DNA from: Nonlabens sp.
Lineage (GTDB): Bacteria; Bacteroidota; Bacteroidia; Flavobacteriales; Flavobacteriaceae
Direction of reading: 5' to 3'
Assembly (NCBI GenBank): GCA_020630715.1
Contig: JAHDIQ010000005.1
Coordinates: 201,367 to 265,366, forward strand
DNA: 64,000 bases
Positions 1 through 64,000 of the stretch are shown in pieces. A model generated the notes under the pieces. That model saw only the letters and a list, made by a program, of their open reading frames with translations. It made no database searches and was not told where the DNA came from. Each line of letters begins with the position of its first letter. The first letter of the stretch is position 1. The position numbers were made by a program, and so were the translations under genes.

Positions 1-609
1 TTGACTTAAAGTAAAGGCTGTGGTATCCATAACTTTAAGACCTTTACGCAACACATCGTCAAATGATATATGGTCAAATTTTGTAGCATTGCTGTCTTTC
101 TCTGGATCTGCGGTGTAAATTCCATCTACGCGAGTTCCTTTAAGAATCACATCTGCTTCTATTTCTATAGCTCTTAAAACCGCAGCACTATCTGTTGTGA
201 AGTAAGGATTACCTGTTCCACCACCGAATATGACTACACGTCCTTTCTCTAAATGACGCATTGCTTTACGTCTTATAAATGGCTCTGCAACTTCATTAAT
301 CTTAATCGCAGTTTGTAATCTTGTAGGTATTCCAGCATCTTCACAGGCGCTTTGTAAAGCAAGACCGTTAATGACTGTTGCTAGCATTCCCATGTGATCT
401 CCTTGAACACGATCCATTCCATTGCTAGCACCAGCGACACCTCTAAAGATATTGCCGCCACCTATAACGATTGCTACTTGTATGCCTTTATCAACAACCT
501 GTTTGATTTCTTGCGCATATTCTCCTAAACGTTCAGGATCTATACCATACTGTCGATTACCCATTAGGGCTTCACCACTTAATTTGAGAAGAATGCGTTT
601 GTATTTCAT
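1..609 (-). CDS. pyrH: Uridylate kinase, C-terminus cut by window start
   Basis: Not in ORF track (runs off the window). Reverse-strand translation from ATG at 609: [35 protein letters not shown]...[19 protein letters not shown], characteristic of PyrH. Confidence 0.95.
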
Positions 610-669
610 AAAGCTGATAATTGGTGCAAATATAATTGAAAATTGAATTGATTATAAAGATCTAGTATA

Positions 670-1569
670 TCAGTTCTTTATGATCAATTGATACAGTTCA
701 CCAGCCGTGCTTGCCTCGTCATCGCCTAGCTTTACATTTACAGCTTCACTGGTTAAATAGTAGATGTCATTACCATCTGCATCTGTTTTGTAGAAGGTGA
801 TCGCTTCTATTTGAGCACCAGAAATAGGTAGTTCATATTTATTTTCTAAACTGAATGTTCCGTCGTTATAGTTTAACTGGATTATAAATGGCTGTAAACT
901 CTGATCATAACCGCATAGGATAACAGTGTTTTTCCCATTATAGCTAGATCCTGTGATAAGTCCATTTACATCTATGATTTGTTGTGCGGTTAAACTAGCA
1001 TCTGTAAACAAGTCCGTCTTATAAATGGTAGTGCTAAAATTGCTCCAATCTTTAGAAAAAACATAGAGTTGATTATTAATGACCTGTGTTGCCTCTGCAT
1101 CATAAGGATGATTCTGATTGCGTTTATTAAAGTTAGTTTGTTTACTATAGGATAAATTAGAAATATCCATTTCAATTTCCTGTTGCCAGATTTGATCTTT
1201 AGGAATGTTGTAAATCTTCAGGTCTTTACGATTACCGCGATTGTTCCCTATATCTGCAATATGGATATAACGATCTGATTGTGTAATACTTTCCCAGTCT
1301 ATATTTTGTAAGTATGAGTATGTGTTTTGTTGAATAAGCGATCCATCTACATTGATCTCATAAAGGATCGCGCCACCGCCAGAGTCGTTTAGAGTGACCA
1401 GTTTATTATTCAAAGTGATTAAACCTGAACTTTCATTAATCACACTAGGTAATGTTGCTATTTTCTTAAAGGAAAAAGAGGTGTCAGCAGTTTGCTGTTG
1501 CTTTTTTGCGACACAACTGCTTAGTATTATTAGTATAGCTAGTAATAAATAGGTTCTACCGTATGTCAT
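670..1569 (-). CDS. Hypothetical lipoprotein, possibly beta-propeller-like
   Basis: ORF with lipoprotein-type signal LLLAILIILSSC; repeated aromatic/Asp blocks; no named family recognised. Confidence 0.7.
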   Translation of the reverse strand: MTYGRTYLLLAILIILSSCVAKKQQQTADTSFSFKKIATLPSVINESSGLITLNNKLVTLNDSGGGAILYEINVDGSLIQQNTYSYLQNIDWESITQSDRYIHIADIGNNRGNRKDLKIYNIPKDQIWQQEIEMDISNLSYSKQTNFNKRNQNHPYDAEATQVINNQLYVFSKDWSNFSTTIYKTDLFTDASLTAQQIIDVNGLITGSSYNGKNTVILCGYDQSLQPFIIQLNYNDGTFSLENKYELPISGAQIEAITFYKTDADGNDIYYLTSEAVNVKLGDDEASTAGELYQLIIKN

Positions 1570-1673
1570 ATATCTTTTTAATGAAGCTTTTTATGATACC
1601 GCTTATGCGAAAGCTAAATTTTTTAATTTCAAAATGCCTTTAAAAATAGTAGTTCTAGAAGTAGCATCTATAA

Positions 1674-1706
1674 AAAAATCCCTCTAGAATTTCTAGAGGG
1701 ATTTTT
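1674..1706 (-). terminator. Rho-independent (possibly bidirectional) terminator downstream of tsf
   Basis: aaaaatccctctagaa t ttctagagggattttt: perfect stem with flanking A/T tracts. Confidence 0.85.
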
Positions 1707-1726
1707 ATAATGTAATTCTGAGTGAA

Positions 1727-2689
1727 TTAAGCTAAAGAAACTCTTTTAAAACCTACTACTTCAGCACCTTTAGACTCAACATAAGCAGCAACAGTGTGCT
1801 TATCGTCCATGATGAAATTCTGATCTAAAAGACATAATTCCTTATCTAATGTCACGTTATCAGAGATAAAACGCTCAATTTTTCCAGGAATAATGCGATC
1901 CCAGATTGCTTCTGGTTTTCCTTCTGCCTTTAATTCTGCTTCAAAATTTGCTTTTGCATCTGCTAGAGCGGCATCAGTGATTTGAGATCTAGAGATAAAT
2001 ACTGGGATATTCTTTAAAGGTTTTCCTAAACGTCCTAATTCAATATTATCTTTTTCGATTGCAGCGATACGAGCTTCAGTTTCTGACTTTACAAATTCTG
2101 GATCAAAATCTTTATAAGAAAGAGTTGTTGCTCCCATAGAAGCTACTTGCATAGAAACAGATTTTGCAACCTCTGCAGCATTATCGCTAGCAGATGAAAG
2201 ACCTGTTAAAGCACCTATTTTTCCACCGTGTACATACGCACCTACAAATGGAGCTTCAAATGCCTCAAAACCACCTATTTCTAATTTCTCACCTATAACA
2301 CCAGTTTGCTCTACTAACTTATCTGCAACGGTCATACCGTCTACAGTTGCTGCTAGTAACTCATCTTTTGAATTTACATTCATTGCAACATCTGCAATTG
2401 AATTTGCAAGTTCTTTATAAGAATCATTTTTTGCAACAAAGTCTGTTTCACAGTTAAGAGACATTAAAATACCTCTTGTGTTAGCGTCATTTACTTTTGC
2501 AACTACGACACCTTCAGAAGAATCGCGGTCTGCGCGCTTTGCAGCTACTTTCTGACCTTTCTTTCTTAGGATCTCGATTGCTTTGTCAAAGTCACCTTCT
2601 GCTTCTACAAGGGCTTTTTTACAGTCCATCATACCAGCACCAGTGGCATTTCTTAATTTTCCTACTTCAGCGGCTGTGATTTTTGCCAT
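1727..2689 (-). CDS. tsf: Elongation factor Ts
   Basis: MAKITAAEVGKLRNATGAGMMDCKKALVEAEGDFDKAIEILRKKG; adjacent to rpsB. Confidence 0.98.
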   Translation of the reverse strand: MAKITAAEVGKLRNATGAGMMDCKKALVEAEGDFDKAIEILRKKGQKVAAKRADRDSSEGVVVAKVNDANTRGILMSLNCETDFVAKNDSYKELANSIADVAMNVNSKDELLAATVDGMTVADKLVEQTGVIGEKLEIGGFEAFEAPFVGAYVHGGKIGALTGLSSASDNAAEVAKSVSMQVASMGATTLSYKDFDPEFVKSETEARIAAIEKDNIELGRLGKPLKNIPVFISRSQITDAALADAKANFEAELKAEGKPEAIWDRIIPGKIERFISDNVTLDKELCLLDQNFIMDDKHTVAAYVESKGAEVVGFKRVSLA

Positions 2690-2731
2690 TTTGAAAAGTT
2701 TAATGTTCTAGATTAACTAGATTGTTAATGT

Positions 2732-3532
2732 TTATTCTTCTTCTTGCGTTGCTGCTTCTACTGGAGCTGGCTTTTCTTCTTTAGGAGCTTTTGCTGCCTG
2801 TTTTGCCATTTCCTTAGCTTCTGCTGCTGCGTTTTTCTCGTTTTTACGATCTTCTAGACCAGCTTTGATAGCCTCTGTTGCAGTCTTAACGATAATATCG
2901 ATAGATTTAGATGCATCATCATTAGATGGAATAACATAATCGATATCACGTGGATTTGCATTAGTATCTGTCATTGCAAAAATCGGGATACCTAATTTTA
3001 AAGCTTCTTTTACTGCGATGTGCTCACGTACCGTATCAACGATAAATAATGCTGCTGGCATACGTGTCATTTCTGTAATAGAACCTAAGTTCTTTTCTAA
3101 TTTAGCACGCATACGGTCTACCTGTAAACGTTCTTTTTTAGATAGTGTCTCATAACGGCCGTCTTTTTTCATACGATCTACTAGAGCCATTTTCTTTACA
3201 GCTTTACGTATAGTTACAAAGTTAGTAAGCATTCCACCTGGCCATCTTTCTGTGATGTAAGGCATGTTAGCATCACCAGCGTGTTGTGCTACGATGTCTT
3301 TTGCTTGTTTCTTTGTAGCTACAAAAAGAACTTTACGTCCAGATGCTGCTATTTTACGCAATGCTGCGCTAGCTTCATCCAGCTTTGCAGCTGTTTTGTA
3401 AAGATTGATAATGTGGATTCCATTACGCTCCATATAGATATACGGCGCCATGTTAGGATCCCATTTACGAGTTAAGTGTCCGAAATGGACACCAGCGTCA
3501 AGAAAGTCCTTGACTTGTGTGTTATTTGCCAT
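2732..3532 (-). CDS. rpsB: 30S ribosomal protein S2
   Basis: DAGVHFGHLTRKWDPNMAPYIYMERNGIHIINL...RWPGGMLTNF. Confidence 0.98.
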   Translation of the reverse strand: MANNTQVKDFLDAGVHFGHLTRKWDPNMAPYIYMERNGIHIINLYKTAAKLDEASAALRKIAASGRKVLFVATKKQAKDIVAQHAGDANMPYITERWPGGMLTNFVTIRKAVKKMALVDRMKKDGRYETLSKKERLQVDRMRAKLEKNLGSITEMTRMPAALFIVDTVREHIAVKEALKLGIPIFAMTDTNANPRDIDYVIPSNDDASKSIDIIVKTATEAIKAGLEDRKNEKNAAAEAKEMAKQAAKAPKEEKPAPVEAATQEEE

Positions 3533-3677
3533 TTTAAAATAGTTTACGTTCTGTCAGATAGCAATGAATAAGTGGTCATTTCACGATGAAAATCGCCTTA
3601 CCCATTTAGATGCTAAACTAGGTCCCGACGGCAATCGGGCCGACAGCAAATTAATAATTGATAAAAAATATAAGAAC

Positions 3678-3709
3678 AAATCCCATCTAATCGTAAGAGC
3701 AGATGGGAT
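3678..3709 (-). terminator. Possible terminator downstream of rpsI
   Basis: atcccatct ... agatgggat stem; U-tract weak. Confidence 0.45.
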
Positions 3710-3725
3710 GATAGTTTTAAACGTA

Positions 3726-4112
3726 TTAACGCTTTGAGAATTGGAATTTCTTTCTCGCTTTCTTCTGACCGAATTTCTTACGTTCCACCATTCTAGGATC
3801 ACGAGTCATAAGACCTTCTGGTTTTAAAGCAGTACGATTCTCTGCATCTATTTCTACAAGTGCTCTTGAAATAGCTAGTCTTACAGCTTCTGCCTGACCA
3901 GTAATTCCACCACCGTATACATTTGCTTTTACATCATAAGTTCCAGTAGTTTCTGTTAGAGAAAAAGGCTGGTTTACTTTGTACTGTAACGTTCCTGTAG
4001 TAAAGTAGTTGTTAAGCTCCTTGTTATTTATTGTGATATTACCTTTACCTTCTGTAAGGTATACACGAGCTACGGCAGTTTTTCTTCTACCTATTTTGTG
4101 TAATTTTTCCAT
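3726..4112 (-). CDS. rpsI: 30S ribosomal protein S9
   Basis: IGRRKTAVARVYLTEGKGNITIN...KKFGQKKARKKFQFSKR. Confidence 0.98.
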   Translation of the reverse strand: MEKLHKIGRRKTAVARVYLTEGKGNITINNKELNNYFTTGTLQYKVNQPFSLTETTGTYDVKANVYGGGITGQAEAVRLAISRALVEIDAENRTALKPEGLMTRDPRMVERKKFGQKKARKKFQFSKR

Positions 4113-4113
4113 C

Positions 4114-4569
4114 TTACTTGATCTCGTTTAGGTTGATTACAGTAGGTTGTTGTGCATCATGTCCATGCTCTGTTCCACTGTATACTTTTAAGTTACGGAA
4201 GATTGCACTACCTAATTTATTTTTAGGTAACATTCCTTTAACTGCTTTTTCTACTACTCTTGTAGGATCTTTATCATAAAGCTCCTGAGCAGTAAGACTG
4301 CGCTGTCCACCTGGATAGCCAGTGTGTCTGATGTAAGTTTTCTCAGACCACTTATTACCAGATAACTTTACTTTGTCAGCATTAATAATGATCACATTAT
4401 CACCACAGTCTACGTGAGGTGTGAAATTAGGCTTGTATTTACCTCTCAAAAGTTTTGCAACGATTGAAGACATACGACCTAATGGCTGATCTGCTGCATC
4501 TACTAGTACCCATTCTTTGTTTACCGTAGCGCTGTTTGCAGAAATTGTTTTGTAACTTAACGTATTCAC
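4114..4569 (-). CDS. rplM: 50S ribosomal protein L13
   Basis: WVLVDAADQPLGRMSSIVAKLLRGKYKPNFTPHVDCGDNVIIINADKVKLSG. Confidence 0.98.
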   Translation of the reverse strand: MNTLSYKTISANSATVNKEWVLVDAADQPLGRMSSIVAKLLRGKYKPNFTPHVDCGDNVIIINADKVKLSGNKWSEKTYIRHTGYPGGQRSLTAQELYDKDPTRVVEKAVKGMLPKNKLGSAIFRNLKVYSGTEHGHDAQQPTVINLNEIK

Positions 4570-4728
4570 TTTGAACCTGTTTTAATTTCTTTCGATTTCA
4601 TTGATCAAAATCGGGATGCAAAAGTAAGATAATATATTTGATTGACAAGCAGGTAGATTCAAAAAATTTCAATCTGTATTTGATTAGTAATGGATGTCTC
4701 TAGATAACTTATATGTTTTTAGTGATTA

Positions 4729-4744
4729 CGCTTTCGCGAAAGCG
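4729..4744. repeat. Dispersed palindrome CGCTTTCGCGAAAGCG (intergenic)
   Basis: Exact 16-bp palindrome in context gtgatta-CGCTTTCGCGAAAGCG-tcatt. Confidence 0.95.
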
Positions 4745-4855
4745 TCATTCTCTCCATCTAACTTTTATCTTTAAATCTAGTGTTTTCTAATGATATTTAG
4801 GTAGTTACTATTGTAAATTGCATTTAGTTTGTATCTTGTCACTCTAAAAAAATAA

Positions 4856-5368
4856 ATGATGAAAAAGATATTTTTAAGCTTATGTGTGGTTGCGACGATG
4901 TTCATTTCTTGTGACGATAATGCAAAAAGTACTACAAATACTCAAAGTATTGTAGGTAATTATGTGCTTACCAGCTTAGTGGCAGATGTGGCTGTGGACC
5001 TAGATCAAAATGGAACTAGTGATACACAATTAATGAATGAGACCACCTGTTTTGACAATGTAGCGATCACCTTTGACGCTAATGGCAATTTTACAACGAC
5101 GGTTTCTGAAGTAGGTTTTGACGCTAATAACGTTTTAACTTGTGCTACGATTGTAACTAGTGGTACGTATTCTATTGCAAATAGTGTTCTTACGATTACT
5201 ACACCTATTAATGGTGGTAGTGTGACAGAATCTAAGCAAGTAGTTCTAACAGCAACTACGCTAGAAATAGGTGCTACTGATGCAGAAGTTGCGCAATACT
5301 TTACAAACTCACCTGGTACGCCAGCAAGTGCGATAACACAGGTAGACGCAGTTTATACTAAGATTTAA
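4856..5368 (+). CDS. Lipocalin-like lipoprotein, hypothetical
   Basis: Signal MMKKIFLSLCVVATMFISCDD; IVGNYVLTSLVA...ITFDANGNFTTT resembles lipocalin-like domains. Confidence 0.7.
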   Translation: MMKKIFLSLCVVATMFISCDDNAKSTTNTQSIVGNYVLTSLVADVAVDLDQNGTSDTQLMNETTCFDNVAITFDANGNFTTTVSEVGFDANNVLTCATIVTSGTYSIANSVLTITTPINGGSVTESKQVVLTATTLEIGATDAEVAQYFTNSPGTPASAITQVDAVYTKI

Positions 5369-5395
5369 TCAGTTCTAATTTTAGGTGCAAATTAT

Positions 5396-5437
5396 AAAAC
5401 CCAATATCCTAAGAATCATCTTAAGATATTGGGTTTT
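5396..5437. terminator. Rho-independent terminator
   Basis: aaaacccaatatcctaaga / tcttaagatattgggtttt stem with A/T flanks. Confidence 0.8.
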
Positions 5438-5493
5438 ACATGTTTTATTGCTTGCTAAACTAGCCTGCCAATAATTATATTCAATGGGTGTGT

Positions 5494-5775
5494 TTACTCA
5501 CTAACGGCCACACCTTTCCAAAAAGCTACATAACCTTCTATTTGTTTTGCCGCATGTTTAGTTTCTGGATAATACCATGCAGCATCTTTATTACTAGTAC
5601 CATCTACTTCTAGAGAATAATAACTCGCAACACCTTTCCACGGGCAATTAGATTGTGTGTTACTATCTTTAAAAAATTCTTTTTTAATACTGCTCGCTGG
5701 AAAGTAATGATTGTTTTCTACTACGATGGTATCATTACTTTCTGCAATTATTTGATTGTTCCAAATGGCTTTCAT
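5494..5775 (-). CDS. DUF427 domain-containing protein
   Basis: MKAIWNNQIIAESNDTIVVENNHYFP...CPWKGVASYYSLEVDG...AWYYPETK matches DUF427 pattern. Confidence 0.9.
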   Translation of the reverse strand: MKAIWNNQIIAESNDTIVVENNHYFPASSIKKEFFKDSNTQSNCPWKGVASYYSLEVDGTSNKDAAWYYPETKHAAKQIEGYVAFWKGVAVSE

Positions 5776-5777
5776 AA

Positions 5778-6743
5778 TTATTGTTTTACGTTAAATAAAT
5801 AGTCTTTAAATAAGTGGTCGCTGTCTTCATAAATAGTTACAATATTAAGGCCAGATTCATTTGCGAGCCAGTTCACCACATCGTCATCATATTTTTGTGA
5901 GATTTCACAATGTATAGTTTCCCATTTTTTAAAGCTCACGGTAAGGTTCAGTTTTTCTAATGTTACCTCACAGGCTTCTGTTGCGATTAAAAAGCTTTTT
6001 GCAGTTCCTGTTTCTGGATCATAAGATTCCCAGTGTTCAAATGATGTTACTGGAAAGTTAGCTTCCATTTCATTATTAATACGGTGCAATAAATTTCTAT
6101 TAAATTCTTGAGTTACGCCTTGAGAATCTGCATAGGCGCGCTGGATCATCCACGGGTTTTTCTTTTGGTCAAATCCCATGAACAATAAATCCCTTGAATT
6201 CATCATCGCTCTTAATTGTGATAGAAAATCGATGGCTTCATCATGTTGGAAATTTCCTATGTTAGATCCTAATACCATGATAAATTTAGGACGCTTATCG
6301 TATTGAGCTAGTCTTTTAAGTACCTCAAAATACATTCCTTGTTCACCTTGCACTTTTAATGACGGCATGATCTCTTTAAGTGATCCAGTTAAAGCATCAA
6401 TAGCATGCTGTGAAATGTCAATAGGGATGTAGGTCACATCAATTTTATGATCTACTAATTCTTGTAATAGTACCTTAGTCTTTTTACCATCACCAGTGCC
6501 TAATTCAATCAAATCAAATCCATCTGGATGATGCAGTTGTTCTCTTAATTGTTCTTTGTGTTCACTAATTATGTTGAACTCGGCATTTGTGAGGTAATAC
6601 TCTGGCAAATTCATAATTTGCTGGAATAGCTGGTCACCGCGCTCGTTATAGATGTATTTAGAACTTAAGAACTTAGGGAAACTGGTTAAACCTTCTTTTA
6701 CGTGATTTTCAAATTCTAATTGAAATGTTTCTTGTTTTGTCAT
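5778..6743 (-). CDS. egtD: L-histidine N-alpha-methyltransferase
   Basis: FPKFLSSKYIYNERGDQLFQQIMNLPEYYLTNAE...LIELGTGDGKKT; ORF extends to 6779 but internal Met at 6743 (MTKQETFQ) overlaps the upstream stop. Confidence 0.92.
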   Translation of the reverse strand: MTKQETFQLEFENHVKEGLTSFPKFLSSKYIYNERGDQLFQQIMNLPEYYLTNAEFNIISEHKEQLREQLHHPDGFDLIELGTGDGKKTKVLLQELVDHKIDVTYIPIDISQHAIDALTGSLKEIMPSLKVQGEQGMYFEVLKRLAQYDKRPKFIMVLGSNIGNFQHDEAIDFLSQLRAMMNSRDLLFMGFDQKKNPWMIQRAYADSQGVTQEFNRNLLHRINNEMEANFPVTSFEHWESYDPETGTAKSFLIATEACEVTLEKLNLTVSFKKWETIHCEISQKYDDDVVNWLANESGLNIVTIYEDSDHLFKDYLFNVKQ

Positions 6744-7912
6744 ATAGATTGTGCGAGTCTTAAACCCGTAAATTGCCATCGTAGTGGCGGGTGAAAAAAG
6801 TTTCTGTAACTAGGTCTGGCATGATTGCTAGCGGTAGCGATAGAACTACCGCGCAGTACTTTTTGATTTACCATGAACTTACCGTTGTATTCTCCTAAAG
6901 CACCATCTGGTTTGCTATAATTAGGATAGGGTAGATAGGCGCTTTCCGTCCATTCCCATCGTTTGCCCCATTTGAATTTTGATTGCGCCGCTTCCCATTC
7001 AAATTCTGTAGGTAGTCTTAATCCTTTCCATTGGGCAAATGCAAAAGCCTCATAATAAGAAATATGTGTTACTACTGCTTTAGGATGAATAGGTTGTGAA
7101 CCAGATAATTGATAATGAAACCACGATCCATCTTTTTTAAACCAATACATAGGCGCATTGATGCTATTTTTTTGAACCCAATCCCAGCCTTCTGTATGCC
7201 ATAAAAGTGCATTTGAATATCCGCCATCGTTAATGAAATCAATCCACTCATCATTAGTCACTAGTTGGTTTGAAATGCGATATGGTTCCAGAAATACGCG
7301 ATGTCTAGGCAACTCATTATCATAGCAAAAACTATGATCTGAATGTCCTATTTCATAAATACCATCAGGTATATCTATCCATTCTTGAACTGTTGAAAGA
7401 TGATCTTCTTTAAAAGCAGGATCATATACCGGTAGCAACGGATTATTGCCTAATATGTATTTTATGTCTGTAAGTAGTAATTCCTGATGTTGTTTTTCAT
7501 GATGAATACCTATTTCTAGAACGTCCTTCCATGATTCATCCCAGTGATGTTCTATTAGCTGGATCATGTGATGCGTTACATATTCACGATATTCATGTAC
7601 TTTTTTAACGCTAGGTCTAGATAAATTTCCACGATCTGTGCGCACCACGCGTTTTCCTATGCTTTCATAATAGCTATTAAATACATAAGCAAATTGCTCA
7701 TGAAAACGTTTGTAATTAGGTAAGTATGGATCTAAAAGGAATTCTTCAAAAAACCAAGTGGTATGACCTAAATGCCATTTAGGTGGTGACACATCAACTA
7801 TAGGTTGAACCACATAGTCTTCTATTTCCAGCGGTGCGCATATTTGTAGGGTATGTTTTCTCGTGTCACAGAAAATACTAAGAAGATTTTGTTGAACATT
7901 CATCAATCTCAA
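6740..7912 (-). CDS. egtB: Ergothioneine biosynthesis protein EgtB (DinB plus FGE-sulfatase domains)
   Basis: PPKWHLGHTTWFFEEFLL; HHEKQHQELLLTDIKY; C-terminal LRGSSIATASNHARPSYRNFFHPPLRWQFTGLRLAQ. Confidence 0.92.
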   Translation of the reverse strand: MRLMNVQQNLLSIFCDTRKHTLQICAPLEIEDYVVQPIVDVSPPKWHLGHTTWFFEEFLLDPYLPNYKRFHEQFAYVFNSYYESIGKRVVRTDRGNLSRPSVKKVHEYREYVTHHMIQLIEHHWDESWKDVLEIGIHHEKQHQELLLTDIKYILGNNPLLPVYDPAFKEDHLSTVQEWIDIPDGIYEIGHSDHSFCYDNELPRHRVFLEPYRISNQLVTNDEWIDFINDGGYSNALLWHTEGWDWVQKNSINAPMYWFKKDGSWFHYQLSGSQPIHPKAVVTHISYYEAFAFAQWKGLRLPTEFEWEAAQSKFKWGKRWEWTESAYLPYPNYSKPDGALGEYNGKFMVNQKVLRGSSIATASNHARPSYRNFFHPPLRWQFTGLRLAQSI

Positions 7913-7991
7913 AGTTAAATATCTTTTACAGAATCTAGACTGATAAGTACGATTTTTATGACATTTTTATAGAACTGGAGATCTACAGTGA

Positions 7992-8594
7992 TTATCTCAT
8001 ACGATCTCTACGATCGTAATCTTTAAATTCTGCTTTATTGCCTGCAAATTTTGCAATGAGTCCTATCAATAAAGCGATTAAACCTATACCTCTAAAAATC
8101 CATTTCCACGCAATTTCTTTTTTTGGGGAAGTACCATAAATTCCATCATTTGGATCTTGAATTTGCTTCATCATCCTCTCAAACTCTTTACGTTGAATTT
8201 GATGAGCCTTTGCTGTTGAAGCACGCAGATTTGTTGATTTAGCTTTCCCGTGTGTTTTATGGTATAGAGGCATTACCACCGCGCCAGCACTTGCTGGAAT
8301 CTGGATGCTTTTAGAAGTATACATTTTACGGTGAAATAATTCACCGGTAGCACCATCATAAAGCTCTACCATGAATCGGGTTAATGATTTATGCGCATCC
8401 CAGCTTAAAGTAGCCATACCAGGACCAGATGCGACCATGTTTAAATCGACCACATAAAAACTTTTAGATTCTGTATAAGGTTCTAAAGATTCGATTTCTG
8501 TAAAATCCTCATAAGCAGGATCGCTTAATTGAGCATTAATGAAAAATGGTAGCAGTAATAAAAGAAAAAACCGCATTTTATATCGCAACCGCAC
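7992..8594 (-). CDS. Hypothetical secreted protein with C-terminal TM helix
   Basis: Signal [14 protein letters not shown] and C-terminal [16 protein letters not shown]. Confidence 0.6.
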
Positions 8595-9402
8595 CTTTAA
8601 TTGCCGGATGTGGATCGTAGTTTTCTAGCGTGAAATCATCAAAGGTGAAATCAAAAATATCCTTAATTTCAGGATTCATTTTCATAGTAGGTAATGCTCT
8701 AGGCTCTCGTGATAGTTGCAAATTCACTTGTTCCATATGATTAGAGTAAATATGTACATCGCCAAAGGTGTGCACAAAATCTCCATATTCATAACCACAT
8801 ACCTGCGCCATCATCATGACCAGTAAAGCATAACTAGCTATATTAAAAGGAACACCTAGAAAAACATCTGCACTGCGCTGGTAGAGCTGGCAACTTAGTT
8901 TATTATCTGCTACGTAGAACTGAAAGAATGCGTGACATGGTGGTAACGCCGCTTTACCATTAGCAACATTTTCTTCAAAACTCACACTCGTATCTGGCAT
9001 CACGCTAGGATTCCATGCGCTCACCATCATCCTTCGACTGTTAGGATTTGATTTTAGCGTTTTGATAATCTCTTTAATTTGATCGATGCCTTCGCTATTC
9101 CAGTTGCGCCATTGATGACCATAAACGGGTCCTAAATCACCATTCTCATTTGCCCATTCATTCCATATACGCACACCATTTTCTTGCAGATATCCTACAT
9201 TAGTATCACCAGAAAGAAACCATAATAATTCATGGATAATCGACTTAAGGTGTAATTTTTTAGTAGTCACCATAGGAAAACCTTTTTGAAGGTCAAATCG
9301 CATTTGGTAACCAAAAACACTACGCGTTCCCGTTCCTGTACGGTCACCTTTATCAATTCCGTGATCAATTATATGCTGTAGTAAGTCGTGATATTGCTTC
9401 AT
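8578..9402 (-). CDS. thyA: Thymidylate synthase
   Basis: [38 protein letters not shown]...[12 protein letters not shown]...[21 protein letters not shown]. Confidence 0.98.
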
Positions 9403-9425
9403 AATGTTTGTAGATGTTTGGATTA

Positions 9426-9441
9426 CGCTTTCGCGAAAGCG
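9426..9441. repeat. Dispersed palindrome CGCTTTCGCGAAAGCG (intergenic)
   Basis: Within the 22-bp palindrome ttaCGCTTTCGCGAAAGCGtaa. Confidence 0.95.
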
Positions 9442-9548
9442 TAATAATAACAGCCTAATGCTTAATTACAAAATAGCGCAAAAAAATCTAGAATAAGGTG
9501 AAAAATGGAGTTGAATAAAGTAAAGTTTATCAACCGTTTTTAAATAAT

Positions 9549-9974
9549 TTAAGCCACCATCGTAAAAGTGCGCGCCCATGCGATAGCACTGTCCATGTTA
9601 TTAAATAGACCAAAAGATCCAGAATATTGCGATTGTTCTTTAACCGCACGATCTGCCTCCTGAGCACGATTAGAAACGATGGCAATGCCTACTAGTTTCT
9701 TAGGATCTACTAATTCATAAACCGTAATATCTACAGAATGGTGGAAAGTTCTATTAGAAATAAAAACATACGTATTGTCTTTATAATAAGCTTTCAGGTC
9801 TCCTAGTATTTGCATCGCGTTCTTGCGTTCTACAACTTCACCTTCATGAACATTACCTATAACATAATTTTCAAAAAAGTAAACTTCGCCAAAAGGATAA
9901 GTTACTTTGTGAATATGATTATGAGTATGTTTAGGTTCTAGCACGATTAACAGATTGTTATGATATAAGCTCAA
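9549..9974 (-). CDS. Hypothetical protein (SpoIIAA/STAS-like appearance)
   Basis: Intact 141-aa ORF; weak fold impression only. Confidence 0.6.
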   Translation of the reverse strand: MSLYHNNLLIVLEPKHTHNHIHKVTYPFGEVYFFENYVIGNVHEGEVVERKNAMQILGDLKAYYKDNTYVFISNRTFHHSVDITVYELVDPKKLVGIAIVSNRAQEADRAVKEQSQYSGSFGLFNNMDSAIAWARTFTMVA

Positions 9975-10076
9975 AAATACTTAAAAAAAACAAAAAATGT
10001 AGCATTTTCGTTAACGATTTTATGATTAATAATAAACAAAAATACGTTTTAATCTAAATTGTGTGGAAGATTCAGC

Positions 10077-11870
10077 TTATCCGATTATCATTCCTGCGAT
10101 AGTTGCAGATATAAGTGATGCTATAGTACCACCGATTAAGGCTTTTAAACCAAATTTTGAGAGTTGCTTACGTTGTCCTGGTGCTAGAGATCCTATACCA
10201 CCTATCTGTATTCCTATGGATGCAAAATTTGCAAATCCGCATAACATGTAAGTAGCCATGATGATGGACTTTTCATAATGAAGATGCGTTGCATTAGTCA
10301 CGTTCTTTAAATCTGCTAATTGTATGTATCCTACAAATTCACTAGCTGCAAGTTTGATACCTAACAATTGGCCCATCAACGCCATGTCATCTGCAGCAAC
10401 ACCTATAAGCCACATTAAAGGCGCAAATAAATAACCTAAAAGGAATTCTAATGATAATTCAGAATATGGTGTGTTTGTAACTACCCATTCATTTAAGGTG
10501 GTCACGCTTCCTACCCATCCTAGGATCCCATTTGTCATTGCAATAAATGCTACAAAAACCAGTAGCATAGCTCCTACATTAACGGCTAGTTTAAGTCCTT
10601 CTGTTGTTCCATTTGCGATTGCATCTAGGATGTTAGATCCTATTTTTTCTTTGGAAACTTCTACGTTAGTATTGATTTCTTCAGTTTGTGGAAAGAGTAT
10701 TTTTGAAATTACGATAGCTCCTGGAGCTGCCATAACTGATGCTGCAAGTAAATGCTTTGCATAAACTAATCGTAATATTGGATCATCACCACCTAAAAAC
10801 CCAATGTATGCGGCAAGAACAGCACCTGCTACGGTTGCCATACCACCTATCATAACTAGTAAGATTTCAGACTTATTCATTTTTTCTAAATAGGCCTTAA
10901 TCAGTAATGGTGCTTCTGTCTGTCCTAGAAAGATATTACCGGCAACGCTTAAACTCTCTGCGCCAGAGATTTTAAGCAATTTAGTCAATAACCAGCCAAA
11001 TGCTTTTACTACCTTCTGTATTACACCTAGGTAGAATAGCACAGAAGTTAATGCAGAAAAGAATATAATAGTAGGTAACACTTGAAAAGCAAATATGAAT
11101 CCGTAAGAATTCACATCCATCACACCGCTAAAAAGAAATTCGCTTCCAGCTCTTGTAAAGTCTAGGATATTTATAAAGACTTGTCCTATGCTTTCAAAAA
11201 TGACTTTTATGAATTTTACCTTTAGTACACCTATCGCAATAACAAGTTGGAACGCTAGACCTAAACCTACTGTTTTCCAGTTAATCGCCTTGCGGTTACT
11301 GCTAAATAAAAAGGCAATAAAAATGAGTGTCACCATTCCTAAAGCACCACGCCACAAACTAGTTAAAGAGAATCCCTGACTAGGTATGATTTTATCTGCG
11401 GTGATTTCTTGAACTATAAAATCAGGATGATCGCTACTTACATAACTCAAAACTGTATTCCCGTTTTTAATGACGAGTTGATCAGGTTGTTGTTGTATGA
11501 TCTCGTAATACTTATCTATTACGGTAGGGACTTTCTGTTTGAATACTAGTAAATTATTATTCTGTAACCATATTCCCTTATTGAATTCTTTACCAGTTAA
11601 GGTCGCGTAATCACCATTTTCTTTGAGCTCTAAAAATTCTTTTCCTTTAGTTATTTCAATCTTACTAGAGATCCTATCAGGATAGCTTTCATAAATAAGA
11701 TGTTGATTCAATTGCCAGAAATTGAGTTTTCCATCTTTCTGCGCTTTTTGTTGTGTTTTCTGATAGGTGAGAAGTGTGGAGTCATTATTTATAACAACAC
11801 TGTCGTTTTGTGAAAAGGCATGAGTCGTTATAAAAAATATCGATGCAAAAGCTAGAATGATGGACTTCAT
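10077..11870 (-). CDS. NupC-family concentrative nucleoside transporter with N-terminal secreted domain
   Basis: GNIFLGQTEAPLLIKAYLEKMNKSEILLVMIGGMATVAGAVLAAYIG; MLCGFANFASIGIQIGGIGSLAPGQR. Confidence 0.93.
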   Translation of the reverse strand: MKSIILAFASIFFITTHAFSQNDSVVINNDSTLLTYQKTQQKAQKDGKLNFWQLNQHLIYESYPDRISSKIEITKGKEFLELKENGDYATLTGKEFNKGIWLQNNNLLVFKQKVPTVIDKYYEIIQQQPDQLVIKNGNTVLSYVSSDHPDFIVQEITADKIIPSQGFSLTSLWRGALGMVTLIFIAFLFSSNRKAINWKTVGLGLAFQLVIAIGVLKVKFIKVIFESIGQVFINILDFTRAGSEFLFSGVMDVNSYGFIFAFQVLPTIIFFSALTSVLFYLGVIQKVVKAFGWLLTKLLKISGAESLSVAGNIFLGQTEAPLLIKAYLEKMNKSEILLVMIGGMATVAGAVLAAYIGFLGGDDPILRLVYAKHLLAASVMAAPGAIVISKILFPQTEEINTNVEVSKEKIGSNILDAIANGTTEGLKLAVNVGAMLLVFVAFIAMTNGILGWVGSVTTLNEWVVTNTPYSELSLEFLLGYLFAPLMWLIGVAADDMALMGQLLGIKLAASEFVGYIQLADLKNVTNATHLHYEKSIIMATYMLCGFANFASIGIQIGGIGSLAPGQRKQLSKFGLKALIGGTIASLISATIAGMIIG

Positions 11871-11884
11871 AGGTTAGTGTTAGG

Positions 11885-12502
11885 TTATCGTTTAGATAGT
11901 TCGTCACGTAATCTTGCAGCTAATTCATAGTTTTCATTTCCTACGGCTTCATCCAGCATTTTTTCAATTTCTGCCTGAGATAAATGACTATAATCATCGC
12001 TACTAGATCTAGTAGTGGTCATGATTTCTTCTATAAATTCTTGTTGCTCTTCATCATCTATATCTTCACGTAATTCTTTATCAGGCTGGATATGTTGATT
12101 CACGCCAGCTTCATCTAGAATGTTCTCGTAGGTAAAAACAGGTGCTTTAAAACGAACAGCTAGTGCAATGGCATCACTAGTGCGTGCGTCAATGATTTCT
12201 TCAATTTTATCGCGTTCACAAATTAGACTACTGTAGAAAACACCATCTACTAATTTATGAATAATGACTTGCTTTACTTTAATATCAAAACGCTCTGCAA
12301 ATGTTTTAAAAAGATCATGGGTAAGTGGTCGCGGTGGCCTAATATCTGCCTCTAGGGCAATAGCGATACTTTGTGCTTCAAATGCTCCTATGATGATAGG
12401 TAGTTTGCGATCGCCACCAGCTTCTTTAAGAACTAGTGCATAAGCACCATTCTGTGTCTGGCTGTAGGATATTCCTCTAATGTTAAGTCTTCTTAGACTC
12501 AT
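11885..12502 (-). CDS. Bifunctional nuclease-domain (DUF151) protein with C-terminal UVR motif
   Basis: LPIIIGAFEAQSIAIALE...PRPLTHDLF; ARTSDAIALAVRFKAP; YELAARLRDEL. Confidence 0.92.
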   Translation of the reverse strand: MSLRRLNIRGISYSQTQNGAYALVLKEAGGDRKLPIIIGAFEAQSIAIALEADIRPPRPLTHDLFKTFAERFDIKVKQVIIHKLVDGVFYSSLICERDKIEEIIDARTSDAIALAVRFKAPVFTYENILDEAGVNQHIQPDKELREDIDDEEQQEFIEEIMTTTRSSSDDYSHLSQAEIEKMLDEAVGNENYELAARLRDELSKR

Positions 12503-12519
12503 GTTGATGGTTTGGTATC

Positions 12520-12567
12520 AAAAAAAAGCTGTGCAAAAATGAGTGTTTTTCTCATAATGCACAGCCT
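12520..12567 (-). terminator. Terminator downstream of etfA
   Basis: Minus strand: ggctgtgca...tgcacagcttttttt. Confidence 0.75.
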
Positions 12568-12746
12568 TAAATTTAAGAAAATCTTAATTAGTTATTAAAT
12601 GAGCATTTTTTCAAGTTTAAAAATCAACGTTTTTAAGTTCAAAGTTCAATGTCTAAAGCTTCAAGTTCCAAACTGCAATTCTTAATTCAAAGCTGCATTT
12701 AAATAATTAGAACTAACAGCTAAAAATCACGACTCAAGTCTTAAAA

Positions 12747-13715
12747 TTATACGTTTGCCGCCTTAAAAGCTTTTATTTTTTCAATAAGTGCTGGTACTAC
12801 TTCAAAAGCATCACCTACCACACCGTAATCTGCTGCTTTGAAAAAAGGTGCTTCTGGATCTGTATTGATCACCACTTTTACCTTTGAAGAGCTTACTCCT
12901 GCAAGATGTTGTATCGCACCAGAAATACCAATTGCGATATACAAGTTAGTAGCTACTGGCTTACCCGTTTGTCCTACGTGCTCTCCATGTGGTCTCCATC
13001 CCATATCACTTACTGGCTTAGAGCATGCCGTAGCCGCACCTAGTACATCTGCTAGTTCTTCTATCATTCCCCAGTTTTCTGGTCCTTTCATTCCACGTCC
13101 TGCGCTTACCACTACATCTGCATCTGCGATGCTTACTTTATCTGTAGCTTTATCTACAGATTGTACTTGTACTTTAAAATCGTCATCACTTAATGTGGCG
13201 CTAAATGCTTCAACACTACAATCTGTTGGGTTCTCATGTAATCCATAAGAATTGTTAGAAACACCTACTAGTTTGTGGTCTGTAGTGATTTCTGTCATTC
13301 CAAATGCTTTATTTGTAAAAACAGATCTTTTTACAGTAAATGGCGCTGCACTAGATGGTAATTCCATCACGTTAGTTGCATATCCTGCATCTAGGTGTAC
13401 ACTTAATAAAGATCCTAGATATTTAGAATCTGCACTAGAACCTATAATGATGGTTGTTGCGCCACTAGCCTTTGCGGCTTGGGCAATAGCATCTGCATAA
13501 GCAGCTGCTGTGAATTTTTCTAATTTAGAATCTGTGATGTTCATCAATTTAGAAACGCCATAAGTTCCTAAGTCGCCTGCGCCGTTTGCATTAAATGCTA
13601 CTGCAGTTACGGTAGTTCCTAGCATATCTGCTACACCTTTTCCATAACTTGCTACCTCGTAAGAAGCTTTTTTGAAGTTCCCGCCTTCTGATTCTGTATA
13701 AACTAAAACTGACAT
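12747..13715 (-). CDS. etfA: Electron transfer flavoprotein subunit alpha
   Basis: VVSAGRGMKGPENWGMIEELADVLGAATACSKPVSDMGWRPHGEHVGQTGKPVATNLYIAIGISGAIQHLAG. Confidence 0.97.
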   Translation of the reverse strand: MSVLVYTESEGGNFKKASYEVASYGKGVADMLGTTVTAVAFNANGAGDLGTYGVSKLMNITDSKLEKFTAAAYADAIAQAAKASGATTIIIGSSADSKYLGSLLSVHLDAGYATNVMELPSSAAPFTVKRSVFTNKAFGMTEITTDHKLVGVSNNSYGLHENPTDCSVEAFSATLSDDDFKVQVQSVDKATDKVSIADADVVVSAGRGMKGPENWGMIEELADVLGAATACSKPVSDMGWRPHGEHVGQTGKPVATNLYIAIGISGAIQHLAGVSSSKVKVVINTDPEAPFFKAADYGVVGDAFEVVPALIEKIKAFKAANV

Positions 13716-13764
13716 AGTGTATAATTTTTTGCAGCCGTTTTAAAGCTGTGAATTGTTGTGATTA

Positions 13765-13780
13765 CGCTTTCGCGAAAGCG
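13765..13780. repeat. Dispersed palindrome CGCTTTCGCGAAAGCG (between etfB and etfA)
   Basis: Exact copy in tgtgatta-CGCTTTCGCGAAAGCG-aaata. Confidence 0.95.
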
Positions 13781-13812
13781 AAATAAAATAAGCGTAATGC
13801 TATAAATATTTT

Positions 13813-14559
13813 TTAAAGTGCCTTTGCCTCGTTGTGCAATAAATCGATCAATTGATCAAGGTTATCTGCTGGGACTAATTTTACATCACCTTTAGGTGCA
13901 GGTTTTTCAAATGAAACCGTTTTAGTCTCCACGCCAGTTGCAACAGGTGCTACGACATTTAATGGCTTTTTACGTGCCATCATGATACCACGCATATTAG
14001 GAATTCTTAAGTCGCTTTCTTCTACTAGACCTTTCTGTCCACCTATTACCAGCGGTAAGCTAGCGGTTACGGTTTCTTTTCCACCATCAATTTCACGAGT
14101 TGCTGTTGCAGTATTACCGTCCACTTCTAATGCGATACAAGTGTTTACAAAACTCGCACCTGTCATAGCGGCTACCATTCCCGGAACCATTCCACCATTA
14201 TAATCGATCGATTCGCGACCAGCGATGACTAGATTGTAATCACCATTTTTTACTACTTGTGCAAGCTCTTGTGCTACGGCATATCCATCTAGTGCTGGTG
14301 CATCCACACGTATGGCACTATCTGCTCCTATAGCAAGTGCTTTACGTAAGGTAGGTTCAACCTCTGCACCACCTACGGTGACAACTTCTACGGTTGCACC
14401 TTGTTTTTCTTTAAACCACATCGCACGTGTAAGACCAAATTCATCATTAGGATTAATCACAAATTGAACTCCATTTGTGTCAAACTGAGTATTATTTTCA
14501 GTGAAATTAATCTTTGAAGTGGTATCTGGCACATGGCTGATACAAACTAATATCTTCAT
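13813..14559 (-). CDS. etfB: Electron transfer flavoprotein subunit beta
   Basis: MKILVCISHVPDTTSKINF...INPNDEFGLTRAMWFKE...GRESIDYNGGMVPGMVAA. Confidence 0.97.
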   Translation of the reverse strand: MKILVCISHVPDTTSKINFTENNTQFDTNGVQFVINPNDEFGLTRAMWFKEKQGATVEVVTVGGAEVEPTLRKALAIGADSAIRVDAPALDGYAVAQELAQVVKNGDYNLVIAGRESIDYNGGMVPGMVAAMTGASFVNTCIALEVDGNTATATREIDGGKETVTASLPLVIGGQKGLVEESDLRIPNMRGIMMARKKPLNVVAPVATGVETKTVSFEKPAPKGDVKLVPADNLDQLIDLLHNEAKAL

Positions 14560-14833
14560 ATTTTGGGCAATTTTATGTTGTTTCTAAAACGATTGCGAAA
14601 ATAGTACAAAAAGCTCAAAAAAGCTATGCATGCATAATAAATTTATGGAGTTTTAGCCAAGTTTAACTAGACTTTATCACTAACGATTTGAATTTATTGT
14701 GATAACAACTGGATACAACTAAATCGTTATCGTTGTGAATAGCTGGTTTATCGTTTGTTTTTTATTTCCAAAAATGTAGGGCATAACAAATAGGTGACTT
14801 ATTTTTGTGAACTGTTGTAAAACAAATTTGTTT

Positions 14834-15811
14834 ATGAAGACCATACAATTTCGCGAGGCAGTTGCCGAAGCAATGAGTGAAGAAATGAGACGTGACGAGT
14901 CTGTTTACCTAATGGGTGAAGAGGTTGCAGAATATAATGGTGCTTATAAGGCGTCAAAGGGAATGCTAGATGAATTCGGTGCTAAGCGTGTGATTGATAC
15001 ACCTATCTCTGAATTAGGATTTGCTGGTATTGCCATAGGTTCTACCATGACGGGTAATCGCCCTATTGTAGAATACATGACGTTCAATTTCTCACTAGTA
15101 GGAATTGATCAGATTATTAATAATGCGGCAAAAATACGCCAGATGTCTGGTGGACAGTTGAAATGTCCTATCGTTTTCCGTGGTCCTACGGCTAGTGCTG
15201 GTCAATTAGCAGCGACGCATTCACAAGCATTTGAAAGCTGGTTTGCAAATACGCCAGGTCTTAAAGTGATCGTACCATCTAATCCTTATGATTGTAAAGG
15301 ACTTTTAAAGGCAGCGATACGAGATGATGATCCAGTAATTTTTATGGAATCAGAACAGATGTACGGTGATAAAGGTGAAGTGCCAGATGGTGAGTATGTG
15401 TTACCTATAGGTGTTGCAGATATTAAAAGAGAAGGAACAGACGTAACGATTGTTTCCTTTGGTAAGATTATTAAGGAAGCTTACAAAGCAGCAGATGAAT
15501 TAGAAAAAGATGGCATCTCTTGCGAGATCATTGATTTAAGAACGGTACGTCCTTATGATAAAGAAGCGATTTTAGAGTCGGTTAAGAAAACAAACCGTTT
15601 AGTAATCCTAGAAGAAGCATGGCCATTTGGTAATGTATCTACTGAGATTTCTCACATGGTACAGGCAGAGGCTTTTGACTATTTAGACGCTCCAGTATAT
15701 AAAATTAATACGGCAGATACGCCAGCACCATATTCCCCAGTTTTATTAAAAGAGTGGTTGCCTAATCATCAGGATGTGATTGATGGTGTGAAGAAAGTGA
15801 TGTATAGATAA
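14834..15811 (+). CDS. pdhB: Pyruvate dehydrogenase E1 component subunit beta
   Basis: MKTIQFREAVAEAMSEEMRRDESVYLMGEEVAEYNGAYKASKGM; ORF starts at 14807 but Met at 14834 fits the family better. Confidence 0.93.
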   Translation: MKTIQFREAVAEAMSEEMRRDESVYLMGEEVAEYNGAYKASKGMLDEFGAKRVIDTPISELGFAGIAIGSTMTGNRPIVEYMTFNFSLVGIDQIINNAAKIRQMSGGQLKCPIVFRGPTASAGQLAATHSQAFESWFANTPGLKVIVPSNPYDCKGLLKAAIRDDDPVIFMESEQMYGDKGEVPDGEYVLPIGVADIKREGTDVTIVSFGKIIKEAYKAADELEKDGISCEIIDLRTVRPYDKEAILESVKKTNRLVILEEAWPFGNVSTEISHMVQAEAFDYLDAPVYKINTADTPAPYSPVLLKEWLPNHQDVIDGVKKVMYR

Positions 15812-15833
15812 ACTGATTTTTATCGATAATAAT

Positions 15834-15862
15834 AAAAACCCAATCGTTAGATTGGGTTTTTT
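15834..15862 (+). terminator. Rho-independent terminator downstream of pdhB
   Basis: aaaaacccaatc gtta gattgggtttttt. Confidence 0.88.
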
Positions 15863-15926
15863 AGTTGCTATAAAACATTTAACTTAAAAAGTAGTTTTAT
15901 ATTCGACAACTTATAGCTCTAACTAT

Positions 15927-18446
15927 ATGATGATGAATTACGCTTTCGCGAAAGCGAAATACCAAAACCTCATTGCTCTAATATTTATATTAGTGACATC
16001 TACCATAGTTGCACAAACTAAAGTAGGTGGCGTGATCTATGATGAATATGGCGATACCGTACCATTTGCAAATGTGGTGTTTCCTAACTCTGGAGAAGGA
16101 ACTATTTCTAATGATGATGGACGTTTTTATTTACAATCTGATAATACCTATGATACTTTAGTTATTTCTTTTTTGGGTTATGAAACAACTACGATTCAAT
16201 TAGACAAAAAAGTGAATCTAGATTTAAGTATTACCTTAAAATCAGAAACTGCGGCGCTAGATGCTGTAGTTGTTTATTCTGGAAAGACGAGTAAGAAGAA
16301 CAATCCAGCGCTGGATATCTTACGTAAAGTCTGGGAAAACAGACGTAAAAATGGATTATCTCAATTCAAACAATATCAGTACGATAAATATGAGAAGTTA
16401 GAATTTGATATGAATACCATTGATAGTGCCATGATAAATTCAAAGCTATTCCGTGGGATGGAGTTTATTTTTAATTATGCAGATACCAGTGCCGTAACTG
16501 GTAAAACTTATTTACCCATTTTTATAAATGAATCACTAGCAACAGTTTATGGTGATAATGAAATTAATAAGGAAAAAACGAATGTAAAAGCAAATAAGAA
16601 TTCTGGTTTCTCAAACAATCAGACCATTATCGCTTTTGTTAAAGATCTTTATGCAGATATTGATGTGTATGAGCGCTATTTAAAGTTTTTTGAAAAGAGT
16701 TTTACTAGTCCGGTAGGTAAAAGTGGGATAGATACGTACAACTATGTATTAAAGGATACCGCAATGGTTGATGGTGTTGAGGCATATAACATTGTTTATT
16801 ATCCGCGTCGTAAAGGTGAGTTGACTTTTAAGGGAGATTTTTGGGTAGCTGCAGATAGTTATGCGATTAAAGAAATCAATTTACAAGCTACTAAAAGTGC
16901 TAATGTGAATTGGGTAAAAGAAATTTACATTGAGCAAGAATTTGATGTGCTTAATGATAGCTTATTTTTAATTACGCGAGATTACTTTATGAGTGATTTT
17001 GCGCTTAATAAAAAAGAATCTTCAAAAGGTATTTACGGTAAGCGCACTACACTTTTTGATAATTATGAGTTTGACATTGCAAAAGATCCAGAGTTTTACA
17101 GACGTAGAGTAAATGACTATGATCCAGAGATTTATGATCGTGATGAAGCATACTGGGATAAAAATCGTTTAGAACAACTTAATAAAGATGAGAAGCAAAT
17201 CTATACCATGCTGGATACCCTAAAGACAAATACAAAGTTTAAACGTTTGTATAATCTAGGAACGATTCTAGCTAGTGGATATTATGAGTTTGATGGGTTT
17301 GATGTAGGACCTATTTTTTCTGTATTCGGTTTTAACGATGTAGAAGGATTGCGACTGCGCGGTGGTGGACGTACCTTTTTCTCTTCAAATGATCTATGGC
17401 GACTTGAAGGTTATGGTGCTTATGGTTTTAGAGACGATCAGTTTAAGTATGGTATCGCTGGTAAATGGTTGCTAGATCGTAAAAGTAGATTAACCATATC
17501 AGGTGGTAATCGTAGAGATATTGAACAACTAGGTGCGAGTTTAACTAATACAAATGATGTGCTAGGACGTAGTCTAGCTTCTAGCGCATTAGTTACTGCT
17601 GGGAATGTAACTAGTTTATCTAGCATTAATTTATCCACATTTGCCGTGAGTTTTGAACCTAAATACAATCTGGAATTTAGACTAGGAACTAGTTATAGAA
17701 CGATTAAAAGTGGAAATCCAGATGTATTTAGTTTAGATTATTTTGATCCAGAATCACCTACAGGTATCGCTACAGAAACCCGACAAGCAGACGCTAGTTT
17801 AAGCATGACTTATACACCAGGTCGTAAAACATCAAATTATGGAGTAGATCGCACCTTAATTAATGGTGGTGCGTATCCTATATTATTTATGAATTACACT
17901 AGAGGATTTAAAGGAATTTTAGATAGTGATTTTGATTTTGACAAGCTACAGTTTTATTACAGTCATCCATTTCAGTTTGGGCCTTTTGGAAGGTTAACCG
18001 CTCGTGTAGAGGCTGGAAAAACTTTTGGTGCAGTTCCTTTAGCGCTACTGGATGTGGTTCCAGGGAACCAGACGTTTTTTAATATTCAAGGAACATTCAA
18101 TACCATGAATTTCTATGAATTTGTAAGTGATCAATATGTCACCATGCATTTGAATCATAATTTTAATGGTAGATTATTTTCTAGAATACCATTGTTAAGA
18201 GAATTGAATTTACGCGAGTTAGTAGGCGTAAGAGCCGTTTATGGTACCATAAGCGATGAAAATATAGCTTTAAATGCTAGCGGTTTAACCTATCAAGCGC
18301 CAGAAGATATATATTGGGAATACAGCGCTGGAATAGGGAATATCTTCAAAGTCTTCCGTCTAGACGTGAGTTTTAGAGGTGGATATAACTTTTTGCCAGA
18401 TGCCCGACGCGTTGCTGTGACTGGTAGTTTTGGGTTTACGTTTTAA
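15927..18446 (+). CDS. DUF5686 / carboxypeptidase-regulatory-like domain outer-membrane protein
   Basis: KVGGVIYDEYGDTVPFANVVFPNSGEGTISNDDGRFYL...LSFLGYETTTI then a long beta-barrel-like region. Confidence 0.9.
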   Translation: MMMNYAFAKAKYQNLIALIFILVTSTIVAQTKVGGVIYDEYGDTVPFANVVFPNSGEGTISNDDGRFYLQSDNTYDTLVISFLGYETTTIQLDKKVNLDLSITLKSETAALDAVVVYSGKTSKKNNPALDILRKVWENRRKNGLSQFKQYQYDKYEKLEFDMNTIDSAMINSKLFRGMEFIFNYADTSAVTGKTYLPIFINESLATVYGDNEINKEKTNVKANKNSGFSNNQTIIAFVKDLYADIDVYERYLKFFEKSFTSPVGKSGIDTYNYVLKDTAMVDGVEAYNIVYYPRRKGELTFKGDFWVAADSYAIKEINLQATKSANVNWVKEIYIEQEFDVLNDSLFLITRDYFMSDFALNKKESSKGIYGKRTTLFDNYEFDIAKDPEFYRRRVNDYDPEIYDRDEAYWDKNRLEQLNKDEKQIYTMLDTLKTNTKFKRLYNLGTILASGYYEFDGFDVGPIFSVFGFNDVEGLRLRGGGRTFFSSNDLWRLEGYGAYGFRDDQFKYGIAGKWLLDRKSRLTISGGNRRDIEQLGASLTNTNDVLGRSLASSALVTAGNVTSLSSINLSTFAVSFEPKYNLEFRLGTSYRTIKSGNPDVFSLDYFDPESPTGIATETRQADASLSMTYTPGRKTSNYGVDRTLINGGAYPILFMNYTRGFKGILDSDFDFDKLQFYYSHPFQFGPFGRLTARVEAGKTFGAVPLALLDVVPGNQTFFNIQGTFNTMNFYEFVSDQYVTMHLNHNFNGRLFSRIPLLRELNLRELVGVRAVYGTISDENIALNASGLTYQAPEDIYWEYSAGIGNIFKVFRLDVSFRGGYNFLPDARRVAVTGSFGFTF
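15941..15956 (+). repeat. Dispersed palindrome copy in the N-terminal codons of the DUF5686 gene (AFAKA frame)
   Basis: NYAFAKAKYQN encoded by tgatgaattaCGCTTTCGCGAAAGCGaaatacc. Confidence 0.95.
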
Positions 18447-18464
18447 AGGCTTTAGTTATTCGTG

Positions 18465-18510
18465 TTACGCTTTCACTTCGACATTACTCAGTGACCGCGC
18501 GAAAGCGTAA
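18465..18510 (-). repeat. Insert-bearing (46-bp) variant of the dispersed palindrome
   Basis: ttacgctttc-acttcgacattactcagtgaccgcgc-gaaagcgtaa; reverse complement aligns with 53480..53525. Confidence 0.9.
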
Positions 18511-18635
18511 TACATCAATTTCATCAGTCTTTACATATTCAAAGATTCAACGCACCTATCTATTGTTAAATAGCCATTCTACGGTTACTATAAATTTATT
18601 ACTTTAGCGCGGATTTAAAACAAACCAATTTATTT

Positions 18636-21062
18636 ATGGAAGCATATATGATTTACGTGCCAGGAGTACTGGCAATTCTAGGATTACTTTACATGTTTGT
18701 AAAAAAATCATGGGTATTAAAGCAAGACGCTGGTGATGGAAAAATGAAAGAGATTTCAGATCACATTTATGAAGGTGCTCTAGCATTTTTAAAAGCAGAA
18801 TATAAATTACTAGCCATTTTTGTGGTAGTAGTAAGTATCTTATTGTTTATAGTATCGTTAGTGGTTCCTACCACACACTGGATGATCGTTATTGCATTTA
18901 TTTGTGGAGCAGTTTTTTCTGCATATGCAGGTAACATCGGGATGAAGATTGCAACAAAGACAAACGTACGTACGACACAAGCAGCACGTACTAGTTTACC
19001 TAAAGCGCTAGGAGTTTCTTTTGGCGGTGGAACGGTGATGGGACTTGGGGTAGCTGGACTTGCAGTTTTAGGTCTTACCGGATTCTTTATTTTATTTTAC
19101 CACTTTTTTATGGGTGGTGCATGGACAGATACTGATGCGATGACTGTAGTATTAGAAACACTTGCCGGATTCTCTTTAGGAGCAGAATCTATCGCGCTTT
19201 TTGCTCGTGTAGGTGGTGGTATTTATACCAAAGCAGCAGACGTAGGAGCAGATTTAGTAGGTAAAGTAGAAGCTGGTATTCCTGAAGATGACCCTCGTAA
19301 TCCAGCCACCATTGCGGATAATGTAGGAGATAATGTAGGAGATGTTGCCGGAATGGGAGCAGACCTTTTTGGCTCTTATGTAGCGACTGTTCTTGCAGCG
19401 ATGGTATTAGGAAACTATGTAATCCGTGATATGGGTGGTAATATAGTAAGTGAAGGATTTGGTGGAATAGGTCCTATTTTACTTCCTATGGCAATTGCTG
19501 GTGTAGGAATTATCATTTCTGTTATCGGAACGTTATTAGTAAAAATAAAAAGCAACGATGCAAAAGAGTCTCAAGTAATGGGAGCTTTAAACATAGGTAA
19601 CTGGACGTCTATTATTTTAGTAGCAGTAGCATGTTTTGGTTTATGTAAATGGATGCTTCCTGAAACGATGAAAATGGAATTTTTTGGAGAAGGACTTATT
19701 GAGATTTCTTCTATGAATGTATTTTTTGCAACTCTAGTAGGATTAGTAGTAGGAGCGGTGATATCATCTGTAACTGAATATTATACAGGTTTAGGGAAGT
19801 CACCTATTCTTAAAATAGTACAGCAGTCATCAACTGGTGCAGGAACTAACATTATTGCTGGTCTTGCAACTGGTATGATATCAACATTCCCATCTGTATT
19901 ACTTTTTGCTGGTGCGATTTGGGCATCGTATGCTTTTGCAGGATTTTATGGTGTTGCTCTAGCAGCAAGTGCGATGATGGCGACAACAGCTATGCAACTT
20001 GCTATTGATGCATTTGGTCCTATTGCAGATAATGCTGGAGGAATTGCAGAGATGAGTGAACAAGATCCTATCGTACGTGAACGTACAGATATATTAGACT
20101 CTGTAGGAAATACAACTGCAGCAACAGGTAAAGGATTTGCAATTGCAAGTGCGGCATTAACTTCACTAGCACTTTTTGCAGCCTACGTAACCTTTACAGG
20201 AATTGAAGGAATTAATATTTTTAAAGCGCCAGTACTTGCCATGCTATTTGTAGGTGGAATGGTGCCAGTAGTTTTTAGTGCACTTGCTATGAATGCGGTA
20301 GGTAAAGCGGCCATGGAAATGGTATATGAAGTAAGAAGACAATTCAAGGAGATTCCAGGAATTATGGAAGGAACTGGAAAACCTGAATACGATAAGTGTG
20401 TTGCTATTTCAACAGAGGCTTCATTAAAGCAAATGGTGTTACCAGGATTATTAACCATAGGTTTCCCATTAGTAATTGCCTTTTTACCATTACTTTTTGG
20501 AATGGAAAAACTTGCCATTGCAGAAATGTTAGGTGGTTATATGGCTGGTGTTACTGTAAGTGGTGTTTTATGGGCAATCTTCCAAAATAATGCTGGTGGT
20601 GCATGGGATAACGCAAAGAAATCTTTTGAAGCTGGTGTTGAGATTAATGGAGAAATGACCTATAAAGGTAGTGATGCTCACAAGGCAGCTGTAACTGGAG
20701 ATACGGTAGGAGATCCATTTAAAGATACTTCTGGTCCATCTATGAACATCTTAATTAAATTAACCTGTTTAATAGGACTTGTTATTGCTCCTATCTTAGG
20801 TGGTCACACACTAGAAGGTCACGCAACAAGCACAGGGACAGACAACACAATTGAAGTTGCAGAAAATACTGAGTCATCTCAATTAGTAGATGTGAAAATC
20901 AAGAAGTCAGTAGATGAAGCAACTGGTCTGGTTACTGCAGATGTTACTTACACTACAAATATTAACGGTGTAATAGAATCTACTACAAAAAATTATGAAG
21001 GCACTACTGCAGAGGTAGATACTAAAATTGCAACTTTAGACAAAGAATTATCTGAGCTCTAA
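18636..21062 (+). CDS. hppA: Membrane-bound ion-translocating pyrophosphatase
   Basis: YTKAADVGADLVGKVEAGIPEDDPRNPATIADNVGDNVGDVAGMGADLFGSYVAT. Confidence 0.97.
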   Translation: MEAYMIYVPGVLAILGLLYMFVKKSWVLKQDAGDGKMKEISDHIYEGALAFLKAEYKLLAIFVVVVSILLFIVSLVVPTTHWMIVIAFICGAVFSAYAGNIGMKIATKTNVRTTQAARTSLPKALGVSFGGGTVMGLGVAGLAVLGLTGFFILFYHFFMGGAWTDTDAMTVVLETLAGFSLGAESIALFARVGGGIYTKAADVGADLVGKVEAGIPEDDPRNPATIADNVGDNVGDVAGMGADLFGSYVATVLAAMVLGNYVIRDMGGNIVSEGFGGIGPILLPMAIAGVGIIISVIGTLLVKIKSNDAKESQVMGALNIGNWTSIILVAVACFGLCKWMLPETMKMEFFGEGLIEISSMNVFFATLVGLVVGAVISSVTEYYTGLGKSPILKIVQQSSTGAGTNIIAGLATGMISTFPSVLLFAGAIWASYAFAGFYGVALAASAMMATTAMQLAIDAFGPIADNAGGIAEMSEQDPIVRERTDILDSVGNTTAATGKGFAIASAALTSLALFAAYVTFTGIEGINIFKAPVLAMLFVGGMVPVVFSALAMNAVGKAAMEMVYEVRRQFKEIPGIMEGTGKPEYDKCVAISTEASLKQMVLPGLLTIGFPLVIAFLPLLFGMEKLAIAEMLGGYMAGVTVSGVLWAIFQNNAGGAWDNAKKSFEAGVEINGEMTYKGSDAHKAAVTGDTVGDPFKDTSGPSMNILIKLTCLIGLVIAPILGGHTLEGHATSTGTDNTIEVAENTESSQLVDVKIKKSVDEATGLVTADVTYTTNINGVIESTTKNYEGTTAEVDTKIATLDKELSEL

Positions 21063-21078
21063 TAAAATTTGAAATTTG

Positions 21079-21117
21079 AAAAAATCCCGTTAGGATATCT
21101 TTCTAACGGGATTTTTT
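21079..21117 (+). terminator. Rho-independent terminator downstream of hppA
   Basis: aaaaaatcccgttag...ctaacgggatttttt. Confidence 0.9.
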
Positions 21118-21148
21118 GTTTCTAATAGATAATGATTAATTTCACACA

Positions 21149-22177
21149 ATGGCACTTTTTAAACGTGATCCGTGGATTCTGGATGTATACCGTACTTATA
21201 GCGGTAAGCATCACTTATACGTACGCGGTCGCGCGCTAGAAGATCAGCCGTTGAAGCATTATGAGCAACAAACGCTCTACCAGACGGTACGCAATACCTG
21301 GCGTACGTTTAAGACTGATGAAATACGCAATGCCTTAGTCGTGCTTACTTTGCCTAATGGGAACCAATTTGAAACAAAAGCAGACCATGAAGGCTATTTC
21401 CTTTTTGATATACAACTAGATATCGACCTAGAAAAGGATACAGATCATGAAGGTTATCTTGATATTACGATGAGTTTTGATGAGGATAATGCCGCTTTTG
21501 CAAAAGCTAAACGTCAACAGCGTATTACCATCAATAAATTTAAAGGTGAAACACTCATTCCTAAATCTAGCGCTCAATATGGTATCATAAGCGATATCGA
21601 TGATACGATTATGCATACTGGCGTGACTAGTTTCTTAAAACTACGCGTTGCTTTTAATACGTTCTTTAAAAACTACGATCGCAGATTACCTTTAAAAGGT
21701 GCAGCGAGTTTATATCAACTATTACATCGTGGTACTTCTGGTAAGGATGAGAATCCTATGTTTTACTTAAGTAACAGTCCATGGAATTTATACAAATACC
21801 TAGAAAAATTTCTTGACTTTCACGGCTTTCCTAAAGGTCCTATTTTACTGCGTGATTTCCCAACACCATGGGATCGCACACCCAAGCTAAAAAGACCTCA
21901 CAAAGCCCATGAACTTATTAATATCTTAAAGCATTATCCGCAGATGAAATTCATTTTGATAGGTGATAGTGGTGAACATGATGCAGATTATTATAAAGAA
22001 GTCGCACAGCAATTTCCTGATCGGATCATGGCGATCTATTTACGATCTGTAAATCATCAAAAGAAAATGGATCGTGTGCGCAATATTGCAAGTTCCTTTA
22101 CGATTTGCCCTATGCTGTTAGTACAAGAATCTAGGGAAGCTGTAATGCATGCTCGCGATATGGGATGGATCGTTTAG
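21149..22177 (+). CDS. App1 (DUF2183) family phosphatase-like protein
   Basis: YGIISDIDDTIMHTGVTSF (DxDxT), FYLSNSPWNLY, FILIGDSGEHDADYY. Confidence 0.88.
   Translation: MALFKRDPWILDVYRTYSGKHHLYVRGRALEDQPLKHYEQQTLYQTVRNTWRTFKTDEIRNALVVLTLPNGNQFETKADHEGYFLFDIQLDIDLEKDTDHEGYLDITMSFDEDNAAFAKAKRQQRITINKFKGETLIPKSSAQYGIISDIDDTIMHTGVTSFLKLRVAFNTFFKNYDRRLPLKGAASLYQLLHRGTSGKDENPMFYLSNSPWNLYKYLEKFLDFHGFPKGPILLRDFPTPWDRTPKLKRPHKAHELINILKHYPQMKFILIGDSGEHDADYYKEVAQQFPDRIMAIYLRSVNHQKKMDRVRNIASSFTICPMLLVQESREAVMHARDMGWIV
21494..21507 (+). repeat. Decayed but still palindromic copy, GCTTTTGCAAAAGC
   Basis: Encodes AFAKA like intact copies; differs from GCTTTCGCGAAAGC by a symmetric C>T / G>A pair. Confidence 0.5.
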
Positions 22178-22179
22178 GA

Positions 22180-22480
22180 TTCAGTTTTCAGTTTTCAGTT
22201 TTCAGTCGCAGTTTTCAGTCTCAGTTGACAGTTGCTATTTTCGTCTAGGTGCGACTTCATCGTATCGCATATTGCGACGAGTGTGTGAGGAAGCAATCTG
22301 TTAGAGCAAGGCTGTGGTTTTTGGTTTTCAGTAAACAGTTTTCAGTCGCGGTATTCAGTAAACAGTCTTTAGTCTCAGTTTTCAGTAAACAGTTTCTTCA
22401 AGACCTGATTCCATCGCATTGCATATTGCGACGAGTGTGGTAGGAAGCAATCTGTTAGAGCAAGGCTGTGGTTTTTGCGA
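22180..22480. repeat. Short tandem CAGTTTT-type repeats plus a duplicated ~55-bp module
   Basis: ttcagttttcagttttcagt...; gcatattgcgacgagtgtg..aggaagcaatctgttagagcaaggctgtggtttt at ~22267-22322 and ~22420-22475. Confidence 0.9.
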
Positions 22481-22526
22481 GAAAATAATGTATCGAAGTA
22501 ACCTACTACAGAAATTGAGGAACTAC

Positions 22527-23144
22527 CTAAGCAAAAAGTCCAGTAAGTTGTGCATCAATCTTATTAATGATATCGCCTAGATCTTCTGGATTATTTACAA
22601 AATCGATGTCATCTACGTCTATTATTAGTAAATTCCCTTTGTCATAACCATGAATCCACGCTTCATAACGCTCATTCAGCCTGCTTAGGTAATCTATAGA
22701 AATGGTGTTTTCATAATCACGACCGCGCTGGTGAATTTGTTTCACTAGATTAGGAATAGAACTGCGCAAATAGATCAATAAATCTGGAGCAGCTACTAGC
22801 TTTTCCATTAATTCAAATAGCGAGCTGTAATTATCAAAATCACGCTGTGATAGCAAGCCCATCGCATGCAGGTTAGGTGCAAAAATGTTTGCATCTTCAT
22901 ATATCGTACGATCCTGAATGATCTTTTTACCACTTTCACGTATTTGTAATACCTGACGGAAACGACTGTTCAAAAAGTACACCTGCAAATTAAAAGACCA
23001 GCGCTCCATATCCGTATAAAAATCCTCTAGGTAAGGATTCTCTAGCACGTCTTCAAACTGTGGTTTCCACTTGTAATGCTTTGCAAGTAATTTAGTAAGT
23101 GTGGTTTTTCCTGCGCCTATATTTCCGGCAATTGCAATATGCAT
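22527..23144 (-). CDS. Deoxynucleoside kinase
   Basis: MHIAIAGNIGAGKTTLTKLLAKHY...ENPYLEDFYTDMERWSFNLQVYFL...QDRTIYEDANIFA. Confidence 0.92.
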   Translation of the reverse strand: MHIAIAGNIGAGKTTLTKLLAKHYKWKPQFEDVLENPYLEDFYTDMERWSFNLQVYFLNSRFRQVLQIRESGKKIIQDRTIYEDANIFAPNLHAMGLLSQRDFDNYSSLFELMEKLVAAPDLLIYLRSSIPNLVKQIHQRGRDYENTISIDYLSRLNERYEAWIHGYDKGNLLIIDVDDIDFVNNPEDLGDIINKIDAQLTGLFA

Positions 23145-23146
23145 AG

Positions 23147-23935
23147 TTATTTCTTCTTCAGGTTGATCGGGTAAATTTCTAACTGGTCGTTGTGACAAAT
23201 ATAAAGTTTTCCCGCCTTAAGATAAAGGGATTCTAGGTTGTTTTTAGGTAGTGAGGTGGTGTTGATCTCGCTTTCGCGAAAGCGGAATTCACGATCAAAA
23301 TAATATCCTCTCCAGCCATCGCTAGTTTGTACTATTAATCGTTCAAAATCAAAGGCAAATTCATGTATCGCTCCTAATTCAATCCTACTGGTTTTACTGC
23401 CGTAGCTGTTGAAACTAATTACGGCATTATCTGTAATAAGATGGCAAAAATTATAATCTGTAGCGAGATCGTGAATCGTAGAGGTGATGGGAATACTGCT
23501 GGAAATAAGCCGGTCATTCACATAATCATAGAGTTCTATTTGAGAAATATCTGCATTAAAAAGCCATAAACGACGCTCACCAGCAAGTCGGGCTTCCTGA
23601 ATAAAACGTTGTGGTTTTAAGGTGCTTAAATCCAGTCGCAACTGTTCATTAAGTCGATTGTCTAGAATCACAATCGTTTGTGAATCCTGATAAAAAACAA
23701 GAATCTTTAATGGGTTGATCAAATCTACATGATGAATATCGCCTAGTTGCACATCAAAAAATTGCTGTGTTTCCCGATCTGATTTCTTGTATAAAGTCTG
23801 ATTTATAGAGTAATAAATATTTTCAAAATCATCCACTCCATGAAATTGATCACATACTAATTGCTGTAATGTAACCGCAGTTTGTCCCATCATCGTAGTG
23901 CAGATAAAATAAAAAATGTAAACTAATTTCTTCAC
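23147..23935 (-). CDS. Hypothetical secreted protein
   Basis: Intact ORF with signal-like N-terminus; carries a palindrome copy in frame (FRFRESE). Confidence 0.65.
   Translation of the reverse strand: MKKLVYIFYFICTTMMGQTAVTLQQLVCDQFHGVDDFENIYYSINQTLYKKSDRETQQFFDVQLGDIHHVDLINPLKILVFYQDSQTIVILDNRLNEQLRLDLSTLKPQRFIQEARLAGERRLWLFNADISQIELYDYVNDRLISSSIPITSTIHDLATDYNFCHLITDNAVISFNSYGSKTSRIELGAIHEFAFDFERLIVQTSDGWRGYYFDREFRFRESEINTTSLPKNNLESLYLKAGKLYICHNDQLEIYPINLKKK
23269..23284 (-). repeat. Dispersed palindrome copy inside CDS (RFRES frame)
   Basis: Exact CGCTTTCGCGAAAGCG. Confidence 0.95.
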
Positions 23936-23991
23936 AGTGGTAAAATACGTGATTTTTAAATGTTAGGTTTTTTGAATCTTTATGGTAATTA

Positions 23992-24402
23992 TTACAACGT
24001 TCTGTTTAGAATAATGGTATTCACTTCATCAAATTGTTCAAGTCTTGTATCTTCAAAATTCAGATTGAATTTTATAGTATTGTCATTGATGAAAGTCGCA
24101 ATACATAGTAGCGTTTTCTGCTTACCAGAAGATAGTTTAGTGACTATAAAATCTACCTGAATAGGATCAGTAGAAGTATTAATTTCATAGGTCATACTTC
24201 CTTTTTCACCATTAATGGTGAATTCTTTACCGCCAAAAACCTGACCATCTACCTCAAAACCAGCATAGCCATTTTGAAAAAAATTGATGGTTCCTACATC
24301 ATCAGAGTTATCTGATATCCAAGTACCTATCAATTTAGATGATTCTGTTTGAGCTATTGAAAGCAGTGGTACAAATAATAGAATAAGAAATAACTTTTTC
24401 AT
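23992..24402 (-). CDS. Lipocalin-like hypothetical secreted protein
   Basis: Signal MKKLFLILLFVPLLSIAQ; KLIGTWISDNSDDVGTINFFQNGYAGF. Confidence 0.7.
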   Translation of the reverse strand: MKKLFLILLFVPLLSIAQTESSKLIGTWISDNSDDVGTINFFQNGYAGFEVDGQVFGGKEFTINGEKGSMTYEINTSTDPIQVDFIVTKLSSGKQKTLLCIATFINDNTIKFNLNFEDTRLEQFDEVNTIILNRTL

Positions 24403-24436
24403 GGAATTACATTTAGAGTTTTAAAGATAGGATATC

Positions 24437-25123
24437 TTAAGGCGCAATCAATTTATAACCATAACCACGTACGTTTACGATTTCAATACGTTCCTCTTTT
24501 TGGAGTTTTTTACGCAGTTTTGTGATAAACACATCCATACTGCGACCTGTGAAAAAATCATCACTACCCCATAATTTGTTCAAGATATAACTGCGGTCTA
24601 AAACCGTGTTCTTTTTAAGTAGTAGGTGATACAATAAGTGTGCCTCACGATGTGTGAGTTTAACAGGATCATCTTGCTGGTATTGTAAACGCTGCTTAGG
24701 AAAGTCAAAGCTGTAATCACCTAATTGATGAACCGCAGCCGTCTGTTGTGTAGTAGATCGTTGCAATAGGTTTTTAATACGCACGATCAGTTCTTCCATA
24801 GAAAACGGTTTTTTTAAATAATCATTTCCACCTACATGAAAACCTTCTAAAACATCTTCGACCTGTGATTTTGCAGTGAGAAATATGATGGGAATATGTT
24901 CGTTTTCTTCTCTAATTTTTTTGGCGAGTGTAAAACCATCTAGTTGTGGCATCATTACATCTAAAACTAGAATATTGTATTTCTGTTCTTTAAATAAAAG
25001 ATGAGCCTGTGCGCCATCTGTTGCTAGGGTGACTTTAAAGTCTCTAGTTTCTAGACTTTCTTTGACGATTTGACCTAAGGCAGGCTCATCTTCGGCTAAT
25101 AGTATGTGGATGGAATTACTCAT
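24437..25123 (-). CDS. OmpR-family response regulator
   Basis: ILLAEDEPALGQIVKESLE...LDVMMPQLDGFTLAKKIR...KKPFSMEEL; winged-helix C-terminus VNVRGYGYKLIAP. Confidence 0.95.
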   Translation of the reverse strand: MSNSIHILLAEDEPALGQIVKESLETRDFKVTLATDGAQAHLLFKEQKYNILVLDVMMPQLDGFTLAKKIREENEHIPIIFLTAKSQVEDVLEGFHVGGNDYLKKPFSMEELIVRIKNLLQRSTTQQTAAVHQLGDYSFDFPKQRLQYQQDDPVKLTHREAHLLYHLLLKKNTVLDRSYILNKLWGSDDFFTGRSMDVFITKLRKKLQKEERIEIVNVRGYGYKLIAP

Positions 25124-26618
25124 TAGGTAAGGTGATTTTAAATGTAGTGCTAGGTTTTGTGATTAATTCAATAGTACCATTGTGTTTTTCTACGATGGAT
25201 TTTGTGTAATACAATCCTATCCCAAAACCTTTTACATCATGTTGATTTCCTTTAGGAACTCTATAAAACTGATCAAAGAGTAATTTTTCTTGTGACTTTT
25301 TTAATCCAGTACCATTATCTGTTACGGTGATAATGGTCTTATCACTATCCTGAAATGCTTTAATTATAATTTTATCACCACCATATTTAATAGCATTATC
25401 TATTAGATTGCTTACCGCGTTTTCTAGGTGAAAAACATCTGCATGAGCTGTGGTATCTGTGGTTACCTCAGTTTTAATATGCTTTGTAGTACGTTCTCTA
25501 AATTTAGAACTAATGTCTTTTATTAATGGTGCTAATGCGACCTTACTTTTCTCTAGAACTAACTCCTGACTATCTAGAATTGCTGTATCCAGTAGTTTTT
25601 CTACCATACCATGCAGTTTATGTAATTGCTCACGGCTCATACTTAAATAGCGATCTGTTTTATCTAGATCTCCGCTGGCAGTAAAACTTTGTACTCCTTC
25701 TAGCGCTGCGCTAGCGGTTGCAATAGGCGTTTTAAACTCATGTGTGATGTTAGAGATCAAGTCATTTTTCATGATACTTAACGCTTTTTGTCGTTTTATG
25801 ATTGATAACAAATAGAACAGACAAAAGATGACTGTTGCGATTAATAAGGTAGAGAGTAAAATCCCTGTGAGGTTTCTTTTAAATATGGTTTTGCTTAATC
25901 CGTGGTAGGATAACTGTAGTTCACTATCCTTATCAATTAATTTAGATTCGGCTATTAATAGTTCTCCTGGAAATGAGTTTAATCGTGTTTCAACAACACT
26001 GTCAGGAGTTTTATAAATTAAAGAATGATTAATACTGATGTCTTTAATCTTTAATTGCTCTGTAAACAGACTGTCTATTTTTTCAGGGTTTAATTTTGTA
26101 GACGAAATAGAGAAAACCACTCTACTGGTAAGTTCTTTTACTTTCCCAAAAACATCTTCATCACTAAATTCAAATTGTTTTAGTTCAAAACCTACATTCA
26201 TTGAATCAGCAGGTTTGCTCATAAACCTAGAAACTGTAGAATTAGAATCCTTTTTTTGAGCTTTTGTTTTCAAGGTGTCAGCATTTACGCCACGTAAAAT
26301 GGTTACTCCTTCTATATTTAAACTATCAGGGAAACGTAAGTTGTCGTCCTTATCTAGATCTTCAAAATCTACTTTATCAAAAACATCTTCAAATCTAAAA
26401 TTAGGATTGCCAGAATTTACAAAGCTAATTGTGTTGTTTTGAGCACGTAGTGTAAAATAATCTTCTACACTTTGATCCAGCGCAGTTTGTAAATCAATAC
26501 GCAATTGCTGTTCACGTTCTTGATAGTTTTTATAATTCCAGTATATCTGAATCGCTAGAGTAATGGCGATCACAGCGCTAATTAAATACAGTAAATATTG
26601 ATACTTTTTATCTTTCAT
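25116..26618 (-). CDS. Sensor histidine kinase
   Basis: ISNITHEFKTPIATASAALEG (H box), NLIDNAIKYGG, FGIGLYYTKSIVEKHNGTI. Confidence 0.95.
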   Translation of the reverse strand: MKDKKYQYLLYLISAVIAITLAIQIYWNYKNYQEREQQLRIDLQTALDQSVEDYFTLRAQNNTISFVNSGNPNFRFEDVFDKVDFEDLDKDDNLRFPDSLNIEGVTILRGVNADTLKTKAQKKDSNSTVSRFMSKPADSMNVGFELKQFEFSDEDVFGKVKELTSRVVFSISSTKLNPEKIDSLFTEQLKIKDISINHSLIYKTPDSVVETRLNSFPGELLIAESKLIDKDSELQLSYHGLSKTIFKRNLTGILLSTLLIATVIFCLFYLLSIIKRQKALSIMKNDLISNITHEFKTPIATASAALEGVQSFTASGDLDKTDRYLSMSREQLHKLHGMVEKLLDTAILDSQELVLEKSKVALAPLIKDISSKFRERTTKHIKTEVTTDTTAHADVFHLENAVSNLIDNAIKYGGDKIIIKAFQDSDKTIITVTDNGTGLKKSQEKLLFDQFYRVPKGNQHDVKGFGIGLYYTKSIVEKHNGTIELITKPSTTFKITLPNE

Positions 26619-26737
26619 AATATCAAAGGTGCGATTTTAAAACCTTGTAAAAAAGCTGGTTAAAACACGTTAACGCTCGTTAACTTTCAGATTCATTCTT
26701 TTGACGCATCTTTGAAGTGTTGTAAAAAAATAATATT

Positions 26738-27619
26738 ATGAAATCAATTTCTTTAAGTACGTTATTGTTGATTTGTTTCGCTTTCGCGAAAGCGTACACC
26801 GCACAAGCACAATCAGATTTTAAAGCAGTAGCAACTTATATGTCACAGACTAAAGTGGACATTAAACTAGATAGTGCTAAAACGGCTAAAATGAATAGCG
26901 ATCCCATGTATAAACAAATCATGGAAGGTTTAAGTAAGCCAAGTAATCAGGAATATAAACTAGAGTTTACAGCAACAGAATCCTCTTACGATGAGGTGAA
27001 AGAGTTGGCAACCCCAAAAAAACCTTCTAATGGAATTTCTATTTCTTTTTCGGCAAGTGGTGGAGTAGCTTCAACGATTTATAAAGATTTAAAAGCTGGT
27101 GAATACGTGAAACGAGAAAACATCATGGGTAAAGATTTTATCGTTACAGATAAGTTACCTACTTTCAACTGGCAATTGCATAACGAAACTAAGAAAATAG
27201 GGAATTTCACTTGCTTTAAAGCAACCTATGTTCCAGAACCCGATGTAGTAGTTGAGGAAGAAAAAGAGGAAACCGAAGAAGACAAAGAAGAAAAAATAGG
27301 ATTATTAGATATGGCTACATCAGATTACGATCCTACAATTACCGCATGGTATACACCAGATATTCAAGTAAGTAATGGTCCTGGTGAATTTCATGGATTA
27401 CCTGGACTCATTGTAGAAGTAAAACAAGACAATACGGTGATCCTATTACAATCTATTGAAATGAATCCAGAAAAAGAATTGAAATTAAATAAGCCTAAAG
27501 GTGGAAAGAAAATGAATCAGAAAGATTTTGACGCGTTGCAGAAAAAGAAAACTGAAGAAATGATGAAGAATCGTGGCTCTGGTAATGGAACCTTTAGAGT
27601 AATTAGCATAGGTGGCTAA
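26738..27619 (+). CDS. GLPGLI family protein
   Basis: Contains FHGLPGLIVEVKQD; signal peptide carrying FAFAKA. Confidence 0.92.
   Translation: MKSISLSTLLLICFAFAKAYTAQAQSDFKAVATYMSQTKVDIKLDSAKTAKMNSDPMYKQIMEGLSKPSNQEYKLEFTATESSYDEVKELATPKKPSNGISISFSASGGVASTIYKDLKAGEYVKRENIMGKDFIVTDKLPTFNWQLHNETKKIGNFTCFKATYVPEPDVVVEEEKEETEEDKEEKIGLLDMATSDYDPTITAWYTPDIQVSNGPGEFHGLPGLIVEVKQDNTVILLQSIEMNPEKELKLNKPKGGKKMNQKDFDALQKKKTEEMMKNRGSGNGTFRVISIGG
26779..26794 (+). repeat. Dispersed palindrome copy in the signal-peptide codons of a GLPGLI gene
   Basis: ICFAFAKAYTAQAQ encoded by tttCGCTTTCGCGAAAGCGtacacc. Confidence 0.95.
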
Positions 27620-27729
27620 TCACAATTTAACGTTAAACAAAATTTCATCAATAAACTTTGTAACATTTTGATAGTCTTAACTTCATATAGATCTGAAGTA
27701 TCTAATTTTAGATTATTAAAATAAACAAA

Positions 27730-28599
27730 ATGAAAAATATATTATTTGCTCTAATTGTAGTTATATCAACTACTACCGCACTTTCTCAAGAGATGTATGG
27801 TGAGGCTACCTATATGTCTAAGACAAAAATGGATACCAGCTGGATGGATGATAATCCAGATATGACACCAGAGCGTCGCAAGCGTATGGAACAAAATATG
27901 AAACAAATGACAGAAAAAACATTTGTTTTAAAGTTCAATAGATCAGAAGCTATTTATAAAGAAGAGGTTGCTCTAGCAGCTCCAGGACAACGTCGTGGAT
28001 GGGGAAGCATGATGGGAACCATGATGGGCGGAGAAAAATATAAGGATGTAGCTTCTGGAATGTATACAGAGCAACGCGATATGATGGGTAAAACCTTTCT
28101 GATTCAAGATTCTATCCCAAAATTAGAATGGCAAATTACAGGAGAAGCTCGCAAAATCGGTAAATACGATGTGATCAAAGCAGTTGCAAAAAAGAAGAGT
28201 ACAGAATTTGACTGGACTAACTGGCGTCGTAGAAATCGCGGTACTGATGCTGAGGCTAAAAAGAAAGATAGTATCGCACAAGCAAATGGCGATATTGATG
28301 AATTATTTGACAGACCAGATGAAATAGAAATTGTAGCATGGTTTGCACCAGCTATTCCTGTACAACATGGACCAGATGTCTACGGTGGATTACCAGGATT
28401 AATTTTAGAGTTAAATGCAGGTAATACGACATTGCTTTGTTCTGAGATTAAGATGAATCCAGAAGATCAAACGGAATTAAAACCAGCAAAAAAAGGTGAC
28501 GTCGTAACTCAAGAAGAATATGACGCTACTTTAAAACAAAAAATGGAAGAGATGCAACAGCGTTTCCGTGGTCGTGGTCGTGGCGGTCGTGGCCGCTAA
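27730..28599 (+). CDS. GLPGLI family protein with Arg/Gly-rich C-terminus
   Basis: YGGLPGLILELNAG; ends QRFRGRGRGGRGR. Confidence 0.92.
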   Translation: MKNILFALIVVISTTTALSQEMYGEATYMSKTKMDTSWMDDNPDMTPERRKRMEQNMKQMTEKTFVLKFNRSEAIYKEEVALAAPGQRRGWGSMMGTMMGGEKYKDVASGMYTEQRDMMGKTFLIQDSIPKLEWQITGEARKIGKYDVIKAVAKKKSTEFDWTNWRRRNRGTDAEAKKKDSIAQANGDIDELFDRPDEIEIVAWFAPAIPVQHGPDVYGGLPGLILELNAGNTTLLCSEIKMNPEDQTELKPAKKGDVVTQEEYDATLKQKMEEMQQRFRGRGRGGRGR

Positions 28600-28661
28600 G
28601 TTGCGATTTAAACCTCTAAGCTTTTACAGCGGCTTAATGCTGTTAACAACCACAAACTATT

Positions 28662-31388
28662 ATGAAAAAGAAATTATTAATTACCGTGCTAGCCATAGCT
28701 GTGTCTTTACCAGCCCTAGCACAATCATTCAAAATCACTGGAAAGGTGGTGGATAGTCTAGGCGTGCCTTTACCTATGGCAAACGTAATAGCCTACCAGC
28801 AAGATAAAAACTTAGGAGCTTTTGGGATCACAAATCCAGATGGAGCATATAAGTTAGATGGTCTTAAAAAGGATAGTACTTATACCATTAAAGTTTCTTT
28901 TTTAGGTCTAAAACCTATAGAAGAAAAAGTAGAGAACTTACAGCAAGATCTAGTGAAGAACTTTATTATGTATGAAGGTCCAGATCAATTAGATGCCGTT
29001 AATATTACCTATCAAATGCCCGTTTCTATAAAAGGTGATACGATAGTCTACGATGCAGATAGTTTTACAAATGGTACAGAAGATCGTCTAGGCGATGTGT
29101 TACAAAAATTACCTGGTGTAGAAGTAAATGAGGATGGAGATATAACCGTAGAAGGACAGGCAGTTGAAAAAGTCCAAGTAGAAGGAAAAGATTTTTTTGA
29201 AGGTGATTCTAGACTTGCTACAAAAAATATTCCTGCAGATGCGGTGAGTAAAGTTGAGGTATTAAAAAACTATAATAACCGCAGCCAGTTGAAAGGTCTA
29301 GGAAATGATCAGGATCGTGTGGTAATCAATATCAAATTAAAAGAAGGAAAGAAGAAATTCTGGTTTGGTGAAGCTACGGTAGGTGCTGGTTACGGTGGTA
29401 ATGCAGAAAGATATCTGGTACAACCTAAAGCATTTTATTATAGCGAGGACTTCACAATTAATGTTCTAACAGATGTAAATAACCTAGGAAGACCAGCCTT
29501 TACAGGTCGTGATTATTTTAGGTTTGTTGGATTTAGAAATTTTGATACTCGACAAAATAATAGCTCTATAGGAGTGGATGCAGCAAGTACCTTTAGCGCT
29601 TTTGGCAGCAACAGGGCATTATCCATCGACAGTAAATTTGCAGCAGCAAATGCTTCATGGGCCGTGAATGACAAACTTGATCTTAGTGGTTTTGCCATTT
29701 TATCAAGTTCTGACACTCGATCTCGTAACATAACAGATCAATTATTTAATAATGGATTGTTTAGTAATAGCGTGAATAATAGTTTTGATCAAAATCAGAA
29801 TGCATTGTTCAAACTAGGTGCAGATTATAATCCTAGTTCTAGTTTAAGTATAAGCTACGATGGTAGAGCTAACTTTACTGATCAACAGCAGGTAACTGAT
29901 CAAGTATCTAATCGTCCAGAAGTTATTAACGGGAATTTACAAGACGTTACAGAAGATATTGATAATACTCGAGAATATAATCCAGTGGTTTATAATCAAT
30001 CTTTAAGTGCTTATTATACCGCTTCTGATAATCACATTTTTGCTGTAGAAAGTCAATTTTTAAATCAAGTTGAAGACCCTTTTGCAAATGCGATAAGAGA
30101 TTTACGCGGTATAGATGATGTAGAACCCTTAAATGGTGCTCTAGGACTTGATCCAGCAGATCCATTTAATACAAATCAAAGAGAGTTTGTTCTTACTAAT
30201 AAATTAGATGCTAAGCTAGATTATTGGTACGTGATCAATAAAAAAAGTAATATTAATTTCACGGTAGGTTCAGTATTGTCTAGGCAAAACTTTGACTCTA
30301 GTATTTTTCAGATTACAGATGATGGTTCAATAAATGAATTAGAAGATGCTGATTTACGTAACGATAATGTACAGTATAATTTTACAGATCTTTTTGCCGC
30401 TGTACATTATAAACTAGTTACAGGTAAGTTTACAATAACACCAGGTTTAACAGCTCATAGCTTTAAAACATTAGATATTCAAAACAATACAGAGAACACG
30501 ATTGAAACTCAACGACTACTTCCAGATCTGGATGTTGTACTACAATTGCGTAGTTCTGAACGTTTTAATTTTAGATACAGACAAACAGTACAGTTTCAAG
30601 ATGTGAATAGTTATGCATTAGGATTGATCCTATCAGGTTATAATAGCCTAAGAACAGGAAATAATCAATTGCAAGGTGCAACAAATGATGTTGTTTCTTT
30701 GAGTTATTTTAATTTTAATATGTTCAGTCTGACTAATATTAATGGTAGTCTCACATACACGCGAAGAAAAGATGTTATAGGTAATGATGCGCTATTATTA
30801 GGAGTTAATCAGGTGAGTTCACCTATTAATCTAGCATTACCTAACCAAAGTGTTTCAGGTCGATTTAGCTATGGAAAAGAAGTTAAGAAAATACAATTGA
30901 GAGGATCTGTAAATATGAATTGGAGTGAAAACAACAACGTTATTAATGGTCAGGATCAGGTGTCTACTAACTTTAATCAGACCTACAGAGTTTCAGCGAG
31001 AACTAATTTTCAAAAAGGATTAAATTTTGATGCTGAATATTCTATTAATGTTAATGATGCAAACAACGCTGGTAATGAGAATAACCAAACAACAAATACT
31101 TACGGCGCTGGTATAGACTGGCAATTAGGTAAGCGATGGTTGTTGCGAGGTGATTATGACTTAAGTCAATTTTCTAATAACTTAGGAAATGAAAACACTT
31201 TTGACCTTTTAGAAGCTTCTATTCGTTATGAAAAACCAGATTCTAGATGGCAATATTCTTTAGTAGCGACTAACTTATTGAATACAAGAGCAGATGTTAA
31301 TAATACTTTTGGACAGATTGCTACTAGTACTAATACCGCGTTTGTATTACCTAGATACATCTATTTCCAGATGCGATTTGATTTGTAA
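28662..31388 (+). CDS. TonB-dependent-receptor-like outer membrane protein with carboxypeptidase-regulatory-like N-terminus
   Basis: FKITGKVVDSLGVPLPMANVIAYQ...LGDVLQKLPGVEVNEDGDITVEGQAVEKVQVEGKDFF. Confidence 0.9.
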   Translation: MKKKLLITVLAIAVSLPALAQSFKITGKVVDSLGVPLPMANVIAYQQDKNLGAFGITNPDGAYKLDGLKKDSTYTIKVSFLGLKPIEEKVENLQQDLVKNFIMYEGPDQLDAVNITYQMPVSIKGDTIVYDADSFTNGTEDRLGDVLQKLPGVEVNEDGDITVEGQAVEKVQVEGKDFFEGDSRLATKNIPADAVSKVEVLKNYNNRSQLKGLGNDQDRVVINIKLKEGKKKFWFGEATVGAGYGGNAERYLVQPKAFYYSEDFTINVLTDVNNLGRPAFTGRDYFRFVGFRNFDTRQNNSSIGVDAASTFSAFGSNRALSIDSKFAAANASWAVNDKLDLSGFAILSSSDTRSRNITDQLFNNGLFSNSVNNSFDQNQNALFKLGADYNPSSSLSISYDGRANFTDQQQVTDQVSNRPEVINGNLQDVTEDIDNTREYNPVVYNQSLSAYYTASDNHIFAVESQFLNQVEDPFANAIRDLRGIDDVEPLNGALGLDPADPFNTNQREFVLTNKLDAKLDYWYVINKKSNINFTVGSVLSRQNFDSSIFQITDDGSINELEDADLRNDNVQYNFTDLFAAVHYKLVTGKFTITPGLTAHSFKTLDIQNNTENTIETQRLLPDLDVVLQLRSSERFNFRYRQTVQFQDVNSYALGLILSGYNSLRTGNNQLQGATNDVVSLSYFNFNMFSLTNINGSLTYTRRKDVIGNDALLLGVNQVSSPINLALPNQSVSGRFSYGKEVKKIQLRGSVNMNWSENNNVINGQDQVSTNFNQTYRVSARTNFQKGLNFDAEYSINVNDANNAGNENNQTTNTYGAGIDWQLGKRWLLRGDYDLSQFSNNLGNENTFDLLEASIRYEKPDSRWQYSLVATNLLNTRADVNNTFGQIATSTNTAFVLPRYIYFQMRFDL

Positions 31389-31409
31389 TAAAGTAGACTT
31401 TATACAATG

Positions 31410-31446
31410 AAAAAACAGCCTTAGAATTAATCCTAAGGCTGTTTTC
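31410..31446. terminator. Bidirectional terminator between convergent genes
   Basis: aaaaaacagccttaggat-type stem: aaaaacagccttaga..tcctaaggctgtttt. Confidence 0.88.
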
Positions 31447-31465
31447 ATTTAAAGAAATCTAAAGG

Positions 31466-32632
31466 TTATTCAGATTTTTTATTGAATTTAGAAATGATCT
31501 TTTCCATTTGTTTTCCTCCAGCTTCACGACCACCTAGCCCAAAACTTAATACCACTGTAAGTGCAATAGCACCTAGAGTAAGTCCAAAGGCTAGATTAAT
31601 AATAGAATCAGCAATTCCCATAGAAGTTAATCCTATCGCTAGGAATATCGCCATAATTGCCATACGTGCTATAGATGCCATAAATGCATTATCACGTGCT
31701 GCCATATTCTTATAAACGATACCAGCAATCCAGTTACCTATCGCCAGAATTACTAATCCGAATAAAATCTGACCTGAATAATCGATTATGGTTTCCATCA
31801 CATTAGTAAGTTGAGCAAATTCTAGTTTCTCTACCGCTGTAGTCACACCAAATAATACGATGAAAAAATAAACCACATTACCTATTAGCTGTGTCACATT
31901 TGTAGTTCCTAATAATCCATCTAAATGTAATTTACCTACTAGATTATTCATGTTAAGACTGTTTAGAAGACTTTTTACTAGACCACTAACAAATCTACCA
32001 CCTACTATAAATAGTATAAGAATAACCGCAGCAAGAATAATTTTAGGAATTGCGGCTAGAAAACTTTCTAGCATATTACTTGCCGGAATAGAAATCGCAT
32101 CCATATCTAATATCCCTAATGAAACAATTAGTAATGGGATAAAAACAATAATGAAAACCACCTTTTTAAGGATACTTACTAAATCCAGTTTCTCTGGTAA
32201 ATGTAATTTAGGAGATAATTTACGGATTGTATCACCGCTCATACCTACTAATTCAGATACCACATTTGCCAGCATGTATCCTACATATCCTACTAATCCA
32301 GCACCTACTAGTTTAGGGATAAAACCTAAAAAGCCATTCAGCATTTCCTTTAAAGGATCTAATGCGTCTGTAAGTCCTAGTCTACCTAATACCAGCATGA
32401 AAACGAATATTAATACTAGAAAGTACACTAGTTTACTTATAAAGTCAGATAGCTTTATTTTATCACTTTTAAGCATTTTATCTACTCCTGATTTTCTAAG
32501 TAATTTGCCTGAGATGCGTTTTAATAGCTTAGCAATAAAAAAGCCTACGATTAATATTAAGATAGCCACTATAGCGTTAGTGAGATAACCACCGGTTGAA
32601 AAACTATCTAAAAAACTGTTTAAAAATTCCAT
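31466..32632 (-). CDS. Mechanosensitive-channel-like multi-TM protein (conserved TM helix family)
   Basis: AILILIVGFFIAKLLKRISGKLLRKSGVD; repeated TM helices; likely start MEFLNSFLD at 32632. Confidence 0.75.
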   Translation of the reverse strand: MEFLNSFLDSFSTGGYLTNAIVAILILIVGFFIAKLLKRISGKLLRKSGVDKMLKSDKIKLSDFISKLVYFLVLIFVFMLVLGRLGLTDALDPLKEMLNGFLGFIPKLVGAGLVGYVGYMLANVVSELVGMSGDTIRKLSPKLHLPEKLDLVSILKKVVFIIVFIPLLIVSLGILDMDAISIPASNMLESFLAAIPKIILAAVILILFIVGGRFVSGLVKSLLNSLNMNNLVGKLHLDGLLGTTNVTQLIGNVVYFFIVLFGVTTAVEKLEFAQLTNVMETIIDYSGQILFGLVILAIGNWIAGIVYKNMAARDNAFMASIARMAIMAIFLAIGLTSMGIADSIINLAFGLTLGAIALTVVLSFGLGGREAGGKQMEKIISKFNKKSE

Positions 32633-32825
32633 GATGTTAATTTTGATTTTTGAATTGAGTTGCAATGTATTTTTAGAAAACATTAACAAGTTGATTATCT
32701 TAGGTATTTTATCACTACTCTATAAAAAGCATTTAAATCAGTTTAAACAATTGTTTTTCAACAGCTCTTTTTTTTTGTCTTCCCTTTTTTGCTCTTTTTT
32801 ACTCATGCTTGTCATTCTTCATCCT

Positions 32826-32833
32826 ACCTTTGA
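32826..32833 (+). promoter_or_regulatory. Bacteroidota-type -7 box TACCTTTG upstream of hemW
   Basis: TAnnTTTG match 3 nt before ATG at 32837; no well-spaced -33 TTG found. Confidence 0.4.
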
Positions 32834-32836
32834 ATC

Positions 32837-33973
32837 ATGAGCGGTATCTATATTCATATCCCATTCTGCAAACAGGCCTGTCATTATTGCGACTTTCATT
32901 TCAGTACTTCTATGAAATATACAAATGAAATGGTTACGGCATTGTGTGATGAATTACGCTTTCGCGAAAGCGAAATACCTAACAACCTCATAAAAACTAT
33001 CTACTTTGGTGGTGGAACACCTAGTGTGCTGGACACACCACAGATTAACCGAATCATTGATGCAGTTTATGCACACTATCAAGTGGTAGATAATCCAGAA
33101 ATTACACTTGAGGCAAATCCTGACGATCTCACTAGTGAAAAGTTAGAACAATTAGCCGCTAGTCCTATAAATAGATTGAGCATAGGCGTGCAATCGTTTT
33201 ATGACCAAGATTTAAAACTCATGAATCGCGCACACAATGCTGGCGAGGCTCAAGAGTGTATTAAAAATGCAAAGGCTTATTTTGATAATCTTTCTATTGA
33301 TTTAATTTACGGTATTCCAGATTTGAGTAACGATCGCTGGCGTGATAATATTTACAAAGCTATAGAATTAGGAATACCTCATATTTCTAGTTATGCACTT
33401 ACCGTTGAAGAAAATACGGCACTTAAATCATTTATAGAAAAAGGACTCATTCCACAAGTAGATGATAAGGTAGCACATGAACATTTTAATATCCTACTAG
33501 ACGCCATGCAACTGCACGGTTATAAAAATTATGAGTTTTCTAACTTTGGCAAAGAAGGTTATTTCTCGCAAAACAACACCGCGTACTGGACAGGTAAATC
33601 GTATATAGGAATAGGTCCTAGCGCACATAGTTTTGACGGTAATCGTCGTGGCTGGAATATTAATAATAATGTAAAGTACATGAAAGCCATTCAGGCTGGT
33701 GAATTGCCTATAGAAATAGAAGAACTATCTACTGTAGATCGTTACAATGAATATATAATGACCGGTTTGCGCACTATTTACGGTGTAAGCTTAGAGAAAA
33801 TTACAAATGATTACGGACCGCAGTTTAAGGATTATCTTTTAGAACAAGCAACAGATTATTTGAAAGACCATTTATTATATTTAGACGGCGATACCTTACT
33901 GGTGACTCGTAAAGGAAAATTCCTAAGTGATGGCATCGCTAGTGAATTGTTTATGTTGAATTTAAATGCCTAG
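32837..33973 (+). CDS. hemW: Radical SAM protein HemW
   Basis: SGIYIHIPFCKQACHYCDFHFSTS; TIYFGGGTPSVL; RLSIGVQSFYDQDLKLMNRAHNA. Confidence 0.95.
   Translation: MSGIYIHIPFCKQACHYCDFHFSTSMKYTNEMVTALCDELRFRESEIPNNLIKTIYFGGGTPSVLDTPQINRIIDAVYAHYQVVDNPEITLEANPDDLTSEKLEQLAASPINRLSIGVQSFYDQDLKLMNRAHNAGEAQECIKNAKAYFDNLSIDLIYGIPDLSNDRWRDNIYKAIELGIPHISSYALTVEENTALKSFIEKGLIPQVDDKVAHEHFNILLDAMQLHGYKNYEFSNFGKEGYFSQNNTAYWTGKSYIGIGPSAHSFDGNRRGWNINNNVKYMKAIQAGELPIEIEELSTVDRYNEYIMTGLRTIYGVSLEKITNDYGPQFKDYLLEQATDYLKDHLLYLDGDTLLVTRKGKFLSDGIASELFMLNLNA
32957..32972 (+). repeat. Dispersed palindrome copy inside hemW (RFRES frame)
   Basis: DELRFRESEIPNN; 33-bp exact match to the copy at 15931-15963. Confidence 0.95.
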
Positions 33974-34793
33974 TGTTATGTTGAAACGTCTCATTATTTT
34001 ATTACTTATAGTTTGCACATCCTGCGATTCACAGCTGCCTCTACAAGAGTTGAATTACGATCAAATGATCGATGCGATGAGTGCTCAAAAAATCACCATG
34101 TCCAGCGATGTGATTTATGTAGACCTAGATGGTTCTGTATTAAGTAAAGATCAAGTAAAAGAGCGTTCTAATGATTTGCCGTATGCGCTATGGTTAGTAA
34201 ACGCAGATTCTGTTCTGGTAAAAGTGCAATTAAGAGATGTAGAAACTGCACGACTGGCAAATAAAACGGCACCATTACTTAAAAACGGAGCGACTGACAT
34301 AGATTGTACAGACTTAAGCAGGTTGCTAGAACGCATTTATAATCGCGATCAGGACAACAGGCGCGATAATCTAATGGATGAATCCATCGATGTCCAAAAC
34401 CTAGAAGTCGTAGAACAAATACTAGATAAATGCGGCATGCCTACACCAGATAATTCAGGTTATGAAGGTCCTAACACGATATGGCTAGTGATTCAACATG
34501 CTGGTCCTGATAAACGCAAAAAATATTTTGCTGATCTATTAGCCTCTTCTAAAAAAGGTCACATCGATAGACAAAGCATTGCTTTAATGCAAGATCGTAT
34601 GCTTATGGATGATGGACAACCACAACTTTACGGTTCACAGGTAAGCATGACTGATAATGGAGCTTATGAATTATACGATCTTAGAGATCCAGAAACTGTA
34701 GATTCTAGACGTGCCATGATGGGAATGCCACCGTTAAAAGAGTATTTGATGCATTTTGATCTAGAGTTTAATGTTCCTCAAAAAACGAATTAA
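33966..34793 (+). CDS. Hypothetical lipoprotein
   Basis: Signal LIILLLIVCTSC. Confidence 0.65.
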   Translation: MPSVMLKRLIILLLIVCTSCDSQLPLQELNYDQMIDAMSAQKITMSSDVIYVDLDGSVLSKDQVKERSNDLPYALWLVNADSVLVKVQLRDVETARLANKTAPLLKNGATDIDCTDLSRLLERIYNRDQDNRRDNLMDESIDVQNLEVVEQILDKCGMPTPDNSGYEGPNTIWLVIQHAGPDKRKKYFADLLASSKKGHIDRQSIALMQDRMLMDDGQPQLYGSQVSMTDNGAYELYDLRDPETVDSRRAMMGMPPLKEYLMHFDLEFNVPQKTN

Positions 34794-35590
34794 TGCGTTA
34801 CCTACTCGTTATATGCATCAGTCTCTTATGGAGATGTCAATCTAAAATTCCTATGAAAACGACCATTCAATTAAATAATGAATCCTTAAACTGTGATTTA
34901 TCACAACCCATCGATATTAGTCTAGCCATTCAGCATCAGGATGGAGTAGGCGCGTGGTACATCGACCAGCCACAGATTAAACATGTTGAGGTAGATGGAT
35001 ATGTAGGTAATGTGAAATTAGGCGGTTCTACTAACTTTAATAATGTTCATTTTAATCCGCATAGTCATGGGACGCATACAGAATGTATAGGTCATATTAC
35101 ACCAGAATTTTACAGTGTGAATGATGCACTTAAAACTACTTTTTTTAAAGCGCAATTATTCACAATTTCACCACAACAACAAGGCGATGATCTAGTCATC
35201 ACCGCATCAATGTTTGATGATTTACAGGATGATGTTACTGCGGTTACCATCCGTACATTGCCTAATTCATTAGATAAAAAAGAGAAGAATTATTCTAACT
35301 CAAATCCACCTTATCTAGAAGAAGCTGCGGCATTACGCTTTCGCGAAAGCGGTATCAACCACATCCTTATAGATTTACCTAGTGTAGATAAAGAAAAAGA
35401 TAATGGTGCGTTGCGCGCTCATAAAGCGTTTTGGAATTACGATGGTGAGCAACGACTACAAGCAACGATTACAGAATTGATCTATGTGCCAGATCATGTA
35501 AAAGATGGATTGTATTTGCTGGATCTACAAGTGGCACCTATAGAAAATGATGCTGCGCCGTCGCGTCCAATATTATATCAATTATTATGA
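34793..35590 (+). CDS. Cyclase family protein (kynurenine-formamidase-like)
   Basis: HFNPHSHGTHTECIGHI; ALRFRESGINHILIDLPSVDKEKDNGALRAHKAFW. Confidence 0.85.
   Translation: MRYLLVICISLLWRCQSKIPMKTTIQLNNESLNCDLSQPIDISLAIQHQDGVGAWYIDQPQIKHVEVDGYVGNVKLGGSTNFNNVHFNPHSHGTHTECIGHITPEFYSVNDALKTTFFKAQLFTISPQQQGDDLVITASMFDDLQDDVTAVTIRTLPNSLDKKEKNYSNSNPPYLEEAAALRFRESGINHILIDLPSVDKEKDNGALRAHKAFWNYDGEQRLQATITELIYVPDHVKDGLYLLDLQVAPIENDAAPSRPILYQLL
35336..35351 (+). repeat. Dispersed palindrome copy inside cyclase-family CDS (RFRES frame)
   Basis: Exact CGCTTTCGCGAAAGCG. Confidence 0.95.
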
Positions 35591-35931
35591 AGTTACTATT
35601 ACGTTTAGAAGGTTTAGGGATTTTAATTGCTGCGATAACTCTTTATCACTATGCAGGTTATAGCTGGTGGCTCTTTGCAGCACTTCTACTTACTCCAGAT
35701 ATTGGAATGTTAGGATATGTGGTAAGCACTAAATTAGGTGCGATTACTTATAATTTGTTTCATCATTTACTGATTGCTGTGATCGTGGTTTTACTAGGAT
35801 ACTTTTGTGATGTAAATTATATGTTTTTGTATGGATTAATTATGGTGGCACATATCGGTATGGATAGACTTTTTGGATACGGTTTAAAATATCAGGATCA
35901 TTTTAAAAATACGCATCTTGATAAATTGTAA
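35587..35931 (+). CDS. DUF4260-like membrane protein
   Basis: LRLEGLGILIAAITLYHYAGYSWWLFAALLLTPDIGMLGYVVSTKLGAITYNLFHH; GMDRLFGYGLKY. Confidence 0.85.
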   Translation: MKLLLRLEGLGILIAAITLYHYAGYSWWLFAALLLTPDIGMLGYVVSTKLGAITYNLFHHLLIAVIVVLLGYFCDVNYMFLYGLIMVAHIGMDRLFGYGLKYQDHFKNTHLDKL

Positions 35932-35940
35932 ATTTGGTTT

Positions 35941-36561
35941 ATGGAATTACTTTTTATAGGACTAGCGATAGGTGCGATTATCGCCTTTTTCACCTTTAAA
36001 TTTTTTACTTCAAAATTCACAAAACGTGAAAACACTACAGAGCAAAGTGTGGTGCTCATGGAAAAAATACGATCTGTTTGCAAATTCATTACTGTGGAAG
36101 GTGATTTTGCAGAGATCTATCATTATGAAAACGTAAAAGAAAAAATGATGAGCTTGCTATTAGGTAAAAAGAAAGCAATCATCCTAGTAAATGCAAAAGC
36201 ACACATAGGTTTTGATCTTACAAAAATCCAGATGGATAGTGACCCTAAATCTAAAACCATACGATTAACTAATTTCCCACAGCCACAGGTATTAAGTGTG
36301 GAGACAGACTTTAATTATTACGATAAGAAAGAAGGCTGGGCAAATCCTTTTTCTAGTACAGATCTCACAGATATTTCTAGAAATGCAAAACAGCATATCA
36401 TCGATAAAATTCCAGAAAGTGGTTTGATAGATCAGGCGCGTCAGGAAGCTTTACAAACCATTAAGTTAATGGAAGGATTAGCAGCAACCATAGGATGGAA
36501 ATTAGATTATGGCGCATTAGTTCTAGATGCGCCACAAGAGACTAAAATCTTAAAAGACTAA
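35941..36561 (+). CDS. DUF4230 domain-containing protein
   Basis: ICKFITVEGDFAEIYHYEN-type sequence; N-terminal TM. Confidence 0.78.
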   Translation: MELLFIGLAIGAIIAFFTFKFFTSKFTKRENTTEQSVVLMEKIRSVCKFITVEGDFAEIYHYENVKEKMMSLLLGKKKAIILVNAKAHIGFDLTKIQMDSDPKSKTIRLTNFPQPQVLSVETDFNYYDKKEGWANPFSSTDLTDISRNAKQHIIDKIPESGLIDQARQEALQTIKLMEGLAATIGWKLDYGALVLDAPQETKILKD

Positions 36562-36929
36562 TGTTTATTGATGAATTGCAAGCCTATTGCATGGCAAAAA
36601 AAGGCGTCACAGAAGAATTTCCTTTTGATGAGGTAACCCTAGTTTTTAAAGTGATGGGTAAAATGTTTTGTCTGGCTGGACTTGATCGCTGGGAACGTGG
36701 CGAGCCATCCATCAATTTAAAATGTGATCCTACTAAAGCTATTGAACTGCGTGAGCAATACGATGGAACTGTGATAGGTGGTTTTCACAGCAATAAAAAA
36801 CACTGGAATACCATATTTACAGATCGTGATATGCCAGTGAGCGAACTCAAAAAATGGATTGATCACAGTTATGATCTAGTCGCTGCAAAATTAACGCGTA
36901 AGGATCGCGATCTACTTAAAACTCTATAA
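36561..36929 (+). CDS. MmcQ/YjbR family protein
   Basis: FPFDEVTLVFKVMGKMFCLAGLDRWERGEPSINLKCDPTKAIELREQY. Confidence 0.92.
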   Translation: MFIDELQAYCMAKKGVTEEFPFDEVTLVFKVMGKMFCLAGLDRWERGEPSINLKCDPTKAIELREQYDGTVIGGFHSNKKHWNTIFTDRDMPVSELKKWIDHSYDLVAAKLTRKDRDLLKTL

Positions 36930-38705
36930 TTGGAAACACTCATTCATACATATAATCAGCGTATTGAGACTCATAATTCTCTAGCCAGCGCCTTGCAAAA
37001 AAAGCTTTTTGCTAGCAGTATGTTTCGACTTGTCGTTTTTGTCGCTGGAGCTGTTGCGGTCTACTATTTATGGGCCTACTGGCAAGTTGCTGTCGCGATT
37101 GCTGTTGCTACCTTTGCTCTATTTTTATTTTTAGTTTCTAGACATGAGAATTTAAAGCAACAACGCAATTACCATCGTGCGATGGTTGCGATTAATGAAC
37201 GTGAAATTCAGGTTCTTAATGGAGATTTTCATAAACTACCAGACGGATCAGAATTCCTAAAAGACGATCACGAGTACAGCCGTGATATTGATCTTTTTGG
37301 TAAAGGCTCGTTTTTCCAATATTTAAATCGTAGTGTAACCAGAGATGGTGTGATTACGCTTTCGCGAAAGCTAACTAACAACAACCCAACTACTATTCCT
37401 CAAAAACAGGAAGCGGTAAAAGAACTGGCTACCAAATTAGATTTCAGGCAAACCTATGCCGCTACGGCGACTTTATTAGATAATGATAAAGAGCCAAAGC
37501 AGATGTTGCAATGGATTGAGGAATACAAATCTTTTGTACCATCGATGTACCGTTGGTTGCCTTGGGTGATATTTGTGGCTTCTATCGCCAGTGTGGTATT
37601 GTATTTCAATGATCTTATTAATGGCTGGTTTATCGCAGGAATTTTCTTTTTAGGTTTAGGAATTACTAGACATTTTTTAAAACAGATAAATGAGTTTAGT
37701 ATAGAAATTAGCAAACTAGAATTGTTTTTCCAGCAGTATAGTAAATTGATATTGAGCATTGAGAAAGAAGAATTTCAATCTGAATTACTGGTGGATTTAA
37801 AGAACAAAATCTTGACGACAGGTGATCCTGCATCGCAACGATTACAGCAACTTGCCAAAGCCATAGGAAGACTAGATCAACGCTACAATATGTTGTTTGG
37901 CATACTAGCAAACGGATTAGGTTTATGGGATTTAAAACAAGTGCATACCATTGAAAAATGGCTCATTGAAAATAAAGACCATGTGCGCAACTGGCTAGAA
38001 ACCGCTGCGCAAGTAGATGCTATGAACAGCCTAGGAAATTATTCCTATAATCATCCTAACTATGTATTTCCTGATATAGGAACTGGAGATTTCAAGCTAG
38101 AAGCGGTTGATGTAAAACATCCCTTATTAGATCCACAAAAAGCGATAGGAAATGACATTAATATTTCATCAGGTGAGTTTTTTATCATCACCGGTGCAAA
38201 TATGGCTGGGAAAAGTACGTTTTTACGCACTGTATCAATGACTATTGTGACGTCTAATGCTGGTTTACCTATCTGGAGTGATAAGGTAAGGTATAATCCT
38301 ATTAAGCTTATTACTAGTATGCGCACTAGTGATTCATTAACAGATGATGAGAGTTACTTTTTTAGCGAATTAAAACGCCTTAAATATATTGTAGATCGCA
38401 TTGATAACGATCGTTATTTTATAGTTCTTGATGAAATATTAAAGGGAACAAACAGTCAGGATAAGGCAAACGGCTCGCGCAAACTCATTGAGAAATTATC
38501 ACGTAAACACGCCACCGGAATCATCGCCACTCACGATTTAAGCCTCACTGAAGTAGCTCAAGAATATAATACGATTTCAAATTACTTTTTTGATGCAGAT
38601 ATCACAAACGATGTCCTCACCTTTGACTACAAGTTTAAAACTGGCGTCGCTTCAAATATGAATGCGAGTTTCTTGTTGAGGAAGATGGGTATTGTGGATG
38701 AGTAG
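36930..38705 (+). CDS. MutS-family DNA mismatch repair ATPase-like membrane-associated protein (TTG start)
   Basis: FFIITGANMAGKSTFLRTVSM; DDESYFFSELKRLK; FIVLDEILKGTNSQDKANGS. Confidence 0.9.
   Translation: METLIHTYNQRIETHNSLASALQKKLFASSMFRLVVFVAGAVAVYYLWAYWQVAVAIAVATFALFLFLVSRHENLKQQRNYHRAMVAINEREIQVLNGDFHKLPDGSEFLKDDHEYSRDIDLFGKGSFFQYLNRSVTRDGVITLSRKLTNNNPTTIPQKQEAVKELATKLDFRQTYAATATLLDNDKEPKQMLQWIEEYKSFVPSMYRWLPWVIFVASIASVVLYFNDLINGWFIAGIFFLGLGITRHFLKQINEFSIEISKLELFFQQYSKLILSIEKEEFQSELLVDLKNKILTTGDPASQRLQQLAKAIGRLDQRYNMLFGILANGLGLWDLKQVHTIEKWLIENKDHVRNWLETAAQVDAMNSLGNYSYNHPNYVFPDIGTGDFKLEAVDVKHPLLDPQKAIGNDINISSGEFFIITGANMAGKSTFLRTVSMTIVTSNAGLPIWSDKVRYNPIKLITSMRTSDSLTDDESYFFSELKRLKYIVDRIDNDRYFIVLDEILKGTNSQDKANGSRKLIEKLSRKHATGIIATHDLSLTEVAQEYNTISNYFFDADITNDVLTFDYKFKTGVASNMNASFLLRKMGIVDE
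37357..37371 (+). repeat. Dispersed palindrome copy inside MutS-like CDS (LSRK frame)
   Basis: ITLSRKLTNNNPTT; similarity to 45901 copy extends ~39 bp. Confidence 0.95.
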
Positions 38706-38800
38706 GAGAACTTGAACTCGACTTTGAAAATTCTTATGGCATATACAGATTGATCCCTATAGTTAAGGGGAGACGGCATAATTCGTAATTTTAAACTTTC

Positions 38801-39937
38801 TTATCCTAAAATCCCTTTTTGCTTCTTATAAAAAGCATCTGCTTGATCTTGAATGAGTTGCCTTGCAATTTTACGTTTGTGGTTGTATAGTGCTTCTTCT
38901 TCGGCAATATCAGAATATACACGATTATTAACTGCTAGATCTGTAGCAACTAGAATATCTTGCTGTGATTTTTGCTGTGTTACCCATGACTTCACGAGGT
39001 CTTCGCGTTCTGCTAGTTTGAAATCATATTCACCTCTAGGTGCTAACAATTTAGCAATGATAGGTGAAGTTTCTATGGCTAGAAATAATAGGAATATAAA
39101 GAATGAAGTAATAAACGGTAGTTTGTTTAAAGCTTCAATACGTGCCATCAATCCGTCAAAGTTGTCAATGATAGGTTGTGAACTCGCCAGTTGCTCGTTT
39201 TCCTGAATTCCTAAGGTGGCTAGTTGGGCTTCTATTGCTGTGATTTTAGATTGATTTGTTTCTTTAAGTATTACTAAATCTGCAAGTGCGGCGTCGTGTT
39301 TCTCGCGTTTTTCTTTATACACAGGACCTTTCCCTAGTTTTTCGGTTCCTGCGGTTCCTTCTGCTTCAGAGATATAGATGTCGTAGAGTTCGTTTACTTC
39401 GCTTTCTTTTGTGGTGATCTCTGTTTTTAATTCTTGTATCGCTTTCGCGAAAGCGGACTCTTCACCAGCATAAAGGGCTGCAATTTGCTCTTGATTTTCT
39501 AGCGTCATGGCGTTCTTTTCTTCCAGTAATACCTGGTCAATTTCTTTCTCAAAAATCTTTAATTCAAGCGGCTTTGAAATCACTACCGCGATGATGATTG
39601 CTAGTAGAATACGTGGTGTAGCTTGCCATATTTCATTGATTTTACGATCATTTTTCTTTAAAGTAGAAACGATGTAACGGTCCAAATTAAATATCAATAA
39701 ACCCCAAATAAAACCGAAAAAAGTGGCAATCCACGCATTGTCAAAAACCGTGAATAAGGCATAACTAGCCGCAAAAAATGCCATCAAGGCTGTGAAAAAA
39801 ACAGTAGCTCCTATACCAGCGTATTTATTACGTTCACTAGCACTACAGTTGTCTAATAAAGGTGCGTCTGCACCACTACAAAAAATGAAAAAGGATTGCA
39901 TAACAAGGTGTTTTAAGTGGCGCGCTGTGCTTGCCAA
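38801..39937 (-). CDS. DUF4407 domain-containing membrane protein
   Basis: CSGADAPLLDNCSASERNKYAGIGATVFFTALMAFFAASYALFTVFDN; FGFIWGLLIFNLDRYIVSTL. Confidence 0.9.
   Translation of the reverse strand: MASTARHLKHLVMQSFFIFCSGADAPLLDNCSASERNKYAGIGATVFFTALMAFFAASYALFTVFDNAWIATFFGFIWGLLIFNLDRYIVSTLKKNDRKINEIWQATPRILLAIIIAVVISKPLELKIFEKEIDQVLLEEKNAMTLENQEQIAALYAGEESAFAKAIQELKTEITTKESEVNELYDIYISEAEGTAGTEKLGKGPVYKEKREKHDAALADLVILKETNQSKITAIEAQLATLGIQENEQLASSQPIIDNFDGLMARIEALNKLPFITSFFIFLLFLAIETSPIIAKLLAPRGEYDFKLAEREDLVKSWVTQQKSQQDILVATDLAVNNRVYSDIAEEEALYNHKRKIARQLIQDQADAFYKKQKGILG
39440..39455 (-). repeat. Dispersed palindrome copy inside DUF4407 CDS (AFAKA frame)
   Basis: GEESAFAKAIQEL. Confidence 0.95.
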
Positions 39938-40019
39938 TGTGAAAGAGGTTCACTTAGTTAACGTCGTTTTTTGCAAGATGTTACATGGGTAACTTGAATT
40001 AGAAATCTAAATTGAATGC

Positions 40020-40620
40020 TGTATATCAATTAAAGAATATCGAATACTGCAATGAATAGCTATTCTGAAGCTCCATCCCTTGAGGGAAGGTTGGGATGGG
40101 TGTTTTTTAATTTGAACTTGAACCTGAACTCGAACACTGAACACCGATTAAAGAATATCGAATATTGAAATGAACCTCAAAAAGCTCCTTTCCTTTAAAA
40201 GGAAAGGTGGGCAAAATGGAGCTTGCGGAATTTTGCTCGGAAAGGATAAAAAGAGCGGATCTGAACTTTAATCTGAAGTCAAACCAAAATACTGTTTAGA
40301 AAGTTTTCCCTTTGAAGGGAAAATGTCCAGCGGACAAAAGGGATGTTCAACGGTGAACTTGATCTCGAACATTAAACACTGAATAACGATTAAAGAATAT
40401 TGAATACTGAAATTAATAGCTATTCTGAAGCTCCTTCCCTTGAGGGAAGATTGGGATGGGTGTTTTTTTAATTTGAACTCGAACTCGATGTGAAAAATGT
40501 TCTTTCCACTCTAGCAGACTGCCACGCTCCACTGTCGCTCGCAGTATGCTATTTTACAGCATATTTCGTGGATCCCGATAGCTATCGGGAGACGAAGGAA
40601 TCTGTTGTTTTAGACTTAAG
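40020..40620. repeat. Repeat-rich block, left flank of blaR1/blaI-like pair
   Basis: Hairpin modules, GATTAAAGAATATCGAATA module and GAACTC/GAACTT tandem repeats shared with 43300-44100. Confidence 0.9.
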
Positions 40621-40632
40621 CTTAAACGATAC

Positions 40633-42858
40633 CTAACAACCATCACCTGCTAAAGGATTTTGAGTAGGTAATGCTGGACCAGTATTCAGGAATTTACTTT
40701 GAATAATCATGGTAGGTTCACCAGCGATAGTGTCTAGATATACACCACGCTGTCCTTTGTCTATTAAGATTTCGCGTGCTTTTCCTGCATTTATAGACTC
40801 ACCATCAAATTGATATTTTAAGGTGTAGCGATTTAAATTCATAACATGAAAGGCATCGCCTATCATTTGTGGTGGTTGTTCTGTTCTGTCTTGATTTTCT
40901 TGCGACGCTTTACTTTGATTCCCATTTTCAACAATTAATGAAGCCATTTTTTGAAATTGTTCTATGGTCATCTTTTCACCAGCATTATCGCTAAAATTTA
41001 ATGTGTTTGGGACACCTTTTGTATAGCTCACGTCAGCAAATTCGTTTTTATTTATGTAATCTTTTAAAGATTCAATTTTAGCATTTTTGCCGTTGATTTG
41101 ATAAACTGTTTTTGAGTCTTGGTCTAAGCTAAGTGATAGAATTGACCTTCTCAAATAATGATCTTGACTGTTAGCTTCAGAAACAGAGTTTTTACCTGAT
41201 TTGGAGTTTGCCTGGTCTTTTACCGAATTATTAACCTCGTTTGATTTATTGCTTAAATAAAATGGCTGTTGAACAGTTGATTGGGCTTTAGTTTCAGAAG
41301 TAGTATTAGTCTGATTATTGCCATCAGGATCATCTTCTTGCGGTTTAAGAGCTTGACTATCTTCTTCAACCTCAATTATGTCATAATTAAATTTTTTCCA
41401 ATCAAAGACTTTTCCATTTTTACTAGTAATTATAACATCATTGTCAATCTTTTCAAAACTGTATGCCTTTCCGAATAGTTCAATAAATCCATAATCTTTA
41501 TTCATAGGTAAAAAAATGGTATTGCGAGCATCTGGAAAAACATAGAAATGATATTCTGTGAGATCATTTCTCACGCTTTTATGAAAATCAATAAAGGAGA
41601 AGTCATAGTTGAATAATTCATCGTAGGATAGTGTTCTTTTCTTTAGTTCGCCATTTATCGTTGCTCGCTCTTCAAATTTAAGTTGACCAGATTCAATTTT
41701 TTGTCTAGATTGTTCTGGTGATGCACTCAGTTCATTCAGTACTTTTTTGGAATCGTATTGTACAGAAATGAACAATTGATTTTCTTCAATATCTACCTTT
41801 TCACCATCAGGAAAATACAAATGAACTAATGTGTCATTTTCTATATCATAGTCGTAATTAATCCCATTATAGTTAACCGTACCTATCTTTTGAAAACCAT
41901 CTACATCTATCCCGTATACATGATTAGCATTTTCATTTGTGTCATGCATGCCACCAAAAAAAGTACTGTGATCAATCATGCGTATTTCTTTCTCCTTACC
42001 GCAAGCAATCACTAAGGTAACAACTAGAACTACCATCGCAACACTACGCAGTAATCCATTAGATATAGATGTTTTAGTTCTCATAATTTGAAATCTTTTT
42101 TTGATAATAGGATAATTAAAGGTATGTGCGAGTTGAGAGCTCTTTGTAGTATTTGTATAATCTAATAATAGTTGCTGGTAAGCAGTGGTATCTTTCCCTT
42201 GATCTAGTACGGTACGATCTGCGAGGAATTCATGATTGAGCTTAATACTGTATCGTATGACATACAATACAGGATGAAACCATAAGAAAATCAATAGTAA
42301 CTCTATCAATATAATGTCATAACTATGTCGTTGATCTAGATGTGCTTTCTCATGTTCTAAGATTTCTACTGGAATCTTATTAGCTTCATAATCGTTTTTA
42401 GACACAAAAATTCTATTAATAAAGGAATGTGGAATGGTGATTCCATTTCTTAAGATCAGTTTGTAAATGGAATAAGAAGCAGTCCTGTCGTTTTGACGAA
42501 CTTGAAAACTCTTTAAGTTTTTAAGAAAACGATATCCCATAACAAGAACACCAATAACGTAAATACCTATAAGGACATTCCACCAGTTAAATGGTTCTTC
42601 AATAGCTTCTATAGGTTGTGATTTTGTTGAGAGAATTTCACTAGGAACATAATTATTGTAGTTTATAACACTGCTAACTTCTGCTACAGGAATGACGACT
42701 GTTTTAACCACTAACAATGGAATAATCGTCGCTAGTAACAGTGATCCTAAAAGATACCATCTTTTAAATTCATGCCACGACGTGTTTTCTAATGCCAGTT
42801 TATAAAACAACCACAACACAAATAGGCACACTGTGCTATTAATTAAGAAATGTTCCAT
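40633..42858 (-). CDS. M56 family peptidase / BlaR1-like antirepressor with large C-terminal region
   Basis: VEILEHEKAHLDQRHSYDIILIELLLIFLWFHPVLY; N-terminal TM helices. Confidence 0.92.
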   Translation of the reverse strand: MEHFLINSTVCLFVLWLFYKLALENTSWHEFKRWYLLGSLLLATIIPLLVVKTVVIPVAEVSSVINYNNYVPSEILSTKSQPIEAIEEPFNWWNVLIGIYVIGVLVMGYRFLKNLKSFQVRQNDRTASYSIYKLILRNGITIPHSFINRIFVSKNDYEANKIPVEILEHEKAHLDQRHSYDIILIELLLIFLWFHPVLYVIRYSIKLNHEFLADRTVLDQGKDTTAYQQLLLDYTNTTKSSQLAHTFNYPIIKKRFQIMRTKTSISNGLLRSVAMVVLVVTLVIACGKEKEIRMIDHSTFFGGMHDTNENANHVYGIDVDGFQKIGTVNYNGINYDYDIENDTLVHLYFPDGEKVDIEENQLFISVQYDSKKVLNELSASPEQSRQKIESGQLKFEERATINGELKKRTLSYDELFNYDFSFIDFHKSVRNDLTEYHFYVFPDARNTIFLPMNKDYGFIELFGKAYSFEKIDNDVIITSKNGKVFDWKKFNYDIIEVEEDSQALKPQEDDPDGNNQTNTTSETKAQSTVQQPFYLSNKSNEVNNSVKDQANSKSGKNSVSEANSQDHYLRRSILSLSLDQDSKTVYQINGKNAKIESLKDYINKNEFADVSYTKGVPNTLNFSDNAGEKMTIEQFQKMASLIVENGNQSKASQENQDRTEQPPQMIGDAFHVMNLNRYTLKYQFDGESINAGKAREILIDKGQRGVYLDTIAGEPTMIIQSKFLNTGPALPTQNPLAGDGC

Positions 42859-42860
42859 GC

Positions 42861-43226
42861 CTATGATTTTTTGATTTGACCATCGATGATATCACGTAAT
42901 TGCTTAAGCTCTTCCTGTGATAATTGTGTTTCTTTAGTAAAGAACGATGCAAACTGACTTGCGCTATCATTGAAAAAATTCTTGATCAATCCATTTACGT
43001 GTGTAGAAAAATAATCACTCTTTTTAACAAGTGGAAAATATTCTCTACTACGGCCAAAGAGCTTAAAGCCTACGAAACCTTTATCAGTCATTCGCTTTAA
43101 CAACGTAGCGATGGTAGTAGTTGCTGGTTTAGGATCATCATACTCTTCTAGTAAGTCTTTCATAAAAGCTTTATCTAGCTTCCATAAGTGACTCATTAGT
43201 TCTTCTTCACTTTTTGATAGTTTCAT
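42861..43226 (-). CDS. BlaI/MecI/CopY family transcriptional regulator
   Basis: LSKSEEELMSHLWKLDKAFMKDLLEEYDDPKPATTTIATLLKRMTDKGFV. Confidence 0.94.
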   Translation of the reverse strand: MKLSKSEEELMSHLWKLDKAFMKDLLEEYDDPKPATTTIATLLKRMTDKGFVGFKLFGRSREYFPLVKKSDYFSTHVNGLIKNFFNDSASQFASFFTKETQLSQEELKQLRDIIDGQIKKS

Positions 43227-43319
43227 GCTCTACATTACTAGAATAAACTCTACAAATGTAGAATAAATATTTCATTCTACAAGTGTAGAGCGTAAAAAAC
43301 TTAAATTTGAACTCGAATC

Positions 43320-44100
43320 TGAATTAGTTAATTTCATTGTGTACTATTCTCAATATCGGTAAAGAATACGGATGTTGTAATTAAAGTTTTCCCTTTGAAG
43401 GGAAAATGTCCAGCGGACAAAAGGGATGTTCTACGGTGACATTGAAATTGAACTCGAATCTGAACTCAAACTCAATGTGGAAATCTTCCTTCCACTCTAA
43501 CAGACTGCCACGCTCTGTTATCGCTCGCAGTATGCTTTTCTACCGCATATTCCGAGGATCCCGATAGCTATCGGGAGACGAAGAAATCTATTGTTTTAAA
43601 CCTAAATTAGTTTGTAGAAACCGCACCCTTTAGGGCTGGGGAAACGGTTTCGAATCTGAACTTGAACTCGATCTCGAACACTGAACTCGATCTCGAACAC
43701 TGAAATTAATAGCTATTCTCAAACTCCTTCCCTCGAGGGAAGGTTGAGATGGGTGTTGCTCTCATTACAACTTAAACCAGTAATCGAACCAATATACTCT
43801 TTAGAAAGTTTTCCCTTTGAAGGGAAAATGTCCAGCGGACAAAAGGGATGTTCTACGGTGAACCTGAACTTGAACTCGAACTCGAACTTGAACTCGAACA
43901 CTGAATACCGATTAAAGAATACCGAATATTGAAATTAATAGCTATTCTCAAACTCCTTCCCTTGAGGGAAGGTTGGGATTGGTATTGCTCTCATTACAAC
44001 TTGAATCTGAAGCCAAACCAAAATACTTTTTAGAAAGTTTTCCCTTTAAAGGGAAAATGTCCAGCGGACAAAAGGGATGTTCTACGGTGAAATTGAAATT
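43320..44100. repeat. Repeat-rich block, right flank of blaR1/blaI-like pair
   Basis: Three copies of the aagttttccctttgaagggaaaatgtccagcggacaaaagggatgtt module, cttccctNgagggaagg modules, GAACTC repeats and a direct repeat of 40482-40619. Confidence 0.92.
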
Positions 44101-44231
44101 GAAAATTCCTACCGCACATTGCGAGTAGTTTACTAAGAAGGAATTCGTAGCTTTACACTTAAACTTAAACCTGTTGTTTCGTTTTTAGGAACGCTTTACT
44201 GTCTTAAAAGCAATAAGATTAGTTGTAATCC

Positions 44232-44247
44232 CACTTTCGCGAAAGCG
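44232..44247 (-). repeat. Dispersed palindrome, one mismatch (intergenic)
   Basis: caCTTTCGCGAAAGCGtaatca; minus strand reads tgattaCGCTTTCGCGAAAGtg. Confidence 0.88.
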
Positions 44248-44258
44248 TAATCATTCAC

Positions 44259-45401
44259 TTACTGCGCCACTACCTTAATTGTATTCTTAACCAGCTCGGC
44301 TCTTTTACGTGCTGCATTGATATCTTGATCCACAACGGTAACGTGCCCCATTTTTCTAAATGGTCTAGTTTGTGCCTTACCATAAATATGTGGTGTCACA
44401 CCAGAAAGTTGTAAAATATCATTCATGCCATCGTAGATCACATTACCCGTATGATGTTCATCGCCTACTAAGTTGACCATTACAGCACCTATCGTGCTAT
44501 CAGTATTGCCTAGCGGTAAATCTAGTACACATCTCACATGCTGTTCAAATTGATCTGTAACAGATCCTTCAATAGTATAATGTCCCGAATTATGCGGTCG
44601 TGGTGCAACCTCATTTACTAGAATATCGCCATCTTTTGTAAGAAATAATTCTACAGCTAGTAATCCTACGTGCTCATAAGCTTCAGAAACTTGAAGTGCG
44701 ATAGCTCTTGCTTTATCAGCAATTGCATCATCTATACGTGCTGGGCAAATCACGTATTCCACTTGGTTTGCTTCTGGATGAAATTCCATCTCTACTACAG
44801 GATAGGTTTTGATCTCGCCACTAGTATTGCGTGCCACAATAACGGCTAGCTCTAGCTCAAAATCAATCATATCTTCATAGATACATTCTTGCTGTGGTAA
44901 ATCTGCTAGGTCTTCCTGAGAACGGATCACCTTAACGCCTTTACCATCGTAGCCACCTTCGGCACTTTTCCAGATGAATGGAAATTCCCGATTTGTGTTG
45001 AGGTCTGGTTGTTGTAAAATTTCAAAACTAGCGGTAGGAATACCGTTTTCTTGATAAAAAGATTTCTGTCTGGCTTTATTACGTATTAGATTTAGCACTC
45101 GTGCGCTAGGTGATACAGCGATACCTTGATCTTCTAGATCTTGTAAGGCTTGCACATTGATATTTTCAATCTCAATGGTAAGGATATCTACTTGCTGGCC
45201 AAATTCCATTACAGCTTCATAATCCATGATATCACCTTCAAAAAACACATCACAGCCTTGAAAAGCTGGCGCGTCCTCAGTCTTGTCCATTACAAAGGTC
45301 CCGATGTCCCATTTACGTGTGGTGTATAACATCATTTTACCTAGCTGTCCGCCACCTAGTATTCCTAGTGTAAAAGCAGATGAAAAAAGTGGTGTGCTCA
45401 T
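44259..45401 (-). CDS. purK: 5-(carboxyamino)imidazole ribonucleotide synthase
   Basis: LGILGGGQLGKMMLYTTRKWDIG...EVAPRPHNSGHYTIEG. Confidence 0.96.
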   Translation of the reverse strand: MSTPLFSSAFTLGILGGGQLGKMMLYTTRKWDIGTFVMDKTEDAPAFQGCDVFFEGDIMDYEAVMEFGQQVDILTIEIENINVQALQDLEDQGIAVSPSARVLNLIRNKARQKSFYQENGIPTASFEILQQPDLNTNREFPFIWKSAEGGYDGKGVKVIRSQEDLADLPQQECIYEDMIDFELELAVIVARNTSGEIKTYPVVEMEFHPEANQVEYVICPARIDDAIADKARAIALQVSEAYEHVGLLAVELFLTKDGDILVNEVAPRPHNSGHYTIEGSVTDQFEQHVRCVLDLPLGNTDSTIGAVMVNLVGDEHHTGNVIYDGMNDILQLSGVTPHIYGKAQTRPFRKMGHVTVVDQDINAARKRAELVKNTIKVVAQ

Positions 45402-45569
45402 AAGGCAAATTTAAACTTTAACTTAAAAAGAAATATGAGATCAGTAACCAAATTCAGGTTAGTATGAAAGTTACTGCCATCGAAGTACTAAAACACTCAA
45501 CACTTAACAGCTAACTGCGACTGCCTACTGTAGACTATTGATTATCTTTGCACAAAATAAAAACCACCA

Positions 45570-46673
45570 GTGATTCAACTTCACGACCTTTATTTTAAGC
45601 CCTATTTAAGCGCACAGCAAATAAGCGATGCCGTAGACAATTTGGCTTACCAATTGAACCGCGACCTCGCTGGTAAGAATCCTATTTTTCTGGGAATTCT
45701 CAATGGTAGTTACATGGTGCTGGCAGATCTGACTCGTAAATTTCAACACGATTGCGAGATCGCATTTTTACGCGCCAGTAGTTACTCAGGAACCAGCTCT
45801 ACCGGTGAGGTGACAGAGCATCTTCCGCTAGACGTGGACATTACAAATAGGGTAGTCGTTATCGTTGAGGATATTGTGGATACTGGATTGACGGTGGATA
45901 CGCTTTCGCGAAAGCTTACTAACCACAACCCAACTGCTCTTTACGTGGCAACCTTGTTTTTAAAACCTGAGGTCTATAATCGGGAATTAAAAATAGACTA
46001 CGTAGGACAAAATATTGAGAATAAATTTGTCGTGGGATACGGCATGGATTATAATAACCTAGGGCGCAATTTGCCCGAACTTTATGTACAAACACAGCGT
46101 ATGAAAAATATCGTACTCTTCGGTCCACCAGGTGCCGGAAAAGGAACACAAGCAGATCGTCTCAAAGAAAAATACAACCTCGTACACATTTCTACAGGTG
46201 ATGTTTTTAGATATAATATTAAGAATGGTACAGAACTAGGAACACTAGCAAAATCCTTTATCGATAAAGGACAGCTAGTTCCAGATACGGTGACTATCGA
46301 TATGTTACGTGCAGAGGTTGAGAAAACACCAGATGCAAACGGGTTTATTTTTGACGGTTTCCCACGTACTAATGCCCAAGCCGAAGCACTAGACGAGTTA
46401 CTTTCTACCATGAACACAACCGTGGCAGGAATGGTGGCGCTAGAAGTAGATGATGAAAGCCTAGTACAACGATTACTAGAACGAGGAAAAAGTAGTGGTC
46501 GTGCAGACGATGCAGATGAAGGCGTGATACGCAATCGTATTAAAGTATATTACGACGAGACTGCACCACTTAAAAATTATTACGAGGCACAAAACAAATA
46601 CCACGGCGTGAATGGTCTAGGATCTATTGATGAGATAACAGATCGACTGAGTGTGGAGTTTGATAAGCTTTAA
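45570..46673 (+). CDS. Hypoxanthine phosphoribosyltransferase fused to adenylate kinase (GTG start)
   Basis: N-term ILNGSYMVLADLTRKF...VVIVEDIVDTGLTVDTL...FVVGYGMDYNNLGRNLPELYV; C-term NIVLFGPPGAGKGTQADRLKEKYNLVHISTGDVFR...FDGFPRT; no stop between. Confidence 0.93.
   Translation: MIQLHDLYFKPYLSAQQISDAVDNLAYQLNRDLAGKNPIFLGILNGSYMVLADLTRKFQHDCEIAFLRASSYSGTSSTGEVTEHLPLDVDITNRVVVIVEDIVDTGLTVDTLSRKLTNHNPTALYVATLFLKPEVYNRELKIDYVGQNIENKFVVGYGMDYNNLGRNLPELYVQTQRMKNIVLFGPPGAGKGTQADRLKEKYNLVHISTGDVFRYNIKNGTELGTLAKSFIDKGQLVPDTVTIDMLRAEVEKTPDANGFIFDGFPRTNAQAEALDELLSTMNTTVAGMVALEVDDESLVQRLLERGKSSGRADDADEGVIRNRIKVYYDETAPLKNYYEAQNKYHGVNGLGSIDEITDRLSVEFDKL
45901..45915 (+). repeat. Dispersed palindrome copy inside the HPRT domain (LSRK frame)
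   Basis: VDTLSRKLTNHNPTA, directly after the PRPP-binding motif. Confidence 0.95.
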
Positions 46674-46675
46674 GA

Positions 46676-46725
46676 AACTGAACTTGAAGTTGAATTCGAA
46701 CTTGAACTTGAACTTGAACTTGAAA
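46676..46725 (+). repeat. GAACTT hexamer tandem repeat
   Basis: aactgaacttgaagttgaattcgaacttgaacttgaacttgaacttgaaa. Confidence 0.85.
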
Positions 46726-46848
46726 AAGAAAACAACTAGGTGACTGAGTTACATATTAAAATTGTATTCTTTATAAGTTATAAACCTTATAACTTTTGAC
46801 CCAATAACCCAACAACCCTTTACCCAATAAACCCTTAACCTAAAAACA

Positions 46849-47856
46849 ATGACCGAAGGAAATTTTGTAGACTATACTAAAGTACATCTGGAATCAGGTC
46901 GTGGTGGTAAAGGTAGCACGCACTTACATCGTGAAAAATACATCGATAAAGGTGGACCTGATGGTGGTGATGGTGGTCGTGGTGGTCATATCATTTTACG
47001 TGGTAACGAAAACCTATGGACACTATATCACTTTAAATATAAGCGACATTTTAAGGCCGCTCAAGGCGGTAATGGTGCAAAACAACGTCGTACTGGTGAA
47101 GACGGTGAAGACATTTATATTGAGTTGCCATTAGGAACTGTAGTAAAAGATACAGAAACCGGTGAGGTGATTTATGAAATGTTAGCTCATGGTGATGAAT
47201 ACGTTATTTGTGAAGGTGGAAAAGGTGGACGTGGTAACTGGCATTTTAAAACCAGTACCAGACAGACGCCACGATATGCACAACCAGGACTAGAAGGCGT
47301 ACAACGCGAACTAACTTTTGAGATGAAAGTGCTAGCAGATGTAGGTCTTGTAGGATTTCCTAATGCTGGTAAATCAACTTTACTATCTGTAATTACAAGT
47401 GCAAAACCTAAAATTGCTAACTACGAGTTTACCACTTTAAAACCGAATTTAGGAATTGTAGAATACCGTGATTTTAAGTCTTTTGTAATAGCAGATATCC
47501 CAGGAATCATTGAAGGTGCCGCAGAAGGGAAAGGTCTAGGTCACCGTTTCTTAAGACATATAGAACGTAATTCTACCTTATTATTCCTCATCCCAGCAGA
47601 TTCTGATGACATCAGTGCAGAGTATGATATTCTACTCAATGAGTTAAAGAAATACAATCCGGAATTGCTAGATAAAAACCGTTTTGTAGCTATTTCAAAG
47701 GCAGATATGCTGGATGAAGAACTGATTTCTCAAATGCGAGAATTATTAGACGATCAAGGCGCTTTTGATGGTGCACCTTACATGTTTATCTCATCCATTG
47801 CACAACAAAATCTTCAAGAATTAAAAGATCGATTGTGGTTTATGTTGAATGAGTAG
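46849..47856 (+). CDS. obgE: GTPase Obg/CgtA
   Basis: [64 protein letters not shown]. Confidence 0.97.
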
Positions 47857-47859
47857 TAT

Positions 47860-48162
47860 CTATTCTGATTTAATTGAAATAGCATGAAAAAGGAAACCTA
47901 AGACAAATACTAGTTGCGCAACTATCGAGCATATGCTATAAACACTACCAATTCTTGCGTACAATTCCATTTGTTCAAAATTACTATTTTCAAGTAGCAT
48001 AAAGCTTACCACTGCATAAATAGAAAGTAGTAAAAAGCTGATGATACTACCTATCAACATAAGTAATTTTGGTCCTAAAGCTTTTAGTTTTTTAAATAAT
48101 ATGACCGTAGCAATTACTTCTACGATAAGTATTATTATATATGGTATGTTGTATGCTAACAT
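47860..48162 (-). CDS. Small hypothetical membrane protein
   Basis: 100-aa ORF with ~3 hydrophobic helices. Confidence 0.55.
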   Translation of the reverse strand: MLAYNIPYIIILIVEVIATVILFKKLKALGPKLLMLIGSIISFLLLSIYAVVSFMLLENSNFEQMELYARIGSVYSICSIVAQLVFVLGFLFHAISIKSE

Positions 48163-48347
48163 ATGATGTATTTTCTGTTGATTACTAAACTCTAAATTGC
48201 CTAAAATGGTGATTTAAATCCTTTTATGTATTAATGAAATTGTGCCTCACTTTTGTTATTAAAATTACAATTTCCAGCAATATACTATGATAAATGTTGA
48301 ACGGTTACTATTTTTAGGACTACAATTATATTATTAACCAATATTTT

Positions 48348-50468
48348 ATGAGTACCACAAGCACTACCTATCCGTCAGGTCCATTAGAAATACCAAAACG
48401 CTTCACTCAATTACCTAATAGTTATAAAATTAAAGTATCGCTAGCCGTTATTGCGATCATATTATTTTTTGTTTTATACATGGCAATGATCGCTGGTTTT
48501 TGTCTTCTCACCTATTACGCTATCATTTACGACATGGGTAGTATCAATAAATTTACTATACTTCTAAAAATAGGAGCTATCGCTGGAAGTGCGATGCTAT
48601 TTGCTTTTTCGCTGAAATTTATTTTGAAATTGAAAAATGTTCAGCCTAATAATAGAGTAAAGATTGATCTAACAAAAAACCCTAAGCTTAAATCTTTTAT
48701 AGATAATATTTGTAAGGACACGAATGCGCCAAAACCTAAAAATGTATATGTGGATCCTGATGTTAATGCTTATGTGTCTTATAATAACATCTGGCTTAGC
48801 TTATTCTTTCCTACAAAAAAGAACTTAACTATAGGGTTAGGGCTAGTTTCATGTTTAAACCTTTCGGAATTTAAAGCTGTGGTTGCCCACGAATTTGGTC
48901 ATTTTGCACAGCGTAGTATGAAGGTAGGAAGTTATATTAATTCTGCAAATACAATTATTCATTCAATGATTTTTGAAAGAGATGCATGGGATAATACTTT
49001 AGATAAATGGCGTAGTTCTGATTTCAGAATAGCAATTTTCGCATGGATAATAACACCTGTAGTTTGGTTAATAAGACAATTTCTTATCTTATTTTATCAA
49101 CTATTAAATATTGCATATTCTTCTTTAAGTAGAGAAATGGAATTTAATGCAGATAAAGTAGCGGTAAGCGTTTCAGGTAGTGAGGCAATCATTTCATCTT
49201 TATGGAAACTAGATCACGGTTTTAAACATTATAATGAGGTTATTAACCATGGATATTTAGCTTCTAAAAACAATCTATTTGTAAAGAATTTCTACACTCA
49301 TGTAAATAGCTCTATCACAAATTCCAAAGACGAAATATTAAATCAAATAAATAGTTTGCCAACGGATGAAAAAGGAGTAAGAACGTTCTTTTCAACTTCA
49401 AAGAATTCAAACGTGGGAATGTATGCAAGTCATCCACCTAATGATTTGAGAGAAGGTAATGCTAAAAGTCCATTTATACCTTGTGATACAGATGACAGAA
49501 GTAGTTGGGTATTATTTGATCATAAAATTGAATTACAAGAGAAATTAACTGCATTAATTTACAAACAATATATAGGTAAGAAACCCGAATCTTTTTCCGA
49601 GGACAGGCAATTTCAAGATTTTATTAAAAGTGAGACAAAAGGCAATCATCTGCTTGAAAAGTACCATAACACATTTCAAAATAGATTTGTTACGATTCCT
49701 AAGGATGATGAATTGAAAATTACTTCTTCTCAAGTCGATAAACCTATTGAGAAAATAAAAGATCTAGAATCAGATCTTATTGCTTTAATGAAGCCAGTTA
49801 ATGAGCTTTCTAAACACCTAGAAGAAATAGGTAGTATAGCTCAAGGAAGCTCAAAATCAAAAACATTTGAATATCTAGGTGTTTCCTATAAGAAGAAACA
49901 AATGCAACAGGTTTTTGAAAAAGTAAATGCAGATAGAGAGAGGTTATTTAATGAAGCGTTTAAAGAATGGGATGCTACTTTTTTTGCTTCTTATTACAAA
50001 ATCTCAAGTCTATTAGAAAGAAAAGAACATTATGCTAGCTATTTACAACAGCATAAATTACTTATAGGTTTTTACAAAATTTTAATAGAAGGAAGAAGTA
50101 AAATTAATCAAAGATTGTCTGGTTTACAGGCTATGTCAGAAGTTTCAGAACAAACGATCAGAACATTTGAAAATGAAGTATCTGATCTATTCCATCTTTT
50201 TAATAAGCAATTAAAAAATTTTAACTCAGATAATTTCCGGCAGCTACCTAATATTGAAAACGTTGAAACTTTAAAAGGTAATATTTTAGAGTCAAAAGAA
50301 TTTTCAGTTTATAGTAGGAATATCTTTGAATCTGGTAGTTTCAATATTATGATGAATGAATTAGAAACTGCGATTAACCATCTAAATAGGATTGAACAAA
50401 ATAGTATGTCACATATCCTTGAAATACATGAAAATATGTTTTTAAGCTATGTGAATGAACTAAGTTAA
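48348..50468 (+). CDS. M48-family membrane metallopeptidase
   Basis: FKAVVAHEFGHFAQRSMKVGSYI (HEFGH); SREMEFNADKVAVSV. Confidence 0.9.
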   Translation: MSTTSTTYPSGPLEIPKRFTQLPNSYKIKVSLAVIAIILFFVLYMAMIAGFCLLTYYAIIYDMGSINKFTILLKIGAIAGSAMLFAFSLKFILKLKNVQPNNRVKIDLTKNPKLKSFIDNICKDTNAPKPKNVYVDPDVNAYVSYNNIWLSLFFPTKKNLTIGLGLVSCLNLSEFKAVVAHEFGHFAQRSMKVGSYINSANTIIHSMIFERDAWDNTLDKWRSSDFRIAIFAWIITPVVWLIRQFLILFYQLLNIAYSSLSREMEFNADKVAVSVSGSEAIISSLWKLDHGFKHYNEVINHGYLASKNNLFVKNFYTHVNSSITNSKDEILNQINSLPTDEKGVRTFFSTSKNSNVGMYASHPPNDLREGNAKSPFIPCDTDDRSSWVLFDHKIELQEKLTALIYKQYIGKKPESFSEDRQFQDFIKSETKGNHLLEKYHNTFQNRFVTIPKDDELKITSSQVDKPIEKIKDLESDLIALMKPVNELSKHLEEIGSIAQGSSKSKTFEYLGVSYKKKQMQQVFEKVNADRERLFNEAFKEWDATFFASYYKISSLLERKEHYASYLQQHKLLIGFYKILIEGRSKINQRLSGLQAMSEVSEQTIRTFENEVSDLFHLFNKQLKNFNSDNFRQLPNIENVETLKGNILESKEFSVYSRNIFESGSFNIMMNELETAINHLNRIEQNSMSHILEIHENMFLSYVNELS

Positions 50469-50908
50469 ACCCCAAATTGCCTAAAATGGTGATCCAGGTG
50501 TTTCCATTGCATGATGCCCCATTGATCTTTTGTAAACTCACCAAAAACAGGATGTGGTCTACGGGATTTATTATTACGATCATCCCATAGTTCATTCATC
50601 CAGTGCTTTAATTGCTCTTTCTCTTTATTGAAATCGCGTTCATCTGATACTTGAAAAACAGGCGGTGTAGGAGCGTTTTTCTTGAAAGGTTTTGGGCTAT
50701 ACATCATTTTTTTAAAGAAAAATTTAATGAGCCAGTTGGGTTTCATGCTTACTTCTTCTTTTCCTACTGCGAGCTGTAATGGTGATTGACAATGCTTCAT
50801 CATTTGCGCTACGTTCATTTTGCCCCATTGCGCTTGGCTTTCAGGTTTTAGTTGTTTGAGTCGTGATTGTAAATCATTCCACGCTTCTTCGTTAAAATAT
50901 GATTTCAT
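50465..50908 (-). CDS. DUF1569 (DinB-like) protein
   Basis: QWGKMNVAQMMKHCQSPLQLAVG; QWKHLDHHFRQFGV. Confidence 0.88.
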   Translation of the reverse strand: MKSYFNEEAWNDLQSRLKQLKPESQAQWGKMNVAQMMKHCQSPLQLAVGKEEVSMKPNWLIKFFFKKMMYSPKPFKKNAPTPPVFQVSDERDFNKEKEQLKHWMNELWDDRNNKSRRPHPVFGEFTKDQWGIMQWKHLDHHFRQFGV

Positions 50909-50915
50909 AGATAGG

Positions 50916-52208
50916 TTAGTTGTAGATTAAATATTGCGATCTAGTGGCTTTAAAAGTAGCTAAGCCTTGTTGCCAGCTAGCGCGTATTTCTTCGGCGGTT
51001 TTTCCTGCTTCTATTTGTTGTTGTAAGATTTTTGTTCCTGCCAGCTTTGTAAAAAAGGAGTTAAAAAAGTTTCTTTTTGATGGCGCTTTCGCGAAAGCGT
51101 CAACCAGAAAATCTAACTTTAATTGATCCAGCTTAGGATGTGTTCTTAGATCCATTCCAAAGCATTTTTTACCGTTATGCAACGGTCTTTTTGCACCTAC
51201 ATTAGGAGTAGGCGTAAAAGCAAAATCTTGATATTTTGCGAGTTGTGGTGATCCATAAACTTGAAATTGCATCTCTGTCCCACGACCTACACTTATATCT
51301 GTTCCCTCAAAGAAGCATAAGCTAGGATACAAATTAATCGCCTGATCATTAGGTAAATTAGGTGATGGTTTGATAGGTAAGCTGTAGTTCATATCACGTG
51401 AGTAATTTTTCATTTTTACCACTTCTAAGTTGCATTGTACACCATTTTCTAACCATTTTTCACCATTAATCATTTGTGCATATTCACCTATGGTCATTCC
51501 ATGTACCACAGGAACTGGATGCATCCCTACAAAACTTTTATACGCAGGTTCCAGAATGGGTCCATCTACATAATGGCCGTTAGGATTAGGTCTGTCTAGT
51601 ACAATGACTTTTTTATCAAGTTGAGCACAGGCTTCCATTACATAATGTAATGTTGAAATGTAAGTGTAGAATCGCGCTCCTACGTCTTGAATATCAAAGA
51701 TCACTACATCGACATCTTTAAGTTGGGTAGCCGTTGGTTTTTTATTACTACCGTAAAGAGATATGATAGGTAATCCTGTTTTAGAATCCATACCATCTTT
51801 AATCACTGCGCCAGCATCTGCCGTGCCTCTAAATCCATGTTCTGGGGCAAATACTCTGGTCACATTCACTTCACGACTTAACAAAGTATCTACTAGATGC
51901 GTGTAAGTCACCAGTTCTGGGTCATTCCAGTTGCCTTTGGCAGTTTTTTTCCCTGATCTAATAACGCTAGTTTGATTTCCTACTACTGCTACATTTTTAC
52001 CTGACAGCAGTTCAATCCATTCTTCTAGATCTTGCGCTGCAGGTTGTGGTTGTCCTTGTGGGACATCATTTGCATCAACAGACTTATCTGTGATTACAGG
52101 TACTGTAGTAGATCTAGATTTTTGCGCCGTTTTATCTTTATTATTTATGCTCGTATTACACGAAATAATGAGCAAGGCAATCGCGATTATGGTATATTTG
52201 ATCTTCAT
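50916..52208 (-). CDS. DUF1343 / NamZ-like exo-beta-N-acetylmuramidase family lipoprotein
   Basis: FAPEHGFRGTADAGAVIKDGMDSKTGLPIISLYGSNKKPT; DVVIFDIQDVGARFYTYISTL; PNPNGHYVDGPILE. Confidence 0.92.
   Translation of the reverse strand: MKIKYTIIAIALLIISCNTSINNKDKTAQKSRSTTVPVITDKSVDANDVPQGQPQPAAQDLEEWIELLSGKNVAVVGNQTSVIRSGKKTAKGNWNDPELVTYTHLVDTLLSREVNVTRVFAPEHGFRGTADAGAVIKDGMDSKTGLPIISLYGSNKKPTATQLKDVDVVIFDIQDVGARFYTYISTLHYVMEACAQLDKKVIVLDRPNPNGHYVDGPILEPAYKSFVGMHPVPVVHGMTIGEYAQMINGEKWLENGVQCNLEVVKMKNYSRDMNYSLPIKPSPNLPNDQAINLYPSLCFFEGTDISVGRGTEMQFQVYGSPQLAKYQDFAFTPTPNVGAKRPLHNGKKCFGMDLRTHPKLDQLKLDFLVDAFAKAPSKRNFFNSFFTKLAGTKILQQQIEAGKTAEEIRASWQQGLATFKATRSQYLIYN
51084..51099 (-). repeat. Dispersed palindrome copy inside the DUF1343 CDS (AFAKA frame)
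   Basis: LVDAFAKAPSKRN. Confidence 0.95.
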
Positions 52209-52217
52209 TTAAGAATA

Positions 52218-53462
52218 TTGAATTTAGAGTATTTCATAGCAAAAAGAGTACAAAGCAGTACGGCCTATAAAAATAGCGTAAGTGCGCCTATTATTAAAAT
52301 TGCAATCGCAGCAATTGCAATAGGAATTATTGTGATGCTTATAACTATCGCTAGTGCTATAGGATTACAGCGTAAGATAAAGGAAAAAGTAAGCGCTTTT
52401 AACGGTCACATAGGAATTTCATTATTTGATCGTAATAATTCTATTACTACGGTAAAGCCTATTTCCATCAACCAAGCTTTTTATCCAGATTTTGTAGCAG
52501 TTCCAGAGGTTACACATGTACAAGCCGTCGCTACTTTAGGTGGTATGATCCGTACAGAAACTGATTTTGAAGGTGTGATTCTTAAAGGTGTAGGAACAGA
52601 TTACAACTGGGAATACTTTAAAGAATTTCTCGTAGAAGGTAATTTACCAGATATTTCTAGCGATAAAGCGACAAAAGAGATTTTAATTTCTGATGACATC
52701 GCACGCAGATTGCAATTAAAAGTAGGTGACAAGGCAAATACTTATTTCCCTAGACCTAATACTTCAAAAGCACAACCGCCTATCGCACGTGGATTCACCG
52801 TTTCTGGAATTTATGACAGTGGTTTAGAAGAATATGATACTAAATTCATCGTTGGTGATTTACGTCACATCCGTAAGATTAATAAGTGGAAAGCAGATGA
52901 GGTAGGTAAATTTGAGGTATTTATAGATGATTTTGACCAGCTAGATGAAGTAGGAATTAAGGTATTCCGTAATACAGATTCTTTATTAAATGCGGTTACG
53001 ATTAAACAGCAATTTCCTAATATATTTTCCTGGCTGGCCTTACTAGATTCTAATGTTTACATCATTATAGCGGTAATATTAGTCGTAGGAATTATTAATA
53101 TGATCACCGCATTGTTAGTACTTATTCTAGAACGCACTAGGATGATAGGAATCTTAAAATCATTAGGAGCATCTGACTGGAGTGTGCGCAAAATATTTCT
53201 ATATAACGCGATGAAATTAATCATCACCGGACTAGTGATAGGTAATGTGATAGGATTAGGATTAATTGCGGTCCAGCACTTTTTTAGTCCGTTACAATTA
53301 GATCCAGCGACTTATTATGTGACTAAAGCACCAGTATACATCAGTTGGTGGAATATTCTAGTCTTAAATCTAGGAACTTTTGTTTTATGCTTATTGGTGC
53401 TGGTTATCCCATCTGTAATCGTGAGTAAGATATCGCCGGTAAAGGCAATGCGATTTGAGTAA
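52218..53462 (+). CDS. FtsX/LolE-like ABC transporter permease
   Basis: LEYFIAKRVQSSTAYKNSVSAPIIKIAIAAIAIGIIVMLITIASAIGLQ; ORF track start 52032 overlaps the divergent gene; TTG at 52218 more plausible. Confidence 0.88.
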   Translation: MNLEYFIAKRVQSSTAYKNSVSAPIIKIAIAAIAIGIIVMLITIASAIGLQRKIKEKVSAFNGHIGISLFDRNNSITTVKPISINQAFYPDFVAVPEVTHVQAVATLGGMIRTETDFEGVILKGVGTDYNWEYFKEFLVEGNLPDISSDKATKEILISDDIARRLQLKVGDKANTYFPRPNTSKAQPPIARGFTVSGIYDSGLEEYDTKFIVGDLRHIRKINKWKADEVGKFEVFIDDFDQLDEVGIKVFRNTDSLLNAVTIKQQFPNIFSWLALLDSNVYIIIAVILVVGIINMITALLVLILERTRMIGILKSLGASDWSVRKIFLYNAMKLIITGLVIGNVIGLGLIAVQHFFSPLQLDPATYYVTKAPVYISWWNILVLNLGTFVLCLLVLVIPSVIVSKISPVKAMRFE

Positions 53463-53479
53463 TTATGCGCTCTTTTGTG

Positions 53480-53525
53480 TTACGCTTTCGCGCGTCGCAC
53501 TGAGCTTGTCGAAGTGAAAGCGTAA
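53480..53525 (+). repeat. Insert-bearing (46-bp) variant of the dispersed palindrome
   Basis: ttacgctttcgcg-cgtcgcactgagcttgtcgaagtg-aaagcgtaa. Confidence 0.92.
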
Positions 53526-53615
53526 TCTAATAGAACTTTCTCCAATTGTATCAACAGACGAAAACCTAATTTCAACAACATCCATTTTTTATAAGGCATA
53601 CCTATTCCAAAACTG

Positions 53616-53623
53616 TATTTTTG
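53616..53623 (+). promoter_or_regulatory. Candidate -7 box TATTTTTG
   Basis: TAnnTTTG match 18 nt upstream of ATG at 53641. Confidence 0.45.
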
Positions 53624-53640
53624 CATTTCAAAATTGATTC

Positions 53641-54657
53641 ATGGAATACGCAGAAAATATTTTAGAAACCATAGGGAATACACCGCTAGTTAAGATGAAT
53701 AAACTGGTAGAAGATATACCAGCATTAGTTCTAGCAAAGTATGAAACCTTTAATCCTGGCAACAGTGTTAAAGATCGTATGGGACTAAAAATGATTGAAG
53801 ATGCAGAGGCAGATGGACGTTTGAAACCAGGTGGAACTATTATTGAAGGAACCAGTGGTAACACAGGAATGGGACTTGCGCTAGCTGCGATTATAAAAGG
53901 TTATAAGTTAATTTGTGTTCTAGCAGATAAACAGTCTAAAGAAAAAATGGATATCCTACGAGCTGTAGGAGCTGAAGTTTACGTTTGTCCTACAAATGTA
54001 GAACCGGATGATCCACAATCTTATTATTCTACAAGTAAACGATTAAGCGAGGAAATTCCTAATAGCTGGTACGTAAATCAGTACGATAATCCGTCTAATT
54101 GTAAAGCTCATTATGAAAGTACTGGACCAGAAATCTGGAATCAGACAGATGGAAAAGTAACGCACTTTGTGGTAGGTGTAGGAACTGGCGGAACCATTTC
54201 TGGTGTCGGGACTTATCTAAAATTACAAAACCCTAATGTGAAAATTTGGGGAATTGACACTTATGGATCTGTGTTTAAGAAATACCATGAAACAGGAATC
54301 TTTGATGAAAATGAGATCCATTCTTATGTTACAGAAGGAATAGGCGAGGACATTCTACCTTTAAATGTACGCTTTGAAGTCATTGATGGATTCACTAAGG
54401 TGACAGATAAAGATGCTGCAGTCTACACGCGCAGACTGGCAAAAGAAGAAGGAATGTTTCTAGGAAACAGCGCTGGCGCAGCTATAAAAGGCTTACGCCA
54501 GATTCATAAAGAATTTGGTTTTACTAAAGAAGATGTAGTCGTGATATTATTCCACGATCACGGTAGTCGTTATGTAGGTAAGTTTTTTAACGATGAATGG
54601 TTAAAAGAAAAAGGTTACCTCAATGAAGACGGCTCTTATCCAGAGGATGATAAGTAG
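53641..54657 (+). CDS. PLP-dependent cysteine synthase / cystathionine beta-synthase-like
   Basis: ILETIGNTPLVKMNKLV...FNPGNSVKDRMGLKMIEDAE...EGTSGNTGMGLALAA. Confidence 0.94.
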   Translation: MEYAENILETIGNTPLVKMNKLVEDIPALVLAKYETFNPGNSVKDRMGLKMIEDAEADGRLKPGGTIIEGTSGNTGMGLALAAIIKGYKLICVLADKQSKEKMDILRAVGAEVYVCPTNVEPDDPQSYYSTSKRLSEEIPNSWYVNQYDNPSNCKAHYESTGPEIWNQTDGKVTHFVVGVGTGGTISGVGTYLKLQNPNVKIWGIDTYGSVFKKYHETGIFDENEIHSYVTEGIGEDILPLNVRFEVIDGFTKVTDKDAAVYTRRLAKEEGMFLGNSAGAAIKGLRQIHKEFGFTKEDVVVILFHDHGSRYVGKFFNDEWLKEKGYLNEDGSYPEDDK

Positions 54658-54680
54658 ACCTTGATTCAGTCGATTCCATA

Positions 54681-55283
54681 TTAATACATCCCGCAAGTAC
54701 TACAATTCCCAAAAGGTTTAAGAATCACGCCTATACTGTATTGAAAGTGATTAGATCGCGCTAGTGCATTGTCAAAAGAAAACTTTGCAACGCTATTTGC
54801 ATAAATGCCTACACTAGGACTAATATGATACTGTAGACCTAAACCAGTATTTATCATAAATTGGTTCCCTACGATGTCATGAATTCCTAGTCCTGCGTGA
54901 GCATAAGGCTTTAACTCACCATTTTTCCCAGTTTTTGTAGTGTAGAAAAAGTAACGTGCGCCAGCATCTATAGATCTGTAATTTAGATTATCTGCAATAG
55001 GAGTTCCATCCACAATTTGATCCTTATTAAATTTATTAAACGTAGCGCCTAGATAAAATTCAAACCTATAATTGTATTGATAATTTAGAAAAACCTCAAT
55101 AGGTCTAGAAAATGCGATGTGTTCTGATTCTGTAAACAGGCTTAACGGATTTTGATTTCCCGTATTATCTATAGCATTAAGACCTATGGATAATGAAAAA
55201 TTCTCTGAAGAAAATTGATCCTGTCCTTTTGCGGTTGATACCATCAAAAACAATATAGAAGTAATAATAAAAGTAAGGCGCAT
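54681..55283 (-). CDS. Outer-membrane beta-barrel-like hypothetical protein
   Basis: Signal peptide then alternating aromatic pattern. Confidence 0.65.
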   Translation of the reverse strand: MRLTFIITSILFLMVSTAKGQDQFSSENFSLSIGLNAIDNTGNQNPLSLFTESEHIAFSRPIEVFLNYQYNYRFEFYLGATFNKFNKDQIVDGTPIADNLNYRSIDAGARYFFYTTKTGKNGELKPYAHAGLGIHDIVGNQFMINTGLGLQYHISPSVGIYANSVAKFSFDNALARSNHFQYSIGVILKPFGNCSTCGMY

Positions 55284-55339
55284 TTGAAATCTTTAGATTA
55301 AAACGATATAAAAAGCTAAATTAGTATTCCTTATCAATA

Positions 55340-56623
55340 GTGCTTACAAAAATGCAAGAAGATTTCATTCACTATCTCTGGAAGTTTAAAAAACTAAGTG
55401 GTCTAGAATTACAGACGACTAATGGTGAATCTATTCTTATAGAATCCTTAGGAACTCATAACCATCACAGTGGTCCAGATTTCTTTAATTCTAGAGTAAC
55501 TATAGGTGATCAAAAATGGGCTGGAAATGTAGAAATGCACGTGAAGGCTAGTGACTGGTATTTGCACGGTCACGATGATGATCCAGCGTATGATAATGTT
55601 ATTTTACATGTGGTCTGGATTCATGATGCCGAAATTAATAGACGTGACCAAGTTCCTATACCGGTGTTAGAGGTAAGTAACTATGTGCCAGAACGCCTCA
55701 TTACATCGTATCGTAAATTATTTAGTGTAAAAAACGATCAATTCATTAACTGTGAGCGTGATTTCCCGTCCATTAATGAATTCAAACGCCAGCAGTGGTT
55801 TGAAAAGTTATTCATAGAACGACTAGAGTCTAGAAACCATAAAATCACCCAGCGATTAGAGCGCAGTAATAATGACTGGGAAGCGGTGTTTTTTCAATTG
55901 TTGTGTCGCAGTTTTGGCACAAAAGTAAATGCAGATGCCTTTGAGCAGTTAGCACAATCTATGGATCAGGCTACGGTGCGTAAATTAGCTCGTGATGCGT
56001 TTCAACTGGAAGCTACATTGCTAGGTCAGGCAAATTTGTTAGAGCCAGCACATCAGGATCCATATTATAAAGATGTGGTTCAGGAATACGCTTTCGCGAA
56101 AGCAAAATACGACCTACATCCAGCGCTAACACCTATGAAATTATTTAGACTACGTCCTGCAAATTATCCCACCATAAGAATATCTCAACTAGCAAGATTG
56201 TATCAGTTGCATCCACATCTTTTTGGCGAGGTGTTATTAGCTAAGACTCGAGATGAGATTCATCAACTTTTTGAGGTGAAAGCCTCTTTCTATTGGGACA
56301 CGCATCACCTTTTTGATAAGGAAGTTGCGCATAGGGAGAAATGGCTAACAAGTGCATTTGTAGATTTGGTGATCATTAACTTTGTGGTACCTATCAAATT
56401 TGCACATTCACAATTTACAAATAGCGATAAAACGGAAGAGTTACTGGAGTTGATGTATGCTATAAAACCAGAGAAAAACACGATCGTGAGTGGTTTTAGT
56501 AAGCTTGCTAAAGTCAATAATGCACTAGAATCACAGTCCGTATTGCAATTAAAACCTAATTATTGTGATCAAAATAAATGTTTAAGTTGTGATATAGGTG
56601 TGAGCTTAATTCATGGAGCATAA
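55340..56623 (+). CDS. DUF2851 family protein
   Basis: MQEDFIHYLWKFKKLSGLELQTTNGESILIESLGTHNHHSGPDFFNSRVTIGDQKWAGNVEMHVKASDWYLHGH. Confidence 0.93.
   Translation: MLTKMQEDFIHYLWKFKKLSGLELQTTNGESILIESLGTHNHHSGPDFFNSRVTIGDQKWAGNVEMHVKASDWYLHGHDDDPAYDNVILHVVWIHDAEINRRDQVPIPVLEVSNYVPERLITSYRKLFSVKNDQFINCERDFPSINEFKRQQWFEKLFIERLESRNHKITQRLERSNNDWEAVFFQLLCRSFGTKVNADAFEQLAQSMDQATVRKLARDAFQLEATLLGQANLLEPAHQDPYYKDVVQEYAFAKAKYDLHPALTPMKLFRLRPANYPTIRISQLARLYQLHPHLFGEVLLAKTRDEIHQLFEVKASFYWDTHHLFDKEVAHREKWLTSAFVDLVIINFVVPIKFAHSQFTNSDKTEELLELMYAIKPEKNTIVSGFSKLAKVNNALESQSVLQLKPNYCDQNKCLSCDIGVSLIHGA
56089..56103 (+). repeat. Dispersed palindrome copy inside DUF2851 CDS (AFAKA frame)
   Basis: QEYAFAKAKYDLH. 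Confidence 0.95.
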
Positions 56624-56654
56624 TTACTTAGGATCTTGTAGAATTTAAGCTAGT

Positions 56655-56900
56655 TTGCCTTATTTTTACTTTATGGGAATAGTGGTTTACCTACGTACAT
56701 TAATGGAGAAATATGGGTTCTATGTATCTACTCGTATCGCAGATCGTCTTGGTATGCGAGCGCGTAATGTGCGTATTACCTTTATCTATTTCACGTTTGT
56801 GACTTTGGGAGCAGGATTTGGCCTTTACTTAATCATTGCATTCTGGTTGAAGATTAAAGACTTAATTTATGTGAAACGTAGTTCTGTTTTTGACTTATAA
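56655..56900 (+). CDS. PspC-like small membrane protein
   Basis: ISTRIADRLGMRARNVRITFIYFTFVTLGAGFGLYLIIAFWLK-type PspC pattern. Confidence 0.78.
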   Translation: MPYFYFMGIVVYLRTLMEKYGFYVSTRIADRLGMRARNVRITFIYFTFVTLGAGFGLYLIIAFWLKIKDLIYVKRSSVFDL

Positions 56901-57924
56901 CCGTATGAAGCTTTTCAGTTCTAAAATTACCATTGCAATTATATTGCTACTTACCATTTTATTGTTAGGTGTTGCAGGTTTTAAGATCATCATGGAATTA
57001 AGCTGGATTGATGCTTTATACATGACTGTAATTACGGTAACTACTGTAGGTTATCGTGAAGTTGAAGTTCCTAATGACAGCGCAAAACTATTTATCGTAT
57101 TCCTGATTTTATTTAGTGTGGTCATCGTAGGTTACGCGGTTTCTGTTATTACGGAATATCTGTTGTCACGTAGTTCATTAAAGGATTTAAGAATAAAAAG
57201 AAAATTAAAAAACATTGGTGCTATGGAAGATCACATTATTGTTTGCGGTTACGGACGTAATGGCCGTATGGCTGTTGAGAAACTTCAGGACTACAATAGA
57301 GAATTTATAGTTATTGAAAAAAGTCAAGCAGTTATAGATGATGCACCGCTGGAAGATGATCATTTTTTAAGAGGTAATGCAAATGAAGATGAGGTACTTT
57401 TAAAAGCCGGTTTAAAAAAAGCAAATACCCTAATAACGGCTCTGCCAGATGACGCGGATAATCTTTTTGTGGTTTTAAGTGCGCGACAGTTAAATGAGAA
57501 GTTAAACATTATATCACGTGCGAGTGAGGAGACTAGTTATAAAAAATTAAAACTAGCTGGAGCAAATAGTGTGATCTTACCAGATAAAATAGGAGGTGAA
57601 CACATGGCATCACTTATCGTAAGTCCAGACTTAGTAGAATTTTGGGATAATTTAAGTTACGGTGGTGATGAAGGTGTTAACTTAGAACAAGTATCATTTG
57701 AACAAATGTTCTCTAGTAATAACTCATGTTCAATAATTGACTTAAACCTCCGTAAAAAAACAGGTTGTACCATCATAGGTTACAAATCTCCAGAAGGAGA
57801 TTATACTGTAAATCCAGATCCACAATTGATTTTACTTCCTGGTTCTAAGATAATTGTAGTAGGTAATACGCAACAAATCCAAAACCTACAAAAGGTATAT
57901 CGCATTGTTGATGATTTAAGTTAA
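56890..57924 (+). CDS. Potassium channel family protein with TrkA-N/RCK domain
   Basis: ALYMTVITVTTVGYREVEVP (filter-like TVGY); HIIVCGYGRNGRMAVEKLQ. Confidence 0.93.
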   Translation: MTYNRMKLFSSKITIAIILLLTILLLGVAGFKIIMELSWIDALYMTVITVTTVGYREVEVPNDSAKLFIVFLILFSVVIVGYAVSVITEYLLSRSSLKDLRIKRKLKNIGAMEDHIIVCGYGRNGRMAVEKLQDYNREFIVIEKSQAVIDDAPLEDDHFLRGNANEDEVLLKAGLKKANTLITALPDDADNLFVVLSARQLNEKLNIISRASEETSYKKLKLAGANSVILPDKIGGEHMASLIVSPDLVEFWDNLSYGGDEGVNLEQVSFEQMFSSNNSCSIIDLNLRKKTGCTIIGYKSPEGDYTVNPDPQLILLPGSKIIVVGNTQQIQNLQKVYRIVDDLS

Positions 57925-57996
57925 GTCGCTTAAAACTTTTATGGCGACGTATTTTTTTAGATATTGCTGTCTTAACTAAAAAAATAAATATTTAGG

Positions 57997-59796
57997 ATGA
58001 AGCATATTGCTAAAGTAAGTTTATCCCTACTGGCTTTTTTACTGCCATTATTAGTCTTTTCACAATTAGACGCGTCGTTTACCATAGAAGATGATGATTC
58101 TGAAATAAAAACGGCCGTTATAGAAATTACTGCTTCTGGTGGACAAGCTCCATATCAGTATTTATGGTCAGAAAAATCTATAAGCACTACTACAAATAAA
58201 ATTGAGAACGGTGTAGAAGGTAAAGAATATACCGTAACTGTAAAAGATGCGTCTGGGAAAGAAAAAGAGTTAGTAATAGATGTGCCAGCAATTTCTATCC
58301 CTGAAAAGATGAGTGCTTTTTTTGCTCCTATCGTGGGTTTCATGGACACTTACTTTTTCTTTGATCCATTTCATGCTATAGGTCTTTATGACAATAGGGT
58401 AATGGATGATAACGGTAATCCTGTTTTAAATCCTAATGGCACCATAAAAACAATTAAATTACCTTTCATGGTGATATGGTTAATCGCTGGTGCAATCTTT
58501 TTTACCTTAAGATTTGGATTCATAAACTTTAGAGGAATTGGACATTCTTTAAAACTAGTAAGAGGAAAGTTTGATGAACCAGATGCAAAAGGTGAAGTAA
58601 CCCATTTTCAAGCGTTAGCTACCGCGGTTTCTGGTACGGTAGGTCTAGGGAACATTGCTGGTGTTGCTGTAGCAATTGCTACAGGTGGTCCAGGAGCAAC
58701 ATTCTGGATTATACTAGCAGGACTTTTAGGGATGTCAACAAAATTCATTGAATGTACTTTAGGTGTAAAGTATAGAGATATTGAAAGTGATGGATCAATT
58801 TCTGGTGGTCCTATGGAATATCTAAAAAAGGGATTTGCAGAACGTGGAATGGCAGGTATAGGTAAAGGGTTGTCACTAGTTTATGCTGTGGTTATTATGC
58901 TAGCGGCTTTTGCCGCAGGATCTATGTTTCAGGCTAATCAAGCGACCGCTCAAGTAGCTAGTGTATTAGGTGTAGATGGAACAGCAAAAACCATTATAGG
59001 TGTGGTTATAGCAGTTTTAGTAGGAATAGTGATCGTAGGTGGTTTAAAAGGAATTGCAAAGGTTACTGATAAAGTGGTGCCTTCCATGGCGGGTTTATAC
59101 ATCCTTATGTGTATTATCGTAGTAGGTGCTAATATTACAGAAATAGGAACGGCATTTGGTCTTATAATAGATGGTGCTTTTCAAGCAGATGCTATGTATG
59201 GTGGATTCTTAGGAGTCTTAGTTTTAGGTTTTCAAAGAGCAGCCTTTTCTAATGAAGCAGGTTTAGGTTCTGCCTCAATTGCTCACTCTGCTGCAAAAAC
59301 AAACCATCCTGTTGCTGAAGGTTTTGTAGCCTTGTTAGAACCCTTTATTGATACCGTGGTAGTTTGCACACTTACTGCTTTAGTATTAATTTTCACAGGT
59401 GTTTATGCAGACCCATCTGCACAAGGTAGTGCGTTAACCGCGATTGCTTTTGCTAAAGTAATTCCTGGTGCAGATTATCTTTTAACTATTGCTATTTTCT
59501 TGTTTGCATTCTCAACCATTTTGACCTGGTCTTACTACGGTGTTAAGGCAGCTCAAAGTATTTTTGGAAACAAAAAGATTGTAGAAAATATTTTCAAATT
59601 TGTTTTCTTGCTAACTGTAATTTTAGGCGCGTCTATTGGTCTAGGAGCAGTAATTGACTTTGCAGATATGATGTTCTTGACGTTAGCTATACCTAACCTT
59701 ATCGGATTATATCTAATGTCTGGTAGTGTTTCTAAAGATCTTAAAACATATTTTGCTAAAGTTAAATCGGGAGAAATACCGCAAACAAAACCATAA
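57997..59796 (+). CDS. Alanine/glycine:cation symporter (AGCS) with N-terminal SprB-like domain
   Basis: ALATAVSGTVGLGNIAGVAVAIATGGPGATFWI; preceded by ITASGGQAPYQYLWS...EYTVTVKDASGKEKELVIDV. Confidence 0.93.
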   Translation: MKHIAKVSLSLLAFLLPLLVFSQLDASFTIEDDDSEIKTAVIEITASGGQAPYQYLWSEKSISTTTNKIENGVEGKEYTVTVKDASGKEKELVIDVPAISIPEKMSAFFAPIVGFMDTYFFFDPFHAIGLYDNRVMDDNGNPVLNPNGTIKTIKLPFMVIWLIAGAIFFTLRFGFINFRGIGHSLKLVRGKFDEPDAKGEVTHFQALATAVSGTVGLGNIAGVAVAIATGGPGATFWIILAGLLGMSTKFIECTLGVKYRDIESDGSISGGPMEYLKKGFAERGMAGIGKGLSLVYAVVIMLAAFAAGSMFQANQATAQVASVLGVDGTAKTIIGVVIAVLVGIVIVGGLKGIAKVTDKVVPSMAGLYILMCIIVVGANITEIGTAFGLIIDGAFQADAMYGGFLGVLVLGFQRAAFSNEAGLGSASIAHSAAKTNHPVAEGFVALLEPFIDTVVVCTLTALVLIFTGVYADPSAQGSALTAIAFAKVIPGADYLLTIAIFLFAFSTILTWSYYGVKAAQSIFGNKKIVENIFKFVFLLTVILGASIGLGAVIDFADMMFLTLAIPNLIGLYLMSGSVSKDLKTYFAKVKSGEIPQTKP

Positions 59797-59807
59797 TTGC
59801 AATTAAT

Positions 59808-60659
59808 ATGAGCCTCAAATCCCTCTTTTTGTTTAATCGTAAACAACAAAGAGGGATTTTTGTTTTAATACTATTGATTGCAATATTACTTAGCTTATGG
59901 CTATGGTTGCGATCCAGACCACAGGAGTCGATAGAGCTTATTGATACTACTCAATATCAAACCCAGATCGATTCCTTGAAGCAAATAGCAGCTTCAAAAA
60001 AGAATAAGATTTATCCTTTTAATCCTAACTACATTACAGAATATCGTGCTTACACGATTAATCTTAATGATGAACAATTGGGACGATTAGAACGCTTTCG
60101 CGAAAGCGGAAAATTCATCAACTCTACTGCCCAATTTAAACAAGTTACTGGTGTATCACAATCTTGGCTGGACAGTATCAGCCCTTATTTTAAATTCCCA
60201 GAATGGGTTAATAAGCCTAGGAAAAGCTATTCTAATAACAGTTATAATAGAAAAATTGTTCCTAAAAACATCAATACTGCAACTCAAGATGAATTAAAAG
60301 CAGTCTATGGAATAGGTCCAGCATTATCCGGTAGAATTCTAGAAGAACGTAAACGGTTAGGCGCATTCATAGACCTGAAACAGGTGCGTGGTGTTTATGG
60401 TTTAACAGACTCTACAATGATTCAATTGCAAAAACATTTCTACGTAACCGCGCCAGCATCGTTTAGAAAATTAGCTTTAAATAAGGCGAGTAGGGATGAA
60501 TTGTTAAGCATTCCATATTTTAACGACTATTTAGTAGACCAGTTAATAAAGCAACGCACGTTACGGGATGGCTTTAAAAGCTGGGATAAAGTTGTGTTAA
60601 CATCCCGTTTCCCAGAAGAAAAATTGGAGTTAATTCAGCTATATTTGACATTAGATTAA
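59808..60659 (+). CDS. ComEA-like helix-hairpin-helix protein with N-terminal TM
   Basis: INTATQDELKAVYGIGPALSGRILEERKRLGAFIDLKQVRGVYGL. Confidence 0.88.
   Translation: MSLKSLFLFNRKQQRGIFVLILLIAILLSLWLWLRSRPQESIELIDTTQYQTQIDSLKQIAASKKNKIYPFNPNYITEYRAYTINLNDEQLGRLERFRESGKFINSTAQFKQVTGVSQSWLDSISPYFKFPEWVNKPRKSYSNNSYNRKIVPKNINTATQDELKAVYGIGPALSGRILEERKRLGAFIDLKQVRGVYGLTDSTMIQLQKHFYVTAPASFRKLALNKASRDELLSIPYFNDYLVDQLIKQRTLRDGFKSWDKVVLTSRFPEEKLELIQLYLTLD
59817..59860 (+). terminator. Terminator-like hairpin overlapping start of the HhH gene
   Basis: aaatccctctttttgttta atcg taaacaacaaagagggattttt, followed by tgtttt. Confidence 0.72.
60093..60108 (+). repeat. Dispersed palindrome copy inside ComEA-like CDS (RFRES frame)
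   Basis: RLERFRESGKFINS. Confidence 0.95.
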
Positions 60660-60679
60660 CAGTACCCAATAAACTTTTT

Positions 60680-61849
60680 ATGTATTCAAAATATTTTTCT
60701 GAAGAGCACAACGCTTTTAGACAGTCATTTAGAGATTTCTTAAATAAAGAAGCTGTCCCACACATTGAAAGATGGGAAGAGACCGGACAAATAGATCGTG
60801 AGATTTTTGAGAAAATGGGAGAGATGGGCTACTTTGGTCTGTACTATCCAGAAGAATACGGTGGACTGGACTTAGACTTTTTCTACACGGTAATTTTCCT
60901 AGAAGAAATGCAGCGCATTAATTCTGGTGGATTTGCAGCAGCTATGTGGGTGCAAGCATTTCTAGGTGCACAGCATCTATTAAAAGAAGGCGATGATCGT
61001 ATTAAACAAGAATACCTTGTACCTACCTTAACTGGAGAAAAAATAGGATGTTTAGGAATTACAGAGCCTTTTGGCGGTAGTGATGTTGCAGGTATGCGCA
61101 CTACGGCGGTTAAAGATGGTGATGATTATGTGATTAATGGTTCAAAAACCTTTATCACAAATGGTGTTTACAGTGATTATCTAGTAATCGCTGCAAAAAC
61201 AGATCCAGATGCAAAAGGTAGAGGGATTTCTATATTTGTGATGGATCGTGAAACCCCTGGAATTAGTGCTACTAAATTGAATAAGTTAGGATGGCGTGCA
61301 AGTGATACGGGTGAAATAGGATTTGATAACGTACGTATCCCAGCAGAAAATTTGATGGGTGAAGAAGGAAAAGGATTTCCTTATATCATGCAACATTTTG
61401 CGTTAGAACGTTTGATTATGGGAATTAATGCTCATGCCCGTGCAGAGTATGCTTTAGAATATACCGCGCAGTATATGAGTGAGCGTACAGCCTTTGGTAA
61501 GTCTTTAGATAAGTTTCAAGCCTTACGTCATAGCATGGCCGAAATGTATAGCGAGGTGGAAATGGCAAAGAATTTCAACTACAGCATTGCCGAGGAATTA
61601 GATAAAGGTCTATATCCAGTAAAGGAAGCCAGTATGTCTAAGCTTACTTCTACTAAGATTGCAGATGAGGTGATTTATAAATGTTTACAATATTTAGGTG
61701 GTTATGGTTATATTGAGGAGTATCCACTAGCGCGTATGTGGCGTGATAGCCGTTTAGGTCCTATAGGTGGTGGTACTAGTGAGATCATGCGAGAGATCAT
61801 TGCAAAAATGGTAATGGATGGTAAAGATTATAAGCCAGCCGCTAAATAA
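60680..61849 (+). CDS. Acyl-CoA dehydrogenase
   Basis: GCLGITEPFGGSDVAGMRTTAVKDGDDYVINGSKTFITNGVYSDYL; QYLGGYGYIEEYPLARMWRDSRLGPIGGGTSEIMREII. Confidence 0.95.
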   Translation: MYSKYFSEEHNAFRQSFRDFLNKEAVPHIERWEETGQIDREIFEKMGEMGYFGLYYPEEYGGLDLDFFYTVIFLEEMQRINSGGFAAAMWVQAFLGAQHLLKEGDDRIKQEYLVPTLTGEKIGCLGITEPFGGSDVAGMRTTAVKDGDDYVINGSKTFITNGVYSDYLVIAAKTDPDAKGRGISIFVMDRETPGISATKLNKLGWRASDTGEIGFDNVRIPAENLMGEEGKGFPYIMQHFALERLIMGINAHARAEYALEYTAQYMSERTAFGKSLDKFQALRHSMAEMYSEVEMAKNFNYSIAEELDKGLYPVKEASMSKLTSTKIADEVIYKCLQYLGGYGYIEEYPLARMWRDSRLGPIGGGTSEIMREIIAKMVMDGKDYKPAAK

Positions 61850-61871
61850 GTAATAAACGTATTTTATATTT

Positions 61872-61887
61872 CGCTTTCGCGAAAGCG
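61872..61887. repeat. Dispersed palindrome (intergenic, upstream of rpsU)
   Basis: tatttCGCTTTCGCGAAAGCGaaata. Confidence 0.95.
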
Positions 61888-61967
61888 AAATACAAATAGA
61901 ATAACCGATTCTTTAATGAGAGTCCGTTTTTTTGTAAAACCATACGGTAGATTAAAATAAAAAAGTA

Positions 61968-61975
61968 TCTTTGCC
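61968..61975 (+). promoter_or_regulatory. Candidate -7 box TATCTTTG upstream of rpsU
   Basis: TAnnTTTG match. Confidence 0.45.
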
Positions 61976-62002
61976 GTCCCAAAGAAAGGAGGTGATGACA
62001 CT

Positions 62003-62197
62003 ATGTTAATTATACCAGTTAAAGACGGAGAAAATATCGATAGAGCCCTAAAGCGTTTCAAAAGAAAATTTGATCGTACAGGAAAGATGCGTGAGCTACG
62101 TAGAAGACAGCAGTTTACTAAGCCGTCAGTAGCAAAACGTGCTCAAATGATCAAAGCTTCATATATTCAAGGTCTTCGCGACGCAGAGAATATTTAA
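62003..62197 (+). CDS. rpsU: 30S ribosomal protein S21
   Basis: MLIIPVKDGENIDRALKRFKRKFDRTGKMRELRRRQQFTKPSVAKRAQMIKASYIQ. Confidence 0.96.
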   Translation: MLIIPVKDGENIDRALKRFKRKFDRTGKMRELRRRQQFTKPSVAKRAQMIKASYIQGLRDAENI

Positions 62198-62222
62198 AGA
62201 TTTTTTCTTTTAGAATATCATA

Positions 62223-62265
62223 CCGCTAGATGTAAATGTATAAATTTACATCTAGCGGTTTTTTT
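62223..62265 (+). terminator. Rho-independent terminator of rpsU
   Basis: ccgctagatgtaaat-gtataa-atttacatctagcgg-ttttttt, 15-bp perfect stem. Confidence 0.93.
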
Positions 62266-63156
62266 ATGTCCATTAATAAATTCATAGATTACTTAAAACA
62301 TGAGAAGAATTATTCTTCCCATACCATAAGTGCATATCATACCGACTTAAAAGGACTACAAGATTTTTTGCAAGAAGAGTATGAGGTGATTGTTAAAGAG
62401 GCAACCTATCCATTAATAAGGTCATGGATTACTAATTTAATGGATGAAGAGCTATCAGCTAGATCCATTAATCGTAAAGTAGCTTCCTTAAAAGCTTATT
62501 ATAAATACTTAAGAGTGATAGGTGAGTTAGATGTGAATCCGCTAGAGCATCATAAGTCGTTAAAAACATCGCACAAGGTTCAAGTTCCATTTTCTAAAAA
62601 AGAGGTCAATCAAATACTAGGGACTAGTTATGATGCTGCAGATTTTAGTTCTGTTAGGGATGTTTTAATAATAGAAATTATCTACATCACAGGTATGCGT
62701 CGCGCAGAATTAATTGGTTTGAAGGTTAACGATCTTAATTTACATTCAAATACGATTCTTGTTACCGGAAAAAGAAACAAGCAACGCATTATACCCTTAA
62801 TTAGAAGTATAACAGAAAAATTATCTATCTATTTGAAAATGAGAGATCAGATTTCAGATTCAGAAACCACAGAGTTATTTCTTACTAATAATGGTGTAAA
62901 ATTATATCCTAGTCTTGTTTATAGAATTATAAAAACGTATTTTAGTGAAGTGTCTAGTAAGGTGAAGAAGAGTCCGCATATGTTGAGACATTCTTTTGCA
63001 ACACACTTGCTGGATGAAGGAGCAGATTTAAATGCCGTAAAAGAAATACTAGGTCATGCTAGTCTCGCATCAACGCAGGTGTATACACATACTAGTATGA
63101 CAATGTTAAAAGGAGTATATAAGAACGCACATCCACGTTCTATTAAAAAGAAATGA
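62266..63156 (+). CDS. xerC: Tyrosine recombinase XerC/XerD type
   Basis: FIDYLKHEKNYSSHTISAYHTDLKGLQDFL; SPHMLRHSFATHLLDEGADLNAVKEILGHASLASTQVYTH. Confidence 0.93.
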   Translation: MSINKFIDYLKHEKNYSSHTISAYHTDLKGLQDFLQEEYEVIVKEATYPLIRSWITNLMDEELSARSINRKVASLKAYYKYLRVIGELDVNPLEHHKSLKTSHKVQVPFSKKEVNQILGTSYDAADFSSVRDVLIIEIIYITGMRRAELIGLKVNDLNLHSNTILVTGKRNKQRIIPLIRSITEKLSIYLKMRDQISDSETTELFLTNNGVKLYPSLVYRIIKTYFSEVSSKVKKSPHMLRHSFATHLLDEGADLNAVKEILGHASLASTQVYTHTSMTMLKGVYKNAHPRSIKKK

Positions 63157-63174
63157 ATTTTAAAAGGAAAGATT

Positions 63175-63474
63175 ATGAAGGTAAACGTGCAATCCGTAAA
63201 TTTTAATGCAGACGTTAAGTTGATCCAGTTTATTCAAGAGCGTCTCGATAAATTAGAAGTTTTCTATAGCAAGATCATCAATGCAGATGTATATCTTAAG
63301 GTTCAAAAAACATCACAACCAGAGAATAAGATTATTGAAGTGAGGTTATTTGTGCCAGGTGATGATTTAGTAGCTTCTAAAACATGCAAAACTTTTGAGC
63401 AATGTATAGATGAATGTGCAGTTGCATTAGAACGTCAGATCAAGAAAAGAAAAGAAAAGCAAAATGCGCATTAA
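63175..63474 (+). CDS. hpf: Ribosome hibernation-promoting factor, short HPF/YfiA family
   Basis: MKVNVQSVNFNADVKLIQFIQERLDKLEVFYSKIINADVYLKVQK. Confidence 0.92.
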   Translation: MKVNVQSVNFNADVKLIQFIQERLDKLEVFYSKIINADVYLKVQKTSQPENKIIEVRLFVPGDDLVASKTCKTFEQCIDECAVALERQIKKRKEKQNAH

Positions 63475-63492
63475 TTTTTTTTAAAAAATATT

Positions 63493-63521
63493 TTGGGAAT
63501 TAAAAAATACCCTTACATTTG
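63493..63521 (+). promoter_or_regulatory. Bacteroidota-type promoter (TTG-N18-TACATTTG) for tRNA cluster
   Basis: TTG at 63493-63495, TACATTTG at 63514-63521. Confidence 0.65.
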
Positions 63522-63567
63522 CAGTCCGTTAGAAATAGCGGACTTTTTTATGTGAAAAAGTCATTAA

Positions 63568-63641
63568 GCCGATGTAGCTCAGCTGGCTAGAGCAGCTGAT
63601 TTGTAATCAGCAGGTCGTGGGTTCGAGTCCCTCCATCGGCT
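63568..63641 (+). tRNA. tRNA-Thr (anticodon TGT), followed by encoded CCA
   Basis: gccgatg...ctgatttgtaatcag...ggttcgagtcc...catcggct. Confidence 0.96.
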
Positions 63642-63741
63642 CCAGTTTTTTTGAAAAGTTGAATTAGATGATTACTGACCGTAAATGTTCATTAGTCACT
63701 AAGAGTGGGACGAGAAGATTATGCTGAGCATAGTCGAAGTA

Positions 63742-63758
63742 AGTCCCTCCATCGGCTC
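63742..63758 (+). repeat. Partial duplication of the tRNA-Thr 3' end
   Basis: agtccctccatcggctc identical to 63626-63642. Confidence 0.9.
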
Positions 63759-63790
63759 AATAAAATACAAGTCCTAATTAAGGGCTTTTT

Positions 63791-63871
63791 GGGGAGATAC
63801 TCAAGCGGCCAACGAGGACGGACTGTAACTCCGTTGGGAAACCTTCGCAGGTTCGAATCCTGCTCTCCCCA
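63791..63871 (+). tRNA. tRNA-Tyr (anticodon GTA)
   Basis: ggggagatactcaagcggcc...ggactgtaactcc...ggttcgaatcc...tctcccca. Confidence 0.95.
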
Positions 63872-63945
63872 CTAAATTCTCATTTTTTTGAGAATTTAAT
63901 TGAAATATTGAATACCATTTAATTCTGTTAAGGGAATTAATAAAA

Positions 63946-64000
63946 GCGAGAGTAGCTCAGTTGGTAGAGCGTCAGCCTTCCAAGCTGAATGTCGCCGGTT
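63946..64000 (+). tRNA. tRNA-Gly (anticodon TCC), truncated by window end
   Basis: gcgagagtagctcagttggtagagcgtcagccttccaagctgaatgtcgccggtt. Confidence 0.93.

Follow-up and report, generated by a model that had tools for sequence, protein, structure and literature searches.

To our knowledge, no uptake sequence is known outside the Pasteurellaceae and Neisseriaceae, and the Nonlabens motif described here would, if it is one, be the first. The uptake sequences of Haemophilus influenzae are evenly spaced, with 65% in ORFs and an excess in non-coding DNA, and the described uptake sequences are non-palindromic (PMC1939737). The DUS of Neisseriaceae occur as dialects (PMC3630211). For HIP1, the cyanobacterial palindrome GCGATCGC, Elhai has put forward a methylation and repair model (PMC4390886). 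Riemerella columbina prefers its own DNA, and no established motif was found by its authors (PMC7965970).

The palindrome and its distribution

The window, i.e., the whole 64-kb stretch of DNA that was analysed, contains 15 exact copies and one single-mismatch copy of GCTTTCGCGAAAGC, a 14-letter perfect palindrome (Table 1). All 15 exact copies claimed in the original prediction were found, each starting one base to the right of where it had been placed, and the single-mismatch copy, two decayed copies and two insert-split copies were recovered as well. The chance expectation had been put far below one, which held even with two mismatches allowed: at that stringency the window has 18 copies, whereas 100 dinucleotide shuffles gave 0.13 on average and never more than 2. 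Of the 15 exact copies, 11 fall within ORFs, as had been read by eye, and Pfam bore out the protein names checked against it, i.e., DUF5686, Porph_ging/GLPGLI, HemN-type radical SAM, cyclase, MutS_V, DUF4407, NamZ (formerly DUF1343), DUF2851 and HHH_3. The three peptides that the palindrome was said to encode are all used, AFAKA 28 times, RFRES 20 and LSRK 14 in 464 kb. The two-mismatch copy at 21494, judged by matching flanks, looks orthologous to an exact copy in genomes G001 and G011.

Table 1. Motif copies and transformation-family genes in the window
Feature	Position	Strand	Context
Two-mismatch copy, GCTTATGCGAAAGC	1601..1614		
Exact copy	4730..4743		Intergenic
Exact copy	9427..9440		Intergenic
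Exact copy	13766..13779		Intergenic
Exact copy	15942..15955		DUF5686 ORF, close to its start
Split copy	18468..18507		24-bp REP-like insert (TTCGAC..CTCAGTG type) at CGCTTTCGC^GAAAGCG
Two-mismatch copy, GCTTTTGCAAAAGC	21494..21507		
Exact copy	23270..23283		ORF without Pfam match
Exact copy	26780..26793		GLPGLI/Porph_ging gene, AFAKA, N-terminal region
Exact copy	32958..32971		HemW/HemN-like gene, RFRES
Exact copy	35337..35350		Cyclase gene, RFRES
Exact copy	37358..37371		MutS-like ATPase gene, LSRK
Exact copy	39441..39454		DUF4407 gene, AFAKA
Single-mismatch copy, ACTTTCGCGAAAGC	44233..44246		Intergenic
Exact copy	45902..45915		ORF 45570-46673 (HPRT-Adk in the original prediction)
NamZ (PF07075, formerly DUF1343) gene	50916..52208	-	Motif copy inside; family of RA0C_RS09020
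Exact copy	51085..51098		NamZ/DUF1343 gene
Split copy	53483..53522		24-bp REP-like insert (TTCGAC..CTCAGTG type), identical position CGCTTTCGC^GAAAGCG
Exact copy	56090..56103		DUF2851 gene
HHH_3 ComEA-like protein gene	59808..60659	+	Motif copy inside; domain type of RA0C_RS02645
Exact copy	60094..60107		HHH (ComEA-like) gene
Exact copy	61873..61886		Intergenic

Statistics for the source genome (Nonlabens, Flavobacteriaceae) were taken from 464 kb, plus whole-genome counts. That genome has 609 copies and none of the reversed-motif control, which rules out a near-chance count. The enrichment extends well beyond the window, as all 22 other Nonlabens genomes are densely motif-bearing; copy numbers in the 23 genomes searched run from 288 to 857, and four Dokdonia MAGs have 385-740. 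Other Flavobacteriaceae genera have mostly zero or few copies, often within horizontally acquired metal-efflux islands; there the motif marks the origin of the DNA, at host-like density in the best case. Leeuwenhoekiella genomes have 7-29 copies, some of which, in the same codons as Nonlabens copies, are apparently relics. The cyclase-gene copy, for example, is kept in six Nonlabens loci and is a 13/14 relic in three Leeuwenhoekiella loci. No copy was found in two Nonlabens phages, and the phage and plasmid collections searched gave no relevant match. Some low-GC contigs carry 2-3 copies. A scan of other genera for a similar motif found none of similar strength; a weaker CTTCGGAA/TTTCNGAAA excess was seen in Aequorivita, Salinimicrobium and Marixanthomonas. 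The motif strings were unreported in the literature searched, the scope of which lay mostly outside subscription journals. The pattern looks like the self-tags by which some bacteria select DNA for uptake, and we found no earlier report for this branch of life.

The conserved information extends past the core. G/T-rich flanks lengthen each half-site to ~23 bp, with the form 5'-(G/T-rich, ~12 nt)-ATTACGCTTTCGCG, so that information spans ~46 bp. The ATTAC part of the half-site differs among species, being ATTAC in the source genome and ATTCC or ATCTC in genome G002; the flanks thus vary by species as DUS dialects do. No covariation was seen between the left and right flanks, and the extended half-sites are independent. 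An order-2 Markov model applied to one strand suggested that half-sites are avoided, a signal that was gone with both strands and order 3.

A palindrome with a G+C-rich core, very abundant in coding and non-coding DNA alike, invites comparison with HIP1, in which case DNA methylation and methyl-directed repair would create or maintain it. We regard this methylation-linked role, one of four candidates in the original prediction, as very improbable. Information reaching ~46 bp speaks against it, and so does the mild excess of TCGCGA elsewhere, with just 56 non-motif occurrences to 38 expected. Further, the two methylase families searched, PF01555 and PF00145, are patchy: no member is common to the dense-motif genomes, and neither family is present in genome G009, which has 563 copies. 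The one-mismatch copies are not concentrated at the ends of the motif, as they would be in a HIP1-type palindrome, with 4 of 15 mismatches terminal and 11 internal, a small number. Finally, mutation acting on each site autonomously would yield random spacing and does not predict the repulsion between sites described next.

Spacing, conservation and turnover of the sites

Sites occur on average once per 4-6 kb and are evenly spaced, with a coefficient of variation of 0.50-0.53, compared with 0.98 for random placement. No gap shorter than 1 kb was found among 93 in the source genome (17.6 expected) or among 201 in four Nonlabens relatives (34 expected), i.e., 0 of 294 in the five genomes pooled against ~50 expected. 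The evenness remained extreme when the coding or intergenic class of each site was retained in the null. In the 464 kb, 62 copies are coding and 34 intergenic (65% and 35%); intergenic DNA makes up ~9% of the sequence and is enriched 4-fold for the motif. Convergent-gene spacers hold 5 of the 34 intergenic copies and form 14% of intergenic DNA, so they are not enriched. As a palindrome with part of its copies between genes, the motif could be a bidirectional transcription terminator or RNA hairpin, but the 65% of copies within genes, the unenriched convergent spacers and the lack of flank covariation leave that explanation scarcely credible.

The core is 98-100% conserved, while the flanks are near or below background. 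In ordered aligned comparisons the motif was exact in 473 of 559 (85%), versus 26% of control 14-mers at a species identity of 87.6%; the non-exact cases had 1-3 substitutions or 1-2 bp deletions. Near-misses are scarce, with 15 one-mismatch copies to 96 exact in the 464 kb. DNA shared between species carries 0.19 sites per kb and unshared, species-specific DNA 0.055 per kb (p = 0.008).

The abundance of the motif would suit a mobile or selfish micro-repeat of the RPE or REP kind inserted in genes and spacers, and the split copies suggest that small elements move in these genomes. The 559 ordered comparisons, however, include no empty site, and motif-free homologues align codon for codon with the motif-bearing genes. 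The HemW/HemN-like homologues, for example, lack the motif and align gap-free across it, and the MutS-like ATPase copy is missing from other Nonlabens loci where the alignment again has no gap. The selfish micro-repeat that the original prediction had entertained is thus unsupported, and we hold it to be extremely improbable.

Evenly spread sites might instead anchor a nucleoid- or chromosome-organising protein, a putative dimer with a ~46-bp footprint. The two-fold symmetry of the site, its independent extended half-sites, the strict core conservation, the even spacing and the scarcity of near-misses are all consistent with such a protein, and we consider it a possible, rather doubtful explanation. 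Noc, SlmA and MatP sites are conserved palindromic protein sites with tens of copies and an ori/ter bias. No clear bias of this kind was seen around the closed genome G002, in which 20 stretches, not placed relative to ori and ter, gave 0-7 copies per 20 kb without a clear trend. Further, a 4-fold intergenic enrichment and fewer sites in unshared DNA are what one would sooner expect of uptake sequences, the motif is limited to a few genera, and no candidate protein was found. A more specific version, slightly more doubtful again, is a chromosome-wide ruler of ~600 evenly spaced, two-fold symmetric anchor sites for a putative nucleoid organiser in Nonlabens and Dokdonia, on which REP-like elements would land.

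One site per 4-6 kb is also near the density of Chi in E. coli, and G/T-rich flanks and a lower density in unshared DNA would fit a recombination-control site read by a helicase-nuclease, the palindrome allowing reading in both directions. Known Chi sites are 5-8 bases long, asymmetric and read on a single strand. A 14-bp core symmetric in the double strand, with extended flanks, is far longer, and we think a Chi-like role very improbable.

Transformation genes and the uptake reading

The role that we favour is that of a DNA uptake, or self-recognition, sequence; from the pattern of its sites, the palindrome probably acts like one. HIP1, mobile repeats and terminators all fit less well than this reading. 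Of the four roles that had been offered without a choice among them, it is the best supported, by the even spacing, the 65/35 split between coding and intergenic DNA, the positional conservation, the origin of sites by substitution, the scarcity of sites in unshared and phage DNA, and the occurrence of transformation gene families, two of them in the window.

Transformation in Riemerella requires RA0C_RS09020 and RA0C_RS02645, and a gene pair of DUF5689 and CarboxypepD_reg outer-membrane type is essential there (PMC8459023). At the level of gene content, ComEC, DUF5689, CarboxypepD_reg, HHH and NamZ genes are all present, with the DUF5689 gene adjoining the CarboxypepD_reg outer-membrane-type gene. 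No type IV pilus motor (T2SSE/PilB) scored above cut-off in any motif-bearing genome searched, so the pilus was ruled out as uptake route and a ComP-type receptor cannot apply. DUF5689 was considered as a species-specific receptor and set aside: its alignment and tree gave no clear motif-bearing signature, and the tree did not separate motif-bearing from motif-free genera. We found no motif-binding protein, nor any transformation or uptake assays on these organisms.

We infer extracytoplasmic binding of the motif, a stimulating effect of the motif on uptake, and its maintenance by the resulting bias in the DNA taken up. A putative surface or periplasmic receptor would read the motif in extracellular double-stranded DNA, seeing two mirror-image half-sites of ~23 bp each, and the Bacteroidota-type, pilus-independent transformation machinery would favour site-bearing DNA for import. 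By recombining, the imported DNA would keep old sites perfect and let new ones spread, most strongly where there is no neighbouring site. Spread favoured away from existing sites would leave one site per 4-6 kb and very few less than 1 kb apart. Several observations argue against uptake. Motif-free genera have the transformation gene families as well; genome G189 has only 13 core copies despite having ComEC and DUF5689; and a near-invariant 14-bp core with scarce near-misses is stricter than we would expect of known uptake sequences. The absent pilus motor, the palindromic form, the DUF5689 tree and the failure to find a binding protein or an uptake assay weigh against it too.

If the motif is an uptake sequence, it would be the first known palindromic one, read by machinery without type IV pili, and it would suggest an independent origin of sequence-marked self-DNA exchange in the Bacteroidota. 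It also offers the family of R. columbina a concrete, testable sequence for own-DNA preference.

Comparison with known systems

Like HIP1, the Nonlabens motif is a highly iterated palindrome of genes and spacers; unlike HIP1, with its 8 bp and shared orphan methylases, it has a 14-bp core, long G/T-rich flanks and no shared PF01555/PF00145 methylase. With Rickettsia palindromic elements and REP it shares palindromy and dispersal, and with RPE tolerance within genes, but those are insertions, whereas the Nonlabens sites come and go by small mutations and leave no empty sites. Noc (NBS), SlmA (SBS) and MatP (matS) sites are likewise conserved palindromes of comparable length spread over the chromosome; the Nonlabens sites differ in numbering ~600 without clear bias. 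DUS are non-palindromic, bound by the pilin ComP and act in inverted pairs as terminators, features for which no counterpart was found; like DUS, the Nonlabens motif is genus-wide, has species-level dialects, is kept while its flanks diverge and is enriched in the core genome. USS of H. influenzae and other Pasteurellaceae have a non-palindromic core, lie ~1 kb apart and depend on type IV pilus machinery, while the Nonlabens palindrome lies 4-6 kb apart in genomes without a pilus motor. The likeness to USS is one of sequence pattern: both have hundreds of copies or more, ~65% of them in ORFs with an intergenic excess, and both are evenly spaced, strongly conserved, degenerate in the flanks past the core, and rarer in recently acquired DNA.

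Abundance and taxonomic range of the motif

The original prediction of 15 exact copies of the motif, GCTTTCGCGAAAGC, in the window was borne out as to number, with copy coordinates that were one base too low. The near-copies were one with a single mismatch and two with two mismatches, and 100 dinucleotide shuffles of the window gave a mean of only 0.13 matches with ≤2 mismatches. The genome-wide count set as a check gave 609 exact copies in the source genome (2.98 Mb, 17 contigs) versus 0 for the reversed control. By a simple ORF script, 62 copies in 464 kb of this genome were genic and 34 intergenic, though intergenic DNA is only about 9%; intergenic copies were not concentrated between convergent genes. 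As predicted, genic copies used all three reading frames. The window's MutS-like protein shared 67-68% identity with Nonlabens proteins and no more than 55% with others; motif counts of same-genus genomes also agreed with those of named Nonlabens records, and the source organism is accordingly a Nonlabens.

All 22 of the 22 other genomes of the genus carried the motif, at 288-857 copies each; named Nonlabens records had 487-701 and four Dokdonia MAGs 385-740. Among 399 family genomes sampled, the 12-mer core was dense in just two genera besides that of the source genome (genomes G235, 445, and G251, 917). Leeuwenhoekiella records held 7-29 copies and the Flavobacteriaceae MAG M30B29 17; none was found in the Salinimicrobium, Aequorivita, Cellulophaga and Arenibacter records examined, nor in two related Nonlabens phages. 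Three Leeuwenhoekiella loci had a 13/14 match within the cyclase gene, at the codons of the Nonlabens motif; the alignment suggests a decayed ancestral site, and the match may instead have arisen independently. Where counts were low in motif-poor Flavobacteriaceae genera, copies were frequently clustered. Metal-efflux islands with such clusters encoded an RND pump, a TolC-like protein and a P-type ATPase (roles read off translated sequences), and a pair of copies 933 bp apart recurred within the TolC-like gene. The clustering and this recurrent pair suggest transfer from a motif-bearing donor. Separately, some low-GC viral contigs with the motif could represent prophages or host sequence from motif-bearing genera. 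Other iterated words were also seen in the family: the CTTCGGAA/TTTCNGAAA excess is possibly a different iterated motif, and the CCTTGCAGG/CCTTGTAGG words of Arenibacter are probably a REP family.

Features and loci (G, genome; C, contig; L, compared locus; G000, source genome)
Feature	Position or loci	Observation
Split copies	window 18468-18507; 53483-53522	motif halves parted by a small REP-like palindromic insert at CGCTTTCGC^GAAAGCG
Further inserts at CGCTTTCGC^GAAAGCG	L336, L339, L340, L342, L344, L330	
Longest motif-free gap, sampled source genome	G000:C16:171781-184830	13 kb; mostly a single giant gene, ~3,978 codons
Metal-efflux islands, motif-poor Flavobacteriaceae	L116-L126; G120:C3:32-110 kb; G331:C4 and C5	clustered motif copies
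Low-GC viral contigs	L184, L198, L215, L238	two or three motif copies each
CTTCGGAA and TTTCNGAAA	L044, L048, L052, L055, L057, L059, L062, L068, related loci	4-7-fold excess of CTTCGGAA, excess of TTTCNGAAA; Salinimicrobium, Aequorivita, Marixanthomonas, Cochleicola
CCTTGCAGG/CCTTGTAGG words	L064, L072, L080, L089, L098, L099, L111, L115	plentiful; Arenibacter

Conservation, extent and interruption of the site

Sites were compared across 280-kb stretches of four Nonlabens species (87.6% identity). The exact motif was kept in 473 of 559 ordered comparisons (85%) versus 26% for control 14-mers, each species pair entering in both directions so that comparisons are not independent. The changed sites had 1-3 substitutions (74) or 1-2 base deletions (12), and none of the 559 was an empty site. 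In a smaller set, identity was 98-100% at distances 1-7 from the motif centre and near or under background at distances 8-24. In protein alignments with motif-free genera, the motif arose via codon changes, with no gaps inside it. Unshared DNA was the poorer in motif copies, at 0.055 per kb versus 0.193 in shared DNA (binomial p = 0.008).

Beyond the core, each half adds C-[A/T]-T-T-A, followed by G/T-rich sequence that reaches about 23 bp from the centre; coding and intergenic copies share this layout. A comparable G/T bias was found in G002, Dokdonia-type and G235 sequences. No covariation linked the left and right flanks. This weighs against a long stem; we infer that a two-fold symmetric reader recognises the site as double-stranded DNA. 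The preferred flank varied by species in the manner of a dialect: ATTAC in the source genome, ATTCC/ATCTC in G002.

At least three unrelated REP-like palindromic inserts occurred at one motif position, CGCTTTCGC^GAAAGCG, across several Nonlabens species, and the split copies retained the G/T-rich flanks. TTCGAC..CTCAGTG elements lay inside the motif in two of three cases (464 kb, source genome), as did all three AGTTTATCCTGAG elements found (400 kb, G002). This looks like target-specific insertion. A gapped pattern matched 7 times in the source genome, 39 in G004, 38 in G007 and 27 in G014 (the last three compared genomes), some matches being an intact site beside a half-site.

Spacing, candidate roles and comparison with uptake sequences

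Across 464 kb of the source genome, 93 gaps between copies had a CV of 0.51 versus 0.98 for random placement, and none was under 1 kb versus 17.6 expected; the evenness persisted when the null preserved coding and intergenic classes. Four related Nonlabens gave a CV of 0.53 over 201 gaps, with 0 under 1 kb versus 34 expected. Genomes G022, G006, G251 and G002 were also evenly spaced, the exceptions to wide spacing being one pair 109 bp apart in G002 and one 571-bp gap in G006; regularity was not significant in the 80 kb of G235 examined. Twenty evenly placed 20-kb stretches of the closed genome G002 held 0-7 copies each, with no evident trend round the chromosome.

The strongest clue is this mutual repulsion of the sites. 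Site-by-site mutational or insertional mechanisms are disfavoured because they predict random spacing, and a HIP1-type origin via a methylase is disfavoured because PF01555 and PF00145, the two methylase families searched, were not common to the dense genomes. Biased uptake followed by recombination could generate repulsion, since a new site adds little beside an existing one. The main rival, a structural (nucleoid) role on the chromosome, predicts repulsion as well; we consider it rather unlikely, and the motif is probably a DNA uptake sequence.

In the Flavobacteriaceae, Riemerella anatipestifer transformation requires ComEC, DprA, ComF and RecA, a DUF5689 surface protein and a CarboxypepD_reg outer-membrane protein from one operon, and an HHH and a DUF1343 protein (PMC8459023); R. 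columbina favours its own DNA (PMC7965970). The source genome encodes ComEC, and its DUF5689 gene (477 aa) is co-oriented with, and immediately follows, a CarboxypepD_reg gene of 946 aa. The window itself contains HHH and NamZ/DUF1343 genes, and the motif copy inside each counts little at one copy per 4.9 kb. These putative counterparts of the Riemerella genes are family-level matches. DUF5689 is present in motif-free genera too, and it was set aside as the specificity factor, its tree giving no division between motif-bearing and motif-free genera. The type IV pilus motor family fell below cut-off in every motif-bearing genome searched. H. influenzae uptake sequences likewise lie mostly in ORFs (65%), with an excess in non-coding DNA and even spacing (PMC1939737), and a roughly even distribution is the expected outcome of molecular drive via uptake (PMC7811141).
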